This document shows, piece after piece, positions 1-64,000 of a stretch of 64,000 nucleotides of DNA. The stretch lies in contig OZ024928.1 in the NCBI GenBank assembly GCA_964017235.1, forward strand, positions 83,633,566 through 83,697,565. Direction: 5' to 3'. A model generated the notes under the pieces. That model worked only from the letters and a program-made list of their open reading frames with translations, did not search any database and was not told the origin of the DNA. Position 1 is the first letter of the stretch; each line of letters starts with the position of its first letter. A program made the position numbers and the translations under genes. The DNA is from Sabellastarte sp. h YS-2021. Lineage: Eukaryota > Annelida > Polychaeta > Sabellida > Sabellidae.

Positions 1-200
1 CGGGTCTGAAACTTCACCAAGTGAAAGCTCTTCCAAAAGTAGGTGAATGAGTTATTTAAGAAAAATTGGATATCCTCAATACTTTTAGGGATAATTCACA
101 TTTACTCATTTTGAGTAGGTGAGTAATTAGCTACGGGTCTGGAACTTCACCATGTGAAAGCTCTCCCAAAAGTAGATGAAGCAGTTATTTGAGAAAAATT
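1..200 (+). repeat. 133-bp tandem repeat, end of an array entering from the left
   Basis: About one and a half units of the same 133-bp repeat found in a longer array at 6490-7520. Shared signposts are the phrases GGTCTGAAACTTCACCAAG and CTCATTTTGAGTAGGTGAG. The array passes into the 321-bp satellite near position 200, and the two families share wording (GTCTGAAACTT, AAAAGTAG), so they look distantly related. No coding function is visible. Confidence 0.8.
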
Positions 201-2560
201 ATGTCATTATTTTGCCACAAATAAGAAAATAGCTATTACTCACTTATGGCATACAATAGAACCCCAAACTATATGCATTTACCCTACAGTCACAATTTCA
301 AAGTAGGTATTACTCGGCTATCCAATGTGCAACAGGTCTGAAACTTTACTATGTGATAGGTTATCAAAAACTAGATGAATAACATATTTGAAAATATTTC
401 CCTAACTTTAATACTTTTGAAGATATTTGACATTTACTTATGTTGTTATTTTGCTACAAATAAGAAAATAGCTATTACTCACTTATGGCATGCAATACAA
501 CCCCAAAATATATACCATGTTATAGTTAAGGACAAAGTAGCTGAACAACATATTTGAAGAAAAAGCTGTAACTGCAATAGTTTTGGAGTTACAATGGATT
601 TACTCAACAGTCACAATTTCAAAGTAGCTATTACTTAGCTATGCAATGTGCAACAGGTCTGAAACTTTACTATGTGATAGCTTACAAAAAAGTAGATAAA
701 TGACATATTTGAAAAGAATTCCGTAACTTTAATACTTCTGAAGATATTTAACATTTACTTATGTCATTATTTTGCTACTAATAAGAAAATAGCTATTACT
801 CACTTATGGCATGCAATAGAACCCCAAACTACATGCCAGCTTATAGCTAAGGACAAAGTAGGTGAACAACATATTTTACGAAAATATTGTAACTGCAATA
901 GTTTTGGAGTTACAATGGATTTACTCAACTGTAGAATTTCAAAGTAGCTATTACTCAGCTATCCAATGTGCAACAGATCTGAAACTTTACTATGTGATAG
1001 CTTATGAAAAAGTAGATGGATAACATATTTGAAAAGAATTACCTAACTTTAATACTTTTGAAGATATTCGACATTTACTTATGTCATGATTTTGCTACAA
1101 ATAACAAAATAGCTATTACTCACTTATGGCATGCAATAGAACCCCAAACTATGTACCATCTTATAGCTAAGGACAAAGTAGCTGAACAATATATTTTAGG
1201 AAAATACTCTAACTGCAATAGTTTTGGAGTTACAATGGCTTTACTCAACAGTCAGAATTTCAAAGTAGCTATAACTCAGCTATCCAAGGTGCAACAGGTC
1301 TGAAACTTTACTATGTTATAGCTTACCAAAAAGTAGATGGACAACATATTTGAAAAGATTTCCCTAACTTCAATACTTTTGAAGATATTTGACATTTACT
1401 TCTTCTGTTATTTAGCTACAAATGAGAAAATAGCTATTACTCACTTATGGTAAGCAATAGAACCCCAAACTATGTACCATCTTATAGCTAAGAACAAAGT
1501 AGCTGAACAACATATTTTAGGAAAATACTCCAACTGCAATAGTTTTGGAGTTACAATGGCTTTACTCAACAGTCAGAATTTCAAAGTAGCTATTACTCAG
1601 CTATCCAAGGTGCAACAGGTCTGAAACTTTACTATGTCATAGCTTACCAAAAAGTAGATGGACAACATATTTGAAAAGATTTCCCTAACTTTAATACTTT
1701 TGAAGATATTTGACATTTACTTCTTCTGTTATTTAGCTACAAATGAGGAAATAGCTATTACTCACTTATGGCAAGCAATAGAACCCCAAACTATGTACCA
1801 TCTTATAGCTAAGAACAAAGTAGCTGAACAACATATTTTAGGAAAATACTCTAACTGCAATACTTTTTTAGTTACAATAGGTTTACTCAACAGTCAGAAT
1901 TTCAAAGTAGCTATTACTCAGCTATCCAAGGTGCAACAGGTCTGAAACTTTACTATGTCATAGCTTACCAAAAAGTAAATGGACAACATATTTGAAAAGA
2001 TTTCCCTAACTTTAATACTTTTGAAGATATTTGACATTTACTTCTTCTGTTATTTAGCTACAAATGAGAAAATAGCTATTACTCACTTAGGGCATGCAAT
2101 AGAACCCCAAACTATGTACCATCTTATAGCTAAGGACAAAGTAGCTGAACAACATATTTTAGGAAAATACTCTAACTGCAATAGTTTTGGAGTTACAATC
2201 GCTTTACTCACCAGTCAGAATTTCAAAGTAGCTATTACTCAGCTGTCCAAGGTGCAACAGGTCTGAAACTTTAGTATGTGATAGCTTACCAAAAAGAAGA
2301 TGGACAACATATTTGAAAAGATTTCCCTAACTTCAATACTTTTGAAGATATTTGACATTTACTTCTTCTGCTATTTAGCTACAAATGAGAAAATAGCTAT
2401 TACTCACTTATGGCATGCAATGGGACCCCAAACTATGTACCATCTTATAGCTAAGGACAAAGTAGCTGAACAACATATTTGAAGAAAAAGTTGTAACTGC
2501 AATAGTTTTTGAGGTATGAGCCCTTTACTCAAAGTAGCTATGATTGCTATTACTCACTTA
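200..2560 (+). repeat. 321-bp satellite array, about seven units
   Basis: The motif AACATATTTGAAAA recurs near 375, 696, 1016, 1337, 1658, 1979 and 2300, a regular 320-321 bp period. Each unit is itself a diverged dimer of a roughly 160-bp half, because AACATATTT and CTATTACTCA recur in both halves. The same 160-bp half appears alone in arrays at 7600-8630 and 10370-11820 (same strand) and at 35690-37060 and 46890-48500 (opposite strand). 321 is divisible by three, so short open frames of 60-95 codons repeat in register. These are by-products of the period, not genes. Middle units are the most alike, as expected if the array is homogenised by unequal exchange. Confidence 0.9.
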
Positions 2561-2681
2561 TCTTTAGGCCTAAGTCAATAAAACCAAAAATTTTTTCAAG
2601 GGCATGAAAATTCATTGGGACAATTAATTTACAAATAATCTGTAGCTGTAGTAGTTTTGGAGAAATCTGCGTGACTAACTA

Positions 2682-2729
2682 ACGCACGCACACACACACG
2701 CACGCACGCACGCACACACGCACACACAG
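2682..2729 (+). repeat. CA/CG microsatellite
   Basis: A run of alternating CACG and CACA dinucleotide steps directly after the satellite and before a GC hairpin. The order satellite core, microsatellite, hairpin matches the architecture described for Helentron-associated HINE elements in molluscs; that link is inference. Confidence 0.9.
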
Positions 2730-2745
2730 ACATCATTTCATAATC

Positions 2746-2774
2746 TCCCTCCCGGGCTAAAGCCCGGCGGGAGA
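2746..2774. other. GC-rich hairpin at element boundary
   Basis: Near-perfect inverted repeat with CCGGGCT facing AGCCCGG across a two-base loop, extended outward by CTCCC facing GGGAG. It sits between the 321-bp satellite and the next element and probably marks the end of the satellite-bearing element. Confidence 0.7.
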
Positions 2775-2775
2775 T

Positions 2776-3674
2776 AAAAATAGCATCAGAGATGCTCGTA
2801 CCCCACAGCCTGTGGAAATATCATTCAACAGTACGAGATATAAAAGTAGTGAAACAGTACAAAGATCCGGATACTTTCAAAGCAGTGTGAGTTATATAAA
2901 GGTCCAAATAATGTTTAAGTAGAGAAAATAACATCTAAGAGAAAGAAAATGTATGTAAAGATAAACTGCTAAAACAAGACAATTCAATAGCAATGTGAAA
3001 TTAATCAGTAAACTAAAATATTTGAAGCTGTAAAATTTACTAATTGGAAAATAGCTGTCAATGGAAATAGCACAATTATATAAAAGTGCATATAATAATC
3101 AGTTAGAGCAATCCATATATCTTTGTCATAAGAGAAAGATTTTACAGACAAGATTTTAAAACTTATGGTCAACATGAGAAGGTCAAAGGTCAAATCAAAG
3201 TCATACCATGACGTTGCACACCTACAACCCCTAACCAATTTCACTACCAAGTATCAACTTCCTACACCTTACGGTTTCCAAGATATAGCCCAGACAAGAT
3301 TTTATAGGACAAGGTCACTACGGCAAGGTCAAAGTTCAAATCAAGGTCACACCATGACGTTGCACACCTACATCCCTAATTAATGTGCCTACTAAGTATC
3401 AACTTCCTACACCTTACAGTTTCCGAGATATAGCCCCAACAAGATTTTAAAGGTCAAGGTCACTACGGCAAGGTCAAATCAAGGTAACACCACGGCGTTG
3501 CACACCTATACCCCCAACCAATGTCCCTACCAAGTATCGACTTCCTACATGTTTCTGAGATACAGCGTGGACAAACTTTTTCCCGCCGCTGGCCCGTCCG
3601 CCCAACTGCCCGCCCATCCGGACAGCATCAGTGAAAACAATACCCCAACAGCCATTAAGGGCTGTGGGGTAAAT
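2776..3674 (+). mobile_element. Hairpin-ended non-autonomous element with 142-bp core repeats (copy 1)
   Basis: The left end reads AGCATCAGAGATGCTCG then TACCCCACAGCC; the right end reads GGGCTGTGGGGTA after a GC-rich stretch. A roughly 350-bp left flank is followed by about three units of a 142-bp repeat marked by AAGGTCAAAGGTCAAATCAA, CACCTACA and GAGATATAGCCC. Copies with the same ends lie at 14028-15052 and, reversed, at 37112-38727; only the number of core units changes. No protein is encoded. The design resembles HINE-type non-autonomous Helentrons (inference). Confidence 0.7.
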
Positions 3675-4210
3675 ATTGGTTTCCAAGGCTTTGAAACTAA
3701 ATAAAAGCCAGTATTTGTATGCTTGTCATTGATACAGTGAAACTTAAGCACAATTATACATGAGCCATCTTTTAAAATAAGAAATGTTATCATGAGATAT
3801 TCTGATGTTAATAACCTTTGTATCAAAAGAAAAGTTAAAGTGTGATATATTTCCTAAAACTTGTATGTTTTCAACTATTTTGATGAAATATCAGTCATTA
3901 TTAAGTCTAAAATAAGACATATTCAACAACCAGTCCTTAAACATTCTTTGCAGTTTTGGTAATTTGTAATTTCCACCACAACAAAATGAAAAGAGGAATA
4001 AACATTTTACTATTTACACATTAAACTTTTGTGAAGTGAAGTGAAGTTGTACAGAGTTACAAAAACAATCTATGTTGGATACTGACCAATATACATTTCC
4101 TAAATGTTATATTCTAGTTTGTCATCATAGTATAACACCACATACGTACATAAAGTATCAGTATGTCTATTGCCCCTTTATCAACCTATGGGTGTCTACT
4201 GTTAAAATAT
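3675..4210. other. Downstream flank of PAXX, nothing recognised
   Basis: AT-rich single-copy-looking sequence containing the presumed PAXX 3' untranslated region (minus strand). I found no clear AATAAA on the minus strand and no repeat signature. Confidence 0.5.
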
Positions 4211-4595
4211 TTAGTCAAAATTCACTCCTCTGGCTACTTTTCTCTTTTTACTTGAGGGATTCAGAATGCTCATGCCCACTTGTTTTGGTTGAGCTTTGGG
4301 TTGATTTTTGCCTCCTTTACCACCATCTAAGTCCAAGCCCAAACCTGAAACACCTGCACCAGAAGCTTTCTGTTTTTTTAGTGCATCAAAATCATTAGTA
4401 GTCTTTTCTAGTTTAGATTCCAGCACTGAAGTTTTCTCTGCCAGGTGAAATAAAACTGTTTGTAACTCAACCTTCTTCTCCACAGCTTTTGCTTCATAGA
4501 GGTCGAAATTCAAAGCTTTACTACCTTGCCCTACTGTCACATTCACTTTTACACCCATCTGAGATACTTGAAGCTTTCTGTTTTGGAATCCAGAT
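4211..4595 (-). CDS. PAXX: PAXX, exon 2 (Ku-binding C-terminal half)
   Basis: Second and last coding exon of PAXX, the XRCC4/XLF paralogue that supports non-homologous end joining by binding Ku at broken DNA ends in the nucleus. It encodes the last strands of the head domain (VNVTVGQGSKALNFDL aligns with the human SLTLSGGPSALAFDL region), a short coiled coil, a Gly/Lys-rich linker, and the C-terminal Ku-binding motif SILNPSSKKRKVARGVNFD, close to human SLINPGFKSKKPAGGVDFD. The acceptor is a T-rich tract ending in TTTTTAG just above 4595. The exon begins with one base that completes the codon left open by exon 1, so the frames join exactly. The joined protein is 206 residues (human about 204). 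A later AG at 4559-4560 would also be in frame but would drop conserved sequence and break the phase match. Stop TAA at 4211-4213. Confidence 0.9.
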
Positions 4596-5214
4596 CTAAA
4601 AATAAAATTGTTGCAAGATATTGTGTGAAAAACATCAACAACGGAAGATGCAGGTTGGTTAAATGTATTACAACACTGGTAAATTTTGTTGACTGAACTT
4701 CAAATCCTGTTGGAAAAATGAAGGTACTGCCCTGAATCTGAGGTCCAGATTTTGAATGGATTTGAAATTTTGTTGACAAAGTCTGAAATTCTGTGGAAAG
4801 AATTTGAAATCCTGTGGACAGAGCTTTAAATCCTGTTAATGACATTGAGTGTATTGCTCTGAGATCTAGATTTTAGGTTATTTTGCAGAATATTATTTTC
4901 ACATCTTTTTTAATTTACCTACTTACTCATTTTTATTCGAGGCAGTAAGTAGCTGAAAGTAGCTATTGCTTGGCTATGCTATGAGCTGCATGTCTGTAAT
5001 TTTACTACATTATAGCTGACCCAAAAGTAGGTGGATAACATATTAAACTAGAGATTGCATCTCGACGCAGTGTATCCCTGGACGGGACATAGTTAAGGCG
5101 TGAATATGTCGGTCTTGAGCCTGTTTCCTGGAGCACCAGGTCAGGATTCTCCATAAGTACCAGATTACTCCCAAAAGCTAATCACTAGTTCTTTCACTTA
5201 TATCTGTCTTTAAA
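4596..5214 (-). other. Start of the PAXX intron: small minisatellite and repeat debris
   Basis: The 19.4 kb intron runs 4596-23971. Near 4745-4845 a short imperfect repeat of about 20-24 bp (TTTGAAATCCTGTGGACAGA and variants) occurs about four times. 4930-5045 is a decayed piece of the 160-bp repeat. 5045-5214 is unassigned. Confidence 0.6.
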
Positions 5215-6190
5215 ACTAACATTTCATGGATCCAGAAGATCCACATAGTAATCCGGATCACTTCCAAAATTCAATCATTTCATCCGTTTACCTTTGCAGA
5301 CATATTCTAAAAATTTAATCAAAATCGGTCCATAAGTTTTTTAGTTATCTTGTACACAAACACATCTGGCAGCCTGGATCCACATGATCCAGACAGTGAT
5401 CCAGATTACTCCCAAAAACTAATCGCTTGTTCTTTGTCCCATTTAAGACATTTCCTGAAAATTTCATAAAAATCCATCCATGACTTTTTGAGCTATTTGT
5501 CTTTAAAAATTACATTTCTTGGATCCAGAAGATCCAGATAGTGGTCCAGATCACTCGCAAAATTGAATCATTTCTTCCTTTTACCACTTCTTCCTTTTAC
5601 CACTTGTAACATATCCTAAAAATATCAAAATCCATCCCAAGATTATGTGGCAGCCTGGATCCAGATAATCCAGACAGTGATCCAGATCACTCCAAAAATG
5701 TAATCACTTGTTCCTTGTACCATTTAGGCCATTTGCTGAAACAATCCATCCATAACTTTTTGCGGTATCTGTCTTTAAAAATTACATTTCATGGATCCGG
5801 AAGATCCATATAGTTATCCGGATCACTTCCAAAATTCAATTATTTCATCCTTTTACCTTTTTAGACATATCCTGAAAATTTCATCAAAATCCGTCCATAA
5901 GTTTTTTATTTATCTTGTACATAAACACATCTGGCAGCCTGGATCCAGATGATCCAGATCACTCCCAAAATCTAATCACTTGTTCCTGAAAATTTTATCA
6001 AAATCCACCCATGACTTTTTGAGCTATTTGTCTTTAAAATTTGTCTTTATATTTTATGGATCCAGAAGATCCAGATAGTGGTCCAGATCATTCGCAAAAT
6101 TGAACCATTTCTTCATTTCTTCTCTTCCTTCTTACCATTTGTAACATATCCTAAAAATATCATCAAAATTCATCCTAAAACTAGAAAAAG
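5215..6190 (+). repeat. GGATCC-rich 145/290-bp tandem repeat, array 1
   Basis: GGATCC recurs near 5228, 5376, 5521, 5658, 5792, 5941 and 6058. Two half-unit types alternate, one with GGATCCAGAAGATCC and one with CCTGGATCCAGATGATCC, giving a dimer of about 290 bp. Each half also carries a conserved phrase ending AAAATCCATCCATAA. The family recurs at 9045-9590. Confidence 0.85.
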
Positions 6191-6489
6191 GACGCATCTG
6201 TGGCCAGATGCTGGATGTATCCACCGACAAAGGCCAACTAACATAGTTTAGAAGATAAAAAGCATTTTTCGTTAATAAGCAAGCTGAAAGCACTTTTAAG
6301 TTTGGCTACCCTTATTTGACCCTGTAGCAGGGGCCCAAGGTGAAGTCTGACCACATCAAAAGATTCGCAGTCCATGATTTCCTATAAGTCGTTTTCACAT
6401 TGCAAACCTCTAGGACCAATAATAAGCAGGAGGGGCCCAAGGTCAAATCTGACCACATGAAAAGATTTGCAGCCCATGACTTCCTATAA
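6191..6489 (-). repeat. Fragment of the 146-bp repeat family, reversed
   Basis: Contains about one and a half units recognisable by CATGATTTCCTATAAG, ACCAATAATAAGC and GGGGCCCAAGGT, the reverse complement of the array at 33950-35410. Confidence 0.75.
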
Positions 6490-7520
6490 GTTGTTTTCAT
6501 ATTAATGAGTTATTTGAGAAATACTGGCTATCTGCAATACTTGTAGAGATAATTCGCATTTACTCATTTTGAGTAGGTGAATAATTAGCTACGGGTCTGA
6601 AACTTCACCAAGTGAAAGCTCTCTCAAAAGTAGGCGAATGAGTTATTTGAGAAAAATTGGCTATCTACAATACTTTTAGAGATAATTCGAATTTACTCAT
6701 TTTCAGTAGGTGAGTAATTACCTACGGGTCTGGAACTTCACCATGTGAAAGCTCTCCCAAAAGTAGATGAATGAGTTATTTGATAAAAAATTGGATATCT
6801 GCAATACTTTTATAGATAATTAGCATTTACTCATTTTGGGTAGGTGAATAATTAGCTACAGGTCTGAAACTTCACCAAGTGAAAGGTCTCCCAAAAGTAG
6901 GTGAAGGAGTTATTTGACAAAAATTGGCTATCTGGAATACTTTTAGAGATAATTTGCATTAACTCATTTTCAGTAGGTGAGTAATTACCTACGGGTCTGA
7001 AACTTCACCAAGTGAAAGCTCTCCCAAAAGTAGGTGAAGGAGTTATTTGACAAAAATTGGCTATCTGCAATACTTTTAGAGATAATTCGCATTTACTCAT
7101 TTTGAGTAGGTGAGTAATTACCTACAGGTCTGAAACTTCACCAAGTGAAAGCTCTCCCAAAAGTAGGTGAAGGAGTTATTTGACAAAAATTCGCTATCTG
7201 CAATACTTTTAGAGATAATTCGCATTTACTCATTTTGAGTAGGTGAGTAATTACCTACGGGTCTGAAACTTCACCAAGTGAAAGCTCTCCCAAAAGTAGG
7301 TGAAGGAGTTATTTGACAAAAATTGGCTATCTGCAATACTTTTAGAGATAATTCGCATTTACTCATTTTGAGTAGGTGCGTAATTACCTACAGGTCTGGA
7401 ACTTCAGCATGTGAAAGCTCTCCCAAAAGTAGGTGAATGAGTTATTTAAGAAAAATTTGCTATCTGCAATACTTTTAGAGAAAATGCAGAATTACTCATT
7501 TTTAGTAGGCAAGTAATTTA
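6490..7520 (+). repeat. 133-bp tandem repeat array
   Basis: ACGGGTCTG or ACAGGTCTG recurs at 6591, 6724, 6858, 6991, 7124, 7257 and 7390, a strict 133-134 bp period over about seven units. Units are very similar (phrases AACTTCACCAAGTGAAAG and GTAGGTGAAGGAGTTATTTG), suggesting recent amplification or homogenisation. Confidence 0.93.
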
Positions 7521-7599
7521 GCCACAGGCCTAATTTAGACATAAAGCCTACTAATAGAGTACTGTGGTGCACCCTGTAATATACTTTGCAAACTTGAGA

Positions 7600-8630
7600 A
7601 GGCTAGCTATAATATTTTTTTTTGTTTTGAATAACATATTTAAACAAAATACTGTAAATGTAATAGTTTTCACGTTATAACTGATTTACTCAACAGTGAT
7701 AACGTCAAAGTAGCTATTACTCAGCTATGCAATGAGCTACATGTCTGAATTTTTTCTATGTTATAGCTGACCCAAAATTAGGTGAACAACATATTTAAGC
7801 AAAATACTGTAAATGCAATAGTTTTCAAGTTACAACTGATTTACTCAATAGTGACAACCTGAAAATAGCTATTGCTCAGCTATGAAGTCTGTAATTTCAT
7901 GACGTTATAGCTGACCCAAAAGTAGGCGAACAACATATTTTAACAAAATACTCCAAATGCACTATTTTTCAAGTTACAAGTCATTTACTCAACAGTCAGT
8001 ACCTGAAAATAGCTATTGCTCAGTTGTGCCATGAGCTACAGGTCTGTAATTTCACTATGTTATAGCTGACCCAAAAGTAGCTGAATAACATATTTACACA
8101 AATTTCTGTAAATGCAATACTTTTCCAATTACAACTGATTTACTCAACAGTGTGAACTTCAAAGTAGCTATTACTCAGCTATGCAATGAGCCACAGGTCT
8201 GGAACTTCACTATGTTATAGCTGACTCCGAAATAGGTGAATAACATATTGAAACAAAATACTCTAAATGTAATACTTTTGAAGTTATAAGTAATTTACTC
8301 AACAGTGATAACCTAAAAGTAGCTATTACTCAGCTATGCCATGAGCTACAGGTCTGAAATTTTACTATGTTATAGCTGACATAAAAGTAGCTGAATAACA
8401 TATTTATACAAAATTCTGTAAATGCAATAGTTTTCAAGTTACAATTGATTTTACTCATGATGGAAGTTACTGAAAAGCCCAAAAGTAGCTATTACTCACT
8501 TAGCTATTGAGACAGACACCCAAGTTACTCACCACGTTGTAGCTATGAAAAAAGTATCTGAATAACATATTTTAACAAAATGCTCTAAATGCAACACTTT
8601 TCAAGTTATAAGTGATTTAGTGCATGATTT
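7600..8630 (+). repeat. 160-bp tandem repeat array (monomer form of the 321-bp satellite)
   Basis: About six diverged units of 150-160 bp marked by AACATATTTA, GTAAATGCAATAGTTTT, TTTACTCAACAGTG and TAGCTATTACTCAGCTATG. Units differ from one another more than in the 321-bp array, so this block looks older. Confidence 0.88.
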
Positions 8631-9040
8631 CATGACTTTTAATGCATTTTAGACATTTTTATCTACCACAGGCCTAATTTAGACATAAAGCCTACCAAAA
8701 AGATAGGGTGGCGAGTCCTCTAGCATACCAAGCCACCTGCCAAATATGAAAGAAATCTGGAAAGAAATGTGGACTGTAGGTCGCTAACAAGCAATATTCC
8801 ACATTTTAGACATTTTTGTCTACCACAGGCCTAATTTAGACATAAAGCCTACCAAAAAGATAGGGTGGCGAGTCCTCTACCATATCAAATCACCGGCCAA
8901 ATATGAAAGAAATCCGGAAAGAAATGTGGACTGTAGGTCGCTAACAAGAAATCTCTGCCGACGCGGACGCGGACGAGGGCGCGGACGACAACGATGATGA
9001 ATCCATGGTATCCCCGCTTCGCGTCGGGGATACAATTATG
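8631..9040 (+). repeat. 157-bp repeat, two units, followed by GC-rich tail and hairpin
   Basis: CTACCACAGGCCTAATTTAG occurs at 8663 and 8820 (157 bp apart), with a partial earlier copy near 7521. The second unit leads into a CG-rich tail of GACGCGGACG steps and then a hairpin, GTATCCCCG facing CGGGGATAC (9008-9033). A similar tail and hairpin close the block at 10290-10364, so this looks like a shared end module. Confidence 0.8.
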
Positions 9041-9590
9041 TTGCAGCCTGGATCCAGATGATCCAGATCACTCCAAAAATGTAATCACTTGTTCCTTGTA
9101 CCATTTAGGTCATTTGCTGTAAATGTCATCACAATGTAAAATTACATTTCATGGATCCAGAAGATCCATATAGTGATCCGGATCACTTCCAAAATTCAAG
9201 CATTTCATCCTTTTACCTTTTCAGACATATCCTGAAAATTTAATCAAAATCCATCCATAAGTTTTTGAGCTATATTGTACAGAAACACATCTGGCAGCCT
9301 GGATCCGGATGATCCAGACAGTGATCCAGATCACTCCGAAAATCTAATCACTTGTTCCTTGTCCCATTAAGGACATTTCCTGAAAATTTCATCAAAATGC
9401 ACCCATAAGTTTTTGAGTTATCTGTCTTTAAAAATTAAATTTCATGGATCCAGAAGATCCAGACAGTGATCCGGATCACTCCCAAAATTTAATCATATCT
9501 TCCTTTTACCATTTTGGACATACCCTGAAAATTTTATGAAAATCCATCTATCAGTTTTTGAGTTATCTTGTTCACAAACAAACAAACAAA
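9041..9590 (+). repeat. GGATCC-rich 145/290-bp tandem repeat, array 2
   Basis: Same alternating half-units as the array at 5215-6190, with GGATCC near 9051, 9154, 9300 and 9447. The block ends in a run of ACAAACAAACAAAC. Confidence 0.85.
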
Positions 9591-10075
9591 TAGAGGGCCA
9601 AAAATGACCCTCGGTCAGTTATCTTGTTCACAAACAAACAGAGGGCCAAAAATGACCCTCGGTCAGGTACTTTGGTGGTCAGTGGATGACCTTAAATGAA
9701 GATCTGTAACCGGGAAGCCTGGATGCTGGTACTCCATCATGTACTCAACCTCCAAAGCCATTTTCAATAGTTTCCATCCAATGTAGTCAGCATTAAGTGT
9801 GAAAATATCTCCAAATTTGCCAAAAATGACCCTTGGTCAGGTACTTTGGCGGTCAGTGGATGACCTTAAATGAAGATCTGTAACCAGTAAGCCTGGATGG
9901 TAGAAGTCCATCATGTACTCAACCTCCAAAGCCATTTTCAATAGTTTCCATGCAATATAGTCAGCATTAAGTGTGAAAATATCTCCAAAAAGGCCAAAAA
10001 TGACCCTCGGTCAGGTACTTTGGCGGTCAGTGGATGACCTTCAATGAAGAGCTTCAAGGTCAAATTTCTGCATGC
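9591..10075 (+). repeat. 174-bp tandem repeat, about 2.5 units
   Basis: GGTCAGGTACTTTGG recurs near 9662, 9836 and 10010 with 174-bp spacing. Each unit also carries GTCAGTGGATGACCTTAAATG and AGTCAGCATTAAGTGTG. Confidence 0.9.
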
Positions 10076-10366
10076 TTACAGAGGACATATATATGTATTA
10101 TATATACCACCCATAGGATGATCTGACTTTCTGTATAGGAAATGGCCAAAAATCTGACCTTTAAGAGGCCACCAGTGACCTTGAGATTGAAGGTCAAGGT
10201 CACAAAACAATAGCGTTCGTGGCATTGCCCATATATACCCACATACCAAATTTGAAAGTTCTAACTAAAATATTTTTTAAGTTATCGCGTCCAAAAGGAA
10301 ATCTCTGCGGCGGTGACGTGACCGTACTGAATCCTAAGTATCCCCGACATTCGTCCGGGGATACAA
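10076..10366 (+). repeat. Element tail ending in a GTATCCCC hairpin
   Basis: Contains a DR0-like AGGTCAAGGTCA near 10190, the shared phrase AAATCTCTGCGGCGG and a terminal inverted repeat GTATCCCCGAC facing GTCCGGGGATAC (10338-10364). It matches the tail at 8945-9033 and probably closes the 174-bp-core element. Confidence 0.7.
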
Positions 10367-11820
10367 CAAAATACTCTAAATGCAATAGTCTTCAAGTTAC
10401 AACCCATTTACTCAAGAGTGAGAACCTGAAAGCAGCTATTGCTCAGCTATACAGTGAGCTACAAGTCTGCAATTTCACTATGTTATAGGTGACTGAAAAG
10501 TAGATGAATAACATATTTAAAGAAAATACTGTACATGCAATAGTTTTCAAGTTACAACTGATTTACTCACCAGTGAGAACTTGAAAATAGCTATTGCTCA
10601 GGTACGCCATAACTACTGATATCCGATTTCACTGTGTTATAGGTGACCCATAAGTAGATACATAACATATTTAAACAAAATTTCCTTAAATGCAATATTT
10701 TTCGAGTTACAACTGATTTACTCAACTGTCAGAACCTCAAAGTAGCTATTACTTCACTTTGCAGTGTTACAGGTCTGCAATTTCACTATGTTACGGTGAC
10801 TGAAAGTAGGTACATAACATATTAAAGAAAACACTGTACATACGATAGTTTTCAAGTTACAACTGATTTACTCAATAGTGTGAACCTTAAAGTAGCTATT
10901 GCTCAGCTATGCCATGAGCTACATATCTGCAACTTTAACATATATTAGCTGATCAAAAAGTAGGTGCATAACTTATTTACACAAAATTCTGTAAATGCAA
11001 TAGTTTTTGATTACAACTAATTTACTCAATAGTGAAAACCTGAAAGTAGCTATTGCTTAGCTGCGCAATGAACTACAGGTCTGCAATTTCACTATGTTAC
11101 AGGTGACTGAAAGTAGCTGAATAACATTTTTAAGGCAAATATTGGAAATACAATAGTTTTTAAGTTATAATCGATTACTCAACAGTAAAAACCTCAAAGT
11201 AGCTATTTCTGCGCCTTGCAATGAGCTATAGGTCTGCAATTTTACCATGATATGACTGACCCAAAAGTAGGTGAACAACATATTTATACAAAATACTTAA
11301 ATGCAATAGATTTTGAGTTACAATTGATTTACTCAACAGTGAGAACCTAAAAGTAGCTATTGTTCAGCTATGCCATGAGCCACATGTCTGCAATTTTACT
11401 ATGTTATAACTGAACCAAATGTAGATGAATAACATATTTAAAACAAATTATCTAAATGCAACAGTTTTCAAATTACAAGCAATTTACTCAACAGCGATAA
11501 CCTCAAGGTAGCTATTACTCAGCTATGCAATGAGCTACAGGTCTCTAATTTTACTATGCCATAGCTGACCCAAAAGTAGCTGAATAACATATTTTATACA
11601 AAATTCTCTATGTGCAATAGTTTTCAAGTTACAAGTGATTTTATCCATTACGGAAGGTAATGAAAATTCAGAAAGTAGCTATTACTCACTTAGCTGTTGG
11701 GATAGATACCCAAGTTACTGGCCATGTTGTAGCTTTGGGAAAAGTAGCTGAATAACATATAAAAACAAAATGCTCTAAATGCAATAACTTTGAAGTTATA
11801 AGTGAATTAGTGCATTATTT
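10367..11820 (+). repeat. 160-bp tandem repeat array
   Basis: About nine diverged units of the family at 7600-8630, same strand, marked by GTTTTCAAGTTACAACTGAT, GAGCTACAGGTCTGCAATTT and TGACCCAAAAGTAG. It runs directly into the end module at 11821-12205. Confidence 0.9.
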
Positions 11821-12205
11821 CCTGAATTTTAATACATTAAAAATTGTTTTAAAAATTCACAAAAAAATAATTAAAAAAAGAGGCTTGAAACTAACAGAAG
11901 GGAAACTACTTGTGGTCTAGTACATGTCTTTGCAAGATAAGACAGAAATCCCTGCAATGAGAAAATTGTGATAAAGTTTTGAAATTTTCACACTTTAGGT
12001 GGGGTTACCCCATTTGCAATGGCTCTGGGGAACAGAAAATGAACAGATCTGCATGGCTTGAATATTTTTCATCCTCGATAATTAAGGTGTCTTTTTTTTT
12101 TAAAAAAAACAGTATGTCTCTGGCCCTTGTACTTTTGGAGCAGAAGTTGTTCATGTGGATGCTGCAGATTGATGCCATAATGTCAGGTTGACATAAAAAT
12201 AGGTG
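11821..12205 (-). repeat. End module of the 160-bp-core element, reversed
   Basis: Reverse complement of the module at 33258-33610 and 46520-46870: shared pieces include GCAATGAGAAAATTGTG, ACAGTATGTCTCTGG and ATGCCATAATGTCAG. In all three places it abuts a 160-bp array, so it is a true end of that element type. Confidence 0.75.
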
Positions 12206-12530
12206 GCAGCAATCTTAGAAACAAGATGGTGAACGCAAATTTTTTTTTTTTCAAAAGTTGTCCCCCTTCACCCTGAAACAAACACAGAAAACCTGAAGAT
12301 GATATCTTGAACCATTTTGCTATAATGAGGAAAATTAGAAACTGAAGGAAAAAGTAAAACAAGCAATCAGTGACCAATGTATCTGTCACATCTCTTGAGT
12401 TGGCATGACCTTGATAAAATATGTCTCACAAGCAAATTGTTCTCAGGGATGGAGCATGCATAAGCCTTCAGGTTTTAAAAACCCCTAATATTTCTAGAGA
12501 CAAACAGCTGTAAGATAAACAATGGCAAAG
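12206..12530. other. Nothing recognised
   Basis: AT-rich sequence between two repeat blocks. A short open frame on the minus strand has poly-Phe and poly-Lys runs from homopolymers and is not credible as a gene. Confidence 0.5.
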
Positions 12531-13770
12531 TTAAATGTGCAATAGAGGTCACAAAGTAACATTACACATATACACTCCCCAACCAATGTCCCCAGCAAGT
12601 ATCATCTGCCTACACCTTATGATTTCTGAGATATAGCCTGGATAAGATTTTAAAGGTCAAAGTAGGGCAAGGTCGTATCAAGGTCACAGCATGACAATGC
12701 ACACCTACATCCCCTAACCAATGTTCCTTCCAATTGGCTACTTCTTAGTTCTTACACTATATGGTTTCCTAGATATAACCCGGACAAAATCTTAAAAAGT
12801 CAGGGTCAATACAGCAAGGTAAAAGGTCAAATCAAGGTCACACCAAGATATTGCACACCTACACCCTCCACCAAACATCCATATTAAGAATCCATTTCCT
12901 ACACTGTATTACTACTGCAAGGTCACATCAAGGTCACACCATGACATTGCACACCTACAACCCCTAACCAATGTCCATACCAAGTATCAACTTCCTACAT
13001 CTTACAGTTTTCCAAGATTTATAGAATTTATAGGTCAAGGTTACTATGGCAAAGTCAATGGTCAAATCAAGGTCACCCCATGACATTGCACACTTACAAC
13101 CCCCTAACTCATGTTCCTACCAAGTATCAACTTCCTACATCTTACAATTTCTGAGATATAGCCCAGACAAGATTTTAGCACTCAGGAAGGTCAAAAGTCA
13201 ATCAGCAAGGTCAAAGGTTAAATCAAGGCTATGCCATAATGTTGCACACCTACAACCCCCAAGTAATGACCCTCTCAAGTATCAACTTCCTACATCTTGT
13301 GGTTTCTGCGATATATCATGGACAAGATTTTTATAGGTGAAGGTCACTACAGCAAGGTAAAAAGTCAAATCAAAGTCATACCATGACCTTGCAAACCTAC
13401 AACCACTGTCCCTACCAAGTAGTACCAAGTATCAACTTCCAACACCTTAGGTTTCCGAGATATTGCCCGGACAAAATTTTAAAAGTCAAGGTAACTACAG
13501 CAAGGTCAAATCAAGGTCACACCATGATGTTGTACTGTTGTACACCTATACCCCCAGTCAATACTAAGTATGAACTTCCTACACCTTATGGATGCCAAGA
13601 CACAGGCCAGACAAGATTTTAAAGTTTACGGTCACTATAGCAAGGTCAAAGGTCACTGAAGGTCACAGTATGATGTTGCACACCTACACCCCCAACCAAT
13701 GTACTTACCAACTATAAACCTTCTATAGCTTACAGTATAAACCTTCAGATAAAGCATTTGTAAAACAAAT
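12531..13770 (+). repeat. 142-bp tandem repeat array without element ends
   Basis: About eight diverged units of the repeat found in the elements at 2776 and 14028, with TATCAACTTCCTACA, GAGATATAGCCC and AAGGTCA-rich segments. No terminal hairpin is seen on either side, so this is either a decayed element or its detached core. Confidence 0.85.
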
Positions 13771-14027
13771 TTAATCCACTGTCCAGTGTGTAAAACACTA
13801 ATGACGCACAAGCAAAACATACAGACTAGAGAAGCTATGATCATGCTGTGACTTGTCTATTTCTGCAATAACCTGACATACTTTTACAGCCTACTTGTTG
13901 AAAAGGCAGAAACAGGGGGATAAACTTATGCATACAAGTAACTGAAGATGGTGGGATGTAGTTTTTCTGTTTATTGGGTTACATGTACACCCACAGAATT
14001 ATACCCAGTGTTACATCAGAATGTAAA
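13771..14027. other. Nothing recognised
   Basis: Spacer between two 142-bp-repeat blocks; no repeat or gene signature seen. Confidence 0.5.
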
Positions 14028-15052
14028 AATAGCATCAGAGATGCCCTTACCCCACAGCCTAGGGAAATATTTTCAACACCATGAGATATAGAAGTACTGT
14101 ACCAGTACAAAGTTCAGGATACTTCCAGAGCACTGTCAGCTATATAAAGGTCCAAACAATGTTTAAATGGAGAAAATAATGTTTAAAAGAAAGATAATGC
14201 ATGTAAAGATGAAGTATTAAAACAAGATAATTCAATAACAAGATGACAGCATTAATCAGTAAACTAAACATTACAACACTCTTTATCTACATCTGCATGG
14301 CCGAATTATGGTTTAGATGTTTTGAATATTACCATTCATACAGAAGTGATAATACATTTAATGAATGCTTATGTGTGGTGTTGGAGCAAAATCTGTGGCT
14401 CACTTGATGAAATTCCATCACATCAAGGTCAGACCATGATGCTGCATGCCTACAGCCCCTAACCAATGTCTCTACCAAATATCAACTTCCTACACCTTAC
14501 AGTTTCCGAGATATACCCCGAACAAGATTTTATAGGTCAAGGTCACTACGGCAAGGTCAAATCAAGGTCAGACCATGATGTTGCACACCTACACCCCCTA
14601 ACCAATGTCCCTACCAAGTATCAACTTCCTACACCTTACGGTTTCCGAGATATAGCCCGGACAAGATTTTATAGGTCAAAGTCACTACGGCAAGGTCAAA
14701 GGTCAAATCAAGGTCAGACCATGACGTTGCACAACTACACCCCCTAACCAATGTCCCTACCAAGTATAAACTTCCTACACCTTACGGTTTCCGAGATATA
14801 GCCCGGACAAAATTTTCACACTTAAGGACACTACGGCAAGGTCAAAGGTCAAATCAAAGTCAGACCATAACGTTGCACACCTACACCCCCTAACCAATGT
14901 CCCTACCAAGTATCAACTTCCTACACCTTACGGTTTCTGAGATACAGCCCGGACAAACTTTTTCACGCCGCCCACCCACCCGCCCGCCCGCCCATCCAGA
15001 CACCATGGGTGAAAGCAATACCCCGACGGCCCTTACGGGCTCTGGGGTAAAA
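14028..15052 (+). mobile_element. Hairpin-ended non-autonomous element with 142-bp core repeats (copy 2)
   Basis: The left end AGCATCAGAGATGCCC then TTACCCCACAGCC matches copy 1 at 2776. A roughly 370-bp left flank follows, then about four very similar 142-bp units, then a CCCGCCC-rich stretch and a closing hairpin, ATACCCCGACGGCCC facing GGGCTCTGGGGTA. Units here are more alike than in the array at 12531, so amplification is more recent. The units carry DR1-type AGGTCAAAGGTCA. Confidence 0.75.
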
Positions 15053-16320
15053 ATCATTGCATTGGTAATTTGAATGAAATGTCTTTTTTTTATGTCCTGT
15101 AGCTTTCATACATGCACAAATTACCACTCTTTAAATAAATTTCACATTGAAAACTTATTTGTAAGAATGTTTCAGCAAACAGACATTTTAACAAGAAAAT
15201 CCCACAGATCAATATACATACTAAATTGTTATAATATTACTAAGGTTGCAATGGCTGCACCATCTTAACACATGAGGCTAGTTCTGAACTCGCAGTCCTA
15301 TCAAGTGCGCGGACTTGAAACTATGCATGGTGCTGAAACAGCCACAACAATAATATTTATAAAACTTTCACGACAAATATTTCTATTTGATCATCAGGTT
15401 ATATATTTGATATATTCATCAGGTCACAGATTTCCATGGTAGTTTCTTAACAATATTTTCTGCTTAAACATCAAATACTAGGTTGACTACACAGCTCATG
15501 AATATTTATATATGTGTAGGGCATATCTGACAATTCTGTGGGATTTTTTAACAATATTTTACTTGAAAATAAAAAATGGGGGACTACTTATTAATATTCA
15601 TGAGGTCATGATATTCTGTGGGGTTTCCCAATTTAGACAAAAACTTAAAAACCACAATGCCGTGACAGGAGTCACTTCATTGACAATTTGGTTGAACAAT
15701 AAAAGAATTTAATATAATTAATGAAGTGACTGGAGTACGGTAAATCACCACACACGAGAAGAAATTCTACAGTACAGTAGCCTCATTTGCTGTATTCCAG
15801 TTAATTAACTAGAGTGCGGTTCAAGCTGGTATCCTAAAGTTCTGGAGTGAAGGAAATATGATGTCTCGATGGGGGTTTCTATATTTTAGAAATAGAATTT
15901 TAAGTCTAGCAATGTTTTACAAATAAAATATCGAATGCTAGTACTTGTACACATGCAGACTTAAGAATATATATGAGTACACGATGGATTTTCTAGCAAT
16001 ATTTTACAAACAGAAGTCTAGCAATATTTTATTCTTACCGCACCTACTGTTGAAGTTTTCCAGCAGTATTTTACAAATAGAATATCAAATGCTAGTACTT
16101 GCACACACAGACTTAAGGAAACATGAGGCCACAATGGGGTTCCTAGCCATATTTTACAAATAGAAGATCCAGCCTACCAGTCTTTTTTTCGTCTGCAGAC
16201 GTGATTAATATAATTAACCAATGAAAACAATTGTTACTGTTAAAGACCTGGAGTACGGCAATCCATACTGTAGCATATTTTCTTGGGAACGGTTTTACCG
16301 TACCGCAGCCGCGCCCTATA

Positions 16321-16554
16321 CTGCCTTGCTACCAATTATCACCGGGTACCAATTATCGCCAGACAAAATTCAAACAGACATAACTTGACCAAAAGTACAC
16401 CCCAAGTCAAGCAGATAAGGTAAAACTATTTCAACAGTGAACAGAACGGACACACAATGAAAAGCTTTCAAAATATGTGGCCGATACTAAAATATGAATG
16501 TTTTATTTTCTGGTGGCGATAATGGGTACCCGGTGATAATTGGTAGCACAGCAG
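16321..16554. mobile_element. MITE with TA target duplication (family M1, copy 1)
   Basis: 234 bp flanked by TA on both sides, with inverted termini starting CTGCCTTGCTACCAATTATC on the left and, on the opposite strand, CTGCTGTGCTACCAATTATC. The termini extend about 40 bp through the GGGTACC site. TA duplication and size fit a Tc1/mariner-type MITE (inference). Copies are at 17998-18231 (by duplication) and 29701-29936. Confidence 0.85.
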
Positions 16555-16589
16555 TAATTAAAGCTGTCAAAATAATTTAACGGTCTTAG

Positions 16590-16757
16590 AGGCAGCAGAG
16601 ATGGACAGGGTTAGCGAGGAGGTGAGATGGAAGAGATGGAGCTGGATAGGGCATGTCCTAAGGAAGGATCAGCTAGAGGATTGTGCTGTAGCCCTTGGAT
16701 GGACACCAGAAGGGAGAAGGAAAAGAGGCCGCCCAAAAACAACTTGGTGAAGAATTA
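16590..16757 (+). mobile_element. RTE-type LINE 3' tail, fragment 1
   Basis: Translation gives WSWIGHVLRKDQLEDCAVAL followed by GWTPEGRRKRGRPKTTW, the hallmark C-terminal segment of RTE-type LINE reverse transcriptases. It ends abruptly at the duplication junction. An in-frame stop right after PKTTW shows it is a relic. Confidence 0.8.
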
Positions 16758-17997
16758 CTTTTTTTTATGTCCTGTAGCTTTCATACATGCACAAATTACC
16801 ACTCTTTTAAATAAATTTCACATTGAAAACTTATTTGTAAGAATGTTTCAGCAAACAGACATTTTAACAAGAAAATCCCACAGATCAATATACATACTAA
16901 ATTGTTATAATATTACTAAGGTTGCAATGGCTGCACCATCTTAACACATGAGGCTAGTTCTGAACTCGCAGTCCTATCAAGTGCGCGGACTTGAAACTAT
17001 GCATGGTGCTGAAACAGCCACAACAATAATATTTATAAAACTTTCACGACAAATTTTTCTATTTGATCATCAGGTTATATATTTGATATATTCATCAGGT
17101 CACAGATTTCCATGGTAGTTTCTTAACAATATTTTCTGCTTAAACATCAAATACTAGGTTGACTACACAGCTCATGAATATTTATACATGTGTAGGGCAT
17201 ATCTGACAATTCTGTGGGATTTTTTAACAATGTTTTACTTGAAAATAAAAAATGGGGGACTACTTATTAATATTCATGAGGTCATGATATTCTGTGGGGT
17301 TTCCCAATTTAGACAAAAACTTAAAAACCACAATGCCGTGACAGGAGTCACTTCATTGACAATTTGGTTGAACAATAAAAGAATTTAATATAATTAATGA
17401 AGTGACTGGAGTACGGTAAATCACCACACACGAGAAGAAATTCTACAGTACAGTAGCCTCATTTGCTGTATTCCAGTTAATTAACTAGAGTGCGGTTCAA
17501 GCTGGTATCCTAAAGTTCTGGAGTGAAGGAAATATGATGTCTCGATGGGGGTTTCTATATTTTAGAAATAGAATTTTAAGTCTAGCAATGTTTTACAAAT
17601 AAAATATCGAATGCTAGTACTTGTACACATGCAGACTTAAGAATATATATGAGTACACGATGGATTTTCTAGCAATATTTTACAAACAGAAGTCTAGCAA
17701 TATTTTATTCTTACCGCACCTACTGTTGAAGTTTTCCAGCAGTATTTTACAAATAGAATATCAAATGCTAGTACTTGCACACACAGACTTAAGGAAACAT
17801 GAGGCCACAATGGGGTTCCTAGCCATATTTTACAAATAGAAGATCCAGCCTACCAGTCTTTTTTTTCATCTGCAGACGTGATTAATATAATTAACCAATG
17901 AAAACAATTGTTACTGTTAAAGACCTGGAGTACGGCAATCCATACTGTAGCATATTTTCTTGGGAACGGTTTTACCGTACCGCAGCCGCGCCCTATA

Positions 17998-18231
17998 CTG
18001 CCTTGCTACCAATTATCACCGGGTACCAATTATCGCCAGACAAAATTCAAACAGACATAACTTGACCAAAAGTACACCCCAAGTCAAGCAGATAAGGTAA
18101 AACTATTTCAACAGTGAACAGAACGGACACACAATGAAAAGCTTTCAAAATATGTGGCCGATACTAAAATATGAATGTTTTATTTTCTGGTGGCGATAAT
18201 GGGTACCCGGTGATAATTGGTAGCACAGCAG
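17998..18231. mobile_element. MITE family M1, copy 2
   Basis: Copy carried along by the tandem duplication; same TA flanks and termini as 16321-16554. Confidence 0.85.
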
Positions 18232-18300
18232 TAATTAAAGCTGTCAAAATAATTTAACGGTCTTAGAGGCAGCAGAGATGGACAGGGTTAGCAAGGAGGT

Positions 18301-18314
18301 GAGATGGAAGAGAT
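18301..18314 (+). repeat. Target-site duplication, left copy
   Basis: GAGATGGAAGAGAT, repeated without change at 22860-22873 just after the poly(A) tail. The uninterrupted site in duplication unit 1 (GAGATGGAAGAGATGGAGC, from 16624) shows the pre-insertion state. Confidence 0.93.
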
Positions 18315-18315
18315 T

Positions 18316-18465
18316 GTGCAGAGAAGAAATATGTTTTCACCAACTCTCACAGCTGCCTACAAATCTCCTGGTAACAGAGCCTTCTTGTCAGGGGATAAAC
18401 TTGTGCTGAATGGTAAGACAAAAGTTGTGTTTCTTTGTAACAATATAAATACTTTACCTTTGTAG
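18316..18465 (+). pseudogene. LINE ORF1 C-terminal remnant
   Basis: The frame running into the TAG at 18463-18465 reads AYKSPGNRAFLSGDKLVLNG, resembling the end of L1-superfamily ORF1 RNA-binding proteins (typical pattern ARxxGKRAFFRGDKLxxDG). The element starts inside this frame, so ORF1 is truncated at its 5' end. The assignment rests on a short stretch. Confidence 0.6.
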
Positions 18466-18909
18466 CAGTAATTCATTGATCCCAAAATTTCTTTTTACTG
18501 TTTTGTAAAGTACACCAAGTATCCCTTTTTAATGGGCTTTAATTAGCTAAATATACAATTAATAGGCTCGTAAATGAAATAAGGTTTATTTTACTTGTGG
18601 AGTTGCTTGAAATAATTTCTTTGCATATTCTCACTTTTGATTTTTTACTTATATATATCTTTAGTAATCACTATATGGCACCATGTTCTGTTAGTATGTT
18701 TTTACTTGCATATTATTACAATGTTAACATAATTTGTTTTAATAACTGTGTGATCTTAACACTAGGACTAGCTGATACCCATATTAAACAGACCCTAACA
18801 TATGAACAACTTTCTTGCTCTTGCAATCAAAGTAAAAATTTTGGCATATTCAGGATTCGAACCATTTTAATCATGCTGCTGTCCTTAAGAGAGTCCATCC
18901 AAAACCTAT

Positions 18910-21900
18910 ATGTCACAAGGTGAAGAACTGTTGGTATTGTCAGCAAACTGTCAAGGGCTTCAGAATAAGCAGAAACGAATGGACGTCTTAGATTATCTGG
19001 GAAAAACCAATGCTAGCATTATCTGTCTACAAGATACCCACTGGACTTCTAATGACGAATCAATTGTAAGGTCAATGTGGAAAGGAGATGTAATTTTAAA
19101 TGGTGAATCCTCAAACTCTAGAGGTGTAGCCATATTGTTAAATACAAATTTTGAATATTCAATTATTTCCCTTTACAAAGACAAAGAAGGGAATATGATC
19201 TCTCTTGATTTGAACTTTGGAGATACATCCATCAAATTACTTAATATGTATGCACCTAATAAAGATAGTCCTGAATTCTTTGAGAAAGTAAAAGATATTT
19301 TGCACTCTAATAAGCAAACATTTATAATGATTGTTGGTGATTTTAATTTGATATTGGACCCTCTGCTTGACTGTGATCAATATAAGCATCTTAATAACCC
19401 ACGATCTAGAAAAGTTGTTTTTGATATTATGAATATTTTTAATCTTATTGACATTTTTCGCTTTCAACATCCTGCCTTGAAACGATTTACGTGGAGACGA
19501 AAGAATCCATTTCGTCAGGCAAGATTAGATTACTTTCTAGTATCACATGCAATGCAAGATGTTATAACGGGCAGTTCTATTAACCCAGGATATAAAAGTG
19601 ATCATTCTAATATTAGACTTAAAATACTAATAAACAAATTTGTAAGAGGCAGGGGACTCTGGAAACTCAATTGCAGTCTTTTGAAAGAACAGTCATATCT
19701 AGATCTGGTAAATTCTATAATCGATGAAGAAAAACAGAAGTATTCTGTTCCAGTGTATAATTTAGATCACATTGGAAAAATTCCAGATAGTTTAGTCACT
19801 TTTACTATATCTGATGATCAGTTCATAGAGATGGTTTTACTTCGAATACGGGGTGAGACAATAAAATTTGCTTCATTTCAGAAAAGAAAAAAAGCTGAAC
19901 AAGAAAACAAATTAGTTAAGGAAATAGCTGATTTAGAATCCAAACTAGGTCATGACAACTTGGTTATTATGGAGGAGAAAAAGGTTGAGCTAGAAAAGCT
20001 TAGAGAAAGGTCCATCCAAGGAAATATTATAAGATCAAGGGCCCAATGGTTAAATGAAGGGGAGAAACCTTCTAAATATTTTTGTTCTCTGGAAAAATAC
20101 AATTATGTGGAAAAAACAATAAAACATATCCAAATCGACAGTGGCAAAAAAATATCTGACCAAAAAGAAATTTTGAAAGAAATACAACATTTTTACGCTA
20201 AGCTTTTTTCTACCCAAAATACTGAAGCTAAAGGCATTGATTTGGAAAGTATTTTGAAGAGCTCTCAGTTTAGGTGGCTGACCGACTTAGAATCAGCTAA
20301 ACTAGAAGGGGAACTTAAACTTGACGAACTTAGTAAAGCTTTGTATAAAATGAAAAATAATAAATCGCCTGGGGTAGATGGTTTCCCTGCTGAATTTTTT
20401 AAAGTATTTTGGAAAAAATTAAAATTTTTTGTTTTGAGAGCTTTGAATACGGCATTTACAACTGGCAGAATGTCTGTCACAATGAGAACCTCCATAATAA
20501 ATTGTTTACCGAAAGGTAACAAACCAAGAGAATTCCTGAACAACTGGCGTCCTATCTCACTTTTGTCAGTGTTGTATAAATTGGCCTCTGCTGCAATAGC
20601 AGAAAGACTAAAATCAGTTTTGCCTGATCTCATTTCAAAAACACAAAATGGGTTCCTAAAAGGGCGTTTTATTGGAGATTGTACCCGCCTTGTCTATGAC
20701 ATTATGGAATATCTTGAACACAACAATTTAACTGGGCAGCTAATGCTGGTGGATTTTCAGAAAGCTTTTGACTCAGTTTCTTGGTCTTTCCTAAAAAGAG
20801 TACTTAAAATGTACAATTTTGGCGATGAATTTTGTAAATGGATTAATATTTTCAACACCGACATTGAGGCGTTTATACTTCAGTCTGGTTTTTTGTCAAA
20901 ACCTATTAATATTGAAAGAGGTTGTAGGCAAGGCGATCCAATAGCAGCTTATTTGTTTCTTATCTGTGCAGAAGTCTTGTACCTATTTTTTCAAGATAAT
21001 CCCGATATTAAAGGGATATCTATAAATAATAATAATTATAAAATGACTCAGTTTGCTGACGATACTACTGTATTTCTTGATGGAACCAAGGACTCTCTGG
21101 TAGCAGCATTAAATACCCTAGAAATATTTGGTTCTTTGTCTGGGCTAAAAATCAATATGGATAAAACAAAAATTGTTTGGTTAGGGAAAAAAAAGCACTC
21201 AATGGATAAATTTGAAATCGGCTACAAACTGGACTGGGGCACAGAATTCAAGTTACTTGGAATTAACTTTTCTGTGGACTTGAGGGATATTCCAGGAATT
21301 AATTACACACCAGTTTTAAAAACTATAACCAAAACTTTAAGCAATTGGCAAAGAAGAAATCTGACTCCAATTGGTAAAATAGCTGTCATCAAAACTTTTG
21401 TTATCAGTGCTTTAACTCATATGTTTTCGGCAATCCCATCACCTTCTAGTGACGTTATTATGCATTTGAATCAGATATTCTATTCATTTATCTGGAATAA
21501 TAAACCACATAAAATCAGTAAAAAGCAGATTACAAATACCTATATTAAAGGGGGTCTCCAAATGGTGAACTTAGATAATTTTATAATGTCCCAGAAACTG
21601 GTCTGGATAAAACGACTATACACCACTGAAACTCCCTGGGCAAAGCTTTTGTCATCTTCAATGTCTGTTAAAAGACTTTACTACATGGGACCTTCGTGGT
21701 CAAAATTTCAATCAGAAAAAACATCCAACCTGTTCTGGAAAGATGTGTTCAAAGCTTGGTACTATTATTTAAACGAAGTAACCTTCAAGGCCACCGAATT
21801 ATTAACTGTCCCTCTGTGGTACAATTCTCTGCTTTCTACACAGAAGATTTTCTTTCCTCATTGGTATCAAGCTGGAATAAGCATGCCTTTAGACATCGTT

Positions 21901-22695
21901 AAATCAGATGGTAGAATTTTAAGTATAATCGAATTAAGACAGACTTTTGGTTTAAGAACCAACTTTCTTGAATACCATTCAATTGAAAGAGTTCTTAAAA
22001 GGGTACTGAAACAAACAAACCCTGATACTTACACTAGACCTGTTTTTTCCCCATACTTAAAAATGTTAACTAGTCATAGAAAAGGCTCCAAATTTTTCTA
22101 CGAAATTCTGAATTCCCAATTTAAAAATGAAAAACTAAGAGATAAGTGGAACAATATTCTAGACACAACTATAAATGACAGTGACTGGGACAAAATTTAT
22201 AAGATATGCTTTAAAACTATAGGAAGGAATGACCTCATTTTGCTTCAGTTTAGAATTATTCAAAGAATACTGGGAACCAGAGCATACTTGTACAAAATCA
22301 ACATAGGTAACAGTGACTCTTGTCGATTTTGTCAAACTGCAGTGGAAACAATACATCATATGTTTGTAAGTTGTCCCATAGTTTCTGACTTCTGGAAAAC
22401 AATACAACATTGGCTCCAACATCTTGGGCTATATCTTAACATACAACCAATAACAATTTTGTTTGGAAACTTAGAAAACGAGCTTGACCTATTTTCTAAG
22501 AATCTCATACTCTTAGTAGTAAAAAAGTTTATTTGGACCCAGTTACAGAAATCGAAATCTTTGAATCTGCTTGATTTCAAGTACTGTATGAAGAATATTT
22601 ATGAGGAGCAAGAATATATAGCAAAATTAAATGATAGTCTTGAAAGGTTCAATGTGTCATGGTCGATTTGTAAAGATTTAACAATGTTAGTGTAA
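18910..22695 (+). CDS. LINE ORF2: endonuclease and reverse transcriptase
   Basis: An uninterrupted 1261-residue ORF2. Residues 1-235 are an apurinic-like endonuclease that nicks target DNA: SANCQG near 11, LQDTHW near 40 (Asp where many relatives have Glu), GDFN near 143, SDH near 230. Residues about 460-790 are the reverse transcriptase with KSPGVDGFPAEF, RPISLLSV, LVDFQKAFDSV, GCRQGDPIAAYLF and the catalytic FADD at 715-718. A C-terminal CCHC knuckle (CxxC, H, C from 1138) is typical of the L1/Tx1 group. The start ATG gives the whole endonuclease domain. All catalytic motifs are present, so the protein could be functional, although the copy lacks most of ORF1. Confidence 0.95.
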   Translation: MSQGEELLVLSANCQGLQNKQKRMDVLDYLGKTNASIICLQDTHWTSNDESIVRSMWKGDVILNGESSNSRGVAILLNTNFEYSIISLYKDKEGNMISLDLNFGDTSIKLLNMYAPNKDSPEFFEKVKDILHSNKQTFIMIVGDFNLILDPLLDCDQYKHLNNPRSRKVVFDIMNIFNLIDIFRFQHPALKRFTWRRKNPFRQARLDYFLVSHAMQDVITGSSINPGYKSDHSNIRLKILINKFVRGRGLWKLNCSLLKEQSYLDLVNSIIDEEKQKYSVPVYNLDHIGKIPDSLVTFTISDDQFIEMVLLRIRGETIKFASFQKRKKAEQENKLVKEIADLESKLGHDNLVIMEEKKVELEKLRERSIQGNIIRSRAQWLNEGEKPSKYFCSLEKYNYVEKTIKHIQIDSGKKISDQKEILKEIQHFYAKLFSTQNTEAKGIDLESILKSSQFRWLTDLESAKLEGELKLDELSKALYKMKNNKSPGVDGFPAEFFKVFWKKLKFFVLRALNTAFTTGRMSVTMRTSIINCLPKGNKPREFLNNWRPISLLSVLYKLASAAIAERLKSVLPDLISKTQNGFLKGRFIGDCTRLVYDIMEYLEHNNLTGQLMLVDFQKAFDSVSWSFLKRVLKMYNFGDEFCKWINIFNTDIEAFILQSGFLSKPINIERGCRQGDPIAAYLFLICAEVLYLFFQDNPDIKGISINNNNYKMTQFADDTTVFLDGTKDSLVAALNTLEIFGSLSGLKINMDKTKIVWLGKKKHSMDKFEIGYKLDWGTEFKLLGINFSVDLRDIPGINYTPVLKTITKTLSNWQRRNLTPIGKIAVIKTFVISALTHMFSAIPSPSSDVIMHLNQIFYSFIWNNKPHKISKKQITNTYIKGGLQMVNLDNFIMSQKLVWIKRLYTTETPWAKLLSSSMSVKRLYYMGPSWSKFQSEKTSNLFWKDVFKAWYYYLNEVTFKATELLTVPLWYNSLLSTQKIFFPHWYQAGISMPLDIVKSDGRILSIIELRQTFGLRTNFLEYHSIERVLKRVLKQTNPDTYTRPVFSPYLKMLTSHRKGSKFFYEILNSQFKNEKLRDKWNNILDTTINDSDWDKIYKICFKTIGRNDLILLQFRIIQRILGTRAYLYKINIGNSDSCRFCQTAVETIHHMFVSCPIVSDFWKTIQHWLQHLGLYLNIQPITILFGNLENELDLFSKNLILLVVKKFIWTQLQKSKSLNLLDFKYCMKNIYEEQEYIAKLNDSLERFNVSWSICKDLTMLV

Positions 22696-22873
22696 AGTTA
22701 ATAAAGTTAATTTTGCCAAAAAGTATCTAGCTAGTTGTAGTATTACACATTACTATGCTATTGTTTTTGTTAATTTCACAAAACTATTATTTTTGTACTA
22801 GTATGCAAGTTTTGTATATATATTTTTAAAAAAAAATAAAAAAAAAAAAAAAAAAAAAAGAGATGGAAGAGAT

Positions 22874-23125
22874 GGAGCTGGATAGGGCATGTCCTAAGGA
22901 AGGATCAGCTAGAGGATTGTGCTGTAGCCCTTGGATGGACACCAGAAGGGAGAAGGAAAAGAGGCCGCCCAAAAACAACTTGGTGAAGAATGGTGGAGGT
23001 GGAGAGAAACAGCTAGTGCTGGCTGGGGCACATGGAACCTGGCACGCCGTGCAGCCGCAGATCAGCAACAATGAAAGAAGGATGTTCCGAGCCTTGTGTG
23101 CCTCCTGTCACAGAGAGAATTAAGT
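22874..23125 (+). mobile_element. RTE-type LINE 3' tail, fragment 2 (interrupted by the LINE)
   Basis: Continuation of the RTE tail begun at about 18260. It again encodes GHVLRKDQLEDCAVAL and GRRKRGRPKTTW, then decays with stops and a frame change (ARRAAADQQQ and a final LCxxCHRE-like end are in different frames). Together with 16590-16757 it shows that the tail existed before both the duplication and the LINE insertion. Confidence 0.8.
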
Positions 23126-23151
23126 TAAAATAATTTAACTTCAAAATATTA

Positions 23152-23350
23152 GTAGTGGTGGACCAATTCACACCCACCCCTAAATTTATCCAAAACAATC
23201 ACAGTTAAACAACAAATTACAAATGTAAATGATCCATTTAATGATTATCTATGATGTGGTAAACATCTTCTCAATGAGAAATAATAGATCTTCAAGAAAA
23301 TTGAGGGTGGGCCTGAATTGGTACCCGGGCGTGAATTGGTCCACCACCAC
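23152..23350. mobile_element. MITE with TA target duplication (family M2)
   Basis: 199 bp flanked by TA. Left end GTAGTGGTGGACCAATTCAC, right end on the opposite strand GTGGTGGTGGACCAATTCAC. The interior has no coding capacity. Both M1 and M2 carry a GGGTACC near the inner end of a terminus, hinting at relatedness. Confidence 0.85.
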
Positions 23351-23396
23351 TAACTTCTGCATGGGCATTTACTGTTATAAAGCCAGTAACCAACCA

Positions 23397-23947
23397 GGGC
23401 CGTATTCACGAAAGGTCTTAGCCAGGGCTTAGGCTTAAAGTTGAGACTTCTGCCCAAAACCTGCTAAGACTTTTGTCTTAGGCTTAGTGGTATTCACAAA
23501 GAATTTAAGACCAGTCTTAGGCTTAGCCAAGGGCTCAACTTTAAGGCTGGTTGGTAGTCGGCTTAAATTTTGTAAAGAGGACTTAAATATGGCTGCCATA
23601 AACTTTTCTCCAAAATTTGAAATGGCTGTAAATAAAGTATAATTATACAGAACACCTCACTAAAGCAGTCTTTGAGAATTTATATGCGGTAACAAGGTTT
23701 TCCCTTTCAAAACAGCACTTTTCCTTAGATAAAATACATTAAATGAAGGATATAAGTCACCAATAGTATAGTTTGAATAAAAAAGAAAGGTCACATGACA
23801 CAGAAAACCACTGTGGCTATTTGATAATCTTGGACTTAGCTAAGTCACCCTTTGTCATTCGGTTTTAAGACAAATTTAAACTTAGCCGAAACAAAAGTCT
23901 TAACTTTAAGACTGGATTTAAGCCTAAGACCCTTCGTGAATACCAGC
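23397..23947. mobile_element. MITE family M3, copy 1, at the PAXX exon 1 donor
   Basis: About 550 bp with inverted ends TATTCACGAAAGGTCTTAG and, on the opposite strand, TATTCACGAAGGGTCTTAG. Interior landmarks AAATATGGC and CACATGACACAGAAAACCAC recur in copies at 24664-25225 and 31119-31673. Its right end lies about 24 bp inside the PAXX intron from the exon 1 splice donor. Confidence 0.85.
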
Positions 23948-23971
23948 ACAGAAATAAAGTGGAATGAGCAC

Positions 23972-24207
23972 CTTAAATTTGACATGTAAGCTTCAGAATT
24001 CATATTAGAAAGCTCCCTGAGGACATCAAATTCATCATTGTCCATTTCAAGTCTCCAAAACTCCAATCCATCACTGGCACAAATTATAAAATTATCTGTA
24101 TTTTTATCAACCCTTGTGAAAAGCAAAAATTTGGATGTTCCATTATCTACTATCGAAAGCAAATCATTACATTTGCCTTCGCAAATCATGTCAACAAATG
24201 ATGCCAT
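23972..24207 (-). CDS. PAXX: PAXX, exon 1 (head domain N-terminal part)
   Basis: First coding exon of PAXX, 236 bp, from the ATG at 24205-24207. It encodes the first 78 residues of the XRCC4-like beta-barrel head. The segment SKFLLFTRVDKNTDNFIICA and the following ASDGLEFWRLEM match human FVCYC...GGFNLYVTDAAELWSTCF in spacing and pattern. The donor is AAG|GTGCTC (exon ends at 23972), leaving a phase-2 codon AG that exon 2 (4595) completes with A. Across the junction, the two halves align to human PAXX without a gap from the LR codon to NFDL. The protein acts with Ku, XRCC4/LIG4 and XLF in end joining. The donor is non-consensus after GT, so splicing strength is uncertain. Confidence 0.88.
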
Positions 24208-24349
24208 GACTGTAAAATTGGATAAAACCTAATTGGGCGATATTGAAAGATTTTCTTACGCTTGTTTACGACTAGTTAAACGTTAAGTTAAGGGCTACCG
24301 GAGGGGTGTACATACCGGAGGTGCTATCGGGGAGGTGCGATGGGGTGCG

Positions 24350-25345
24350 ATGAACGGCCATAGCACCCAAGTCATTAATATTCATGAGAAGATATGAGGA
24401 CACAGATTTCCCCTGCAGTTTCCCAACAATATTTTATAAAATGGACGTCTCCATGGAGATCAAATACTTAAAACTCAGAACTCACGGCCATAGCACCCAT
24501 ATCATTAATATTCATGAAAAAATATGAGGACACAGATTTCCCCTGGGATTTCCTTACAATATTTTATAAAATAGAAGAATAGACGAAGATCAAATACTTT
24601 AAACTACAGAACTCACAGCCACAGCACCCACGTCATTAATATTCATGAAAAGATATGAGGATAGGGGTGGATTTCACGAAAGGTCTTAGCCTGGTGTCAG
24701 GCTCAAACTTGACTTTTGTCTCAAATTATTAGAACATTTTACTTCATGGATTTCACAAAAGGTCTCAGTCTCAGCTTTGGCTGAGCCACTGGCTCAAATG
24801 TTGAGACCGGTAGAAAGTGGGCTTAAGTTTTGTAAACAAAGGCTCAAATATGGCCACCATAATTCTTTCTTCACTTCAAAATTTGAAATGGCTAAAAATA
24901 ATGTATAAGTATATAAAGCAACCTCCAAGTAGTCTTTGGGTGTTTTTACATGTTTGGAAGGTTTCCCATTGCAAAATGGTATTTCACCAGAGATATTATG
25001 TGTCAAACAAGGAACATATATGTCATCAGTAGAATATTTTGACTACAAAAATGGTCACATGACACAGAAAACCACTGTGGGTAATTGGTAAGCTTGGTCT
25101 CAACTGAGACTCCTTCTGTGAAAACCATTTGAGACAAAGACTTAGCCGAGCCAAAGGCTCAGATTTGAGCCATTGGCTCAGTCTGAGACTGGGCTAAGTC
25201 TGAGACCTTTCATGAAATCCGCCCCAGATTTCCCCTGTAGTTTCCTAACAATATTTTATAAAATCCATGGATGTCTCGACGAAGATAAAATACTTTAAAC
25301 TACAGAAGTCATGGCCATAGTACCCAAGTTGTGCATCAGCAATAA
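24350..25345 (+). repeat. 120-130 bp tandem repeat split by an M3 MITE
   Basis: Units marked by GGCCATAGCACCCA, TTAATATTCATGA, ACACAGATTTCCCCTG and CAATATTTTATAAAAT occur three times at 24356-24660 and once more at 25229-25330. The MITE at 24664-25225 sits between. The family is related to the repeats in the 15083-18300 duplication. Confidence 0.82.
24664..25225. mobile_element. MITE family M3, copy 2
   Basis: About 560 bp with inverted ends GGGGTGGATTTCACGAAAGG and, on the opposite strand, GGGGCGGATTTCATGAAAGG. Interior matches M3 copies at 23397 and 31119. Confidence 0.85.
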
Positions 25346-26182
25346 TGGGTGCATAATGACTCCATGAATGACTAGGGTGCTATGACCACTAGTGCAACAG
25401 AGGGTTAGGTGAGTGTTATGTGTCCTCATATATGTGCCGATGTAGTGGTGCGATAAAGAGGTGCGACAGAGGTGCGATCCAGAAAAAAATCCGGTTCCGA
25501 ATCCGGTTCCGACTTTTATAATTTACCTCAATATAGGCACATGCTGCATTCAGAAGTAGGTCTTGAGCTAATGCACACTACTCATGAATTGGTAACCACC
25601 AGTGGAAATTTTGGCTAATTCACTGCCTGTGTGTTTATATGTGGATGCAAACACCCAAATGACAAAGAGAAAGAAGCAAAAAGAATCACAATATTTCACT
25701 ATCCACCAGATATGTACTTCGTTTGTTATACATTTTCTGAGGTCATTTACAAAGTTCAGAGTAATGAAACACATTATTTAACAAGTTTTTTTGTAACAAA
25801 ACATGCATGTCTATTCTGCATCTTTGTTGTTATTAGATGTGAAGGTCACAAATTGGAAAGTAAATATGTTTCACAACCAAAATCCCTTGAATCTAGATTC
25901 AGATATGGATTCTTTGGACTATCTAGATTTGTGAAATGTAATTTTTTCTTAAATTTTGAATCCAAAACGAAAAAAATAAGATAAACCACATAAATATAAT
26001 AAAAATCAGTGTATTTTCAAAAATTTGCTACTACAATTGGCTGCCTTTTTTTTGCAAAGGATTATAGGTAATCCAATGTATCTGAATCCACTGATCTATC
26101 TCCTGAGGTAGATCAACAGATCATTATCTGGAGTAGGATTCTAGTCACAACACATTCTGTAAATCCAAGGAATCTAGATTCA
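25346..26182. other. Mostly unassigned; weak open frame at 25631-25984
   Basis: The plus-strand frame at 25631 has a Cys/His-containing start (FICGCKHPNDK, then TIFHYPPD) faintly reminiscent of a THAP zinc finger, but lacks a clear acceptor, donor or the later CxxH pair. I do not call a gene. Confidence 0.3.
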
Positions 26183-26427
26183 ATGCATTATGGTTGTGAA
26201 AACGACAACTTTCTGGAGACACCCTGGTCACCAATGGTAAATATGACCTGTGACATTGTTCTTGGCAAATTTACAGACCGTAAACTCATGTTTACAAGCA
26301 GTAACAATGCTGCATTAATCTGTGCAATCCAGAGTGAGTTTGTATCGACTCATCCAGAAGAAAAGCCAAATGACTCTGAATGCTTCCACGGAATACAAAA
26401 TATATCCATGCAGAGTAATCTGCCTTA
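26183..26427 (+). CDS. Possible internal exon of an unrecognised gene
   Basis: An open frame runs to a strong donor, CTTACAG|GTGGGT (exon end about 26427). It encodes a non-repetitive, compositionally ordinary peptide with four spaced cysteines (in CENDNF, NMTCDIVLG, ALICAIQS and DSECFHG) and two N-glycosylation-type sites, suggesting part of an extracellular domain. The 5' boundary is unclear: an AAG near 26164 is a poor acceptor. I do not recognise the family, and no partner exon was found. It lies just upstream of the PAXX start on the opposite strand. Confidence 0.3.
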
Positions 26428-26452
26428 CAGGTGGGTTCACTTTGAATTTTAA

Positions 26453-27415
26453 AAGGGCTGCGTAAACAAATTCAGATTAAGATTCTCTGGATTGTGATAT
26501 GCAATTTTTAATTGTTTTTTTTTCCCCAAGATGAAAAACATGCAGACAAAACACTTTAAACATCATAAAAATTTGCCAATTCTTAAAATTTGCTGAAACA
26601 GTTACCTAACAACTTCCATAGTTGCATAGAGCCAATATTGCTGAATTTTTAGCACTTTTTCTTGTGCAGTACGATTGAGCATGTGCCACATCTTATTTTT
26701 TTCAGATTTTAGCATTATAGACCAACATTTCGTATCAATTTACGGTGATTTACATGTGTTTTTGACCATTTGTAAATCATTTTTATATGATTTTTGGATT
26801 TTTTTATACAATGGGTTTCAAACCATTTGTATATAATTGGGAATAATGGAAGGTTTTAGATCAAAAGTAAATAGGTCTCATTTCTGAAAAGTACAGAGAA
26901 AACTAATAATTAAATGCCACACATAATTAATTTTGAATGAGTGCAAAAGTGTTTGACACACTAAACTTTACTTTTGACTTTGATTTTACATTAAAATTAA
27001 ACAAATATTTTAACATATTGTGCTAAAATTGTTCATTGATTTTTTTTATCATGATGATAATGATCATTTGGGTGGTCATAAAGAGGACTTTTCAGATTTA
27101 AGGTGGACAGTCTTAACCTATATTTGAGAATAGTGGAGTTTCTGTGGTGTTTGCTTCCTCTGGTGATATAAAGCAAGTGTGTATGTTCATCCAGTGGGTT
27201 CTGTTTGTATCAGTGAAGACTTGTTTGTGGTGTCATGCATGCTGGTGTGACCACTTGTTCAGAAACTGTGAGACCAATGTCTACTGAAAATCATCTAAAA
27301 AGGATACACACACTGGACATTCTCATGCTTTGTCTGTATCATAAAGTTGGAAAATAGATGCAACTGATATTGGAGGATTGGGGAATGATTGCTTTCATTT
27401 AAAACTTCATGTAAT
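26453..27415. other. Nothing recognised
   Basis: AT-rich sequence with no repeat period, splice-bounded frame or RNA-gene signature that I can support. Confidence 0.5.
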
Positions 27416-28480
27416 ACAAAACTAGAGGACCGCTTGCAAAAAAAAGATAATGTTTTTGCAAAGCAAAAACAAAGCATCCGGAAAAGGATATAGCAGTGAG
27501 TGCTAATGTATTAAGAAAATGCTCTGCTTCTAGCCTTATACTGTTGTGGCAACCAAAGTGTGCGTAGTCTGCTCTATCTAGCACGGTTTTTGAGATATAA
27601 GCATATTTTGCCAAAAATTAGAAAATTCAAAATGGCCACCATTTTTTTAAAGTTGGAATTGCTACTCTGTAGAGATACCGTGTGGGTCAAAATTTTTGTC
27701 GAAATTACTCTATCTATCATGGTTTTTGAGTCATAAGCATTTTTGTGTTTTTTTATTTTTGCGAAAAATTTGAAAATTCAAAATGACCGCCATTTTTGGT
27801 GAGACAAATTTTTTTTGAAAATTGGGATGGCTACTCTGCAGAGATACCCTGTGGATAAAAGAATTCGTCAAAAATTGCTCTATCTAGCACGGTTTTCGAG
27901 ATACAAGCATTTTTGTGTTTTGCAATTTTTGCAAAAACTTCGGAATTTCAAAATGGCTGCCATTTTGGGTGAGACAAAAAATGTTTGAAAATTGAGATGA
28001 CTATTCTACACAAATAACCTGTGGGACAAAAATTTCATTGAAATTGCTCTCTCTATCACGATTTTCGAGATATAAGCATTTTTGTGTTCAAAATGCAAAA
28101 CGGCTGCCATTCTGGGGCCAGACAAAATTTTTTTGAAAATTGGGATGGCCAAAATCGCTCTTCCGAGATAAATGGGTTTTTGTGTTTTACGCAGAAATTC
28201 AAGATGGCCGCCAAAAGTGGTGGGAAAACATTTTTTTCAAATAGTTGCCAGTAGACTCGGGTTATACCCCGTGGGTAAAAAATTTCGTCGAAATCGCTCT
28301 ATCTCGTTCTGCTTCCAAGATAAACGTGTTTTTGCATTTTACACAAAAATTCAAGATGACCGCCAAAAGTGGCGGGAAAACGATTTTTGGAAAAAGTCTG
28401 ACTATACCCTCTGGGTCAAATATTTTGTCAAAATCGCTCTATCTCACTCTATTTCTGAGATAAACGCAGTTTTGCTTTTT

Positions 28481-29700
28481 CAGGGTTAAGAAAAATCGTG
28501 GTGTTAAGTTAATTGTTAATAAGTCGGCCATTTTGTATTTGATCACTTCCAAAAGTTAATAATTTCTAGACATCTATATAACGAACCTACTAGCAAAATT
28601 TAATGTGAATAGGTGAAGCGCTTTCTAAGTTATCATTCAGATAAGCACACCCTTTTGAAAAACATGTTTTTGGTCATGTGACTTCTCTGATTGGTTGAAA
28701 AACAATCCAATCAACATGCAATGAGGAAACATGATAGTCCTCTACCTGAGGAAGCTCCATACCAAATTTTAAAAAAATCAGTGCAGTAGTTTCTGAGGAG
28801 AAGAGGCTGGAAAAATTGTTGACGATGATGCCAACGACGAAAACGATGCCAACCCATGCCAGTAGCTTACGGCCAATGGCCAGTAAGCTAAAAAGGAAAA
28901 GCGTGTCACACTGCAAAATGTGAAAAAAGCAGACAGGCAGGCTTTTCTGTGTGCCATAATGCAGGGATAATATTTCCTTGACAATGTATTTACAGGTTAA
29001 GTACCCAGACACAACATAAAAGCATTACTTTTTGTCTGAAATATGTTACCACATATGAAAGGAGGGATATTTGAAACATTTTTATGAGAAATGATATCCA
29101 ATTTGACTGGAGTGTGTTCAGGCGTATTTGATCTGATTAGTATATAAGACTAGTTATTGAACAGGATGTAAAACCCCAATTTTGACATTTGATTCGGACA
29201 AGACACCGATTTCGTGAAAATTAAAACAACAATAACGTGCCAGGAGTCACTTTGGTACATACAAAAAAGGAAAATTTATAGACTATACTCTATATTCTTT
29301 CGCCATTTGCACTGCCAAATAAGAGTTATGTAAAGACGGAGGTGTAATTTAAGTTTTTTAAGCCATCTCTAAGAGTATGTAACAACGTTATCATCATTTT
29401 ACCTGTTTGTGTGAGCGATAAAACGGGATTTTTGATAATGATATACTAATGGGCACAATGGCGACGGACAGAGTTCTCTGGTACTTGCTTTCTGTGTAAA
29501 TCTTGCAACAGTGTATTTCTGGTGTCCTGTCCAATTGAGACGGACCCTCACCCCCCTCAGTCACTGCCCATCAACCAGCCACAGTATCAGCCCACACGTG
29601 TGGCGGCTAGCCCTCTCGTTCTCACTCACAGTAGAAGGGTACATGTGTACACCAGTCCTCTACAATTAACCTCTTATTTGGATTCCTTCCTTGTTATGTA
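28481..29700. other. Central part of the inverted-arm element
   Basis: 28640-28890 resembles a short element tail: GACGATGATGCC steps followed by a hairpin AGCTTAC..GGCCA facing TGGCC..GTAAGCT. 29440-29700 is less AT-rich and has a short open frame (MATDRVLWYLLSV then stop), perhaps a remnant of a captured exon. No function is assigned. Confidence 0.4.
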
Positions 29701-29936
29701 CTGCTGTGCTACTAATTATCGCCGGGTACCAGCTATCGCCAGACAGAATTCAAATAGATATAGCGTGATCAAAAGTACATCCCCCAAGTCTAACAAATAA
29801 AGGGAAAATATTTCCAAAGTGGAAAGAACAAATGCAAAAGAAAAAACTTTTAAAATATGTGGCCATTACTGAAATACAAATGTTTAATTTATTGGCAGGG
29901 ATAATTGGTACCCAGCGATAATTGGTAGCAAGGCAG
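29701..29936. mobile_element. MITE family M1, copy 3
   Basis: 236 bp flanked by TA, with ends CTGCTGTGCTACTAATTATC and, on the opposite strand, CTGCCTTGCTACCAATTATC. The interior aligns with the copies at 16321 and 17998 but is more diverged. Confidence 0.85.
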
Positions 29937-31118
29937 TAGTGGATTTATACTATTAAATGCCCGCCTACCAGTGAACTTATATTTCTTTGTTAGATTTCAA
30001 GTACAAATGCTTCTACATCTACAAAATTGGCGTTCACTGGTATTTCAGGTTTGCTGCAAATCAGCCGTTATAGATAAAATGTTAAAATTTAAGCTTTAAA
30101 ACAAATGTAACAAAATGTATCTCCGTTATTAATTGTAGTGTATATCATTTGACCCACAGGGTATCTTTGCAGAGTAGCCATTCCAATTTTCAAAAAAATT
30201 TTGTCTCGCCAAAAATGGCGGCCATTTTGAATTTTAAAATTTTTTGCAAAAAATTGCAAAACACAAAAATGCTTATATCTTGTAAACTGTGTGAGATAGA
30301 GCGATTTCAACGATATTTTTGACCCATAGGGTATCTCTCCTGATTAATTATCACATTATTCTAAAAATCACATTATTCTAAACTGGCGGCCATTTTGAAT
30401 TTTCGAATTTTTCATAAAACTTGTAAAAGACAAAAATGCTTATATCTCAAAAACCGTGCTAGATAGAGGGATTTCGACAAAATTTTTGACCCATGGATTA
30501 TCTCTGCAGGGTAGCCATTGCAATTTTCAAAAAATTTTGTCTCACCAAAAATGGGAACCATTTTGAATTTTTGAATTTTACGAAAAAGTTGTAAAAGACA
30601 AAAATGTATAAATATCTCGAAAACCGTGCTAGATAGAGCGATTTCGATGAAATTTTTGACCCACAGAGTATCTCTTCAGGGTAGCCATTCCAATTTTCAA
30701 AAAATTTTGTCTTGCCAAAACTGGGAACCATTTTGAATTTTCGAATTATTCGCAAAAATTGCAAAACACAAAAATGCTTATATCTCGAAAATTGCTAGAT
30801 AGAGCGATTTCAACAAAATTTTTGAGCCACAGGGTTTCTCTGCAGATTTCAACAAAATTTTTGACCCATAGGGCATCCCTGCACAATAACCATCCAGATC
30901 TAGCCATCACAACAGTATAAGGCTATAAGCAGAGGATTTTCTTAATACCTTAGCACTCACCTTTATATCCTTTTTGGGATTCTTTGTTTTTGCTGTGCAA
31001 AAAGATTATTTTTTTTTGCTAGCGATCCTCTAGTTATCCCTAATTATTGGTCCCAGAGGTTTGGCATGTAAAGCCAACCAATAGGAAATCATGGGCTGGG
31101 AATTGTCTGATGTGGTCA

Positions 31119-31673
31119 GGGGCCGATTTCACGAAGGGTCTTAAGCCTGGTTTTGGGCTTAAGTTTAAGACTTTGGTCTTAAATTCTGTCAAAAATGTGC
31201 TAAGTCAGTGGGCTTAGACTTAGTGGATTTCAAAAAGGGGCTAAGTCCATGGATTTGCTAAGTCAGTGGACTTAGATTTAAGTCTGGGAGGTAGTGGGCT
31301 TAAATTTTGTAAAGAGGACTTAAATATGGCCGCCATAAACTTTTCTCCACTTCAAAATTTGAAAGGGCTGTAAAAAAAGTATAATTACACAGAACACTTT
31401 ACTGAAGTAGTCTTTAGGAAGTTATGTGTGGGAAGAAGGTTTTCCATTTCAAAACAGCACTTATCCTTAGATAAAATGCATTAAATGAAGGGTATAAAAA
31501 GTCACATGACACAGAAAACCACTGTGGTTATATGATGAGCTTGGACTTAGCTAAGTCACCTTTGTGAAATCCATTTTAAGTCCCAGGCCTAGTTAAGACC
31601 AAAGTCTTAGATTTAAGTCCCTGACTTAGCCAAAAACGGGACTTAGTTTAAGTCCTTTAGTGAAATCGGCCCC
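31119..31673. mobile_element. MITE family M3, copy 3
   Basis: 555 bp with inverted ends GGGGCCGATTTCACGAAGGG and, on the opposite strand, GGGGCCGATTTCACTAAAGG. It is inserted inside a 146-bp-family repeat unit: the left flank ends GATGTGGTCAGG and the right flank resumes TTTAACCTTGGGG. Confidence 0.88.
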
Positions 31674-31693
31674 TGGTTTAACCTTGGGGCCCC

Positions 31694-32679
31694 CAGTGTT
31701 CACTCTCGAGCGCGATTTCGCGAGTTTGTACACACTCTGGGGCGAGTTGTCGCAAAACGAACTCACCAACGCGTCTGTGCTGTCGCTACCAGGCGAAACA
31801 CTCAAAACGGACTGAAGAAATTCGTCTATTATCGGAAGCGACGACATACATATTTCCTCATAGAAACGGGTTAGAAAAGCAGTTTATTTTATTTTATATA
31901 TCCAGCTAACAGTAATTCACGTGAGATTTCGTGTATTCTCGCGAGATTTCCGTGCTTTATTGTCGATTTTTAAACTCGTCTTCTGCTTATAGTGTCACAG
32001 GCGAAACAGTCGAAACAACTACTGACCAAAGAAATTCATCTATTATCGGAAGCGATGACGTACATATTTCCTCATAGAAATAGGCGAGAAAGACATGAAA
32101 GTGAGTTTATTTTATTTGATACATCCAGCTAACAGTAATTCACGCGAGAATTCAGGTATTGTCACGAGATTTCCGTTCTTTATGTCTATTTTTTAACTCG
32201 TCTTCTGCATATTGTGTCACAGGCGAAACAGTCGAAACAACTACTGACCAAAGAAATTCGTCTATTATTGGAAGGGACAAAAATATATATTTCTTCAAAG
32301 AAAAGAGAAAAAATGCAATTTATTTATTTATTTGATGAATCCAGATAACAGTAAAATAATTTTAAAAAAAAATAATAATAAAAAACACCAGTAGCACCCA
32401 GCCAATAAGCCATTAAGATGTGGTTTAGAAGTGAAATTAAAAAAAAAAAAAAAAAAAAGACAAATAAAAACAGCATTAAATAGTTTATTTATTTGAACTT
32501 TTAGTCATCTATTTCTTATTATTTAAATAAAGAAGATTTAATGCAGTCCCAAATTGGAACTAAATATTTCAAAATCTCTTGAAGTAAAACATGTCTCACA
32601 TTTTTTCACAGTTGTCTCGCCTTTTCAAGTGAAGGGAGACAGTCTGTCTCGCATTCATTTTTGACGAGAGCGAACACTG
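31694..32679. mobile_element. Short TIR transposon with CAGTG ends and internal 218-bp repeats
   Basis: 986 bp with termini CAGTGTTCACTCTCG and CAGTGTTCGCTCTCG (opposite strand), flanked by GGCCCC on both sides. CAGTG ends recall hAT elements, but the visible duplication is 6 bp, not 8. The interior has three copies of a repeat marked by TTCGTCTATTATCGGAAG (31821, 32035, 32257) and GCGAAACAGTCGAAACAACT, plus an A-run near 32440. It interrupts the same 146-bp-family unit as the M3 copy at 31119. Confidence 0.8.
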
Positions 32680-32685
32680 GGCCCC

Positions 32686-33257
32686 TTCCTTGTTTATCTC
32701 TCCACTTTGATCCTTCAGCATTTCATATAAAATTGCGTGCTGCAGGGACCCTCTGTTTTTGTGTATAAAAAGCTTTTGTCTAGTATAACTTGTAGTTCTA
32801 TATAACTGCTAGCAATCTATTTTGTTTACCATTATACACTTTATTTCCTGTTGGACGCTGTATCTTGCAATTGGAAAAAAAACATTTTTGTAGTTTTGTT
32901 TTGTGTTTGTAGATCCCCAGTCTTCGGTGTTTCCAGTTTTTCTTCTGGGCATTTAGATAAAATTATTAATTATATGTAAGTATATATAATTTCTTGTGGC
33001 TTTAACATTAAAAACACCACTTAATTGTATTCTTTTCTCAGTGAATATAATGTTTTTAAATTGTAAAGTTAAGTGAATGATTTATTATTTTCATGCTATA
33101 GTTATTTCTCTTTGCTACTTTTTATAAAAAGATGAGAACTCCAAAAATATGAAAAACTATTTTTTAAAAGGTCAATAATTTAGGCTTTATAGATGACTTA
33201 TATTACATCAAAACAGCACAAAAACCCCTGCAAGTTATAAATCATAGATTTTTATGT
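32686..33257. other. Nothing recognised
   Basis: AT-rich, no repeat or gene signature seen. Confidence 0.5.
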
Positions 33258-33612
33258 CAGCTGACTTATCAGTCAGCAGACATTATGGCATCACTCTGCA
33301 GCGTCCGTGTATGCTTCTGCATGAAACACCTTCTCCAAAACTACAAGGCCCAGAGACATGCTGTTTTTTCTTAAAAGATACCTTATCTGTTGATGATTAA
33401 AAAATTGTTCAAGGCATGCAGATCTGTTTGTTCATCTGTTCTCCAGAGCCATTACAAGTGATGTACCCCCACCCAAAGTGTGAAAATTTTAACACTTTAT
33501 CACAATTTTCTCATTGACTATTGCAGGGATTTCTTTCTTACTTGGCATATATGTACTAGGCCACAAGTAGATTCCCTTGTGACAGTATCAGGCCTGAATC
33601 TTTCTTAATTAT

Positions 33613-35465
33613 TGTAACCGGTGGATACTTTGGTTTAGCGTTTGGTACGCTGACGCCGGCTCTGCATGTAGAGAGATTTTAGGCGTTAACGCTCTCATAG
33701 GAAAACTACGCCAACTAGGTTCACTAAATTTGCAGGATATCTTCATTGGGGTGAGCTGCTGTGGGCCTGAAATTAGCCTCATTCTGAAAAACAAGATGGC
33801 CGCTGGCTGTTTCTCATAGGTAGAAGGTTGAATCCTCATAGGTGATATGTATAGCAGATATACATGTCCCCTACAACCTTTCTGACATTTGACCATGAAG
33901 CTCTTAATTCAAGGTCATCCATGGAGGGCCAAAGTAACCCACATAGTGGACTTTAAAAGTGCCTATATCTCCCTTATTATTGGTTCTAGAGGTTTGCCAT
34001 GTGAAACCAACCTATAGGAAATCATGTGATCATCTTCTTATGTGGTCAGATTTGACCTTGGACCCCTTGTTCATTAGGTCAAATGAGGATAGCCAAACTT
34101 AAAAGTGTTTATAACTCACTTATCATTGATCCTAGAGGTTTGGGATGGTAAACCAACATATAGGAAATCATGGGCTGGGAATCTTCTTGTTTGGACAGAT
34201 TTGACTTTGGGCCCCTCCTTCAAGGCCAAACAAGGATAGCCAAAGTTGTGCTTATAGCTCACTTATTATTGGTCCTAGAGGTTTGGGATGGTAAACCAAC
34301 ATATAGGAAATCATGGGCTGTTATTCTTTTGGTGTGGTTAGGTTTGACCTTGGGGCCCCTCCTTCAAGGTCAAACGAGGATAGCCAAAGTTAAAAGTGCT
34401 TATAATTTGCTTATTATTGGTCCTAGAGGTTTGCAGTGTGAAACCAACTTATAGGAAATCATAGGCTGGAAATCTTTTGATGTGTTCACGTTTGACCTTG
34501 GGCCCCTCCTTCAAGGTCAAACGAGGATAGCCAAACTTAAAAGTGCTTATAACTCGCTTATTATTGGTCCTAGAGGTTTGCAATGTCAAGCCAACTCATA
34601 GGAAATCATGGGCTGTAAATCTTCTGATGTGGTCAGATTTGACCTTGGACCCCTCCTTCAGGTTAAGCGAGGATAGCCAAACTTAAAGCGCTTATAACTC
34701 GCTTATTATTGGTCCTAGAGGTTTGCAGTGTCATGTCAACTGATAGGAAATCATGGGCTGGGAATCTTTTGATATGGTCATATTTGACCTTGGACCCCTC
34801 TTTAAAGGTCAAACGAGGAAAGCCAAACTTAAAAGTGCTTATAACTCGCTTATTATTGGTCCTAGAGGTTTGCAATGTCAAGCCAACTCATAGGAAATCA
34901 TGGGCTGTAAATCTTCTGATGTGGTCAGATTTGACCTTGGACCCCTCCTTCAGGTTAAGCGAGGATAGCCAAACTTAAAGCGCTTATAACTCGCTTATTA
35001 TTGGTCCTAGAGGTTTGCAGTGTCATGTCAACTGATAGGAAATCATGGGCTGGGAATCTTTTGATATGGTCATATTTGACCTTGGACCCCTCTTTAAAGG
35101 TCAAACGAGGAAAGCCAAACTTAAAAGTGCTTATAACTCTCTTATTATTGGTTTTAGAGGCTTTCAATGTGAAACCAACTGATAGGAAATCATGGGCTGG
35201 GAATCTTCTGATGTTGTTAGATTTGACCTTGAGCCCCGCCTTGAAGGTCAAACTTAAAGTGCTCATAACCCACATAGTGGACTTTAAAAGTGGCTATTAT
35301 TGATCCAGAGGTATGGGATGTGAAACCAACTTGTAGGATATCATGGGCTGGGAACTTTCTGATCTTGTCAGATTTGACCTTGGGCCCCTCCTTCAAGGTC
35401 AAACGATGGTTCACTGGCTTTGGTGAGTTGTCTTTCCAGTGGGTACAAATTTGTATCGGTTCTCC
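33613..35465 (+). mobile_element. Element with 146-bp core repeats (copy 1)
   Basis: Starts near ACCGGTGGATAC, with a left flank containing TGTAGAGAGATTTTAGGCGT and AACAAGATGGCCGC. It has about ten tandem 146-bp units (TTATTATTGGTCCTAGAGG, AGGAAATCATGGGCTG, TTTGACCTTGG) at 33950-35410 and ends near GAGTTGTCTTTCCAGTGGGT and GTATCGGTTCTCC. Two adjacent pairs repeat at 292 bp, a higher-order doubling. A minimal reversed copy with one to two units is at 56485-57085, which defines both ends. Confidence 0.75.
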
Positions 35466-36107
35466 GATGTATGGGTGTAGTTTTTTTATGAATTTTTCAA
35501 ATAAGTTTTAATACATTAAAATTCATGAAATCAGGCACTAAATCACTTATTTTCTCATTGACTACTGCAGAGATTTCTCTCTTATCCTGCATATATGCAT
35601 GAGCCCACTAGTAGATTACCTTATGTGAGTATCAGGCCTGGATCTTTTTAAATTATTTTAATGAATTTTTAAAATAATTTTAATGCACAAAAATTCATGA
35701 AATCGTGCACTAAATCACTTATAACTTGAAAAGTATTGCATTTAGAGCATTTTGTTAAAGTATGTTATTCAGCTACTTTTTACACAGCTACAACATGGTA
35801 AGTAACTTGGGTGTCTATCGCCAATAGCTAAGTGAGCAATAGCTACTTTCTAACTTTTCAGTACCTTCTATATTCTACTTTTTTTAGAAGGTATTCTATA
35901 CCTTCTACTTTAGGGTCAGATATGAAACAGACTTAATAAAATTTCAGACTTGTAGCTCATTGCATAGTTGAGCAATAGCTACTTTGAGATTCTCACTGTT
36001 GAGTAAATCCGTCGTAGCTTGAAAACTATTGCATTTAGAGAATTTTGTTCAAATATGTTATTTACCCACTTTGGGGTTAGCTATAACATAGTCAGATTGT
36101 AGACTTA

Positions 36108-36459
36108 CCGTAAATGACCTATTTAGCACATCCGCCCTTGTAACCGCACCCTACCTCTTTTGCCCAGCAATATCGTCGGTGACAATACACAATATCCACA
36201 TATTTTTTATATATTGCACCTATTTTTACTTAATTGACATTTTTGTCACGACTTTCGAGTTTGTTTTCATCTACCGCCATATTTACAGGAAGTGGGTATT
36301 TCTAAATGTCGAAACACCATTTTTCTACCGGAATGACCTATACTTCATCCCGGAAAGTGTTTCATAATGGGTGTGCTAAAAGGGACATTTTTTCCCAACA
36401 AATATTGAATAAAAATAGACTTTGCTTAGCGCACTGTGCTCTAAATAGGTCATTTACGG
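36108..36459. mobile_element. MITE with TA target duplication (family M4)
   Basis: 352 bp flanked by TA. Ends CCGTAAATGACCTATTTAGC and, on the opposite strand, CCGTAAATGACCTATTTAGA. It is inserted inside a 160-bp unit. Size, TA duplication and long inverted ends fit a Tc1/mariner-type MITE. Confidence 0.9.
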
Positions 36460-37111
36460 TATAGGTCATAGCAAAGTTGAGCAATTGCTACTTTGAGGTT
36501 TTCTCTGATGAGTAAATCAGTTGTAACTTGAAAACTATTGGATTTAGAGAATTTTGTCTGAATATGTTTTCAACTACTTTTGGGTCAGCTATAACATAGT
36601 GAAATTGTAGACCTGTAGCTCATTGCATAGCTGAGCAATAGCTACTTTGAGGTTCCCACTGTTGAATTTATCAGTTGTAACTCGAAAACTATTGCATTTA
36701 GAGAATTTTGTTTAAATATATTTTTCACCTACTTTTGGGTCAGCTATAACATAGTGAAATTGTAGACCTAAAGCTCTTAGCATAGCTGAGCAATAGATAC
36801 TTTGTGGTTCTCACTGTTGAGTAAATGAGTTGTAACATGAAAGCTATTGCATTTAGAGTCTTTTCTTTAATATATTATTCACATATTTTTGGGTCAGCTA
36901 TAACATATTGAAATCGCAGACCTATAGCTCATTGCATAGTTGAGCAAAAGCTACTCTGTGATTCTCATTGTTGAGTTGTAGCTTGAAAACTATTGCATTT
37001 ACATTATTTTGTTGAAATATGTTTTCCATCTACTTTTTACACTTAACAGTTAACTTGGTACTTTACTTCTGAATATCATTTGCAGGTCACTACTTTTGTG
37101 TCATTTTAACT

Positions 37112-38727
37112 CCACAGCCCTTAAGGGCTGTCAGGGTATTGTTTTCAACCGTGGTGTACGGATGGGCGGGAGGAAAACGTTTATCCCAGAAACTGTAAGA
37201 TGTAGGAAGTTGATACTTGGTAGGGACATTGGTTAGGTGTAGGTGTGCAACGTCATGGTCTGACATTGATTTGACCTTGGACCTTGCTGTAGTGACCTTG
37301 AGTTTGAAAATCTTGTCTGGGCTATATCTTGGAAATCGTAAGGTGTATGTTGTTGATACATAGTAGGGACATTGGTTCGTCGGTGTAGGTGTGCAACATT
37401 ATGGTGTGACCTTAATTTGACCCTTGAACTTGTCGTAGTGACCTTGGCTTATAAAATCTTGTCCGGGCTATATCTCGAAAACCGTAATGTGTAGGAAGTT
37501 TGGTTGGGACATTAGTTAGGGGGTGTAGGTGTGCAACATCATGGTGTGACTTTGATTTGACCTTTGACCTTGCCGTAGGGACCTTGACCTATAAAATCAT
37601 GTCTGGGCTATATCTCGGAAACCATAAGGTGTAGGAAGTTGATACTTGGTAGGGACATTGGTTAGGGGGTGTAGGTGTGCAGCATCATAGTGTGACCTTG
37701 ATTTGACCTTTGATATTATCATAGTGACCTTGACCTATAAAATCTTGTCCGGGCTGTATCTCGCAAACTGTAAGGTGTAGGAAGTTGATACTTGGTAGGG
37801 ACATTGGTCAGGTGTAGGTGTGGGGTGTAGGTGTGCAGCATCATAGCGTGACCTTGATTTGACCTTTGATCTTATCATAGAGACCTTGACCTATAAAATC
37901 TTGTCCGGGTTGTATCTCGCAAACTGTAAGGTGTAGGAAGTTGATACTTGGTAGGGACATTGGTCAGGTGTAGGTGTGCAACGTCATGGTTTGTCCTTGA
38001 TTTGACCTTTGACATTGCTGTAGTGACCTTGACCTTTAAAGTCTTGCCTGGGCTATATCTCAGAAACTGTAAGGTTTACATTAGGAAGTTAATACTTGGT
38101 AAGGACTTTGATTGTTAGGTGTAGGTGTACAATGTCATGATGTGACCTTGGTTTACCTTTTGACCTTACTGTAGAGACCTTGACCTATAAATTTTGTCTG
38201 GGCAATATCTTTTAATTGAAACCATTAAGTGTAGGAGGTTGATGCTTGGGACATTGCTTATTATCTGTAGCTTGTTGCATAGCTAAGCAGTAGCTACTAG
38301 GAGGTTTTCTCGGTTGATTAAATCAGTTGTAACTTGAAAACTTTTCACTATGGCACTGTCAAAGCATGTTCACCTATCATATTTGAGACATCACAAAGAT
38401 ATATGGATTGCTGCAACTGATTATTATATGCACTTTTACATAATTGTGCTGTATCCATTGACAGCTATTCTTCAATTAATAAATTTTACAGCTTCACAAC
38501 TTTTTAGTTAACTGATTAATGCTGTCATCTTGCTATTGAAGTGTCTTGTTTTAATACTTTATCTTTACATGTATTTTCTCTACTTAAACATTATTTGGAG
38601 CTTTACATAACACACAATGTTCTGAAAGTATCCCAATCTCTGTACTGTTTCACTATTTCTATATCTGATGGTGTTGAAAACTATTTTCCCAGGCTGTGGG
38701 GTATGGGCATCTCTGATGCTATTTTCC
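37112..38727 (-). mobile_element. Hairpin-ended element with 142-bp core repeats (copy 3, reversed)
   Basis: Reverse orientation of the elements at 2776 and 14028. It opens with the hairpin CCACAGCCC facing GGGCTG and a CCGCCC-type stretch, has about seven 142-bp units (37200-38260), a short 160-bp-family fragment near 38270-38340, the roughly 350-bp flank, and ends GGCTGTGGGGTA then GCATCTCTGATGCTATTTT. It is the longest of the three copies. Confidence 0.75.
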
Positions 38728-39036
38728 TGAAAATAAGTTCCCCATGGTTAATTTTACAATTGATCAGATATATCTTCACATGTATTTAATTTTTAGGCAG
38801 ATTGATACCATTTTAAATTTATAGATTCTGTCACAGTAGAACTATGATGTCACAGGATGGTTATATTGGAAGTTAGTTTTATAAATATCCAAAATTTAAT
38901 AAAGTTAAGTCAGTTCCTTCCAGTCATTTTTACTGTTATTTGTATTGTAACGTATTGGGAATTTACACAAATTATCTTGGCTTAGGGATGAAGAGTGAAG
39001 AAAAGATGAAAGACAAGGCTTAAGAAAGGGATAGTA
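38728..39036 (+). promoter_or_regulatory. Upstream region of SUPT3H, possible 5' UTR acceptor
   Basis: Non-repetitive sequence before the SUPT3H start. CTTGGCTTAG ending at 38985 is a possible splice acceptor for an untranslated first exon; no TATA box can be assigned with confidence. Confidence 0.3.
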
Positions 39037-40269
39037 ATGGAGTTAAGTACACCAGAACTACCCAGTGGTGCCTCCACGCCAGAGGCCACCCCTAGTACTC
39101 CTATAACACAGGCTTCCACCGCAACACCTGCCTCCAATCCCTCCTCATCAAAACCTAGTACTAGCATTGGCTTTACTGCTGAAATACAACAGATGATGTT
39201 TGGACTCGGTGACTGTCGTAAGCCTTTGATAGAATCCGCTACACTTATTGAACACATAGTTCATCAACAACTCATCTTAGCTCTATATAAAGCTGAAGAT
39301 ATAGCAAAGCAAAGAAATGGCAGATTTATTGGGATTGAAGACTTCTTATTTTTGCTCAGGAAAGATAAAGTGAAACTGAGACGACTGATAAAGTTCTTAG
39401 AACTGAAAGATCTCAAGAAAACAATGTACCGTCAGTCAGAAGATGATATAGATTCCATTGATGCTGATTATAAAACACACATGAAAAAGCGGAGGAAAAT
39501 CTGCTACGATTTCCTCAGTACAATAGACCAAACTGGTGAACTCACTGCTTGTATGGAAGAAGAGGATTATTTTGATGAAGTCAAACACCAGAGGGCATTG
39601 AGGGCAGAATTAAACAGCCAAGAAATGGATGTTCAACAGTACATTGAATTCAGTGCTGCAAGGCAGACTAGCTTTATAGGTCGCTATAAAGGCCAAAAGT
39701 TTCGTGATTGGCTATTGCAGGGTATTTCACTGGACATCAAGCCCAATCCATTTGCTGTAGAAACACTCAACTACTTTGCCTATGAAACTGTAGGTCAAAT
39801 GGTTGATTTGGCTCTGATTGTCAAACGGGATATTCAGTCAGTGCAGGAAAATCCAATGACAAAAATTGTCCCTCAGGTTATGGTAAATTATGGCAGCTTT
39901 CAAAATGTAAAGGGCCAGATGCCTCCTCCAGCAAGTGTGACTGCACCCAGTGGTAACTCTAGTCTACCGGCAGCTTTGAAAAGCCCCTCCTCTGTTCCAA
40001 GCTCTCCGCTAAGTAGTCCACCTGTCACTCCTAATACCAGTGGCTTGGGATCATCTTTGAATATGAGTGGAGGCTCGTCCAAGGCCAAACCCAGTAAAAA
40101 GAAAAAGAAATCCACGACAGCAGCAAATAGGGAGCTCCATAACAGCCAAGCTATTACTGTTGCACATATACACGAGGCCATGCGCAGATATGGCCAGAAT
40201 ATTGGTCCTTTTGCTGACTTTGTAAAATGGCATACCATTTCACCAAAACAAAGACTGCTTGCCTTTTGA
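39037..40269 (+). CDS. SUPT3H: SUPT3H, SAGA subunit SPT3 homologue
   Basis: 410-residue homologue of SPT3, a histone-fold subunit of the SAGA/STAGA coactivator that helps deliver TBP to promoters in the nucleus. The first histone fold spans about 47-122 (FTAEIQQMMFGLGDCRKPL then DFLFLLRKDKVKLRRLIKFL). A linker has the family signature DFLSTIDQTGEL (158-169). A conserved block KFRDWL leads into the second histone fold (239-267, AYETVGQMVDLAL), which finishes only at about 371-395 (ITVAHIHEAMRRYGQNIGPF). Between lies an insertion of about 80 residues rich in Pro/Ser with a Lys run, absent from human SUPT3H. An N-terminal Ser/Thr/Pro tail of about 40 residues precedes the fold. The coding region has no intron, unlike vertebrate genes. 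AATAAA signals lie at about 40286 and 40357. Confidence 0.95.
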   Translation: MELSTPELPSGASTPEATPSTPITQASTATPASNPSSSKPSTSIGFTAEIQQMMFGLGDCRKPLIESATLIEHIVHQQLILALYKAEDIAKQRNGRFIGIEDFLFLLRKDKVKLRRLIKFLELKDLKKTMYRQSEDDIDSIDADYKTHMKKRRKICYDFLSTIDQTGELTACMEEEDYFDEVKHQRALRAELNSQEMDVQQYIEFSAARQTSFIGRYKGQKFRDWLLQGISLDIKPNPFAVETLNYFAYETVGQMVDLALIVKRDIQSVQENPMTKIVPQVMVNYGSFQNVKGQMPPPASVTAPSGNSSLPAALKSPSSVPSSPLSSPPVTPNTSGLGSSLNMSGGSSKAKPSKKKKKSTTAANRELHNSQAITVAHIHEAMRRYGQNIGPFADFVKWHTISPKQRLLAF

Positions 40270-41245
40270 TTTATGGCATTACTTAAATAAAAATGTAAGC
40301 ATTTAATGTAATGCTTTTTATACATAATGCAAAATGATGTAAGATTGTCTTTGAAAAATAAAATTGAGAGGTGTACTATGTTAGACCAAAAATTTACATT
40401 ATTCTAGCCAAGTTATTTTGTTTGTTGTTTATTACTTGAAAATATTTCCCATTATATTTGTTGTACCTTTTTAAAATTTATCTTAGACTATTGTAATAAA
40501 AGTGCGAAGTGTTTGGTTCAAATGACTTTTGCATGCATTTTGGTTTAGTAGAATGAGCAATACATTATAATGTGGCAACCCATGCAGAAACATTTTATGT
40601 GGTCCATATTCTTAAAATCAATTTTTCTTTAGCACATTTTTATAATAGTATCACACCTTTAGTCATGATACTAAAATACTAAATTTACAAATATTACAAA
40701 ATACTAAAATAGGGTTTGAATTAAGAATCTTAAAATATTCCAGAAATATAGTCTTGAAGTCATTTATGTTCTTCGCCTTAGCTTTTGGGCTGGGGTATTT
40801 TATGCAGTAATTATATTTTCTGCAGGTTTAAAACTTTTTTGTGTGTGTTTCATATATTGTTTTGTTTATCTGGTTGTGCAATAACTTTTAATTTTGTCCC
40901 TCTAACAAGGTTCAAAAGAAAACTACCTGAACTGATAATTTTGAGAGTACATAACTTGGCATTTCCTGTTGGTGAAACCATTGAAAAATACTAAGTAGGT
41001 CTTTAAAGTTTCCTGAGTGGTATAATGTTTGCCTATTGGTTGTGGTTGCCCATATTTTAAAGTATTATATTTTATACCAAGCAAAAATTCAATATTGCCT
41101 GCAAGGAGAAACATGCTATCATATTTTCTGTTTGCAAATATTTTTGCATATCAGTATTTTTTTTCAAAAAGAGGAGTATTTTAAAATTTTAATCATGAAA
41201 GATATGTCCAACATAGTTTACTATATATTTTTAGATGTTTGAACC
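40270..41245 (+). other. Spacer between SUPT3H and RNPC3
   Basis: SUPT3H 3' UTR with several AATAAA signals, then AT-rich sequence. TATTTTTAG ending at 41234 is a plausible acceptor for an RNPC3 5' untranslated exon placed just before its start codon. No repeat element is evident. Confidence 0.5.
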
Positions 41246-42745
41246 ATGGGTGAGTCTGCTGGAAGCATATCAGATGTACTTCTTATAAGACATTTACCTG
41301 CCACTTTATCAGCAGAAGATCAAGTGGAACTGCTGAAGCATTTCGGTGCAGTAGAGGTGAAGTGCCTGGGAAATAAAGGACCCCTAAAGTACTCTGCATT
41401 TGCAAGATTTAATGATGTGAAGTCAGCAGAAAGTGCTTTAAAAAGGCTGCATCAGTTCAATGTATTAGGTCATACGATTGCAGCTGAATATTCAAAGAAG
41501 ACTTTTAAAGATGTCAAGGGTGAAGTAATAACTAATAAGACTGAAAAGGATGATCTTCAGAAGCCAGAAGAGACATATTCTCCTGATAAACTGAAAATAC
41601 AAGAGAATATTGATGGTATTTTCCAACATTGGTCTCTGCGTTATCCCTTCAATCCTAAATTATGCTATGTATATCCACCTCCTACACCAGGTATCTTGGC
41701 AAACATTACAAATGCACTAATTGCTGTACCCAAGTTTTATGTACAGGTTTTGCATCTGATGAACAAAATGAATTTACCTGCTCCCTTTGGTATTGTGACC
41801 CCTGCACCCCCATTACCCCAGGAACATCCTGTAGAAGACGTGGGGATTCCTCCACAGGAACCTCTTGATGAGGTAGAGACAGTTGAAATGGAGGTGGAAA
41901 GCACTGAGGAATCCGAGCTAGAAACAGACAGTGGGGCTGAAAGCCAGGTGACCAAGAAAACAGCTACATTGTTGCCAAAGAGAAAGAAAAATTTAAAGCA
42001 GCTAAGAGCTAAGAAACCTAGACTACTTGCTTCAAATATTATGACTGTATCAAAAACACAATCAGTGCCTTCATTGAAGCCAACAGAAGTGTTTGAACAA
42101 CCTACAGCTGTGGCATCAAAGAAAATTGAAATAAAATATGGACAAGATATGTTCGAAACACAGGACACTCCGGACACTTTGCCACATGCTGAGAGAACTA
42201 ATTCTATAGAAAGAGATGAACCAGAAGTCCATTTGTCAGTGGGTGAACAAGACACTAAGGAAGCTGTAACAGTCGTAGAAGGTGGATTTGGGAAACTAGA
42301 GCCAGTAGTAGCAAAAGATGGGGATGAAGATGAAGATTCCAGTGGTGAAGAAGGAGAATGGGGAAGTGGGGAATTTATCTCTTCTAAATTACTAAGAAGG
42401 GGACGTTTAACCTCAAGGGAAATGAGGGACCTTAATGTGTTCAAGAAGTATGAATCGGGAGAGCCCACTACACGGTTGTATATAAAAAATTTAGCCAAGC
42501 AGACTGTAGAAAAGGATCTGCATTATATCTTTGGAAGATATGTGAACTGGGAAAGTGAAACAGAAAAGAATATGTTTGACATCAGGTTGATGAAAGAGGG
42601 AAGAATGAAAGGACAATGTTTTGTGACTTTGGCCAGTGAGAAAAAAGCAAAACATGCAAGGGAAGATACAAATGGGTATCAGTTGAATGGAAAGCCAATG
42701 GTAGTACAATTTGCTAGGTCTGCAAAACCAAAAGACAATAAATGA
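41246..42745 (+). CDS. RNPC3: RNPC3, U11/U12 di-snRNP 65-kDa protein
   Basis: 499-residue homologue of RNPC3 (U11/U12-65K), which bridges U11-59K and U12 snRNA in the minor (U12-type) spliceosome. RRM1 has RNP2 VLLIRHLP (11-18) and RNP1 LKYSAFARF (48-55). The family-specific segment YPFNPKLCYVYPPPTPGILA and then VPKFYVQVLHLMNKMNLPAPFG (133-182) is strongly conserved. An acidic, low-complexity middle follows. The C-terminal U12-binding RRM2 has RNP2 LYIKNL (411-416), the signature YIFGRYV, and RNP1 KGQCFVTL (455-462), ending QFARSAKPKDNK. Length is close to human (about 517). The start context is CCATGG. The coding region is a single open frame with no intron. An AATAAA overlaps the stop codon. 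Confidence 0.96.
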   Translation: MGESAGSISDVLLIRHLPATLSAEDQVELLKHFGAVEVKCLGNKGPLKYSAFARFNDVKSAESALKRLHQFNVLGHTIAAEYSKKTFKDVKGEVITNKTEKDDLQKPEETYSPDKLKIQENIDGIFQHWSLRYPFNPKLCYVYPPPTPGILANITNALIAVPKFYVQVLHLMNKMNLPAPFGIVTPAPPLPQEHPVEDVGIPPQEPLDEVETVEMEVESTEESELETDSGAESQVTKKTATLLPKRKKNLKQLRAKKPRLLASNIMTVSKTQSVPSLKPTEVFEQPTAVASKKIEIKYGQDMFETQDTPDTLPHAERTNSIERDEPEVHLSVGEQDTKEAVTVVEGGFGKLEPVVAKDGDEDEDSSGEEGEWGSGEFISSKLLRRGRLTSREMRDLNVFKKYESGEPTTRLYIKNLAKQTVEKDLHYIFGRYVNWESETEKNMFDIRLMKEGRMKGQCFVTLASEKKAKHAREDTNGYQLNGKPMVVQFARSAKPKDNK

Positions 42746-42804
42746 TTCTATGGAGTGCTGTTGTAAAATGTTTATATGTAGTTAGCCACGTTGTATAATA
42801 TATG

Positions 42805-45520
42805 TATTATGTCCACCCCCCTGGGGGGTGGATATATTATTTTTGCTTTTTTCGCCGTCCGATGTCCGTTGTCCGATGTCCGGCGTCCGATGTCCGGCGT
42901 CACGCATGGTTTCCGCTCATTTAAAGGAAAAGTATTAGAGCTATTGTCACCAAATTTGGTATGCAGGCTTATTGGGTCAGTAGCTTGCTTGGGATTGCTT
43001 TTGGCTGTTGTACCTCTTTTGCTTACTGAGTAATACTTAAGTACAGCTATTTTCAGTACCCATTGGTTTCCGTGCATTTAAGCCAAAATAATTAAAGATA
43101 TTTTACTACAATTTTGAATACAAGATTGTTATGTCCATAGCTCGCTTGGTATTGCATTTGGGACTGATAGCTTTGTCAGTACATGAGTAATAGCCATTTA
43201 GGTACTTCATTGTGTATTTTCAGTACTACTTTTCAGTAATTTGCTTCTATCTCCTTAACCGTGCGAGATAGAGCGATTTCGGCAAAATTTTCGACCCACA
43301 GGGTATCTGAGGAGTGTACTCTTTGCAATTTTCAAAAAATTTTCCCCTCCCCAAAAATGGCGGCCATTTTGAATTTTCGAATTTTTGCCAAAAATGGCAA
43401 AACACTAATTTGCTTCTATCTCCTTAACCGTGCGAGATAGAGCGATTTCGGCGAAATTTTCGACCCACAGGGTATCTAAGGAGTGTACTCTTTGCAATTT
43501 TCAAAAAATTTTCTCCTCCCCAAAAATGGCGGCCATTTTGAATTTTCGAATTTTTGCCAAAAATGGCAAAACACAAATTTGCTTCTATCTCCTTAACCGT
43601 GCGAGATAGAGCGATTTCGTCGAAATTTTCAACCCACAGGGTATCTAAGGAATGTAATATTTGCAATTTTCAAAAAATTTTCCCCTCCCCAAAAATGGCG
43701 GCCATTTTAAATTTTCGAATTTTTGCCAAAAATGGCAAAACACAAATTTGCTTCTATCTCCTTAACCGTGCGAGATAGAGCGATTTCGTCAAAATTTTCG
43801 ACCCACAGGGTATCTGAGGAGTGTACTCTTTGCAATTTTCAAAAAAATTTCCCCTCCCCAAAAATGGCGGCCATTTTGAATTTTCGAATTTTTGCCAAAA
43901 ATGGCAAAACACTAATTTGCTTCTATCTCCTTAACCGTGCGAGATAGAGCGATTTCGGCAAAATTTTCGACCCACAGGGTATCTAAGGAGTGTACTCTTT
44001 GCAATTTTCAAAAAATTTTCCCCTCCCGAAAAATGGCGGCCATTTTGAATTTTCGAATTTTTGCCAAAAATGGCAAAACACAAATTTGCTTCTATCTCCT
44101 TAACCGTGCGAGATAGAGCGATTTCGTCGAAATTTTCGACCCACAGGGTATCTAAGGAATGTAATATTTGCAATTTTCAAAAAATTTTCCCCTCCCCAAA
44201 AATGGCGGCCATTTTAAATTTTCGAATTTTTGCCAAAAATGGCAAAACACAAATTTGCTTCTATCTCCTTAACCGTGCGAGATAGAGCGATTTCGTCGAA
44301 ATTTTCGACCCACAGGGTATCTAAGGAATGTAATATTTGCAATTTTCAAAAAATTTTCCCCTCCCTAAAAATGGCGGCCATTTTGAATTTTCGAATTTTT
44401 GCCAAAAATGGCAAAACACAAATTTGCTTCTATCTCCTTAACCGTGCGAGATAGAGCGATTTCGTCGAAATTTTCGATCCACAGGGTATCTAAGGAATGT
44501 AATATTTGCAATTTTCAAAAAATTTTCCCCTCCCCAAAAATGGTGGCCATTTTAAATTTTCGAATTTTTGCCAAAAATGGCAAAACACAAATTTGCTTCT
44601 ATCTCCTTAACCGTGCGAGATAGAGCGATTTCGTCGAAATTTTCGACCCACAGGGTATCTAAGGAATGTAATATTTGCAATTTTCAAAAAATTTTCCCCT
44701 CCCCAAAAATGGCGGCCATTTTGAATTTTCGAATTTTTGCCAAAAATGGCAAAACACAAATTTGCTTCTATCTCCTTAACCGTGCGAGATAGAGCGATTT
44801 CGTCAAAATTTTCGACGCACAGGGTATCTAAGCAATGCAATCTTTGCAATTTTCAAAAAATTTTCCCCTCCCCAAAAATGGCGGCCATTTTGAATTTTCG
44901 AAGTTTTGCCAAAAATGGCAAAACACAAATTTCCTTCTATCTCCTTAACCATGCGAGATAGAGCGATTTCGTCAAAATTTTCGACCCACAGGTATTTGAG
45001 CATTGTATTCTTGGGAATTTAAAAAAAAAATTTCCCCTCCCCTAAAATGGCGGCCATTTTGAATTTTCAAATTTTTGCCAAAAATGGCAAAACACAAATT
45101 TGCTTCTATCTCCTTAACCATGCGAGATAGAGCGATTTCGTCGAAATTTTTCAACCCACAGGGTATCTAAGGAATGTAATATTTGCAATTTTCAAAAAAT
45201 TTTCCCCTCCCCAAAAATGGCAGCCATTTTGAATTTTCGAATTTTTGCCCAAAATGGAAAAACACAAACTGGCCTTAACCGTGCAAAATAGAGTTATTTT
45301 GTTGAAATTTTCGACCCATAGGGTATCTAAGAAATGTACTCTTGGCAATTTTCAAAAAAATTTCCTTTTCCCAAAAATGGCGGCCATTTTGAATTTTCAA
45401 ATTTTTGCCAAAAATAGAAAAACAGGAATTTGCTTCTATCTTCTTAACCGTGCAAGATAGAGTGATTTCGTCAAAATTTTCAACCCAACCAATGCAAAAA
45501 GGCATGAAGCTGAAATAATT
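42805..45520 (+). mobile_element. Element with 169-bp satellite core beside RNPC3
   Basis: Begins about 60 bp after the RNPC3 stop with a hairpin, TCCACCCCCC facing GGGGGGTGGA (42812-42832). A run of GTCCGATGTCCG-type steps (42855-42900) and a unique flank to about 43230 follow. The core is about thirteen units of 169 bp to 45490, and the last three are degenerate. It probably ends near 45520, but no closing hairpin is clear. Confidence 0.65.
43233..45490 (+). repeat. 169-bp satellite, about 13 units
   Basis: ATGCCAAAAATGGCAAAAC-type starts recur at 43554, 43723, 43892, 44061, 44230, 44399, 44568 and 44737 exactly 169 bp apart. Each unit has two short inverted repeats: AAAATGGC facing GCCATTTT across one base, and TTTTGCCA facing TGGCAAAA. 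Central units differ by only a few bases; outer units are more diverged. Related 165-bp repeats form the arms of the element at 27420-31033. Recurrent 60-80-codon open frames are not genes. Confidence 0.93.
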
Positions 45521-46515
45521 TACATCTACACTAACAAATATTTAAGCATCATTGATATATTTTACAAATGAAACAGGGTCTTGTAAGACTACTGTACAAT
45601 TTGGGCAAAAGGTTCATGGGTGGACATTACACATGATAATGTGTGTTCTTCTATGCTATCCTGTTTCTATTCGCATCTACTATCAACAGGGCGGCCTATT
45701 TCTAGTTTGATTTGATATACAATACAGTTTAACTCTGTCAAATGAAATCCTAGTGTACTAGAACATACTTCTACTTAAAGTTTTTTTTCCATTAGCCAGT
45801 TTAAATTTCAGTTGAAACATCCTCACATTTACTTCCACTTAATAGAAGTTCATCTTCGCATACATTTCATCAATTTATGAAATATGTCTTCCCTGTTTTG
45901 AAATATTAATTTTTAAATTAGAAAAATGAAGATATATAGTTTCTGTCAGTAAAGAGGGTCGAACTTCTAAAGAAGAGTATCTAATTTTTATGAGAAACAG
46001 AGAGAAGAAATTGAAAATACCAATATATTTATTTTTTTGTTAGCAAATATAAAGACATGATTTTTAGAAGTCAAATTTAAAATGCAGAGTTCAAATACAA
46101 GAAGCAGAAACATGTCACATATGTTAACAGTTAAAGCACAATCAACAGCTGTTGTCAGTAGGCCATTACATATGATCTTACACATATAACAAAGTCATCT
46201 TTATCTTGTAAGCTTTGTAACAATAATTTTAACTGCAAAGTATTGCAGTTGCATTTTGAAAAAAAGGTATAAAGATTTACAATATATTCATTACTTTTTA
46301 AATGATGTCAAATGTAAATTACATCACAATTGAAGGGATTTTCAGCAACTAATGCTTCAAAGTGTGTTTGAAACATAAAATAATGTCAAAATAATTGTGT
46401 TGTTTTTCCTTCAAATAAGATCATTGAATGCCTGAACAGTGCCATTATAAATGTGTTTATTTTCTCTACCCTTGTGGATATTGCCTTTTTTACATTTACT
46501 TCTGTAGAATACTTT
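45521..46515. other. Nothing recognised
   Basis: AT-rich, apparently single-copy sequence. No gene, RNA or repeat that I can support. Confidence 0.5.
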
Positions 46516-46519
46516 TTAT

Positions 46520-49500
46520 GTCAGCTGACTTGTCAGTCAGCTGACATTATGTCATCACTCTGCGCGTCCGCGTGAACAACTTCTTCTCCAAAACTACAAG
46601 GCCTAGAGACATGCTGTTTTTTTTAAAAGATACCTTATCTATCGAGGATGAAAAATTGTTCAAGGCATGCAAATCTGTCTGTTCGTCTGTTTGCTAGAGA
46701 CATTACAAGGGGGGTACCCCCACCAAAAGTGTGAAAATTTCAACTTTTTATCACAATTTTCTCAGTGACTATTGCAGGGATTTCTATCATATCTTGCATA
46801 TATGTACTAGGCCAGAGGTAGATTCTCTTGTGTGAGTATGAGACCTGGATCTGTCTTACTTTTTTTTTAATAAATTTTTTTAATAATTTTTAATGCATTA
46901 AAATTCATGAAATCATGCACTAAATCACTTATAACTTCAAAAGTGTTGCATTTACAGCATTTTGTGAAAATATGTTGTTCAGCTACTTTTTTCATAGCTA
47001 CAATATGGTGAGTAAGTTGGGTGTCTGTCTGAATAGCTAAGTGAGTAATAGCTACTTTTGGGCTTTTCAGTAACTTCCATTATGAGTAAAATCACTTGTA
47101 ACTTAAAAACTATTGCATTTAGAGAATTTCGTATAAATATGTTATTCAGCTACTTTTGGGCCAGCTATAACATAGTGAAATTTCAGACCTGTAGCTCATG
47201 GCATAGCTGAGTAATAGCTACTTTTAGGTTATCACTGTTGAGTAAATCGCTTATAACTTGAAAACTATTGCATTTAGAGAATTTCGTATAAATATGTTAT
47301 TCAGCTACTTTTGGGTCAGCTATAACATAGTAAAATTTCAGACCTGTAGCTCATGGCATAGCTGAGTAATTGCTACTTTTAGGTTATCACTGTTGAGTAA
47401 ATCACTTATAACTTGAAAAGTGTTGCATTTAGAGCATTTTGTGAAAATATGTTATTCAGCTACTTTTTTCATAGCTACAATATGGTGAGTAAGTTGGGTG
47501 TCTGTCTCAATAGCTAAGTGAGTAATAGCTACTTTTGGGCTTTTCAGTAACTTCCATCATGAGTAAAATCACTTGTAACTTAAAAACTATTGCATTTAGA
47601 GAATTTCGTATAAATATGTTATTCAGCCACTTTTGGGCCAGCTATAACATAGTAAAATTTCAGACCTGTAGCTCATGGCATAGCTGAGTAATAGCTACTT
47701 TTAGGTTATCACTGTTGAGTAAATCACTTATAACTTGAAAACTATTGCATTTAGAGTATTTTGTTTCAATATGTTATTCACATATTTTGGGGTCAGCTAT
47801 AACATAGTGAAGTTTCAGACATGTGGCTCATTTCATAGCTGAGTAATAGCTACTTTGAAGTTCTCACTGTTGAGTAAATCAGTTATAATTGGAAAACTAT
47901 TGCATTTACAGAAATTTGTGCAAATATGTTATTCAGCTACTTTTGGGTCAGCTATAACATAGTGAAATTATAGACCTATAGCTCATGGCACAACTGAGCA
48001 ATAGCTATTCTCAGGTACTGACTGTTGAGTAAATCAGCTATAACTTGAAAAATATTGCATTTGGAGTATTTTGTTAAAATATATTGTTCACCTACTTTTG
48101 GGTCAGCTATAACATAGTGAAATTACAGACCTATAGCTCATGGCATAGCGGAGCAATAGCTATTTTCAGGTTCTCACTATTGAGTAAATCAGTTGTAGCT
48201 TGAAAACTATTGCATTTACAGTAGTTTGCTTAAATATGTTGTTCACCTACTTTTGGGTTAGCTATAACATAGTAAAATTTCAGACATGTAGCTCATTGCA
48301 TAGCTGAGTAATAGTTCCTTTGAGGTTCTTACTGTTGAGTAAATCAGTTGTAACTTGAAAACTATTACATTTAGAGTAATTGTTAAATATGTTATTCACA
48401 GAATTTTTGGTCAGCTATAACATAGTGAAATTGCAGACTTCTATGTCATGGCATAGCTGAGCAATAGCTACTTTCAGGTTCTCACTGTTGAGTAAATCAT
48501 TGTATCCACTGGATAGCCGCAGTGTGTAGAGAGAGATTTCACCATTACTGCTCTGATGAAAAAAAATATTATAGCTAGCTTTCTTAAGTTTATATATTAA
48601 TAACCATAAAATGTTGTCTGGGAATATTTTTGGCCTCATTTTGAGAAACAAGATGGCCGCCACAGGTGTTTTTTGTCAGTCATGAAAAGTGCTTATATCT
48701 CCCTTATTATTGATCCTAGAGGTTTGGGATGATAAACCAACCTGTAGGAAATCATGGGGTGGGAATCTTTTGGTGTGGTCAGATTTGACCTTCAATGACC
48801 CCTCCTTCAAGGTCAAACAAGGATAGCCAAACTTAAAAGTGCTTATAACTCGCTTATTATTGGTCCCAGAGGTTTGGGATGGTAAACAGACAGGAAATCA
48901 TGGGCTGTGAATCTGTTGATATGGTCCGATTTGACCTTGGAACCCTCCTTCAAGGTCAAATGAGGATAGCGAAAATTGAAAGTGCCTACAACTCGCTTAT
49001 TATTGGTGACAGAGATTTGGGATGGTAAACCATCCCATAGGAAATCATTGGCTCGGAATCTTTTGGTATGGTCAGATTTGACCTTTGGACCCCTCCTTCA
49101 AGGTCAAATGAGGACAGCCAAGCTTAAAAGTGCTTATAACTCATTTATAATTGGTCCTAGAGGTTTGGAATGGTAAACCATAGGACATCATGGGCTGGGA
49201 ATGTATTTGTGTGGTTAGATTTGACCTTGGACCCCTTCTTCAAGGTCGAACGAGGATATTGCATTTGTAGTATTTCTTTAAATATGTTTTAACCTATTTT
49301 TTACACTTAAACAATTACCTTGTTATTTTCCTTCATAATACCATTTACAGGGCACAACTTTTTTATCCTTTTCTTCTGTCAGCTTCGGAATTTCTTTCGA
49401 ACTTGCTGTTCAGTTACCATTTACTGTATTTCTGTACAGCCCTTTTCCTGATAATTATTCTGTCCTCTAATCACCTTCACAAATCAAAAACACTCAGTCA

Positions 49501-49530
49501 GCTGACACAGTGCCCGTTCACGGGCACTCT
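46520..49530 (-). mobile_element. Composite hairpin-type element with 160-bp and 146-bp cores
   Basis: Opens with the palindrome GTCAGCTGAC..GTCAGCTGAC (46524-46549) and the end module to 46870. A reversed 160-bp array follows (46890-48500), with a near-identical two-unit block repeated around 46910 and 47410. A partial 146-bp-core element comes next, beginning TGTATCCACTGGATAGCC (48504-49255). The element closes with CAGTCAGCTGAC and the hairpin AGTGCCCG facing CGGGCACT (49509-49528). The DIRS element starts within about 10 bases of that hairpin. Confidence 0.7.
48540..49258 (+). repeat. 146-bp repeat array, about four units
   Basis: Units marked by TTATTATTGGTCCCAGAGG, GGAAATCATGGGCTG and CCTCCTTCAAGGTCAAA. 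It has the same left flank type (AACAAGATGGCCGCC) as the element at 33613 but breaks off at 49258. Confidence 0.85.
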
Positions 49531-49537
49531 CCTCTTG

Positions 49538-52500
49538 TTTATTGCATAAAAACGTACTTACATAATCCCAACAAATGCTTACGTGACCTACCGTTCGGTC
49601 AAGGACACAGACAATGTGTCTCGCCATGTTTTTTCTACTGAAAGTACACACGTAAACCCCAGGGGGCACCTGCTGGAGGTTATCTCCACTATAAGTTGCC
49701 ATTCTAATTTTGACCGCCGTGAAGTGCACACGCGTTCTTTTGTACGATTCAAGATGTCCGAAAAACAAAGGAAATGTTCAGTTTGCTTGGGTGATATGCT
49801 TCCATGGGATAATCACCAAGCTTGTTTAAAATGCAGAAACGACAAGAAGGGAAAAGACAAGTGTGTTGTGAGTAAAGAATCTGATTGCTCTATTTGTGCT
49901 GGGGCCTTAAAAATTCCACACAAAAGAAAAGCTTCCAAGTCCAAAAGTTCTGAGAAGTTTGATGACTCTCTCTTGGATGAACCAACACCTTCAAAATCTT
50001 CACAGCCTTCTACTTCCAAACCTGATTCCTCCCTTCAAGACATGATTAAAGCTATGAATAATCAGTTGGCTTCCTTGGCTTCCCAGTTTGAAGAGTTCAA
50101 ACGCAGTGACAAACCTTCAGCCTCTAAGAACAGTCTTCCTCTCTGTCAGGAGCAGGGTATGAGTGCCCCTGTCTCCCAGACGAGAACTCAGCCTTCAGAA
50201 GGAGAGCTATCTGATGAGGACTCCTCTTTGCCTGCCAGCAAGAGACACAGATCTAAGTCTCCTCAAGGGGATGCAGACTCTCATTCACAGGAGTTAGATC
50301 CCTCTTATGTTGAGATGCTCAATGCCATCAGAGGTCTACTGGATCTGGAGGTACCACAAGTGGAGTGCCTTGTGGCCCCTTCTGCTTTTTCCAAGAAACC
50401 CTCCAAGCAGGTGGTGAGGAAACAAAATTTGGCTTTACCTCCTGTCCAAGATATTCAGTCCATGTGGGACTACAGGTTTAGGAAGGCCTCTGGAACCTCA
50501 GTCAAAGACAAATCCAGCTCTGAATCATTGTCCCAGGGACAGTTTTTGGCCTTTGAGAGGCCCGACATGATCTACTACACTACCTCTCCACAAAATACGC
50601 CTTTGAAAGCTCCTAAACTACCTGACTCCTACTTCAACATAGCTAGAGTGAAATCATTGTCAAATTCCATCTCTGTACCTTCCAAACAACATATTGTTCA
50701 AGAGACAGTTTGCAGGGAAAATGTTCAAATTTTGGGCCATGTAGTGTGGTTTAAAATGGCTATAGAGGAGCTCAACAACAGAATCCAGGAGTTGGCTACT
50801 GAAATTAGAGGGTCTGAAGATCTGGATACAGTCAAGGAGTCAGCAGACCTCATGATAAAATATTCTCAGCTACAGGCTTCAGTTACCTCCTCTCTGGAGA
50901 TAGCCCTGGATACGGTCCTCAAACAAAACATGACTCTGGCATGCAATATGCTCCTTCAAAGGAGGGATAGCTTATGAAAGGACTGCAGCTCAAAATTAGG
51001 TCCAAAAGACTTGGCAAGCTTGCGTACAGACCATTTTGACCAACAGGAGGTCTTCAACTCGGATATTTTATCCCAGGTTGAGGATAACATGATCAAAAGA
51101 TTGTCAATAATGAAGGAATCTGATTCCAAGTCATACAGAGACTCTGTGAAGAATTTCGATTTCGGGAGGTCTTTACATCCAAAGCCCTCACAGGAAGGTA
51201 ACAGGTCGTTTCGTGACAAACGAACGCAGCCAAACACCTATAACCACTTCTCTGCGTGCGCATCGCGAGGAGGCAGAGGCGGAAAGAGGAAGTGACTTTC
51301 CAGGGACAAGATTGCAGGATTTTTGGCAGGTATGGGCAAAAAATCAAGCACATCCCAGAGTAGTAAGTTTACTACAACATGGTTATCGCCTAGACTTCAA
51401 AATTCTACCCAAATTATCGAAAATTCCGCTCATTTTGAGCAAATATCACAACAAAAACAAAGATGGCGCTCTACACGAAGCAGTTCAGGCCATGCTTGCA
51501 AAAAAGGCAATAACTCATGTCAGGAAACCTTCTACTCTGGGATATTACAGCAGACTGTTTCTGGTACCCAAACCCATGAAAAGGTGGAGACCAGTGATAG
51601 ATTTAAGTATGTTAAACAACCATTTACATGTACCGACATTCAAAATGGAAACAGCCGAATCTATCAGGAAGTCGATTCGACAGGGGGAGTGGGTCACCTA
51701 GATAGACCTCACAGACGCTTATTTTCATGTTCCAATTCACCCACAATCTCAAAAATATCTGAGATTTCAAACGAAAAAAGGGGTTTTCCAATTTCAGGCT
51801 CTCCCTTTTGGTGTCGCAACAGCTCCCCTAGAGTTTACTCGCATTGTGAAAGAGGTAAAACTCATAGCTCAAGCCAGGAACCTCAGAATCCATCAATATC
51901 TGGACGACTGGCTTCTTCGGTCACCAACAAAAGATCAATGTCTCAAAGATTCGAAAAAATTAGTGAAATTGGTCCAAGAACTAGGCTGGCTCATCAATTT
52001 CCAAAAATCGGAATTGGTTCCCACACAAAATCTAGATTTTCTGGGTTATCACTTCGATCTTCACAGGGGTCTGGTTTTTCCAACCCAAAAGAAACTCGAT
52101 CGGTTGAAAGTTCAGACTGTTTCCATCAGAAAGTCATTAGTCTTGACTCCAAGAAAGCTCATGTCACTCATAGGGACATTAGCTTCCTTAGAAAAAACAG
52201 TACCTCTAGGAAGGTTGCACATGAGACCTTTTCAGTGGTACCTAAGGTCAAACTGGAAGTTTCCCCAGTCACTGGACAAAAACATTCCAGTAACAAGGAA
52301 TTTCCTCAATTATCTCAAATGGTGGGAGGATCTACAAAATCTTATGGCAGGTTCTCCCCTCCATCCGCATGTTCACAACACTTTGGTGTTCACAGATGCC
52401 TCCCAAAAAGGCTGGGGAGCTCACTTGAACGAAATAGTCCTCAGTGGCCTCTGGTCAAACAAGGAGGCTCAGCTTCACATCAACGTATTGGAGCTGAAAG

Positions 52501-55074
52501 CTGTTCTTCTGGCCCTAAAGGGGTTTCAGGAGCACTTGCAAGGTCAAAGCGTGCTCATCTGTTCAGACAACAGTACAGTAGTATCTTATCTGAACAAAGA
52601 AGGAGGCACACATTCCATAGAAATGTGTGCTCTTATCTGGAGAATTCTTGCATTCACAAATTCCAGAAGAATCCAGATAAGGGCAAGACACGTACCTGGA
52701 TCCCTAAATGTCATAGCAGACTCTCTATCACGAAGGGACAAGGTCATACAGACGGAGTGGTCACTTCACCAACAGATATTCAACCAAATTTGCAAAGTTT
52801 GGCACACACCAATGGTAGATCTATTTGCAACTCATCTAAATTACAAACTTCCAATTTATGTATCTCCTGTCCCAGACAAAAAGGCTTGGAAAATAGATGC
52901 ATTGAATATCTGTTGGGAAGGCCTAGACGGCTATGTCTTCTGTCCAGTAGCCATCCTGCCACAAGTAATTCAAAAAATAATAACATACCCATGCAGGATG
53001 ATAGTACTGGCTCCAGGGTGGCCGGGGATGCCATGGTTTTGGGATCTGGTGGATCTCTCGACCAGGGTACCCCTACAGCTCCCTCACTGGAAGACACTTC
53101 TGAAACAGCCACATTCCAACAGGTTCCACAACAACGTGGAGTACCTGAATCTACATGTGTGGCTTCTGGATTCCAGGAATCCAATTCTGGAAGATTCTCA
53201 TCTGAGGTGGCAGAAAGAATTAAGGCACCTCAGAGGGAATCCTCAAGAAAAGTCTATCAATCAAGGTGGACCATTTATGGGCAATGGTGCACAGAGAATA
53301 AGGTGGACATCACTTCAACAGCTGTTCCCCAGGTAGCAGAATTTTTAAACTACCTGTTCACAGTCAAAAATCTCAAACCAGCTACAATCACTGGTTACAG
53401 AACAGCAATTGCTGATGCTTTGGGTTCACAGGGTGAATTCATTTCAAAAAGTCTAGAACTGAATAGACTTATTGCCAGCTTCACCAGGGATAGACCTAAA
53501 CCAAATAGGTCCATACCTACATGGGACCTCTCATTGGTCCTCTTAGGTTTGACAAAACCTCCCTTTGAGCCTTTGTCAGAGGCTCCTTTGAAGTGGCTAA
53601 CTTACAAGACAGTGTTCCTGTTGGCTTTAGCCTCAGGTAAAAGAAGGAGTGAGATACATGCATGGACTCACTCTTCTGTCTCTTCAAGGAGAAATTGGTC
53701 AGAAGTTACTGTCTCTCCTTCTCCGGCCTTCCTGGCTAAAAACCAATTGGCTTCGGATGGCCCTGATTCCATTAAACCAGTAGTGATACCAGCCCTTACT
53801 ACCATGTTGGACAGCTCACTGGTGGAGGACAAGTCACTTTGTCCAGTTAGGGCCCTCAAGGTCTATTTACAGAAGACCAAATCCATGACAAAGGGCAAGG
53901 CCCTACTCTTTGTATCCCTTAGGGAGGGTTATTCTAAGGATATCACAAGAATAACCATTTCCCAGTGGATCAAACACACCATTCAAACTTGCTATCAGTC
54001 TTCAGATACGGCTGATCAACAGGTCACGCAGGTTAGAGCTCATGATGTTAGAGCTATGGCTGCATCACTTGCATTTAAAGGAGGTATCTCTTTAGAGCAG
54101 GTCTTGAGCTCCTGTTACTGAAAGTCCCATAATACCTTCACAAACTTTTATTTGAAGGATATTTGCTGGGAAAATGATGATATCTTTAAGTTAGGTCCCA
54201 TTGTGTCTGCACAGCATATAGTGAACAATTGAGACTTAATAGTTTAATCAGTCTTTATTTTTTCAGGATATATGGAATTGGACTGGAATGTAGTAGGACT
54301 TTGATTTTTGAACACGACTATGGATAAGATTTCATGTTATGACTGCTTGGCTTGAAGGACAGCTGCACTCTGACTGCTGGAGTTTTATTCAACTGGGCAC
54401 AGCTGACCTTTGACCCCTGCACATCTGTACAGATACGGTGACGGGATTCATAAATATCATACTATGTATAGTACAACATGCTGCTTTCAAAAGTGGGTGA
54501 GTACTTTGCAGTTACTTTATTACAACTACTTTTTCACTTTATCAGTACTTGTAATAACAATAATATAATTACAGTTTTAACTATATGTACTATGTTACAG
54601 TTGTTTGTAGTATAACATATGGTGTCTATGCATTTTTTGTATCTGTATAACCTCAAGAACTCTCCTATAGCACTTGACAGTCCTCAGAAGTCTACCCACC
54701 ATGGACCTCAGGGCTGTATTCAAGCATTTGTTGGGATTATGTAAGTACATTTTTATGCAATAAAATTGGTTAATTTTATTGTAATTGGAATTTTTATAAA
54801 TAAAAATACTTACATAATCCCAACAAGGAGAGTCCCACCCTCCTCCCCTCTACCATCTTCTGAGGGTTAGGGTCAAAATTTTAAGAATGGCAACTTATAG
54901 TGGAGATAACCTCCAGCAGGTGCCCCCTGGGGTTTACGTGTGTACTTTCAGTAGAAAAAACATGGCGAGACACATTGTCTGTGTCCTTGACCGAACGGTA
55001 GGTCACGTAAGCATTTGTTGGGATTATGTAAGTATTTTTATTTATAAAAATTCCAATTACAATAAAATTAACCA
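49538..55074 (+). mobile_element. DIRS-type retrotransposon, nearly whole
   Basis: A tyrosine-recombinase retrotransposon of about 5.5 kb. Inverted terminal repeats lie at about 49538-49710 and 54885-55074, and an internal complementary region at about 54724-54825 is antiparallel to both outer ends, the hallmark of DIRS circular intermediates. Parts in order: a Gag-like region (about 49.75-51.0 kb) with an N-terminal Cys/His module, a reverse transcriptase and RNase H region (about 51.2-53.3 kb), and a tyrosine recombinase region (about 53.2-54.1 kb) in a different, overlapping frame, as is usual for the family. The two inverted repeats look identical over about 125 bp, so the insertion is young. 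It looks close to whole, with perhaps one or two breaks. Confidence 0.9.
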
Positions 55075-55079
55075 AATTT

Positions 55080-55845
55080 GTGGACTTTTCCTGCTTTTGT
55101 TTGTTGGTGTCATTTTGTTACCTTTATTTTGATGTGTCTCAAGTTCAAAGTTTCAAGTTTTTAAAGTTTGACTCATCTTTGTGAATTAACGGGCTGAAGG
55201 AGCAATAAGAAAAATTCTGTATTTACATTATTTATTCCCATCCCTGATGAAGAGTTTGTTATATTTTATTAATTTTCCTGCCGAATATGCAGAAAGATTT
55301 GTGTGTGCAACAGCTTGATGATGCCAGGTGGGTTTCAGTGCAGAATGTTGACCAACTAGTAAGCACTGCTTTCCTCCATCCCCACAACTACTATCATACT
55401 ACTACTACGATCATAATATGACCTGTAACAATGTATTGAAAGTGATGTTCAACCCAAATCAGTGAATTAGTCAGGTTTCCAATAATGTGTTTTTTGAAAC
55501 ATACATATTATTTTTTTTTACTTACAGTGATAAATCCAAAACAGGACTAAAATTTGTTATTCAAATATTTGCATAAAAATATGTTATACCGTTGCTCTGG
55601 AAAACAATGTCAAATGAAATATAACAATTATCTCTGGTTAGATTCTCTCCATTGTGACATGTACTCAGGTTTGAAGTATTTAAGACCTATGGAGCCTCTT
55701 TATTTTTAAAAACTTTTCAAAGTTAAATGGTAAGATCATATTTTCTGCTGCTCTTTTGTGTAGGCCAAATTTCAACAATCATTCAAGTTAACTGGAAATT
55801 TACCCATGCTTCCAGGTTGAACAAAATCTTCATGCCAAAAGGGTC
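55080..55845. other. Nothing recognised
   Basis: AT-rich sequence after the DIRS element. No gene or repeat supported. Confidence 0.5.
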
Positions 55846-56095
55846 CTAAATCTCCCTTATTATTCGTTGCAGGGACTAGGAAAGTGAGAACTTATAGGAT
55901 ATCATCTGCAAAAAAATTACCTTTGACCTCTTCTTCAAGATCAAAGTAGAGCTACCATTATGATTTTTTGTCTGTTAATTATCAAGGATTTAGAATGTAA
56001 CACAATTTAAGTCATGGGCTGCAAATCTTGTAGTGATGTCCGGTCTGATCTGTAACATCTCCTTCAAGGTCAAATGACCTCACAATACCTAGGAG
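55846..56095 (+). repeat. Highly decayed 146-bp-family repeats
   Basis: Two units still show TTATTATT, ATAGGAT/ATCAT, CTTCAAG and GTCAAA at the expected spacing. Confidence 0.5.
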
Positions 56096-56484
56096 CCATT
56101 GCACTTCATTTGGAGAAATTCTCTATATGGCGCTGAACTGGTGCCATTTGGGGATCTCCTCCACTGAGACACAGTGTTCAGTTTTTGCCCTAACATTGTT
56201 AAAATCATGTGGCATGATGGCATAGGGTATTATATTAATTTTGTACATCTAACAGTGTCAGGCCAGAAGTTTTATTACATTAATCCGTAGGCGTTAGTAT
56301 ATAATGGTGGATACATTAGATTACGCTTCATTATTCAGCTGATGTCATGTGAAGAGACATTTTTTATTACAGCTCTCTTCAGGAAAAACTTAACACACCA
56401 AGTTCCCTTTAAATTTAAACTTGTCTGAATAATTTTGGCATCATTTTGATAAACAAGATGGTCACCACAGCCACTTCATTGAAA

Positions 56485-57085
56485 ACTAGACCTACGCATT
56501 GGGGAACCGATGCAAATTTGTATCCACCGGAAAGACAACTCACCAAAGCCTGTGAACAATCATTTGACCTTGGAGGGCCCAAAGGTCAAATCTGACCACA
56601 TCAAAAGATTCCCAGCCCATGATTTCCTATAAGTTGGTTTCACATTCCAAACCTCTAGGACCAATAATAAGCGGGTTATAAGCACTTTTAAGTTTGACTA
56701 TCCTCGTTTGACCTTGACGGAGGGGCCCAAGGTCAAATAAAATAAAGTGATTCCACGTTGCTAACCTCCAGGACCAATAATAAGGAAGATATAGGCACTT
56801 TTAAAGTCCGCTATGTGGGGTACTTTGGCACTCCGTGGATGATCTTGAATTAAGAGCTTCAAGGTGAAATGTCTGCAGGGATGTAGAGGACATGTATATG
56901 TGTTCTGCATGTCACCTATGAAGAGATTTAACCTACCTATGAGAACCAACCAGAAGAAAAAGGTAGATAATTTTCAAAGAAATGCCTGTGGCGGCCATCT
57001 TGTTTTTCCTCTGAGAGCATTAACGCTGAAAATCTCTCTATGCACGGCTGCGGCGTGGCTAACGCCAAAGCAAAACAATAATAAA
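56485..57085 (-). mobile_element. Element with 146-bp core (copy 2, reversed, minimal)
   Basis: Reads GGAACCGATGCAAATTTGTA and AGACAACTCACCAAAGCC at one end (the reverse of 35415-35465) and GTGGCGGCCATCTTGTTTTT then CGGCGTGGCTAACGCC at the other (the reverse of 33640-33800). One to two core units lie between. It shows that a core with very few units is enough for the element to spread. Confidence 0.75.
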
Positions 57086-57164
57086 GCTTTTTGTTTTGTG
57101 ACTGGTTGTTGGTTGTACAAGGTGGATTCTCTTTAGGTGATATGTTCAGCAGATATACATGACT

Positions 57165-57870
57165 TCAATAAACATACAGATTTTTGACTTTGAAACTCTT
57201 AAACTGGCATTGTGACCTATTGAAACACTGGTTGACGGGTAGGTTGCTGGAAAGTCTTTGCCAGAAGCATGGCCTCGAATCCAGAGAATCTCTCTGACCA
57301 CTTTGTGTCCAGTGCCTTAATATCATCATTGGTGGCAGAATTGCACGACTTGAAAGATGATTTCTTCTAAGAATCTTTAGTAGAGGTTGTCTTCTTGTTG
57401 GTGACCACATTCTCTTAGCTCTTGCTGGTCTCGACCTGCCCTGGAATCTGGAGAGCCAGGATCCACTGGGGAGGGAGAGAAGGTGGCCGCTTGGTTTTCC
57501 TTGCTAGCTTTGTATGTGGCGGTCGCTAGTTGGGATTTTTTATCAGTGGTAAGTATGTTACAATACCAACAATCTGTCTTGAGAATGCAGGGATCATTAC
57601 CCAAACCTTCATCATGACAGCACGGGCATTTGCTGTGCTGGTTGAACGCGGCCATAACATGCCCACAACTTCCACGTTGTTGTCCTGGTGAGGCCATGAT
57701 GTATGTAGACACAATTGAAATAAAGTATTTGTAGGAATAAGATGTCTTTGCAGTGGATTTTACAAAAATTCCTTCTACTCTTGAGAAGAATCTGAATGCA
57801 CATGCACCAAACACAGAAGATGTTAGGACGTCAGATTGTCTAGACAGGAAGAAAGAAGGCCACTTCACCT
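57165..57870 (-). mobile_element. Fragment of a DIRS-type element, Gag-like region
   Basis: The minus strand carries the start of a Gag-like region similar to that of the DIRS copy at about 61.3 kb: a start like MASPGQQRGSCGHVMAAF against MAPPGNLKGQRRGTCGHAMA in the other copy. It is an old, partial copy; no reverse transcriptase or recombinase part remains here. Confidence 0.75.
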
Positions 57871-58507
57871 AGTCAGTGCATCACACAACCAGTCCTGCTG
57901 GTGTCTTTTTCTGACATTTGGCAGGACCAGTATTAACTATAAAAATTGAATTTACTTATTAAATTTGCAGTCTCAGTCATTCATTGAATGCAGAAGTAAC
58001 CCATGAAGTCAGTTTTAGCAAAATGTAATGGTGCCAAAATCTTACTTATTATTGATCAAAGAATGCGCTTGTATGTCATACAGCTTTAGGATGTGAAAGA
58101 ATCTGTAGAAAATTATGGGCTGGGAATCTTTTGATCTGTTCTAATTTGAGTTTTTACTTCTTGTTCCAGGTAAATGTTCATACTTATTACTTATTGGCTG
58201 TATCTCACTTCTAATTGTCCTAGAGGTTTTGGAAGTAAAAACATAAAAAAATAAAGTGCTGGAAATCTGTAGGGCCTTCCTTTAAAGTTAAGTGGGAGAG
58301 GGTTGTCCAAACTAAAAGGCGCTTATCTTTTACTAACTGTTGGTTCTACAAGTTTGCAATGTGAAACCCACTGTTGGGTTTGATATAATGGTAAAGAAAT
58401 CATAGGCTGCTATCTTGTTGCTATCAATGGTGCTCTTGACCTGTTTCTAAAGTTGTGCCTCCTGCTACGTGCAGTTACATTTTATAAACACCCTGTTTTG
58501 GGGAAAT
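57871..58507 (-). other. Downstream flank of the IgGFc-like gene with decayed 146-bp repeats
   Basis: Contains worn units of the 146-bp family (GGCTGGGAATCTTTTGAT, GTCCTAGAGGTTT). The 3' UTR of the minus-strand gene must lie here; no clear polyadenylation signal was fixed. Confidence 0.5.
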
Positions 58508-59750
58508 TTAACATTTGCTTGTGATGTACACAGATTGATCTCTGCAATCTATGGAAACCTTTCTCCCAGATATGCCTATTTTCCTCATCTTTGTAATTGA
58601 TCTAGTTTGTTCCATTCTGTATTTACTGGTGTGCTTCTGTTTGTTCATGCAACACAAATTTGACTTCATGCAAATATAAGCTATGCAAACCAATGGCACA
58701 CCAGCAAGAATTGAACAAGGAATAATTATCATTTTGTCATCTATTATGGAAGTAATCTTATTGGGATTAGTATCTATATTTTCACTTATGTTGTTAGTCT
58801 GTGTCTTTGTGACCAGACCAAAGCTTTGATTCGATAGAGTAGAAGTGTTGGTTACAAAATAAGGAAGAGAAGAAGTTTCTGAAGATGAATTTTCCATGCT
58901 GTGTGTCATGTGATCAGTACGGTGAAACAGATTTTCAGTTGTTTCACCATTCTTATAACTGGGATTTCTTGGTGTTTCATTAGTTGTATGTTGATACATT
59001 GTTTCGCTTGTAATCTCAATTTGACCAGTTTCAGTTGACATTCTTTTGTTGTGTATCTCACTTACATTGGATGTTATGGTTGATTCTCCTGTATTTTTCA
59101 CGAGACCTTGCCTGTTAGTTGCTGTTACAATATCTTGTAATGTAACTGTATTTGACACCCTTGGTCCACTTTGCTTGGGTATTATAAAACCTGTTGTTTC
59201 ACCCCTTTTGGATGCTGTTGATATTACACCCGAGAAAGATTGTGTTGTTCCAGTGTCTTCATTTCTAACTACAACAGAACTGTGTGGTTTTGAAATTTCT
59301 GATTCTGTTTCATACTCACTGGTTGTTTCAAACATTATTTTTGAATTTTTTTCTGTTATGACAGGAACTCTACTGAATTCCTGATTTATTGATACACTGG
59401 TAGGGGTGCTGGAAGAACCAGATGTTCTGTGTCTGGAAAATGAAGAAGAAATTGTTGTGATGTCATTTTTAACCTGTGCAGTATGTGATTCCTTAGAGGT
59501 TCTATCCATACCAGAAGAATTTGAAGATTCCAAAGATGTAGGAAAAACATCATGCTTTGCTAAAACAGTGAAATATGTTTCTGGAGACTTCAATTCTGTT
59601 GTGATATTTGTGAGAAAAATGTGTGAATGCGTGGTCATAAAATAATCGTCAATCCACTGACGATTACTTCTGTTAGTTTGCCACTCTTGACGAGTCTGGT
59701 GATTATCAAAAACATCCTCATCTATTCGACCATCGTTGTCATCATCTATT
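58508..59750 (-). CDS. IgGFc-binding-like membrane protein, last exon
   Basis: Last exon of a single-pass surface protein. It starts at the acceptor TTGTATTCCAG (59751-59761) and encodes the second acidic motif IDDDNDGRIDED, then a Ser/Thr-rich, mucin-like ectodomain of roughly 300 residues with many N-glycosylation sites. A hydrophobic segment MIIIPCSILAGVPLVCIAYI (about 58675-58735) follows as the membrane span. A short basic cytoplasmic tail with Cys-rich start ends at TAA 58508-58510. The phase fits the preceding exon exactly (GG plus A). Proteins joining an IgGFc-binding domain to DxDxDGxIDEE motifs are frequent in molluscs; their function is poorly known, perhaps adhesion or recognition. 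Confidence 0.8.
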
Positions 59751-60080
59751 CTGGAATACAATGACAAAAAAAGAGAGAAAAAGTTATGAGGTGACTTTGC
59801 TTGTGCCCATGTTGCCTTAAAATTTTTTTTAAATATTATCTTTTAGGTGAAAAACAATCTTAATTATTATACCATTTGGAAAACTAAATAAATATGATTT
59901 GATTTTTTTCCTTGCACTGGTTTCTGCTGGTCTTTAAACTGATGCAAAATGATCACTACAATAACTTATCAGCTGTATGATCAGTTTGTATGATCTTGCC
60001 TTACTCTAGCATGTTTTCAAGCTTTATTTATTTTCAGCATAAAATAAATGATTGGAATCTAAAAGTTATTGAACATTTAC
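59751..60080 (-). other. Intron of the IgGFc-like gene
   Basis: 330 bp, donor AATGG|GTAAAT at 60080, acceptor TATTCCAG at 59751, both on the minus strand. It splits the codon for Gly between two acidic motifs. Confidence 0.8.
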
Positions 60081-60613
60081 CCATTGGCAATCTCTTCATC
60101 AATAATTCCATCACAGTCATTATCTACCCAGTCTTTCCATCTCACAGTGGAATTACACTCCATATCCAAATTGTTCATCAGTTGGCCAATTGTCATGCCA
60201 TGTGCTTCCTGCAACTTGTGCCCATAAAATAAACCACCCAGAGTTTTACTTCGTTCTAATGTTTGTATCTCAAAGAATAGAGTTTGGGGGTGTTCATGAG
60301 GAAGAAATAATGTGATTACTTTATATTCTGTGCCTGCAACTTTCTTTTGTGATGAACCCTTGATAGAAACTCCATTTAATGTCACAAATTGCAGATCTTG
60401 TGTGTCAGTTATAAGAGTGACAGCACTGTTGAAGGGATGAAACAGAGATGCCATGTCTGCAAATATGTATTTGTTTGAATATTGAGCCAAAGGAGTCACA
60501 TACACCATGAATGGATCACTCCAGCGATAGTTATCTACCCCATGTGACATACTAATCTGTGTCACAAGTATGTTTTCACTGGCTATGAGGTAGAAAACTT
60601 CATCATGTGGGAG
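60081..60613 (-). CDS. IgGFc-binding-like membrane protein, penultimate exon
   Basis: Encodes the C-terminal part of an IgGFc-binding N-terminal-type domain: it begins LPHDEVFYLIASENILVTQI, continues through DPFMVYVTPLAQYSNKYIF and VTLNGVSIKGSS, and closes with LGGLFYGHKLQEAHG, all typical spacing for that domain. Then comes a first acidic motif DNDCDGIIDEE, likely calcium-binding by analogy to DxDxDG loops. The acceptor is a strong pyrimidine tract ending CCTTAG (60614-60619) and the donor is at 60080. There is no start codon in this exon; the signal peptide and the rest of the domain lie in exons to the right, beyond an intron that contains the DIRS copy at 61-64 kb and beyond the window. 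Confidence 0.82.
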
Positions 60614-60809
60614 CTAAGGAAAAAATAACAGTGTTTAGTAGAACACTGAAGAGTAAAATTCCTTTTGTAAAAGAATAAGAGCCTGGAGTACACTCTCCAT
60701 TGAAATTTACTATAATTTTATGTGAAAGTTCAGATAAGTAGAAGTATTTTTTCTGGTTGGTTAAAATTTACCTTAAAGGGTTTAACTCTATTTTAAAAAT
60801 AAACTAGAA

Positions 60810-60965
60810 AATTGTTTTTGCTAACAAAAACAAAGCGTCCCCAAAGGTTAGATGCAATATAGTATAAAGTAGAAAAGCTTTTTGAAAAGAAAAACATACA
60901 GCACTGAGAGAAGAAGTGAAAGTTAAGCAGTGTGACAGTTTACGCATTAACATGAAATAAAAATA
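60810..60965 (+). repeat. Fragment of the inverted-arm element terminus
   Basis: AACTAGAAAATTGTTTTTGC then AACAAAAACAAAGCGTCC resembles the terminus at 27420, followed by worn sequence. Confidence 0.5.
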
Positions 60966-60984
60966 CAAGTTTTATTGCGTTAAT

Positions 60985-63900
60985 ACATCTTACCTAGTGG
61001 ACAGATGCATTTGTGCGGCGCCCTGCCGGTCACGCCAAACGTTAGAAAAAAACGTCCTGAGCTGGGCTCTGGTCGGGACCGGTAGTGTCCTGTTCATTCG
61101 CCAGGTGGCTGTATAGCCCGCCTGCCAGTGTACTGCGCACGCTCATGCATGCGCTCTTCCTCTTTTTTTGTTTGGCGTGAAAGGAGAGAAAGTTTTGATT
61201 TTGGATATTGTGAATTATAACAGTTGTTTTTTACAACGAAATTTGTGTCAGTTAATTATTAAAGTATCATGGCACCTCCAGGAAATCTTAAAGGACAGAG
61301 GCGTGGCACGTGTGGCCATGCAATGGCTGCCTTTGACTTGCATGAAAAGTGCGTGCGGTGTCGTGACAAGAAGATTGGAGAGGACCCCTGTGTCAAAGGT
61401 CTGGATTGTTTAATTTGTGAAGGTTTTAATGATTCTCAACGTGAGACCTTGTCAACCCCTGCTTATAAGATCCGTAAAGACAGGAGGTCTGGAGCTTTGG
61501 TGTCCCCCAAGGACGTTACTGTAATCATTACTGTTGAGATGGAAGGACAAGCTTCTCCACCGTCTGCGCAAGTTTCTGCGTACCTGCTCCATCCACGTCT
61601 TCTGATCCTTCAGTGTCTTTTGTCACTTCAGCCCAATTTGAGGCCATGTCTGATAGATGGGCGGAACAATTCGCGCGGTTTGAAGCGCTCTTGTCACGGG
61701 GAAATGTTTTCAGTATTCCTAAATCTTCTGCTGCAGTTTCATCTCACCCTGTCTTGTCTGATAAGCCATTCATTTATCCCTCTGCCAGGCCTACCGGTCC
61801 GGTAGTGAACCCAGCAGAGCAGGATAATAAAGTGACAAAGACTGATGCCAAAACAAAGAAGAAAGGTCATAAGTCTAAAAGTGGGAAAGCTAAGGACACT
61901 GTTATTGCCACTCCGGCCCCTGCTTCTAACATCCCCGGTCCAGACGATGCCATGCAGGAGCCAGTCTTCAAGCCTGTTTCTTCTGTTGATGCTTCTCTTA
62001 CCGGTCATACAATTCAAGCTACCGGTCAAAGTGCTCCAATTGTATCTGCTGTTTCTTAGACTGGTCCAGAGACTTTGGATACCGGTTCTACTGTACAATA
62101 TGATGTGGCACCTAGTTCTCTTGCCAGTGCCGGTTCCAAGACATTTCCGGAGCAAGAGTACAGGGATCTACCAGTCCAGACTATTTCTGATGAACTTTCC
62201 GAGGAGGATAATTCTTTGGCTGAAGAAGGTGAAGTGTTGTCGGATAATCTGGAAAAGCAAGAGCAGACTGAGGACATGACCTTTAGAGAGACTGTTAGGT
62301 CTGTCCGTTCTTTTATGGGTTGGGATGATATCCCAGTGTTTGAAAGTAACCTAACCGAACCTCGACAAGTCTAACAACCCCTGGAGAGGCAAGCACCCAA
62401 GGAAGCCAGCTCGTATCTCAGTAGCCATGCCGCCGGATGATTGGCTGTGCCAAAAATTAGAAAAGCTTAACACCACAGTGGCTGAGGGATATCCATCTAG
62501 GGCACATGACTCGGCAGGCCTTAAGAAAGATCAATTTATAAAGATCCCCAAATCACAAGGCCGATGGTATCAAATGCACACCCTTAGACAAGATGGTCCT
62601 CACCGACCAGGGAAGAGCCTGTTTAGCTGGAGCAGCAGTGAGGCTAAACTAAACTCTCAGTTTCCGAGGATTGTGAAGGCCTCTTCGTATCCACCCTCTG
62701 GTCCACCTTCCAGGCCCATTTCTCAGGAGTACCTGCGAAGGTGGGAGCGTTGTGCTCGTGAAGGAAGTTACGTTGTTAACAGTGCTGCTGGATTTAATCG
62801 CTGTGCTTCTGAGTTACAGGAGAGAATTGCTTCAAATGTGTCATTTTTGTGCAGCAAGCTCAACAAGGGGAAGGCACCTAGGGATGTTTCCGAATCTCTA
62901 GCCTTCCACCAAAACATTTCCATGGCTATGGGAACAGCATTGCAACACTTGGCGGACAGTTTGTTTGTCCATTTAGCAAACCTCATTCTTCTCCGTCGTG
63001 ACTCTTACCTGGAATTTGTCAAGCCGGGAATCAAGCCGGACACTTGGAATCTTCTTAGGAACGCTCCCATGTTTGGTTATGGCCTGTTCCCGGACTCTGC
63101 TGAATTCTGCTGAACAGTGAGTCGCTCCAGGACCCGGTCCGGGTGCCTCCCAGCGCTCCAATTGGAGAGGGAACTTTAGATATAGGCCCTATGACAAGAA
63201 AGATTCGCAGCGACGCACTGACTCTTCTGAACAGGACCCCCAGCCATGGAGACAGTTCTCCAGAAATAGAGGTAGAGGACGTGCACGAGGTAGAGCAAAC
63301 CCTCGTTTTTCCAGATCTCGTGGCTTCAAGCCTTATAAATGACAATCACTGTTTCCAGCCCAGCAGGATCTCAGTGCTCAGGGTTTGGACGTAGTAGTGA
63401 AAGATTGTCCTCCGGAACAGACTTTAAATTACCTTGATTGTGAGCAAATATGCGAATCCCACCAAAAGCAAGGCCCTAGTGGAAGCTCTATCTTCTCTAA
63501 GACAAAAACAAGCCGTAGAAAGGGTGGTTGTCAAGTCTTCTCTGGCTTTTTACAACTGTCTCTTTCTGGTCCCAAAGCCCAATGGGAAATGGAGGCCAAT
63601 TCTGGATCTAAGCAAACTCAATCTTTTCCTAGCCACAAGCACGTTCAAAATGGAAACTCCAGAGACAATCTGGTTGTCTCTCCAAAAGGGGGAATGGGTC
63701 ACTTCGCTGGACTTCAGCGATGCCTACTTCCACATTCCCATAGCTCAGAGGTCCAGAATGTTTCTAAGATTTCACCTAAACAAGGTCAGTTTCCAGTTCA
63801 CTTCCCTCCCCTTTGGTCTGGCTACAGCTCCGTTGGAATTAACCAAAGTGGTCAAAGAGGTCAAGTTGATGGCTCAAGCCAGGGGTATCCGGATCCACCA

Positions 63901-64000
63901 GTACCTAGACGATTGGTTGTTACGAGCCCCTTCCCGGGCAACTTGCCTACAACACACCGGGATCCTCTTGGACCTATGTCAAGAGTTTGGTTGGGTGGTA
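60985..64000 (+). mobile_element. DIRS-type retrotransposon, old copy, runs off the window
   Basis: Left boundary approximate. From about 61.27 kb there is a Gag-like region with the same Cys/His module as the copies at 49.5 and 57.6 kb. Reverse transcriptase sequence follows from about 63.4 kb to the window edge, with readable family motifs (GKWRPILDLSKLN, SLDFSDAYFHIPI, YLDDWLL). RNase H and recombinase would lie beyond. It has several breaks and differs clearly from the 49.5 kb element, so it belongs to another, older DIRS lineage. It probably sits in an intron of the IgGFc-like gene on the opposite strand. Confidence 0.82.

What the first reader, a model, noticed from the sequence alone, without database searches (positions are those of the whole stretch)
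4211..24207. A PAXX gene hidden in two exons 19.4 kb apart
The two short frames look unrelated at first, but the exon 1 donor leaves AG and the exon 2 acceptor supplies A. The joined 206-residue protein aligns gap-free with human PAXX across the junction and ends in the Ku-binding motif. The intron is almost wholly mobile DNA. A compact end-joining factor carried on such a long, repeat-filled transcript is easily missed by gene finders, and PAXX has a patchy record outside vertebrates.
Basis: partly seen in the sequence, partly recalled or inferred. Interest (0 to 1): 0.72.

Follow-up and report, generated by a model that had tools for sequence, protein, structure and literature searches.

The report
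Fan-worm PAXX gene, two exons
This stretch carries a copy of PAXX, a DNA-break repair gene often described as missing from most invertebrates, split into two exons by a 19-kb repeat-filled intron in what is probably a feather-duster worm; one amino acid in its Ku-binding tail matches a laboratory change that strengthens the human protein's grip.

Summary
Exons at 24207-23972 and 4595-4211 (minus strand) join, through a 19,376-base GT-AG intron, into 206 residues. The joined protein matches Pfam PAXX at 70.6 bits, E 1.8e-19, against 17.2 and 47.7 bits for the two open frames alone. It is single-copy; XRCC4, XLF, DNA-PKcs, Ku70 and ligase IV match elsewhere in the genome. The tail keeps S184, N187, V199 and F201 of the human Ku70-binding motif in register. 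Contig lengths point to the annelid Sabellastarte sp., with public RNA-seq. Cautions: the donor GTGCTC is weak and Pfam does not fix the exact junction; a spliced read is needed. One addition: the residue matching human K193 is arginine. In human PAXX, K193R makes Ku binding constitutive; this animal's Ku70 has Asp at the contacting E250. Invertebrate PAXX is not new: a coral orthologue was described in 2015. It is an ordinary new family member with one testable twist.

The parts
23972..24207 (-). PAXX exon 1 coding part: residues 1-78 plus the first two bases (AG) of codon 79; first half of the head domain
   Evidence: Pfam XRCC4 head 4.3e-5 and PAXX 0.004 on the open frame; fold of exon 1 alone H4-9 E15-21 E26-34 E39-45 E50-55 H57-76, mean pLDDT 75
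23966..23971 (-). 5' splice site AAG|GTGCTC (weak: C at +4, T at +5)
   Evidence: compared with inferred Ku70 donors of the same genome
4596..23971 (-). 19,376-base intron, about 87% repeat
4596..4609 (-). 3' splice site with T-rich tract AATTTTATTTTTAG|A
4211..4595 (-). PAXX exon 2 coding part: end of codon 79, residues 80-206 and stop; rest of head, coiled coil, tail
   Evidence: Pfam PAXX 1.9e-12 on the open frame alone; fold of exon 2 alone E8-11 E14-21 E24-31 then helix 35-78 with ten-residue block means of 94-98 at its core
4214..4270 (-). Ku70-binding motif, residues 188-206 SILNPSSKKRKVARGVNFD
   Evidence: against human 184-202; critical residues from PMC10413649
4241..4243 (-). codon AGA for Arg197, at the place of human Lys193
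   Evidence: K193R phenotype from PMC12357295
18315..22859 (+). young LINE inserted antisense to PAXX, 1268-codon EEP/RT/zf-RVT frame at 18889-22695, A-rich tail 22828-22859
18301..18314 (.). left copy of a 14-base probable target-site duplication (GAGATGGAAGAGAT)
   Evidence: read by eye; right copy at 22860-22873
22860..22873 (.). right copy of the probable target-site duplication
   Evidence: read by eye
15083..18314 (.). recent tandem duplication, 15083-16637 and 16758-18314, 99.55% identical
5201..14956 (.). several tandem arrays, mostly of 96-310-base units; the array at 10365-11641 has genome-wide relatives

Best explanation
This is the single-copy PAXX orthologue of an annelid, probably Sabellastarte sp. 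It is transcribed from the minus strand and spliced from two coding exons over a 19.4-kb intron that has grown by repeat insertion and duplication. Exon 1 encodes beta strands 1-4 and the following helix of the XRCC4-type head. Exon 2 encodes the remaining strands, the coiled coil that would make the dimer, a flexible linker and a C-terminal Ku70-binding motif. It most likely works as in vertebrates: Ku70/80 loads on a broken DNA end, the PAXX tail docks in the groove by the Ku70 vWA domain, and the PAXX dimer helps hold two DNA-PK-bound ends together for XRCC4/ligase IV. Shown by computation: homology, architecture, intact frames, conserved motif, most Ku70 contacts, presence of partner genes. 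Inferred: transcription, the exact splice junction, protein binding and function.
For: Pfam PAXX 70.6 bits over 8-192/194, about 6 bits more than the two open frames summed. Human PAXX is the best PDB match. Claimed join best of 196 against human PAXX; the runner-up there (24125/4595) falls to 47.6 bits on Pfam. Single copy. XRCC4, XLF, DNA-PKcs, Ku70 and ligase IV matches at separate loci. The human motif residues S184, N187 and the V199/F201 pair, whose mutation abolished Ku binding in vitro, are kept in register. Of five Ku70 contact residues, R165, F471 and R517 are kept. Folds of the separate exons give complementary halves of the family architecture.
Against: No transcript was examined. 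The donor GTGCTC is weak: 10 of 13 inferred Ku70 donors of this genome, and 8 of the 9 better-supported ones, have G at +5. Pfam scores three neighbouring joins within 0.1-1.6 bits of the claimed one, so the junction could shift by a few residues. No AATAAA or ATTAAA lies within 1.5 kb of the stop, only AGTAAA at +199 and weaker variants further on. Foldseek matches of the exon models are weak: exon 2 has 3wtf PAXX on top but at E 0.38; for exon 1 unrelated chains come first and a named XRCC4 structure (3ii6) is rank 12 at E 0.97. Ku70 H163 is Tyr and E250 is Asp. The XLF evidence is thin: one partial match with a TGA inside the stretch on C21 and one on C472, which may be a contaminant contig.
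Confidence: 0.9

Rival explanations
1. A PAXX gene whose exon boundaries differ somewhat from the claim, for example a donor 20-30 bases downstream paired with an acceptor at 4573 or 4577, or a small extra exon in the intron. This overlaps with the best explanation, which leaves the exact junction open.
For: The claimed donor is weak. Joins 23948/4577, 23944/4573 and 23950/4573 score 70.5, 69.7 and 69.0 bits against 70.6 (6 of the 195 other joins were sent to Pfam).
Against: These three use equally weak or GC donors and acceptors without a T-rich tract, and score 108 against 115 on human PAXX. The claimed join fills profile positions 8-192 with 185 residues, leaving no missing segment. None of the 10 intron ORFs sent to Pfam, out of 94 of at least 45 codons, matched a family above its cut-off; a very small exon would escape this.
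Confidence: 0.12
2. A decaying PAXX pseudogene: homologous exons remain but the gene no longer splices properly.
For: Weak donor and a very long repeat-filled intron with a recent LINE insertion.
Against: 206 codons are open, the motif residues are kept, and no other copy was found in the genome.
Confidence: 0.05
3. The protein is a divergent XRCC4 or XLF, not PAXX.
For: The exon 1 open frame alone scores better on the XRCC4 head than on PAXX (23.9 against 17.2 bits).
Against: Joined: PAXX 70.6 bits, XRCC4 21.4 (below its 26.2 cut-off), no XLF match at E up to 1. Separate XRCC4 and XLF matches exist. The C terminus follows the human PAXX motif.
Confidence: 0.01

Closest known systems
Human PAXX (C9orf142, XLS); PDB 3wtf, 7zwa
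   Same: XRCC4-type head, coiled coil, C-terminal Ku70-binding motif with S184/N187/V199/F201 equivalents in the same spacing
   Different: Weak overall similarity (phmmer 30.8 bits); Arg at the K193 place; ends two residues short of the 204-residue human chain; 19.4-kb intron here, human gene structure not examined
Coral XLS/PAXX orthologue (Craxton et al. 2015, PMC4423191)
   Same: Invertebrate PAXX with predicted XRCC4-like fold (passages seen)
Human PAXX K193R gain-of-function mutant (PMC12357295)
   Same: Arginine at the same place in the motif (passages)
   Different: Natural, not engineered; the partner Ku70 residue is Asp instead of Glu250

Membership tests
PAXX (PF15384) | profile match above the curated cut-off (25 bits) | tested here: met
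   70.6 bits joined, 47.7 bits for the exon 2 open frame alone
PAXX (PF15384) | XRCC4-type head (seven strands, count recalled) followed by a coiled-coil helix | tested here: inconclusive
   The folds of the two exons alone supply 4 + 3 strands and a long helix, but they are single-sequence models of halves and Foldseek matches were weak
PAXX (PF15384) | C-terminal Ku70-binding motif with S184, N187, V199, F201 | tested here: met
   all four kept in register
PAXX (PF15384) | distinct from the genome's XRCC4 and XLF | tested here: met
   the XLF matches are partial or on a doubtful contig
PAXX (PF15384) | binds Ku70 at DNA ends and supports end joining | not testable with these tools
   needs protein; Ku70 contacts R165, F471, R517 kept, E250 to Asp, H163 to Tyr
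Two-exon gene model | canonical GT-AG intron with compatible phase | tested here: met
   donor weak
Two-exon gene model | spliced transcript across 23972/4595 | not testable with these tools
   RNA-seq run ERR12318605 is named in PMC13234546 but cannot be read here

The most novel reading that the evidence does not exclude
This annelid naturally carries the arginine that in human PAXX makes Ku binding constitutive and speeds repair of breaks needing end processing, with a Glu-to-Asp change at the contacting residue of Ku70. Its PAXX-Ku pair may therefore be a pre-assembled high-affinity complex, or a length-compensated pair (longer Arg, shorter Asp) of ordinary strength. Either outcome would bear on whether the vertebrate complex evolved towards weaker binding, a question raised by the authors of PMC12357295 (passage).
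Probability: 0.2. Interest if true: 0.5.

Novelty: new member of a known kind. Interest (0 to 1): 0.36.

Why it matters
PAXX was described as present in vertebrates but absent from most invertebrates and co-evolving with DNA-PKcs (PMC4339890, passages). An annelid genome with PAXX, DNA-PKcs, Ku70, XRCC4, XLF-like and ligase IV matches suggests that the set is older, and that absences may be partly a matter of short, divergent, widely split exons: this protein matches human PAXX only weakly (30.8 bits) and its first exon scores below the Pfam cut-off by itself. The arginine in the Ku-binding motif offers a natural test of a published gain-of-function result.

Tried and rejected
Searches for relatives of exon 2 in viral contigs (4 pattern stretches) and genome contigs (42 pattern stretches) gave none confirmed, as expected for an animal gene. 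I first took the animal for a mollusc from its repeats; the mitochondrial contig and the contig lengths then pointed to Sabellastarte. Paper searches for PAXX with XRCC4 and mollusc or with annelid each found one paper, PMC8549938, whose mollusc and invertebrate passages concern DNA-PKcs and Ku80. No annelid PAXX paper was found by these two searches of an open-licence library; the listing of a wider search showed 12 of 1,670 papers, none of them holding PAXX. Foldseek on the half-models was too weak to use. A hidden coding exon in the intron was looked for in 10 of 94 ORFs and not found. XRCC4/XLF identity was rejected on scores.

The Pfam test of the 193 place (with R) compared K 73.1, R 70.6, Q 70.1, E 69.5, S 69.1, A 69.0 and P 68.3 bits, so among these seven residues the family model prefers lysine. 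It is not a count of species, and other animals with arginine cannot be excluded.
Full report
What was checked. Joining 24207-23972 to 4595-4211 gives 621 bases and 206 residues with a GT-AG intron of 19,376 bases. The window sits at C2:83633566-83697565 of a 1.786-Gb assembly.

What it is. Pfam PAXX (PF15384) matches the joined protein at 70.6 bits, E 1.8e-19, residues 22-206 on profile positions 8-192 of 194. Exon 1's open frame alone gives 17.2 bits and exon 2's alone 47.7, so the join adds about 6 bits over the sum. Human PAXX chains are the best PDB matches at E 2e-6. XRCC4 scores 21.4 bits, under its cut-off of 26.2, and XLF is not reported. A whole-genome search with the joined protein gives three matches: these two exons and one at E 6.9. 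Elsewhere in the genome there are matches to XRCC4 (C8, over the cut-off), XLF (two over the cut-off: a partial one on C21 with a TGA inside the stretch, and one on C472, a contig that may be a contaminant), DNA-PKcs (seven matches to DNAPKcs_CC3 on C5, six over the cut-off), Ku70 (C8) and the ligase IV tail (C3).

The junction. Against human PAXX residues 36-202 the claimed pair is the best of 196 frame-consistent donor/acceptor pairs: 115, then 112 for a GC-donor join that drops most of the head, then 108. The acceptor has a good T-rich tract. The donor AAG|GTGCTC is weak. In the Ku70 gene of the same genome 13 joins were inferred by alignment to human Ku70; 10 of the 13 have G at +5. Four joins are poor because of large gaps or missing residues (my judgement); of the other nine, eight have G at +5. 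Six other PAXX joins were sent to Pfam: 23948/4577 gives 70.5 bits, 23944/4573 69.7, 23950/4573 69.0, 23972/4697 57.0, 24125/4595 47.6 and 24075/4692 47.2, against 70.6 for the claimed one. So the two-exon structure is well supported, while the exact donor rests on alignment to human and on acceptor quality. PAXX's intron is longer than any of the 13 inferred Ku70 introns, the largest of which is 7,926 bases.

Architecture. Folded separately and without an alignment, exon 1 gives a short helix, four strands and a helix (mean pLDDT 75), and exon 2 gives three strands and a 44-residue helix (mean pLDDT 70, helix core blocks 94-98). That fits an XRCC4-family head (seven strands, recalled) split between strands 4 and 5, plus the coiled coil. 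Foldseek ranks PAXX 3wtf first for exon 2, but at E 0.38. For exon 1, unrelated chains come first and a structure titled as XRCC4 (3ii6) is rank 12 at E 0.97. These matches are not evidence by themselves.

Ku-binding tail. PMC10413649 (outline, sections 7 and 8 and passages read) reports that S184A, N187E and the V199A/F201A pair showed no Ku interaction in vitro, and that all motif mutations tested reduced recruitment in cells. In register, the window protein has S188, N191, V203 and F205; 10 of 19 motif positions are identical. Ku70 contacts from the same paper and from PMC12357295 (passages), read on the C8 Ku70 exons: R165, F471 and R517 kept, E250 to Asp, H163 to Tyr. The equivalent of human K193 is R197. 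In PMC12357295 the human K193R change makes Ku70 binding much stronger and DNA-independent, speeds repair of radiation and oxidative breaks and mislocalises Ku to nucleoli; R193 lies within bonding distance of Ku70 E250 and bonds Ku80 backbone carbonyls. The Pfam model prefers Lys to Arg here by 2.5 bits, so Arg is not the family norm. Whether other animals share it could not be counted.

The intron. Tandem arrays cover 33% of it. blastn against 190 kb of background not chosen for these repeats (window flanks and 18 loci) covers 40%. A LINE insertion at 18315-22859 covers 23%. It carries a 1268-codon endonuclease/RT/zf-RVT frame, an A-rich tail and a 14-base probable target duplication that I read by eye. 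It is one of a young family: 52 matches (40 of 2,938 candidates scored, so a lower bound), 10 of them, the window's own included, over the whole 3,807-base query at 99-100% identity. Three copies compared over 4.15-4.44 kb are 99.75-99.82% identical to it. A 1.56-kb tandem duplication is 99.55% identical. The union is 87%, a figure whose background includes three LINE copies I had fetched on purpose. The exon sequences have no hit in that background.

Organism. Of seven chromosome-size contig lengths seen here, four (190.50, 189.25, 155.04, 94.87 Mb) and the 15,345-base mitochondrial contig agree with Sabellastarte sp. h YS-2021, wsSabSpea1.1, in PMC13234546 (passages, outline and section 16 read). 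Three do not: 112.75 against 113.46 listed, and 99.70 and 31.40, which are not listed. The total (1,785.96 against 1,786.39 Mb) and scaffold count (647 against 723) also differ. So it is probably this species in another release of the assembly.

Known or new. Xing et al. (PMC4339890, passages) state that PAXX is absent in most invertebrates; Craxton et al. (PMC4423191, passages) describe a coral orthologue. The finding is a new member of a known family, with a long but unremarkable intron and one residue that makes a published gain-of-function result testable in nature.

Noticed in passing
window 18315-22859 (+): Young LINE family with an intact 1268-codon frame: 10 places (this one included) match the whole 3.8-kb query at 99-100% identity; this copy lies antisense in the PAXX intron.
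   Followed up: partly
window 15083-16637 and 16758-18314: Tandem duplication, 99.55% identical over 1.56 kb, cut by the LINE insertion; 132 bases of the unit recur after the LINE at 22860.
   Followed up: partly
window 10365-11641 and other arrays: About 154-base tandem units with 17,466 first-look candidates genome-wide (40 scored) and matches mostly of about 80-85% on many contigs; arrays in both orientations in the window (by eye). Family not identified.
   Followed up: partly
window 39010-40269 (+) and 41243-42745 (+): Two long single open frames beside PAXX: a TFIID-18kDa-domain protein (Pfam 1.5e-24) and a protein with two RRM stretches (2.7e-15); SUPT3- and RNPC3-like by recall.
   Followed up: no
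window 49550-54121 (+): Overlapping long frames that look like a DIRS-type element (reverse transcriptase and tyrosine-recombinase-like text, by eye).
   Followed up: no
window 58508-60613 (-): Frames of a probable surface protein: IgGFc_binding domain in the frame 60080-60613 (Pfam 2.2e-11).
   Followed up: no
L040 (G000:C472:10001-20000): 32-kb contig with a second XLF-like match in one 273-codon frame near a cuticle-protein-like frame (by eye): possibly an arthropod contaminant contig in the assembly.
   Followed up: partly
L043 and L044 (G000:C647): Mitochondrial contig of 15,345 bases with protein genes on both strands: COX1-3 on one, ND1, ND2, ND4-6, CYTB and ATP6 on the other (gene names read by eye).
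   Followed up: partly
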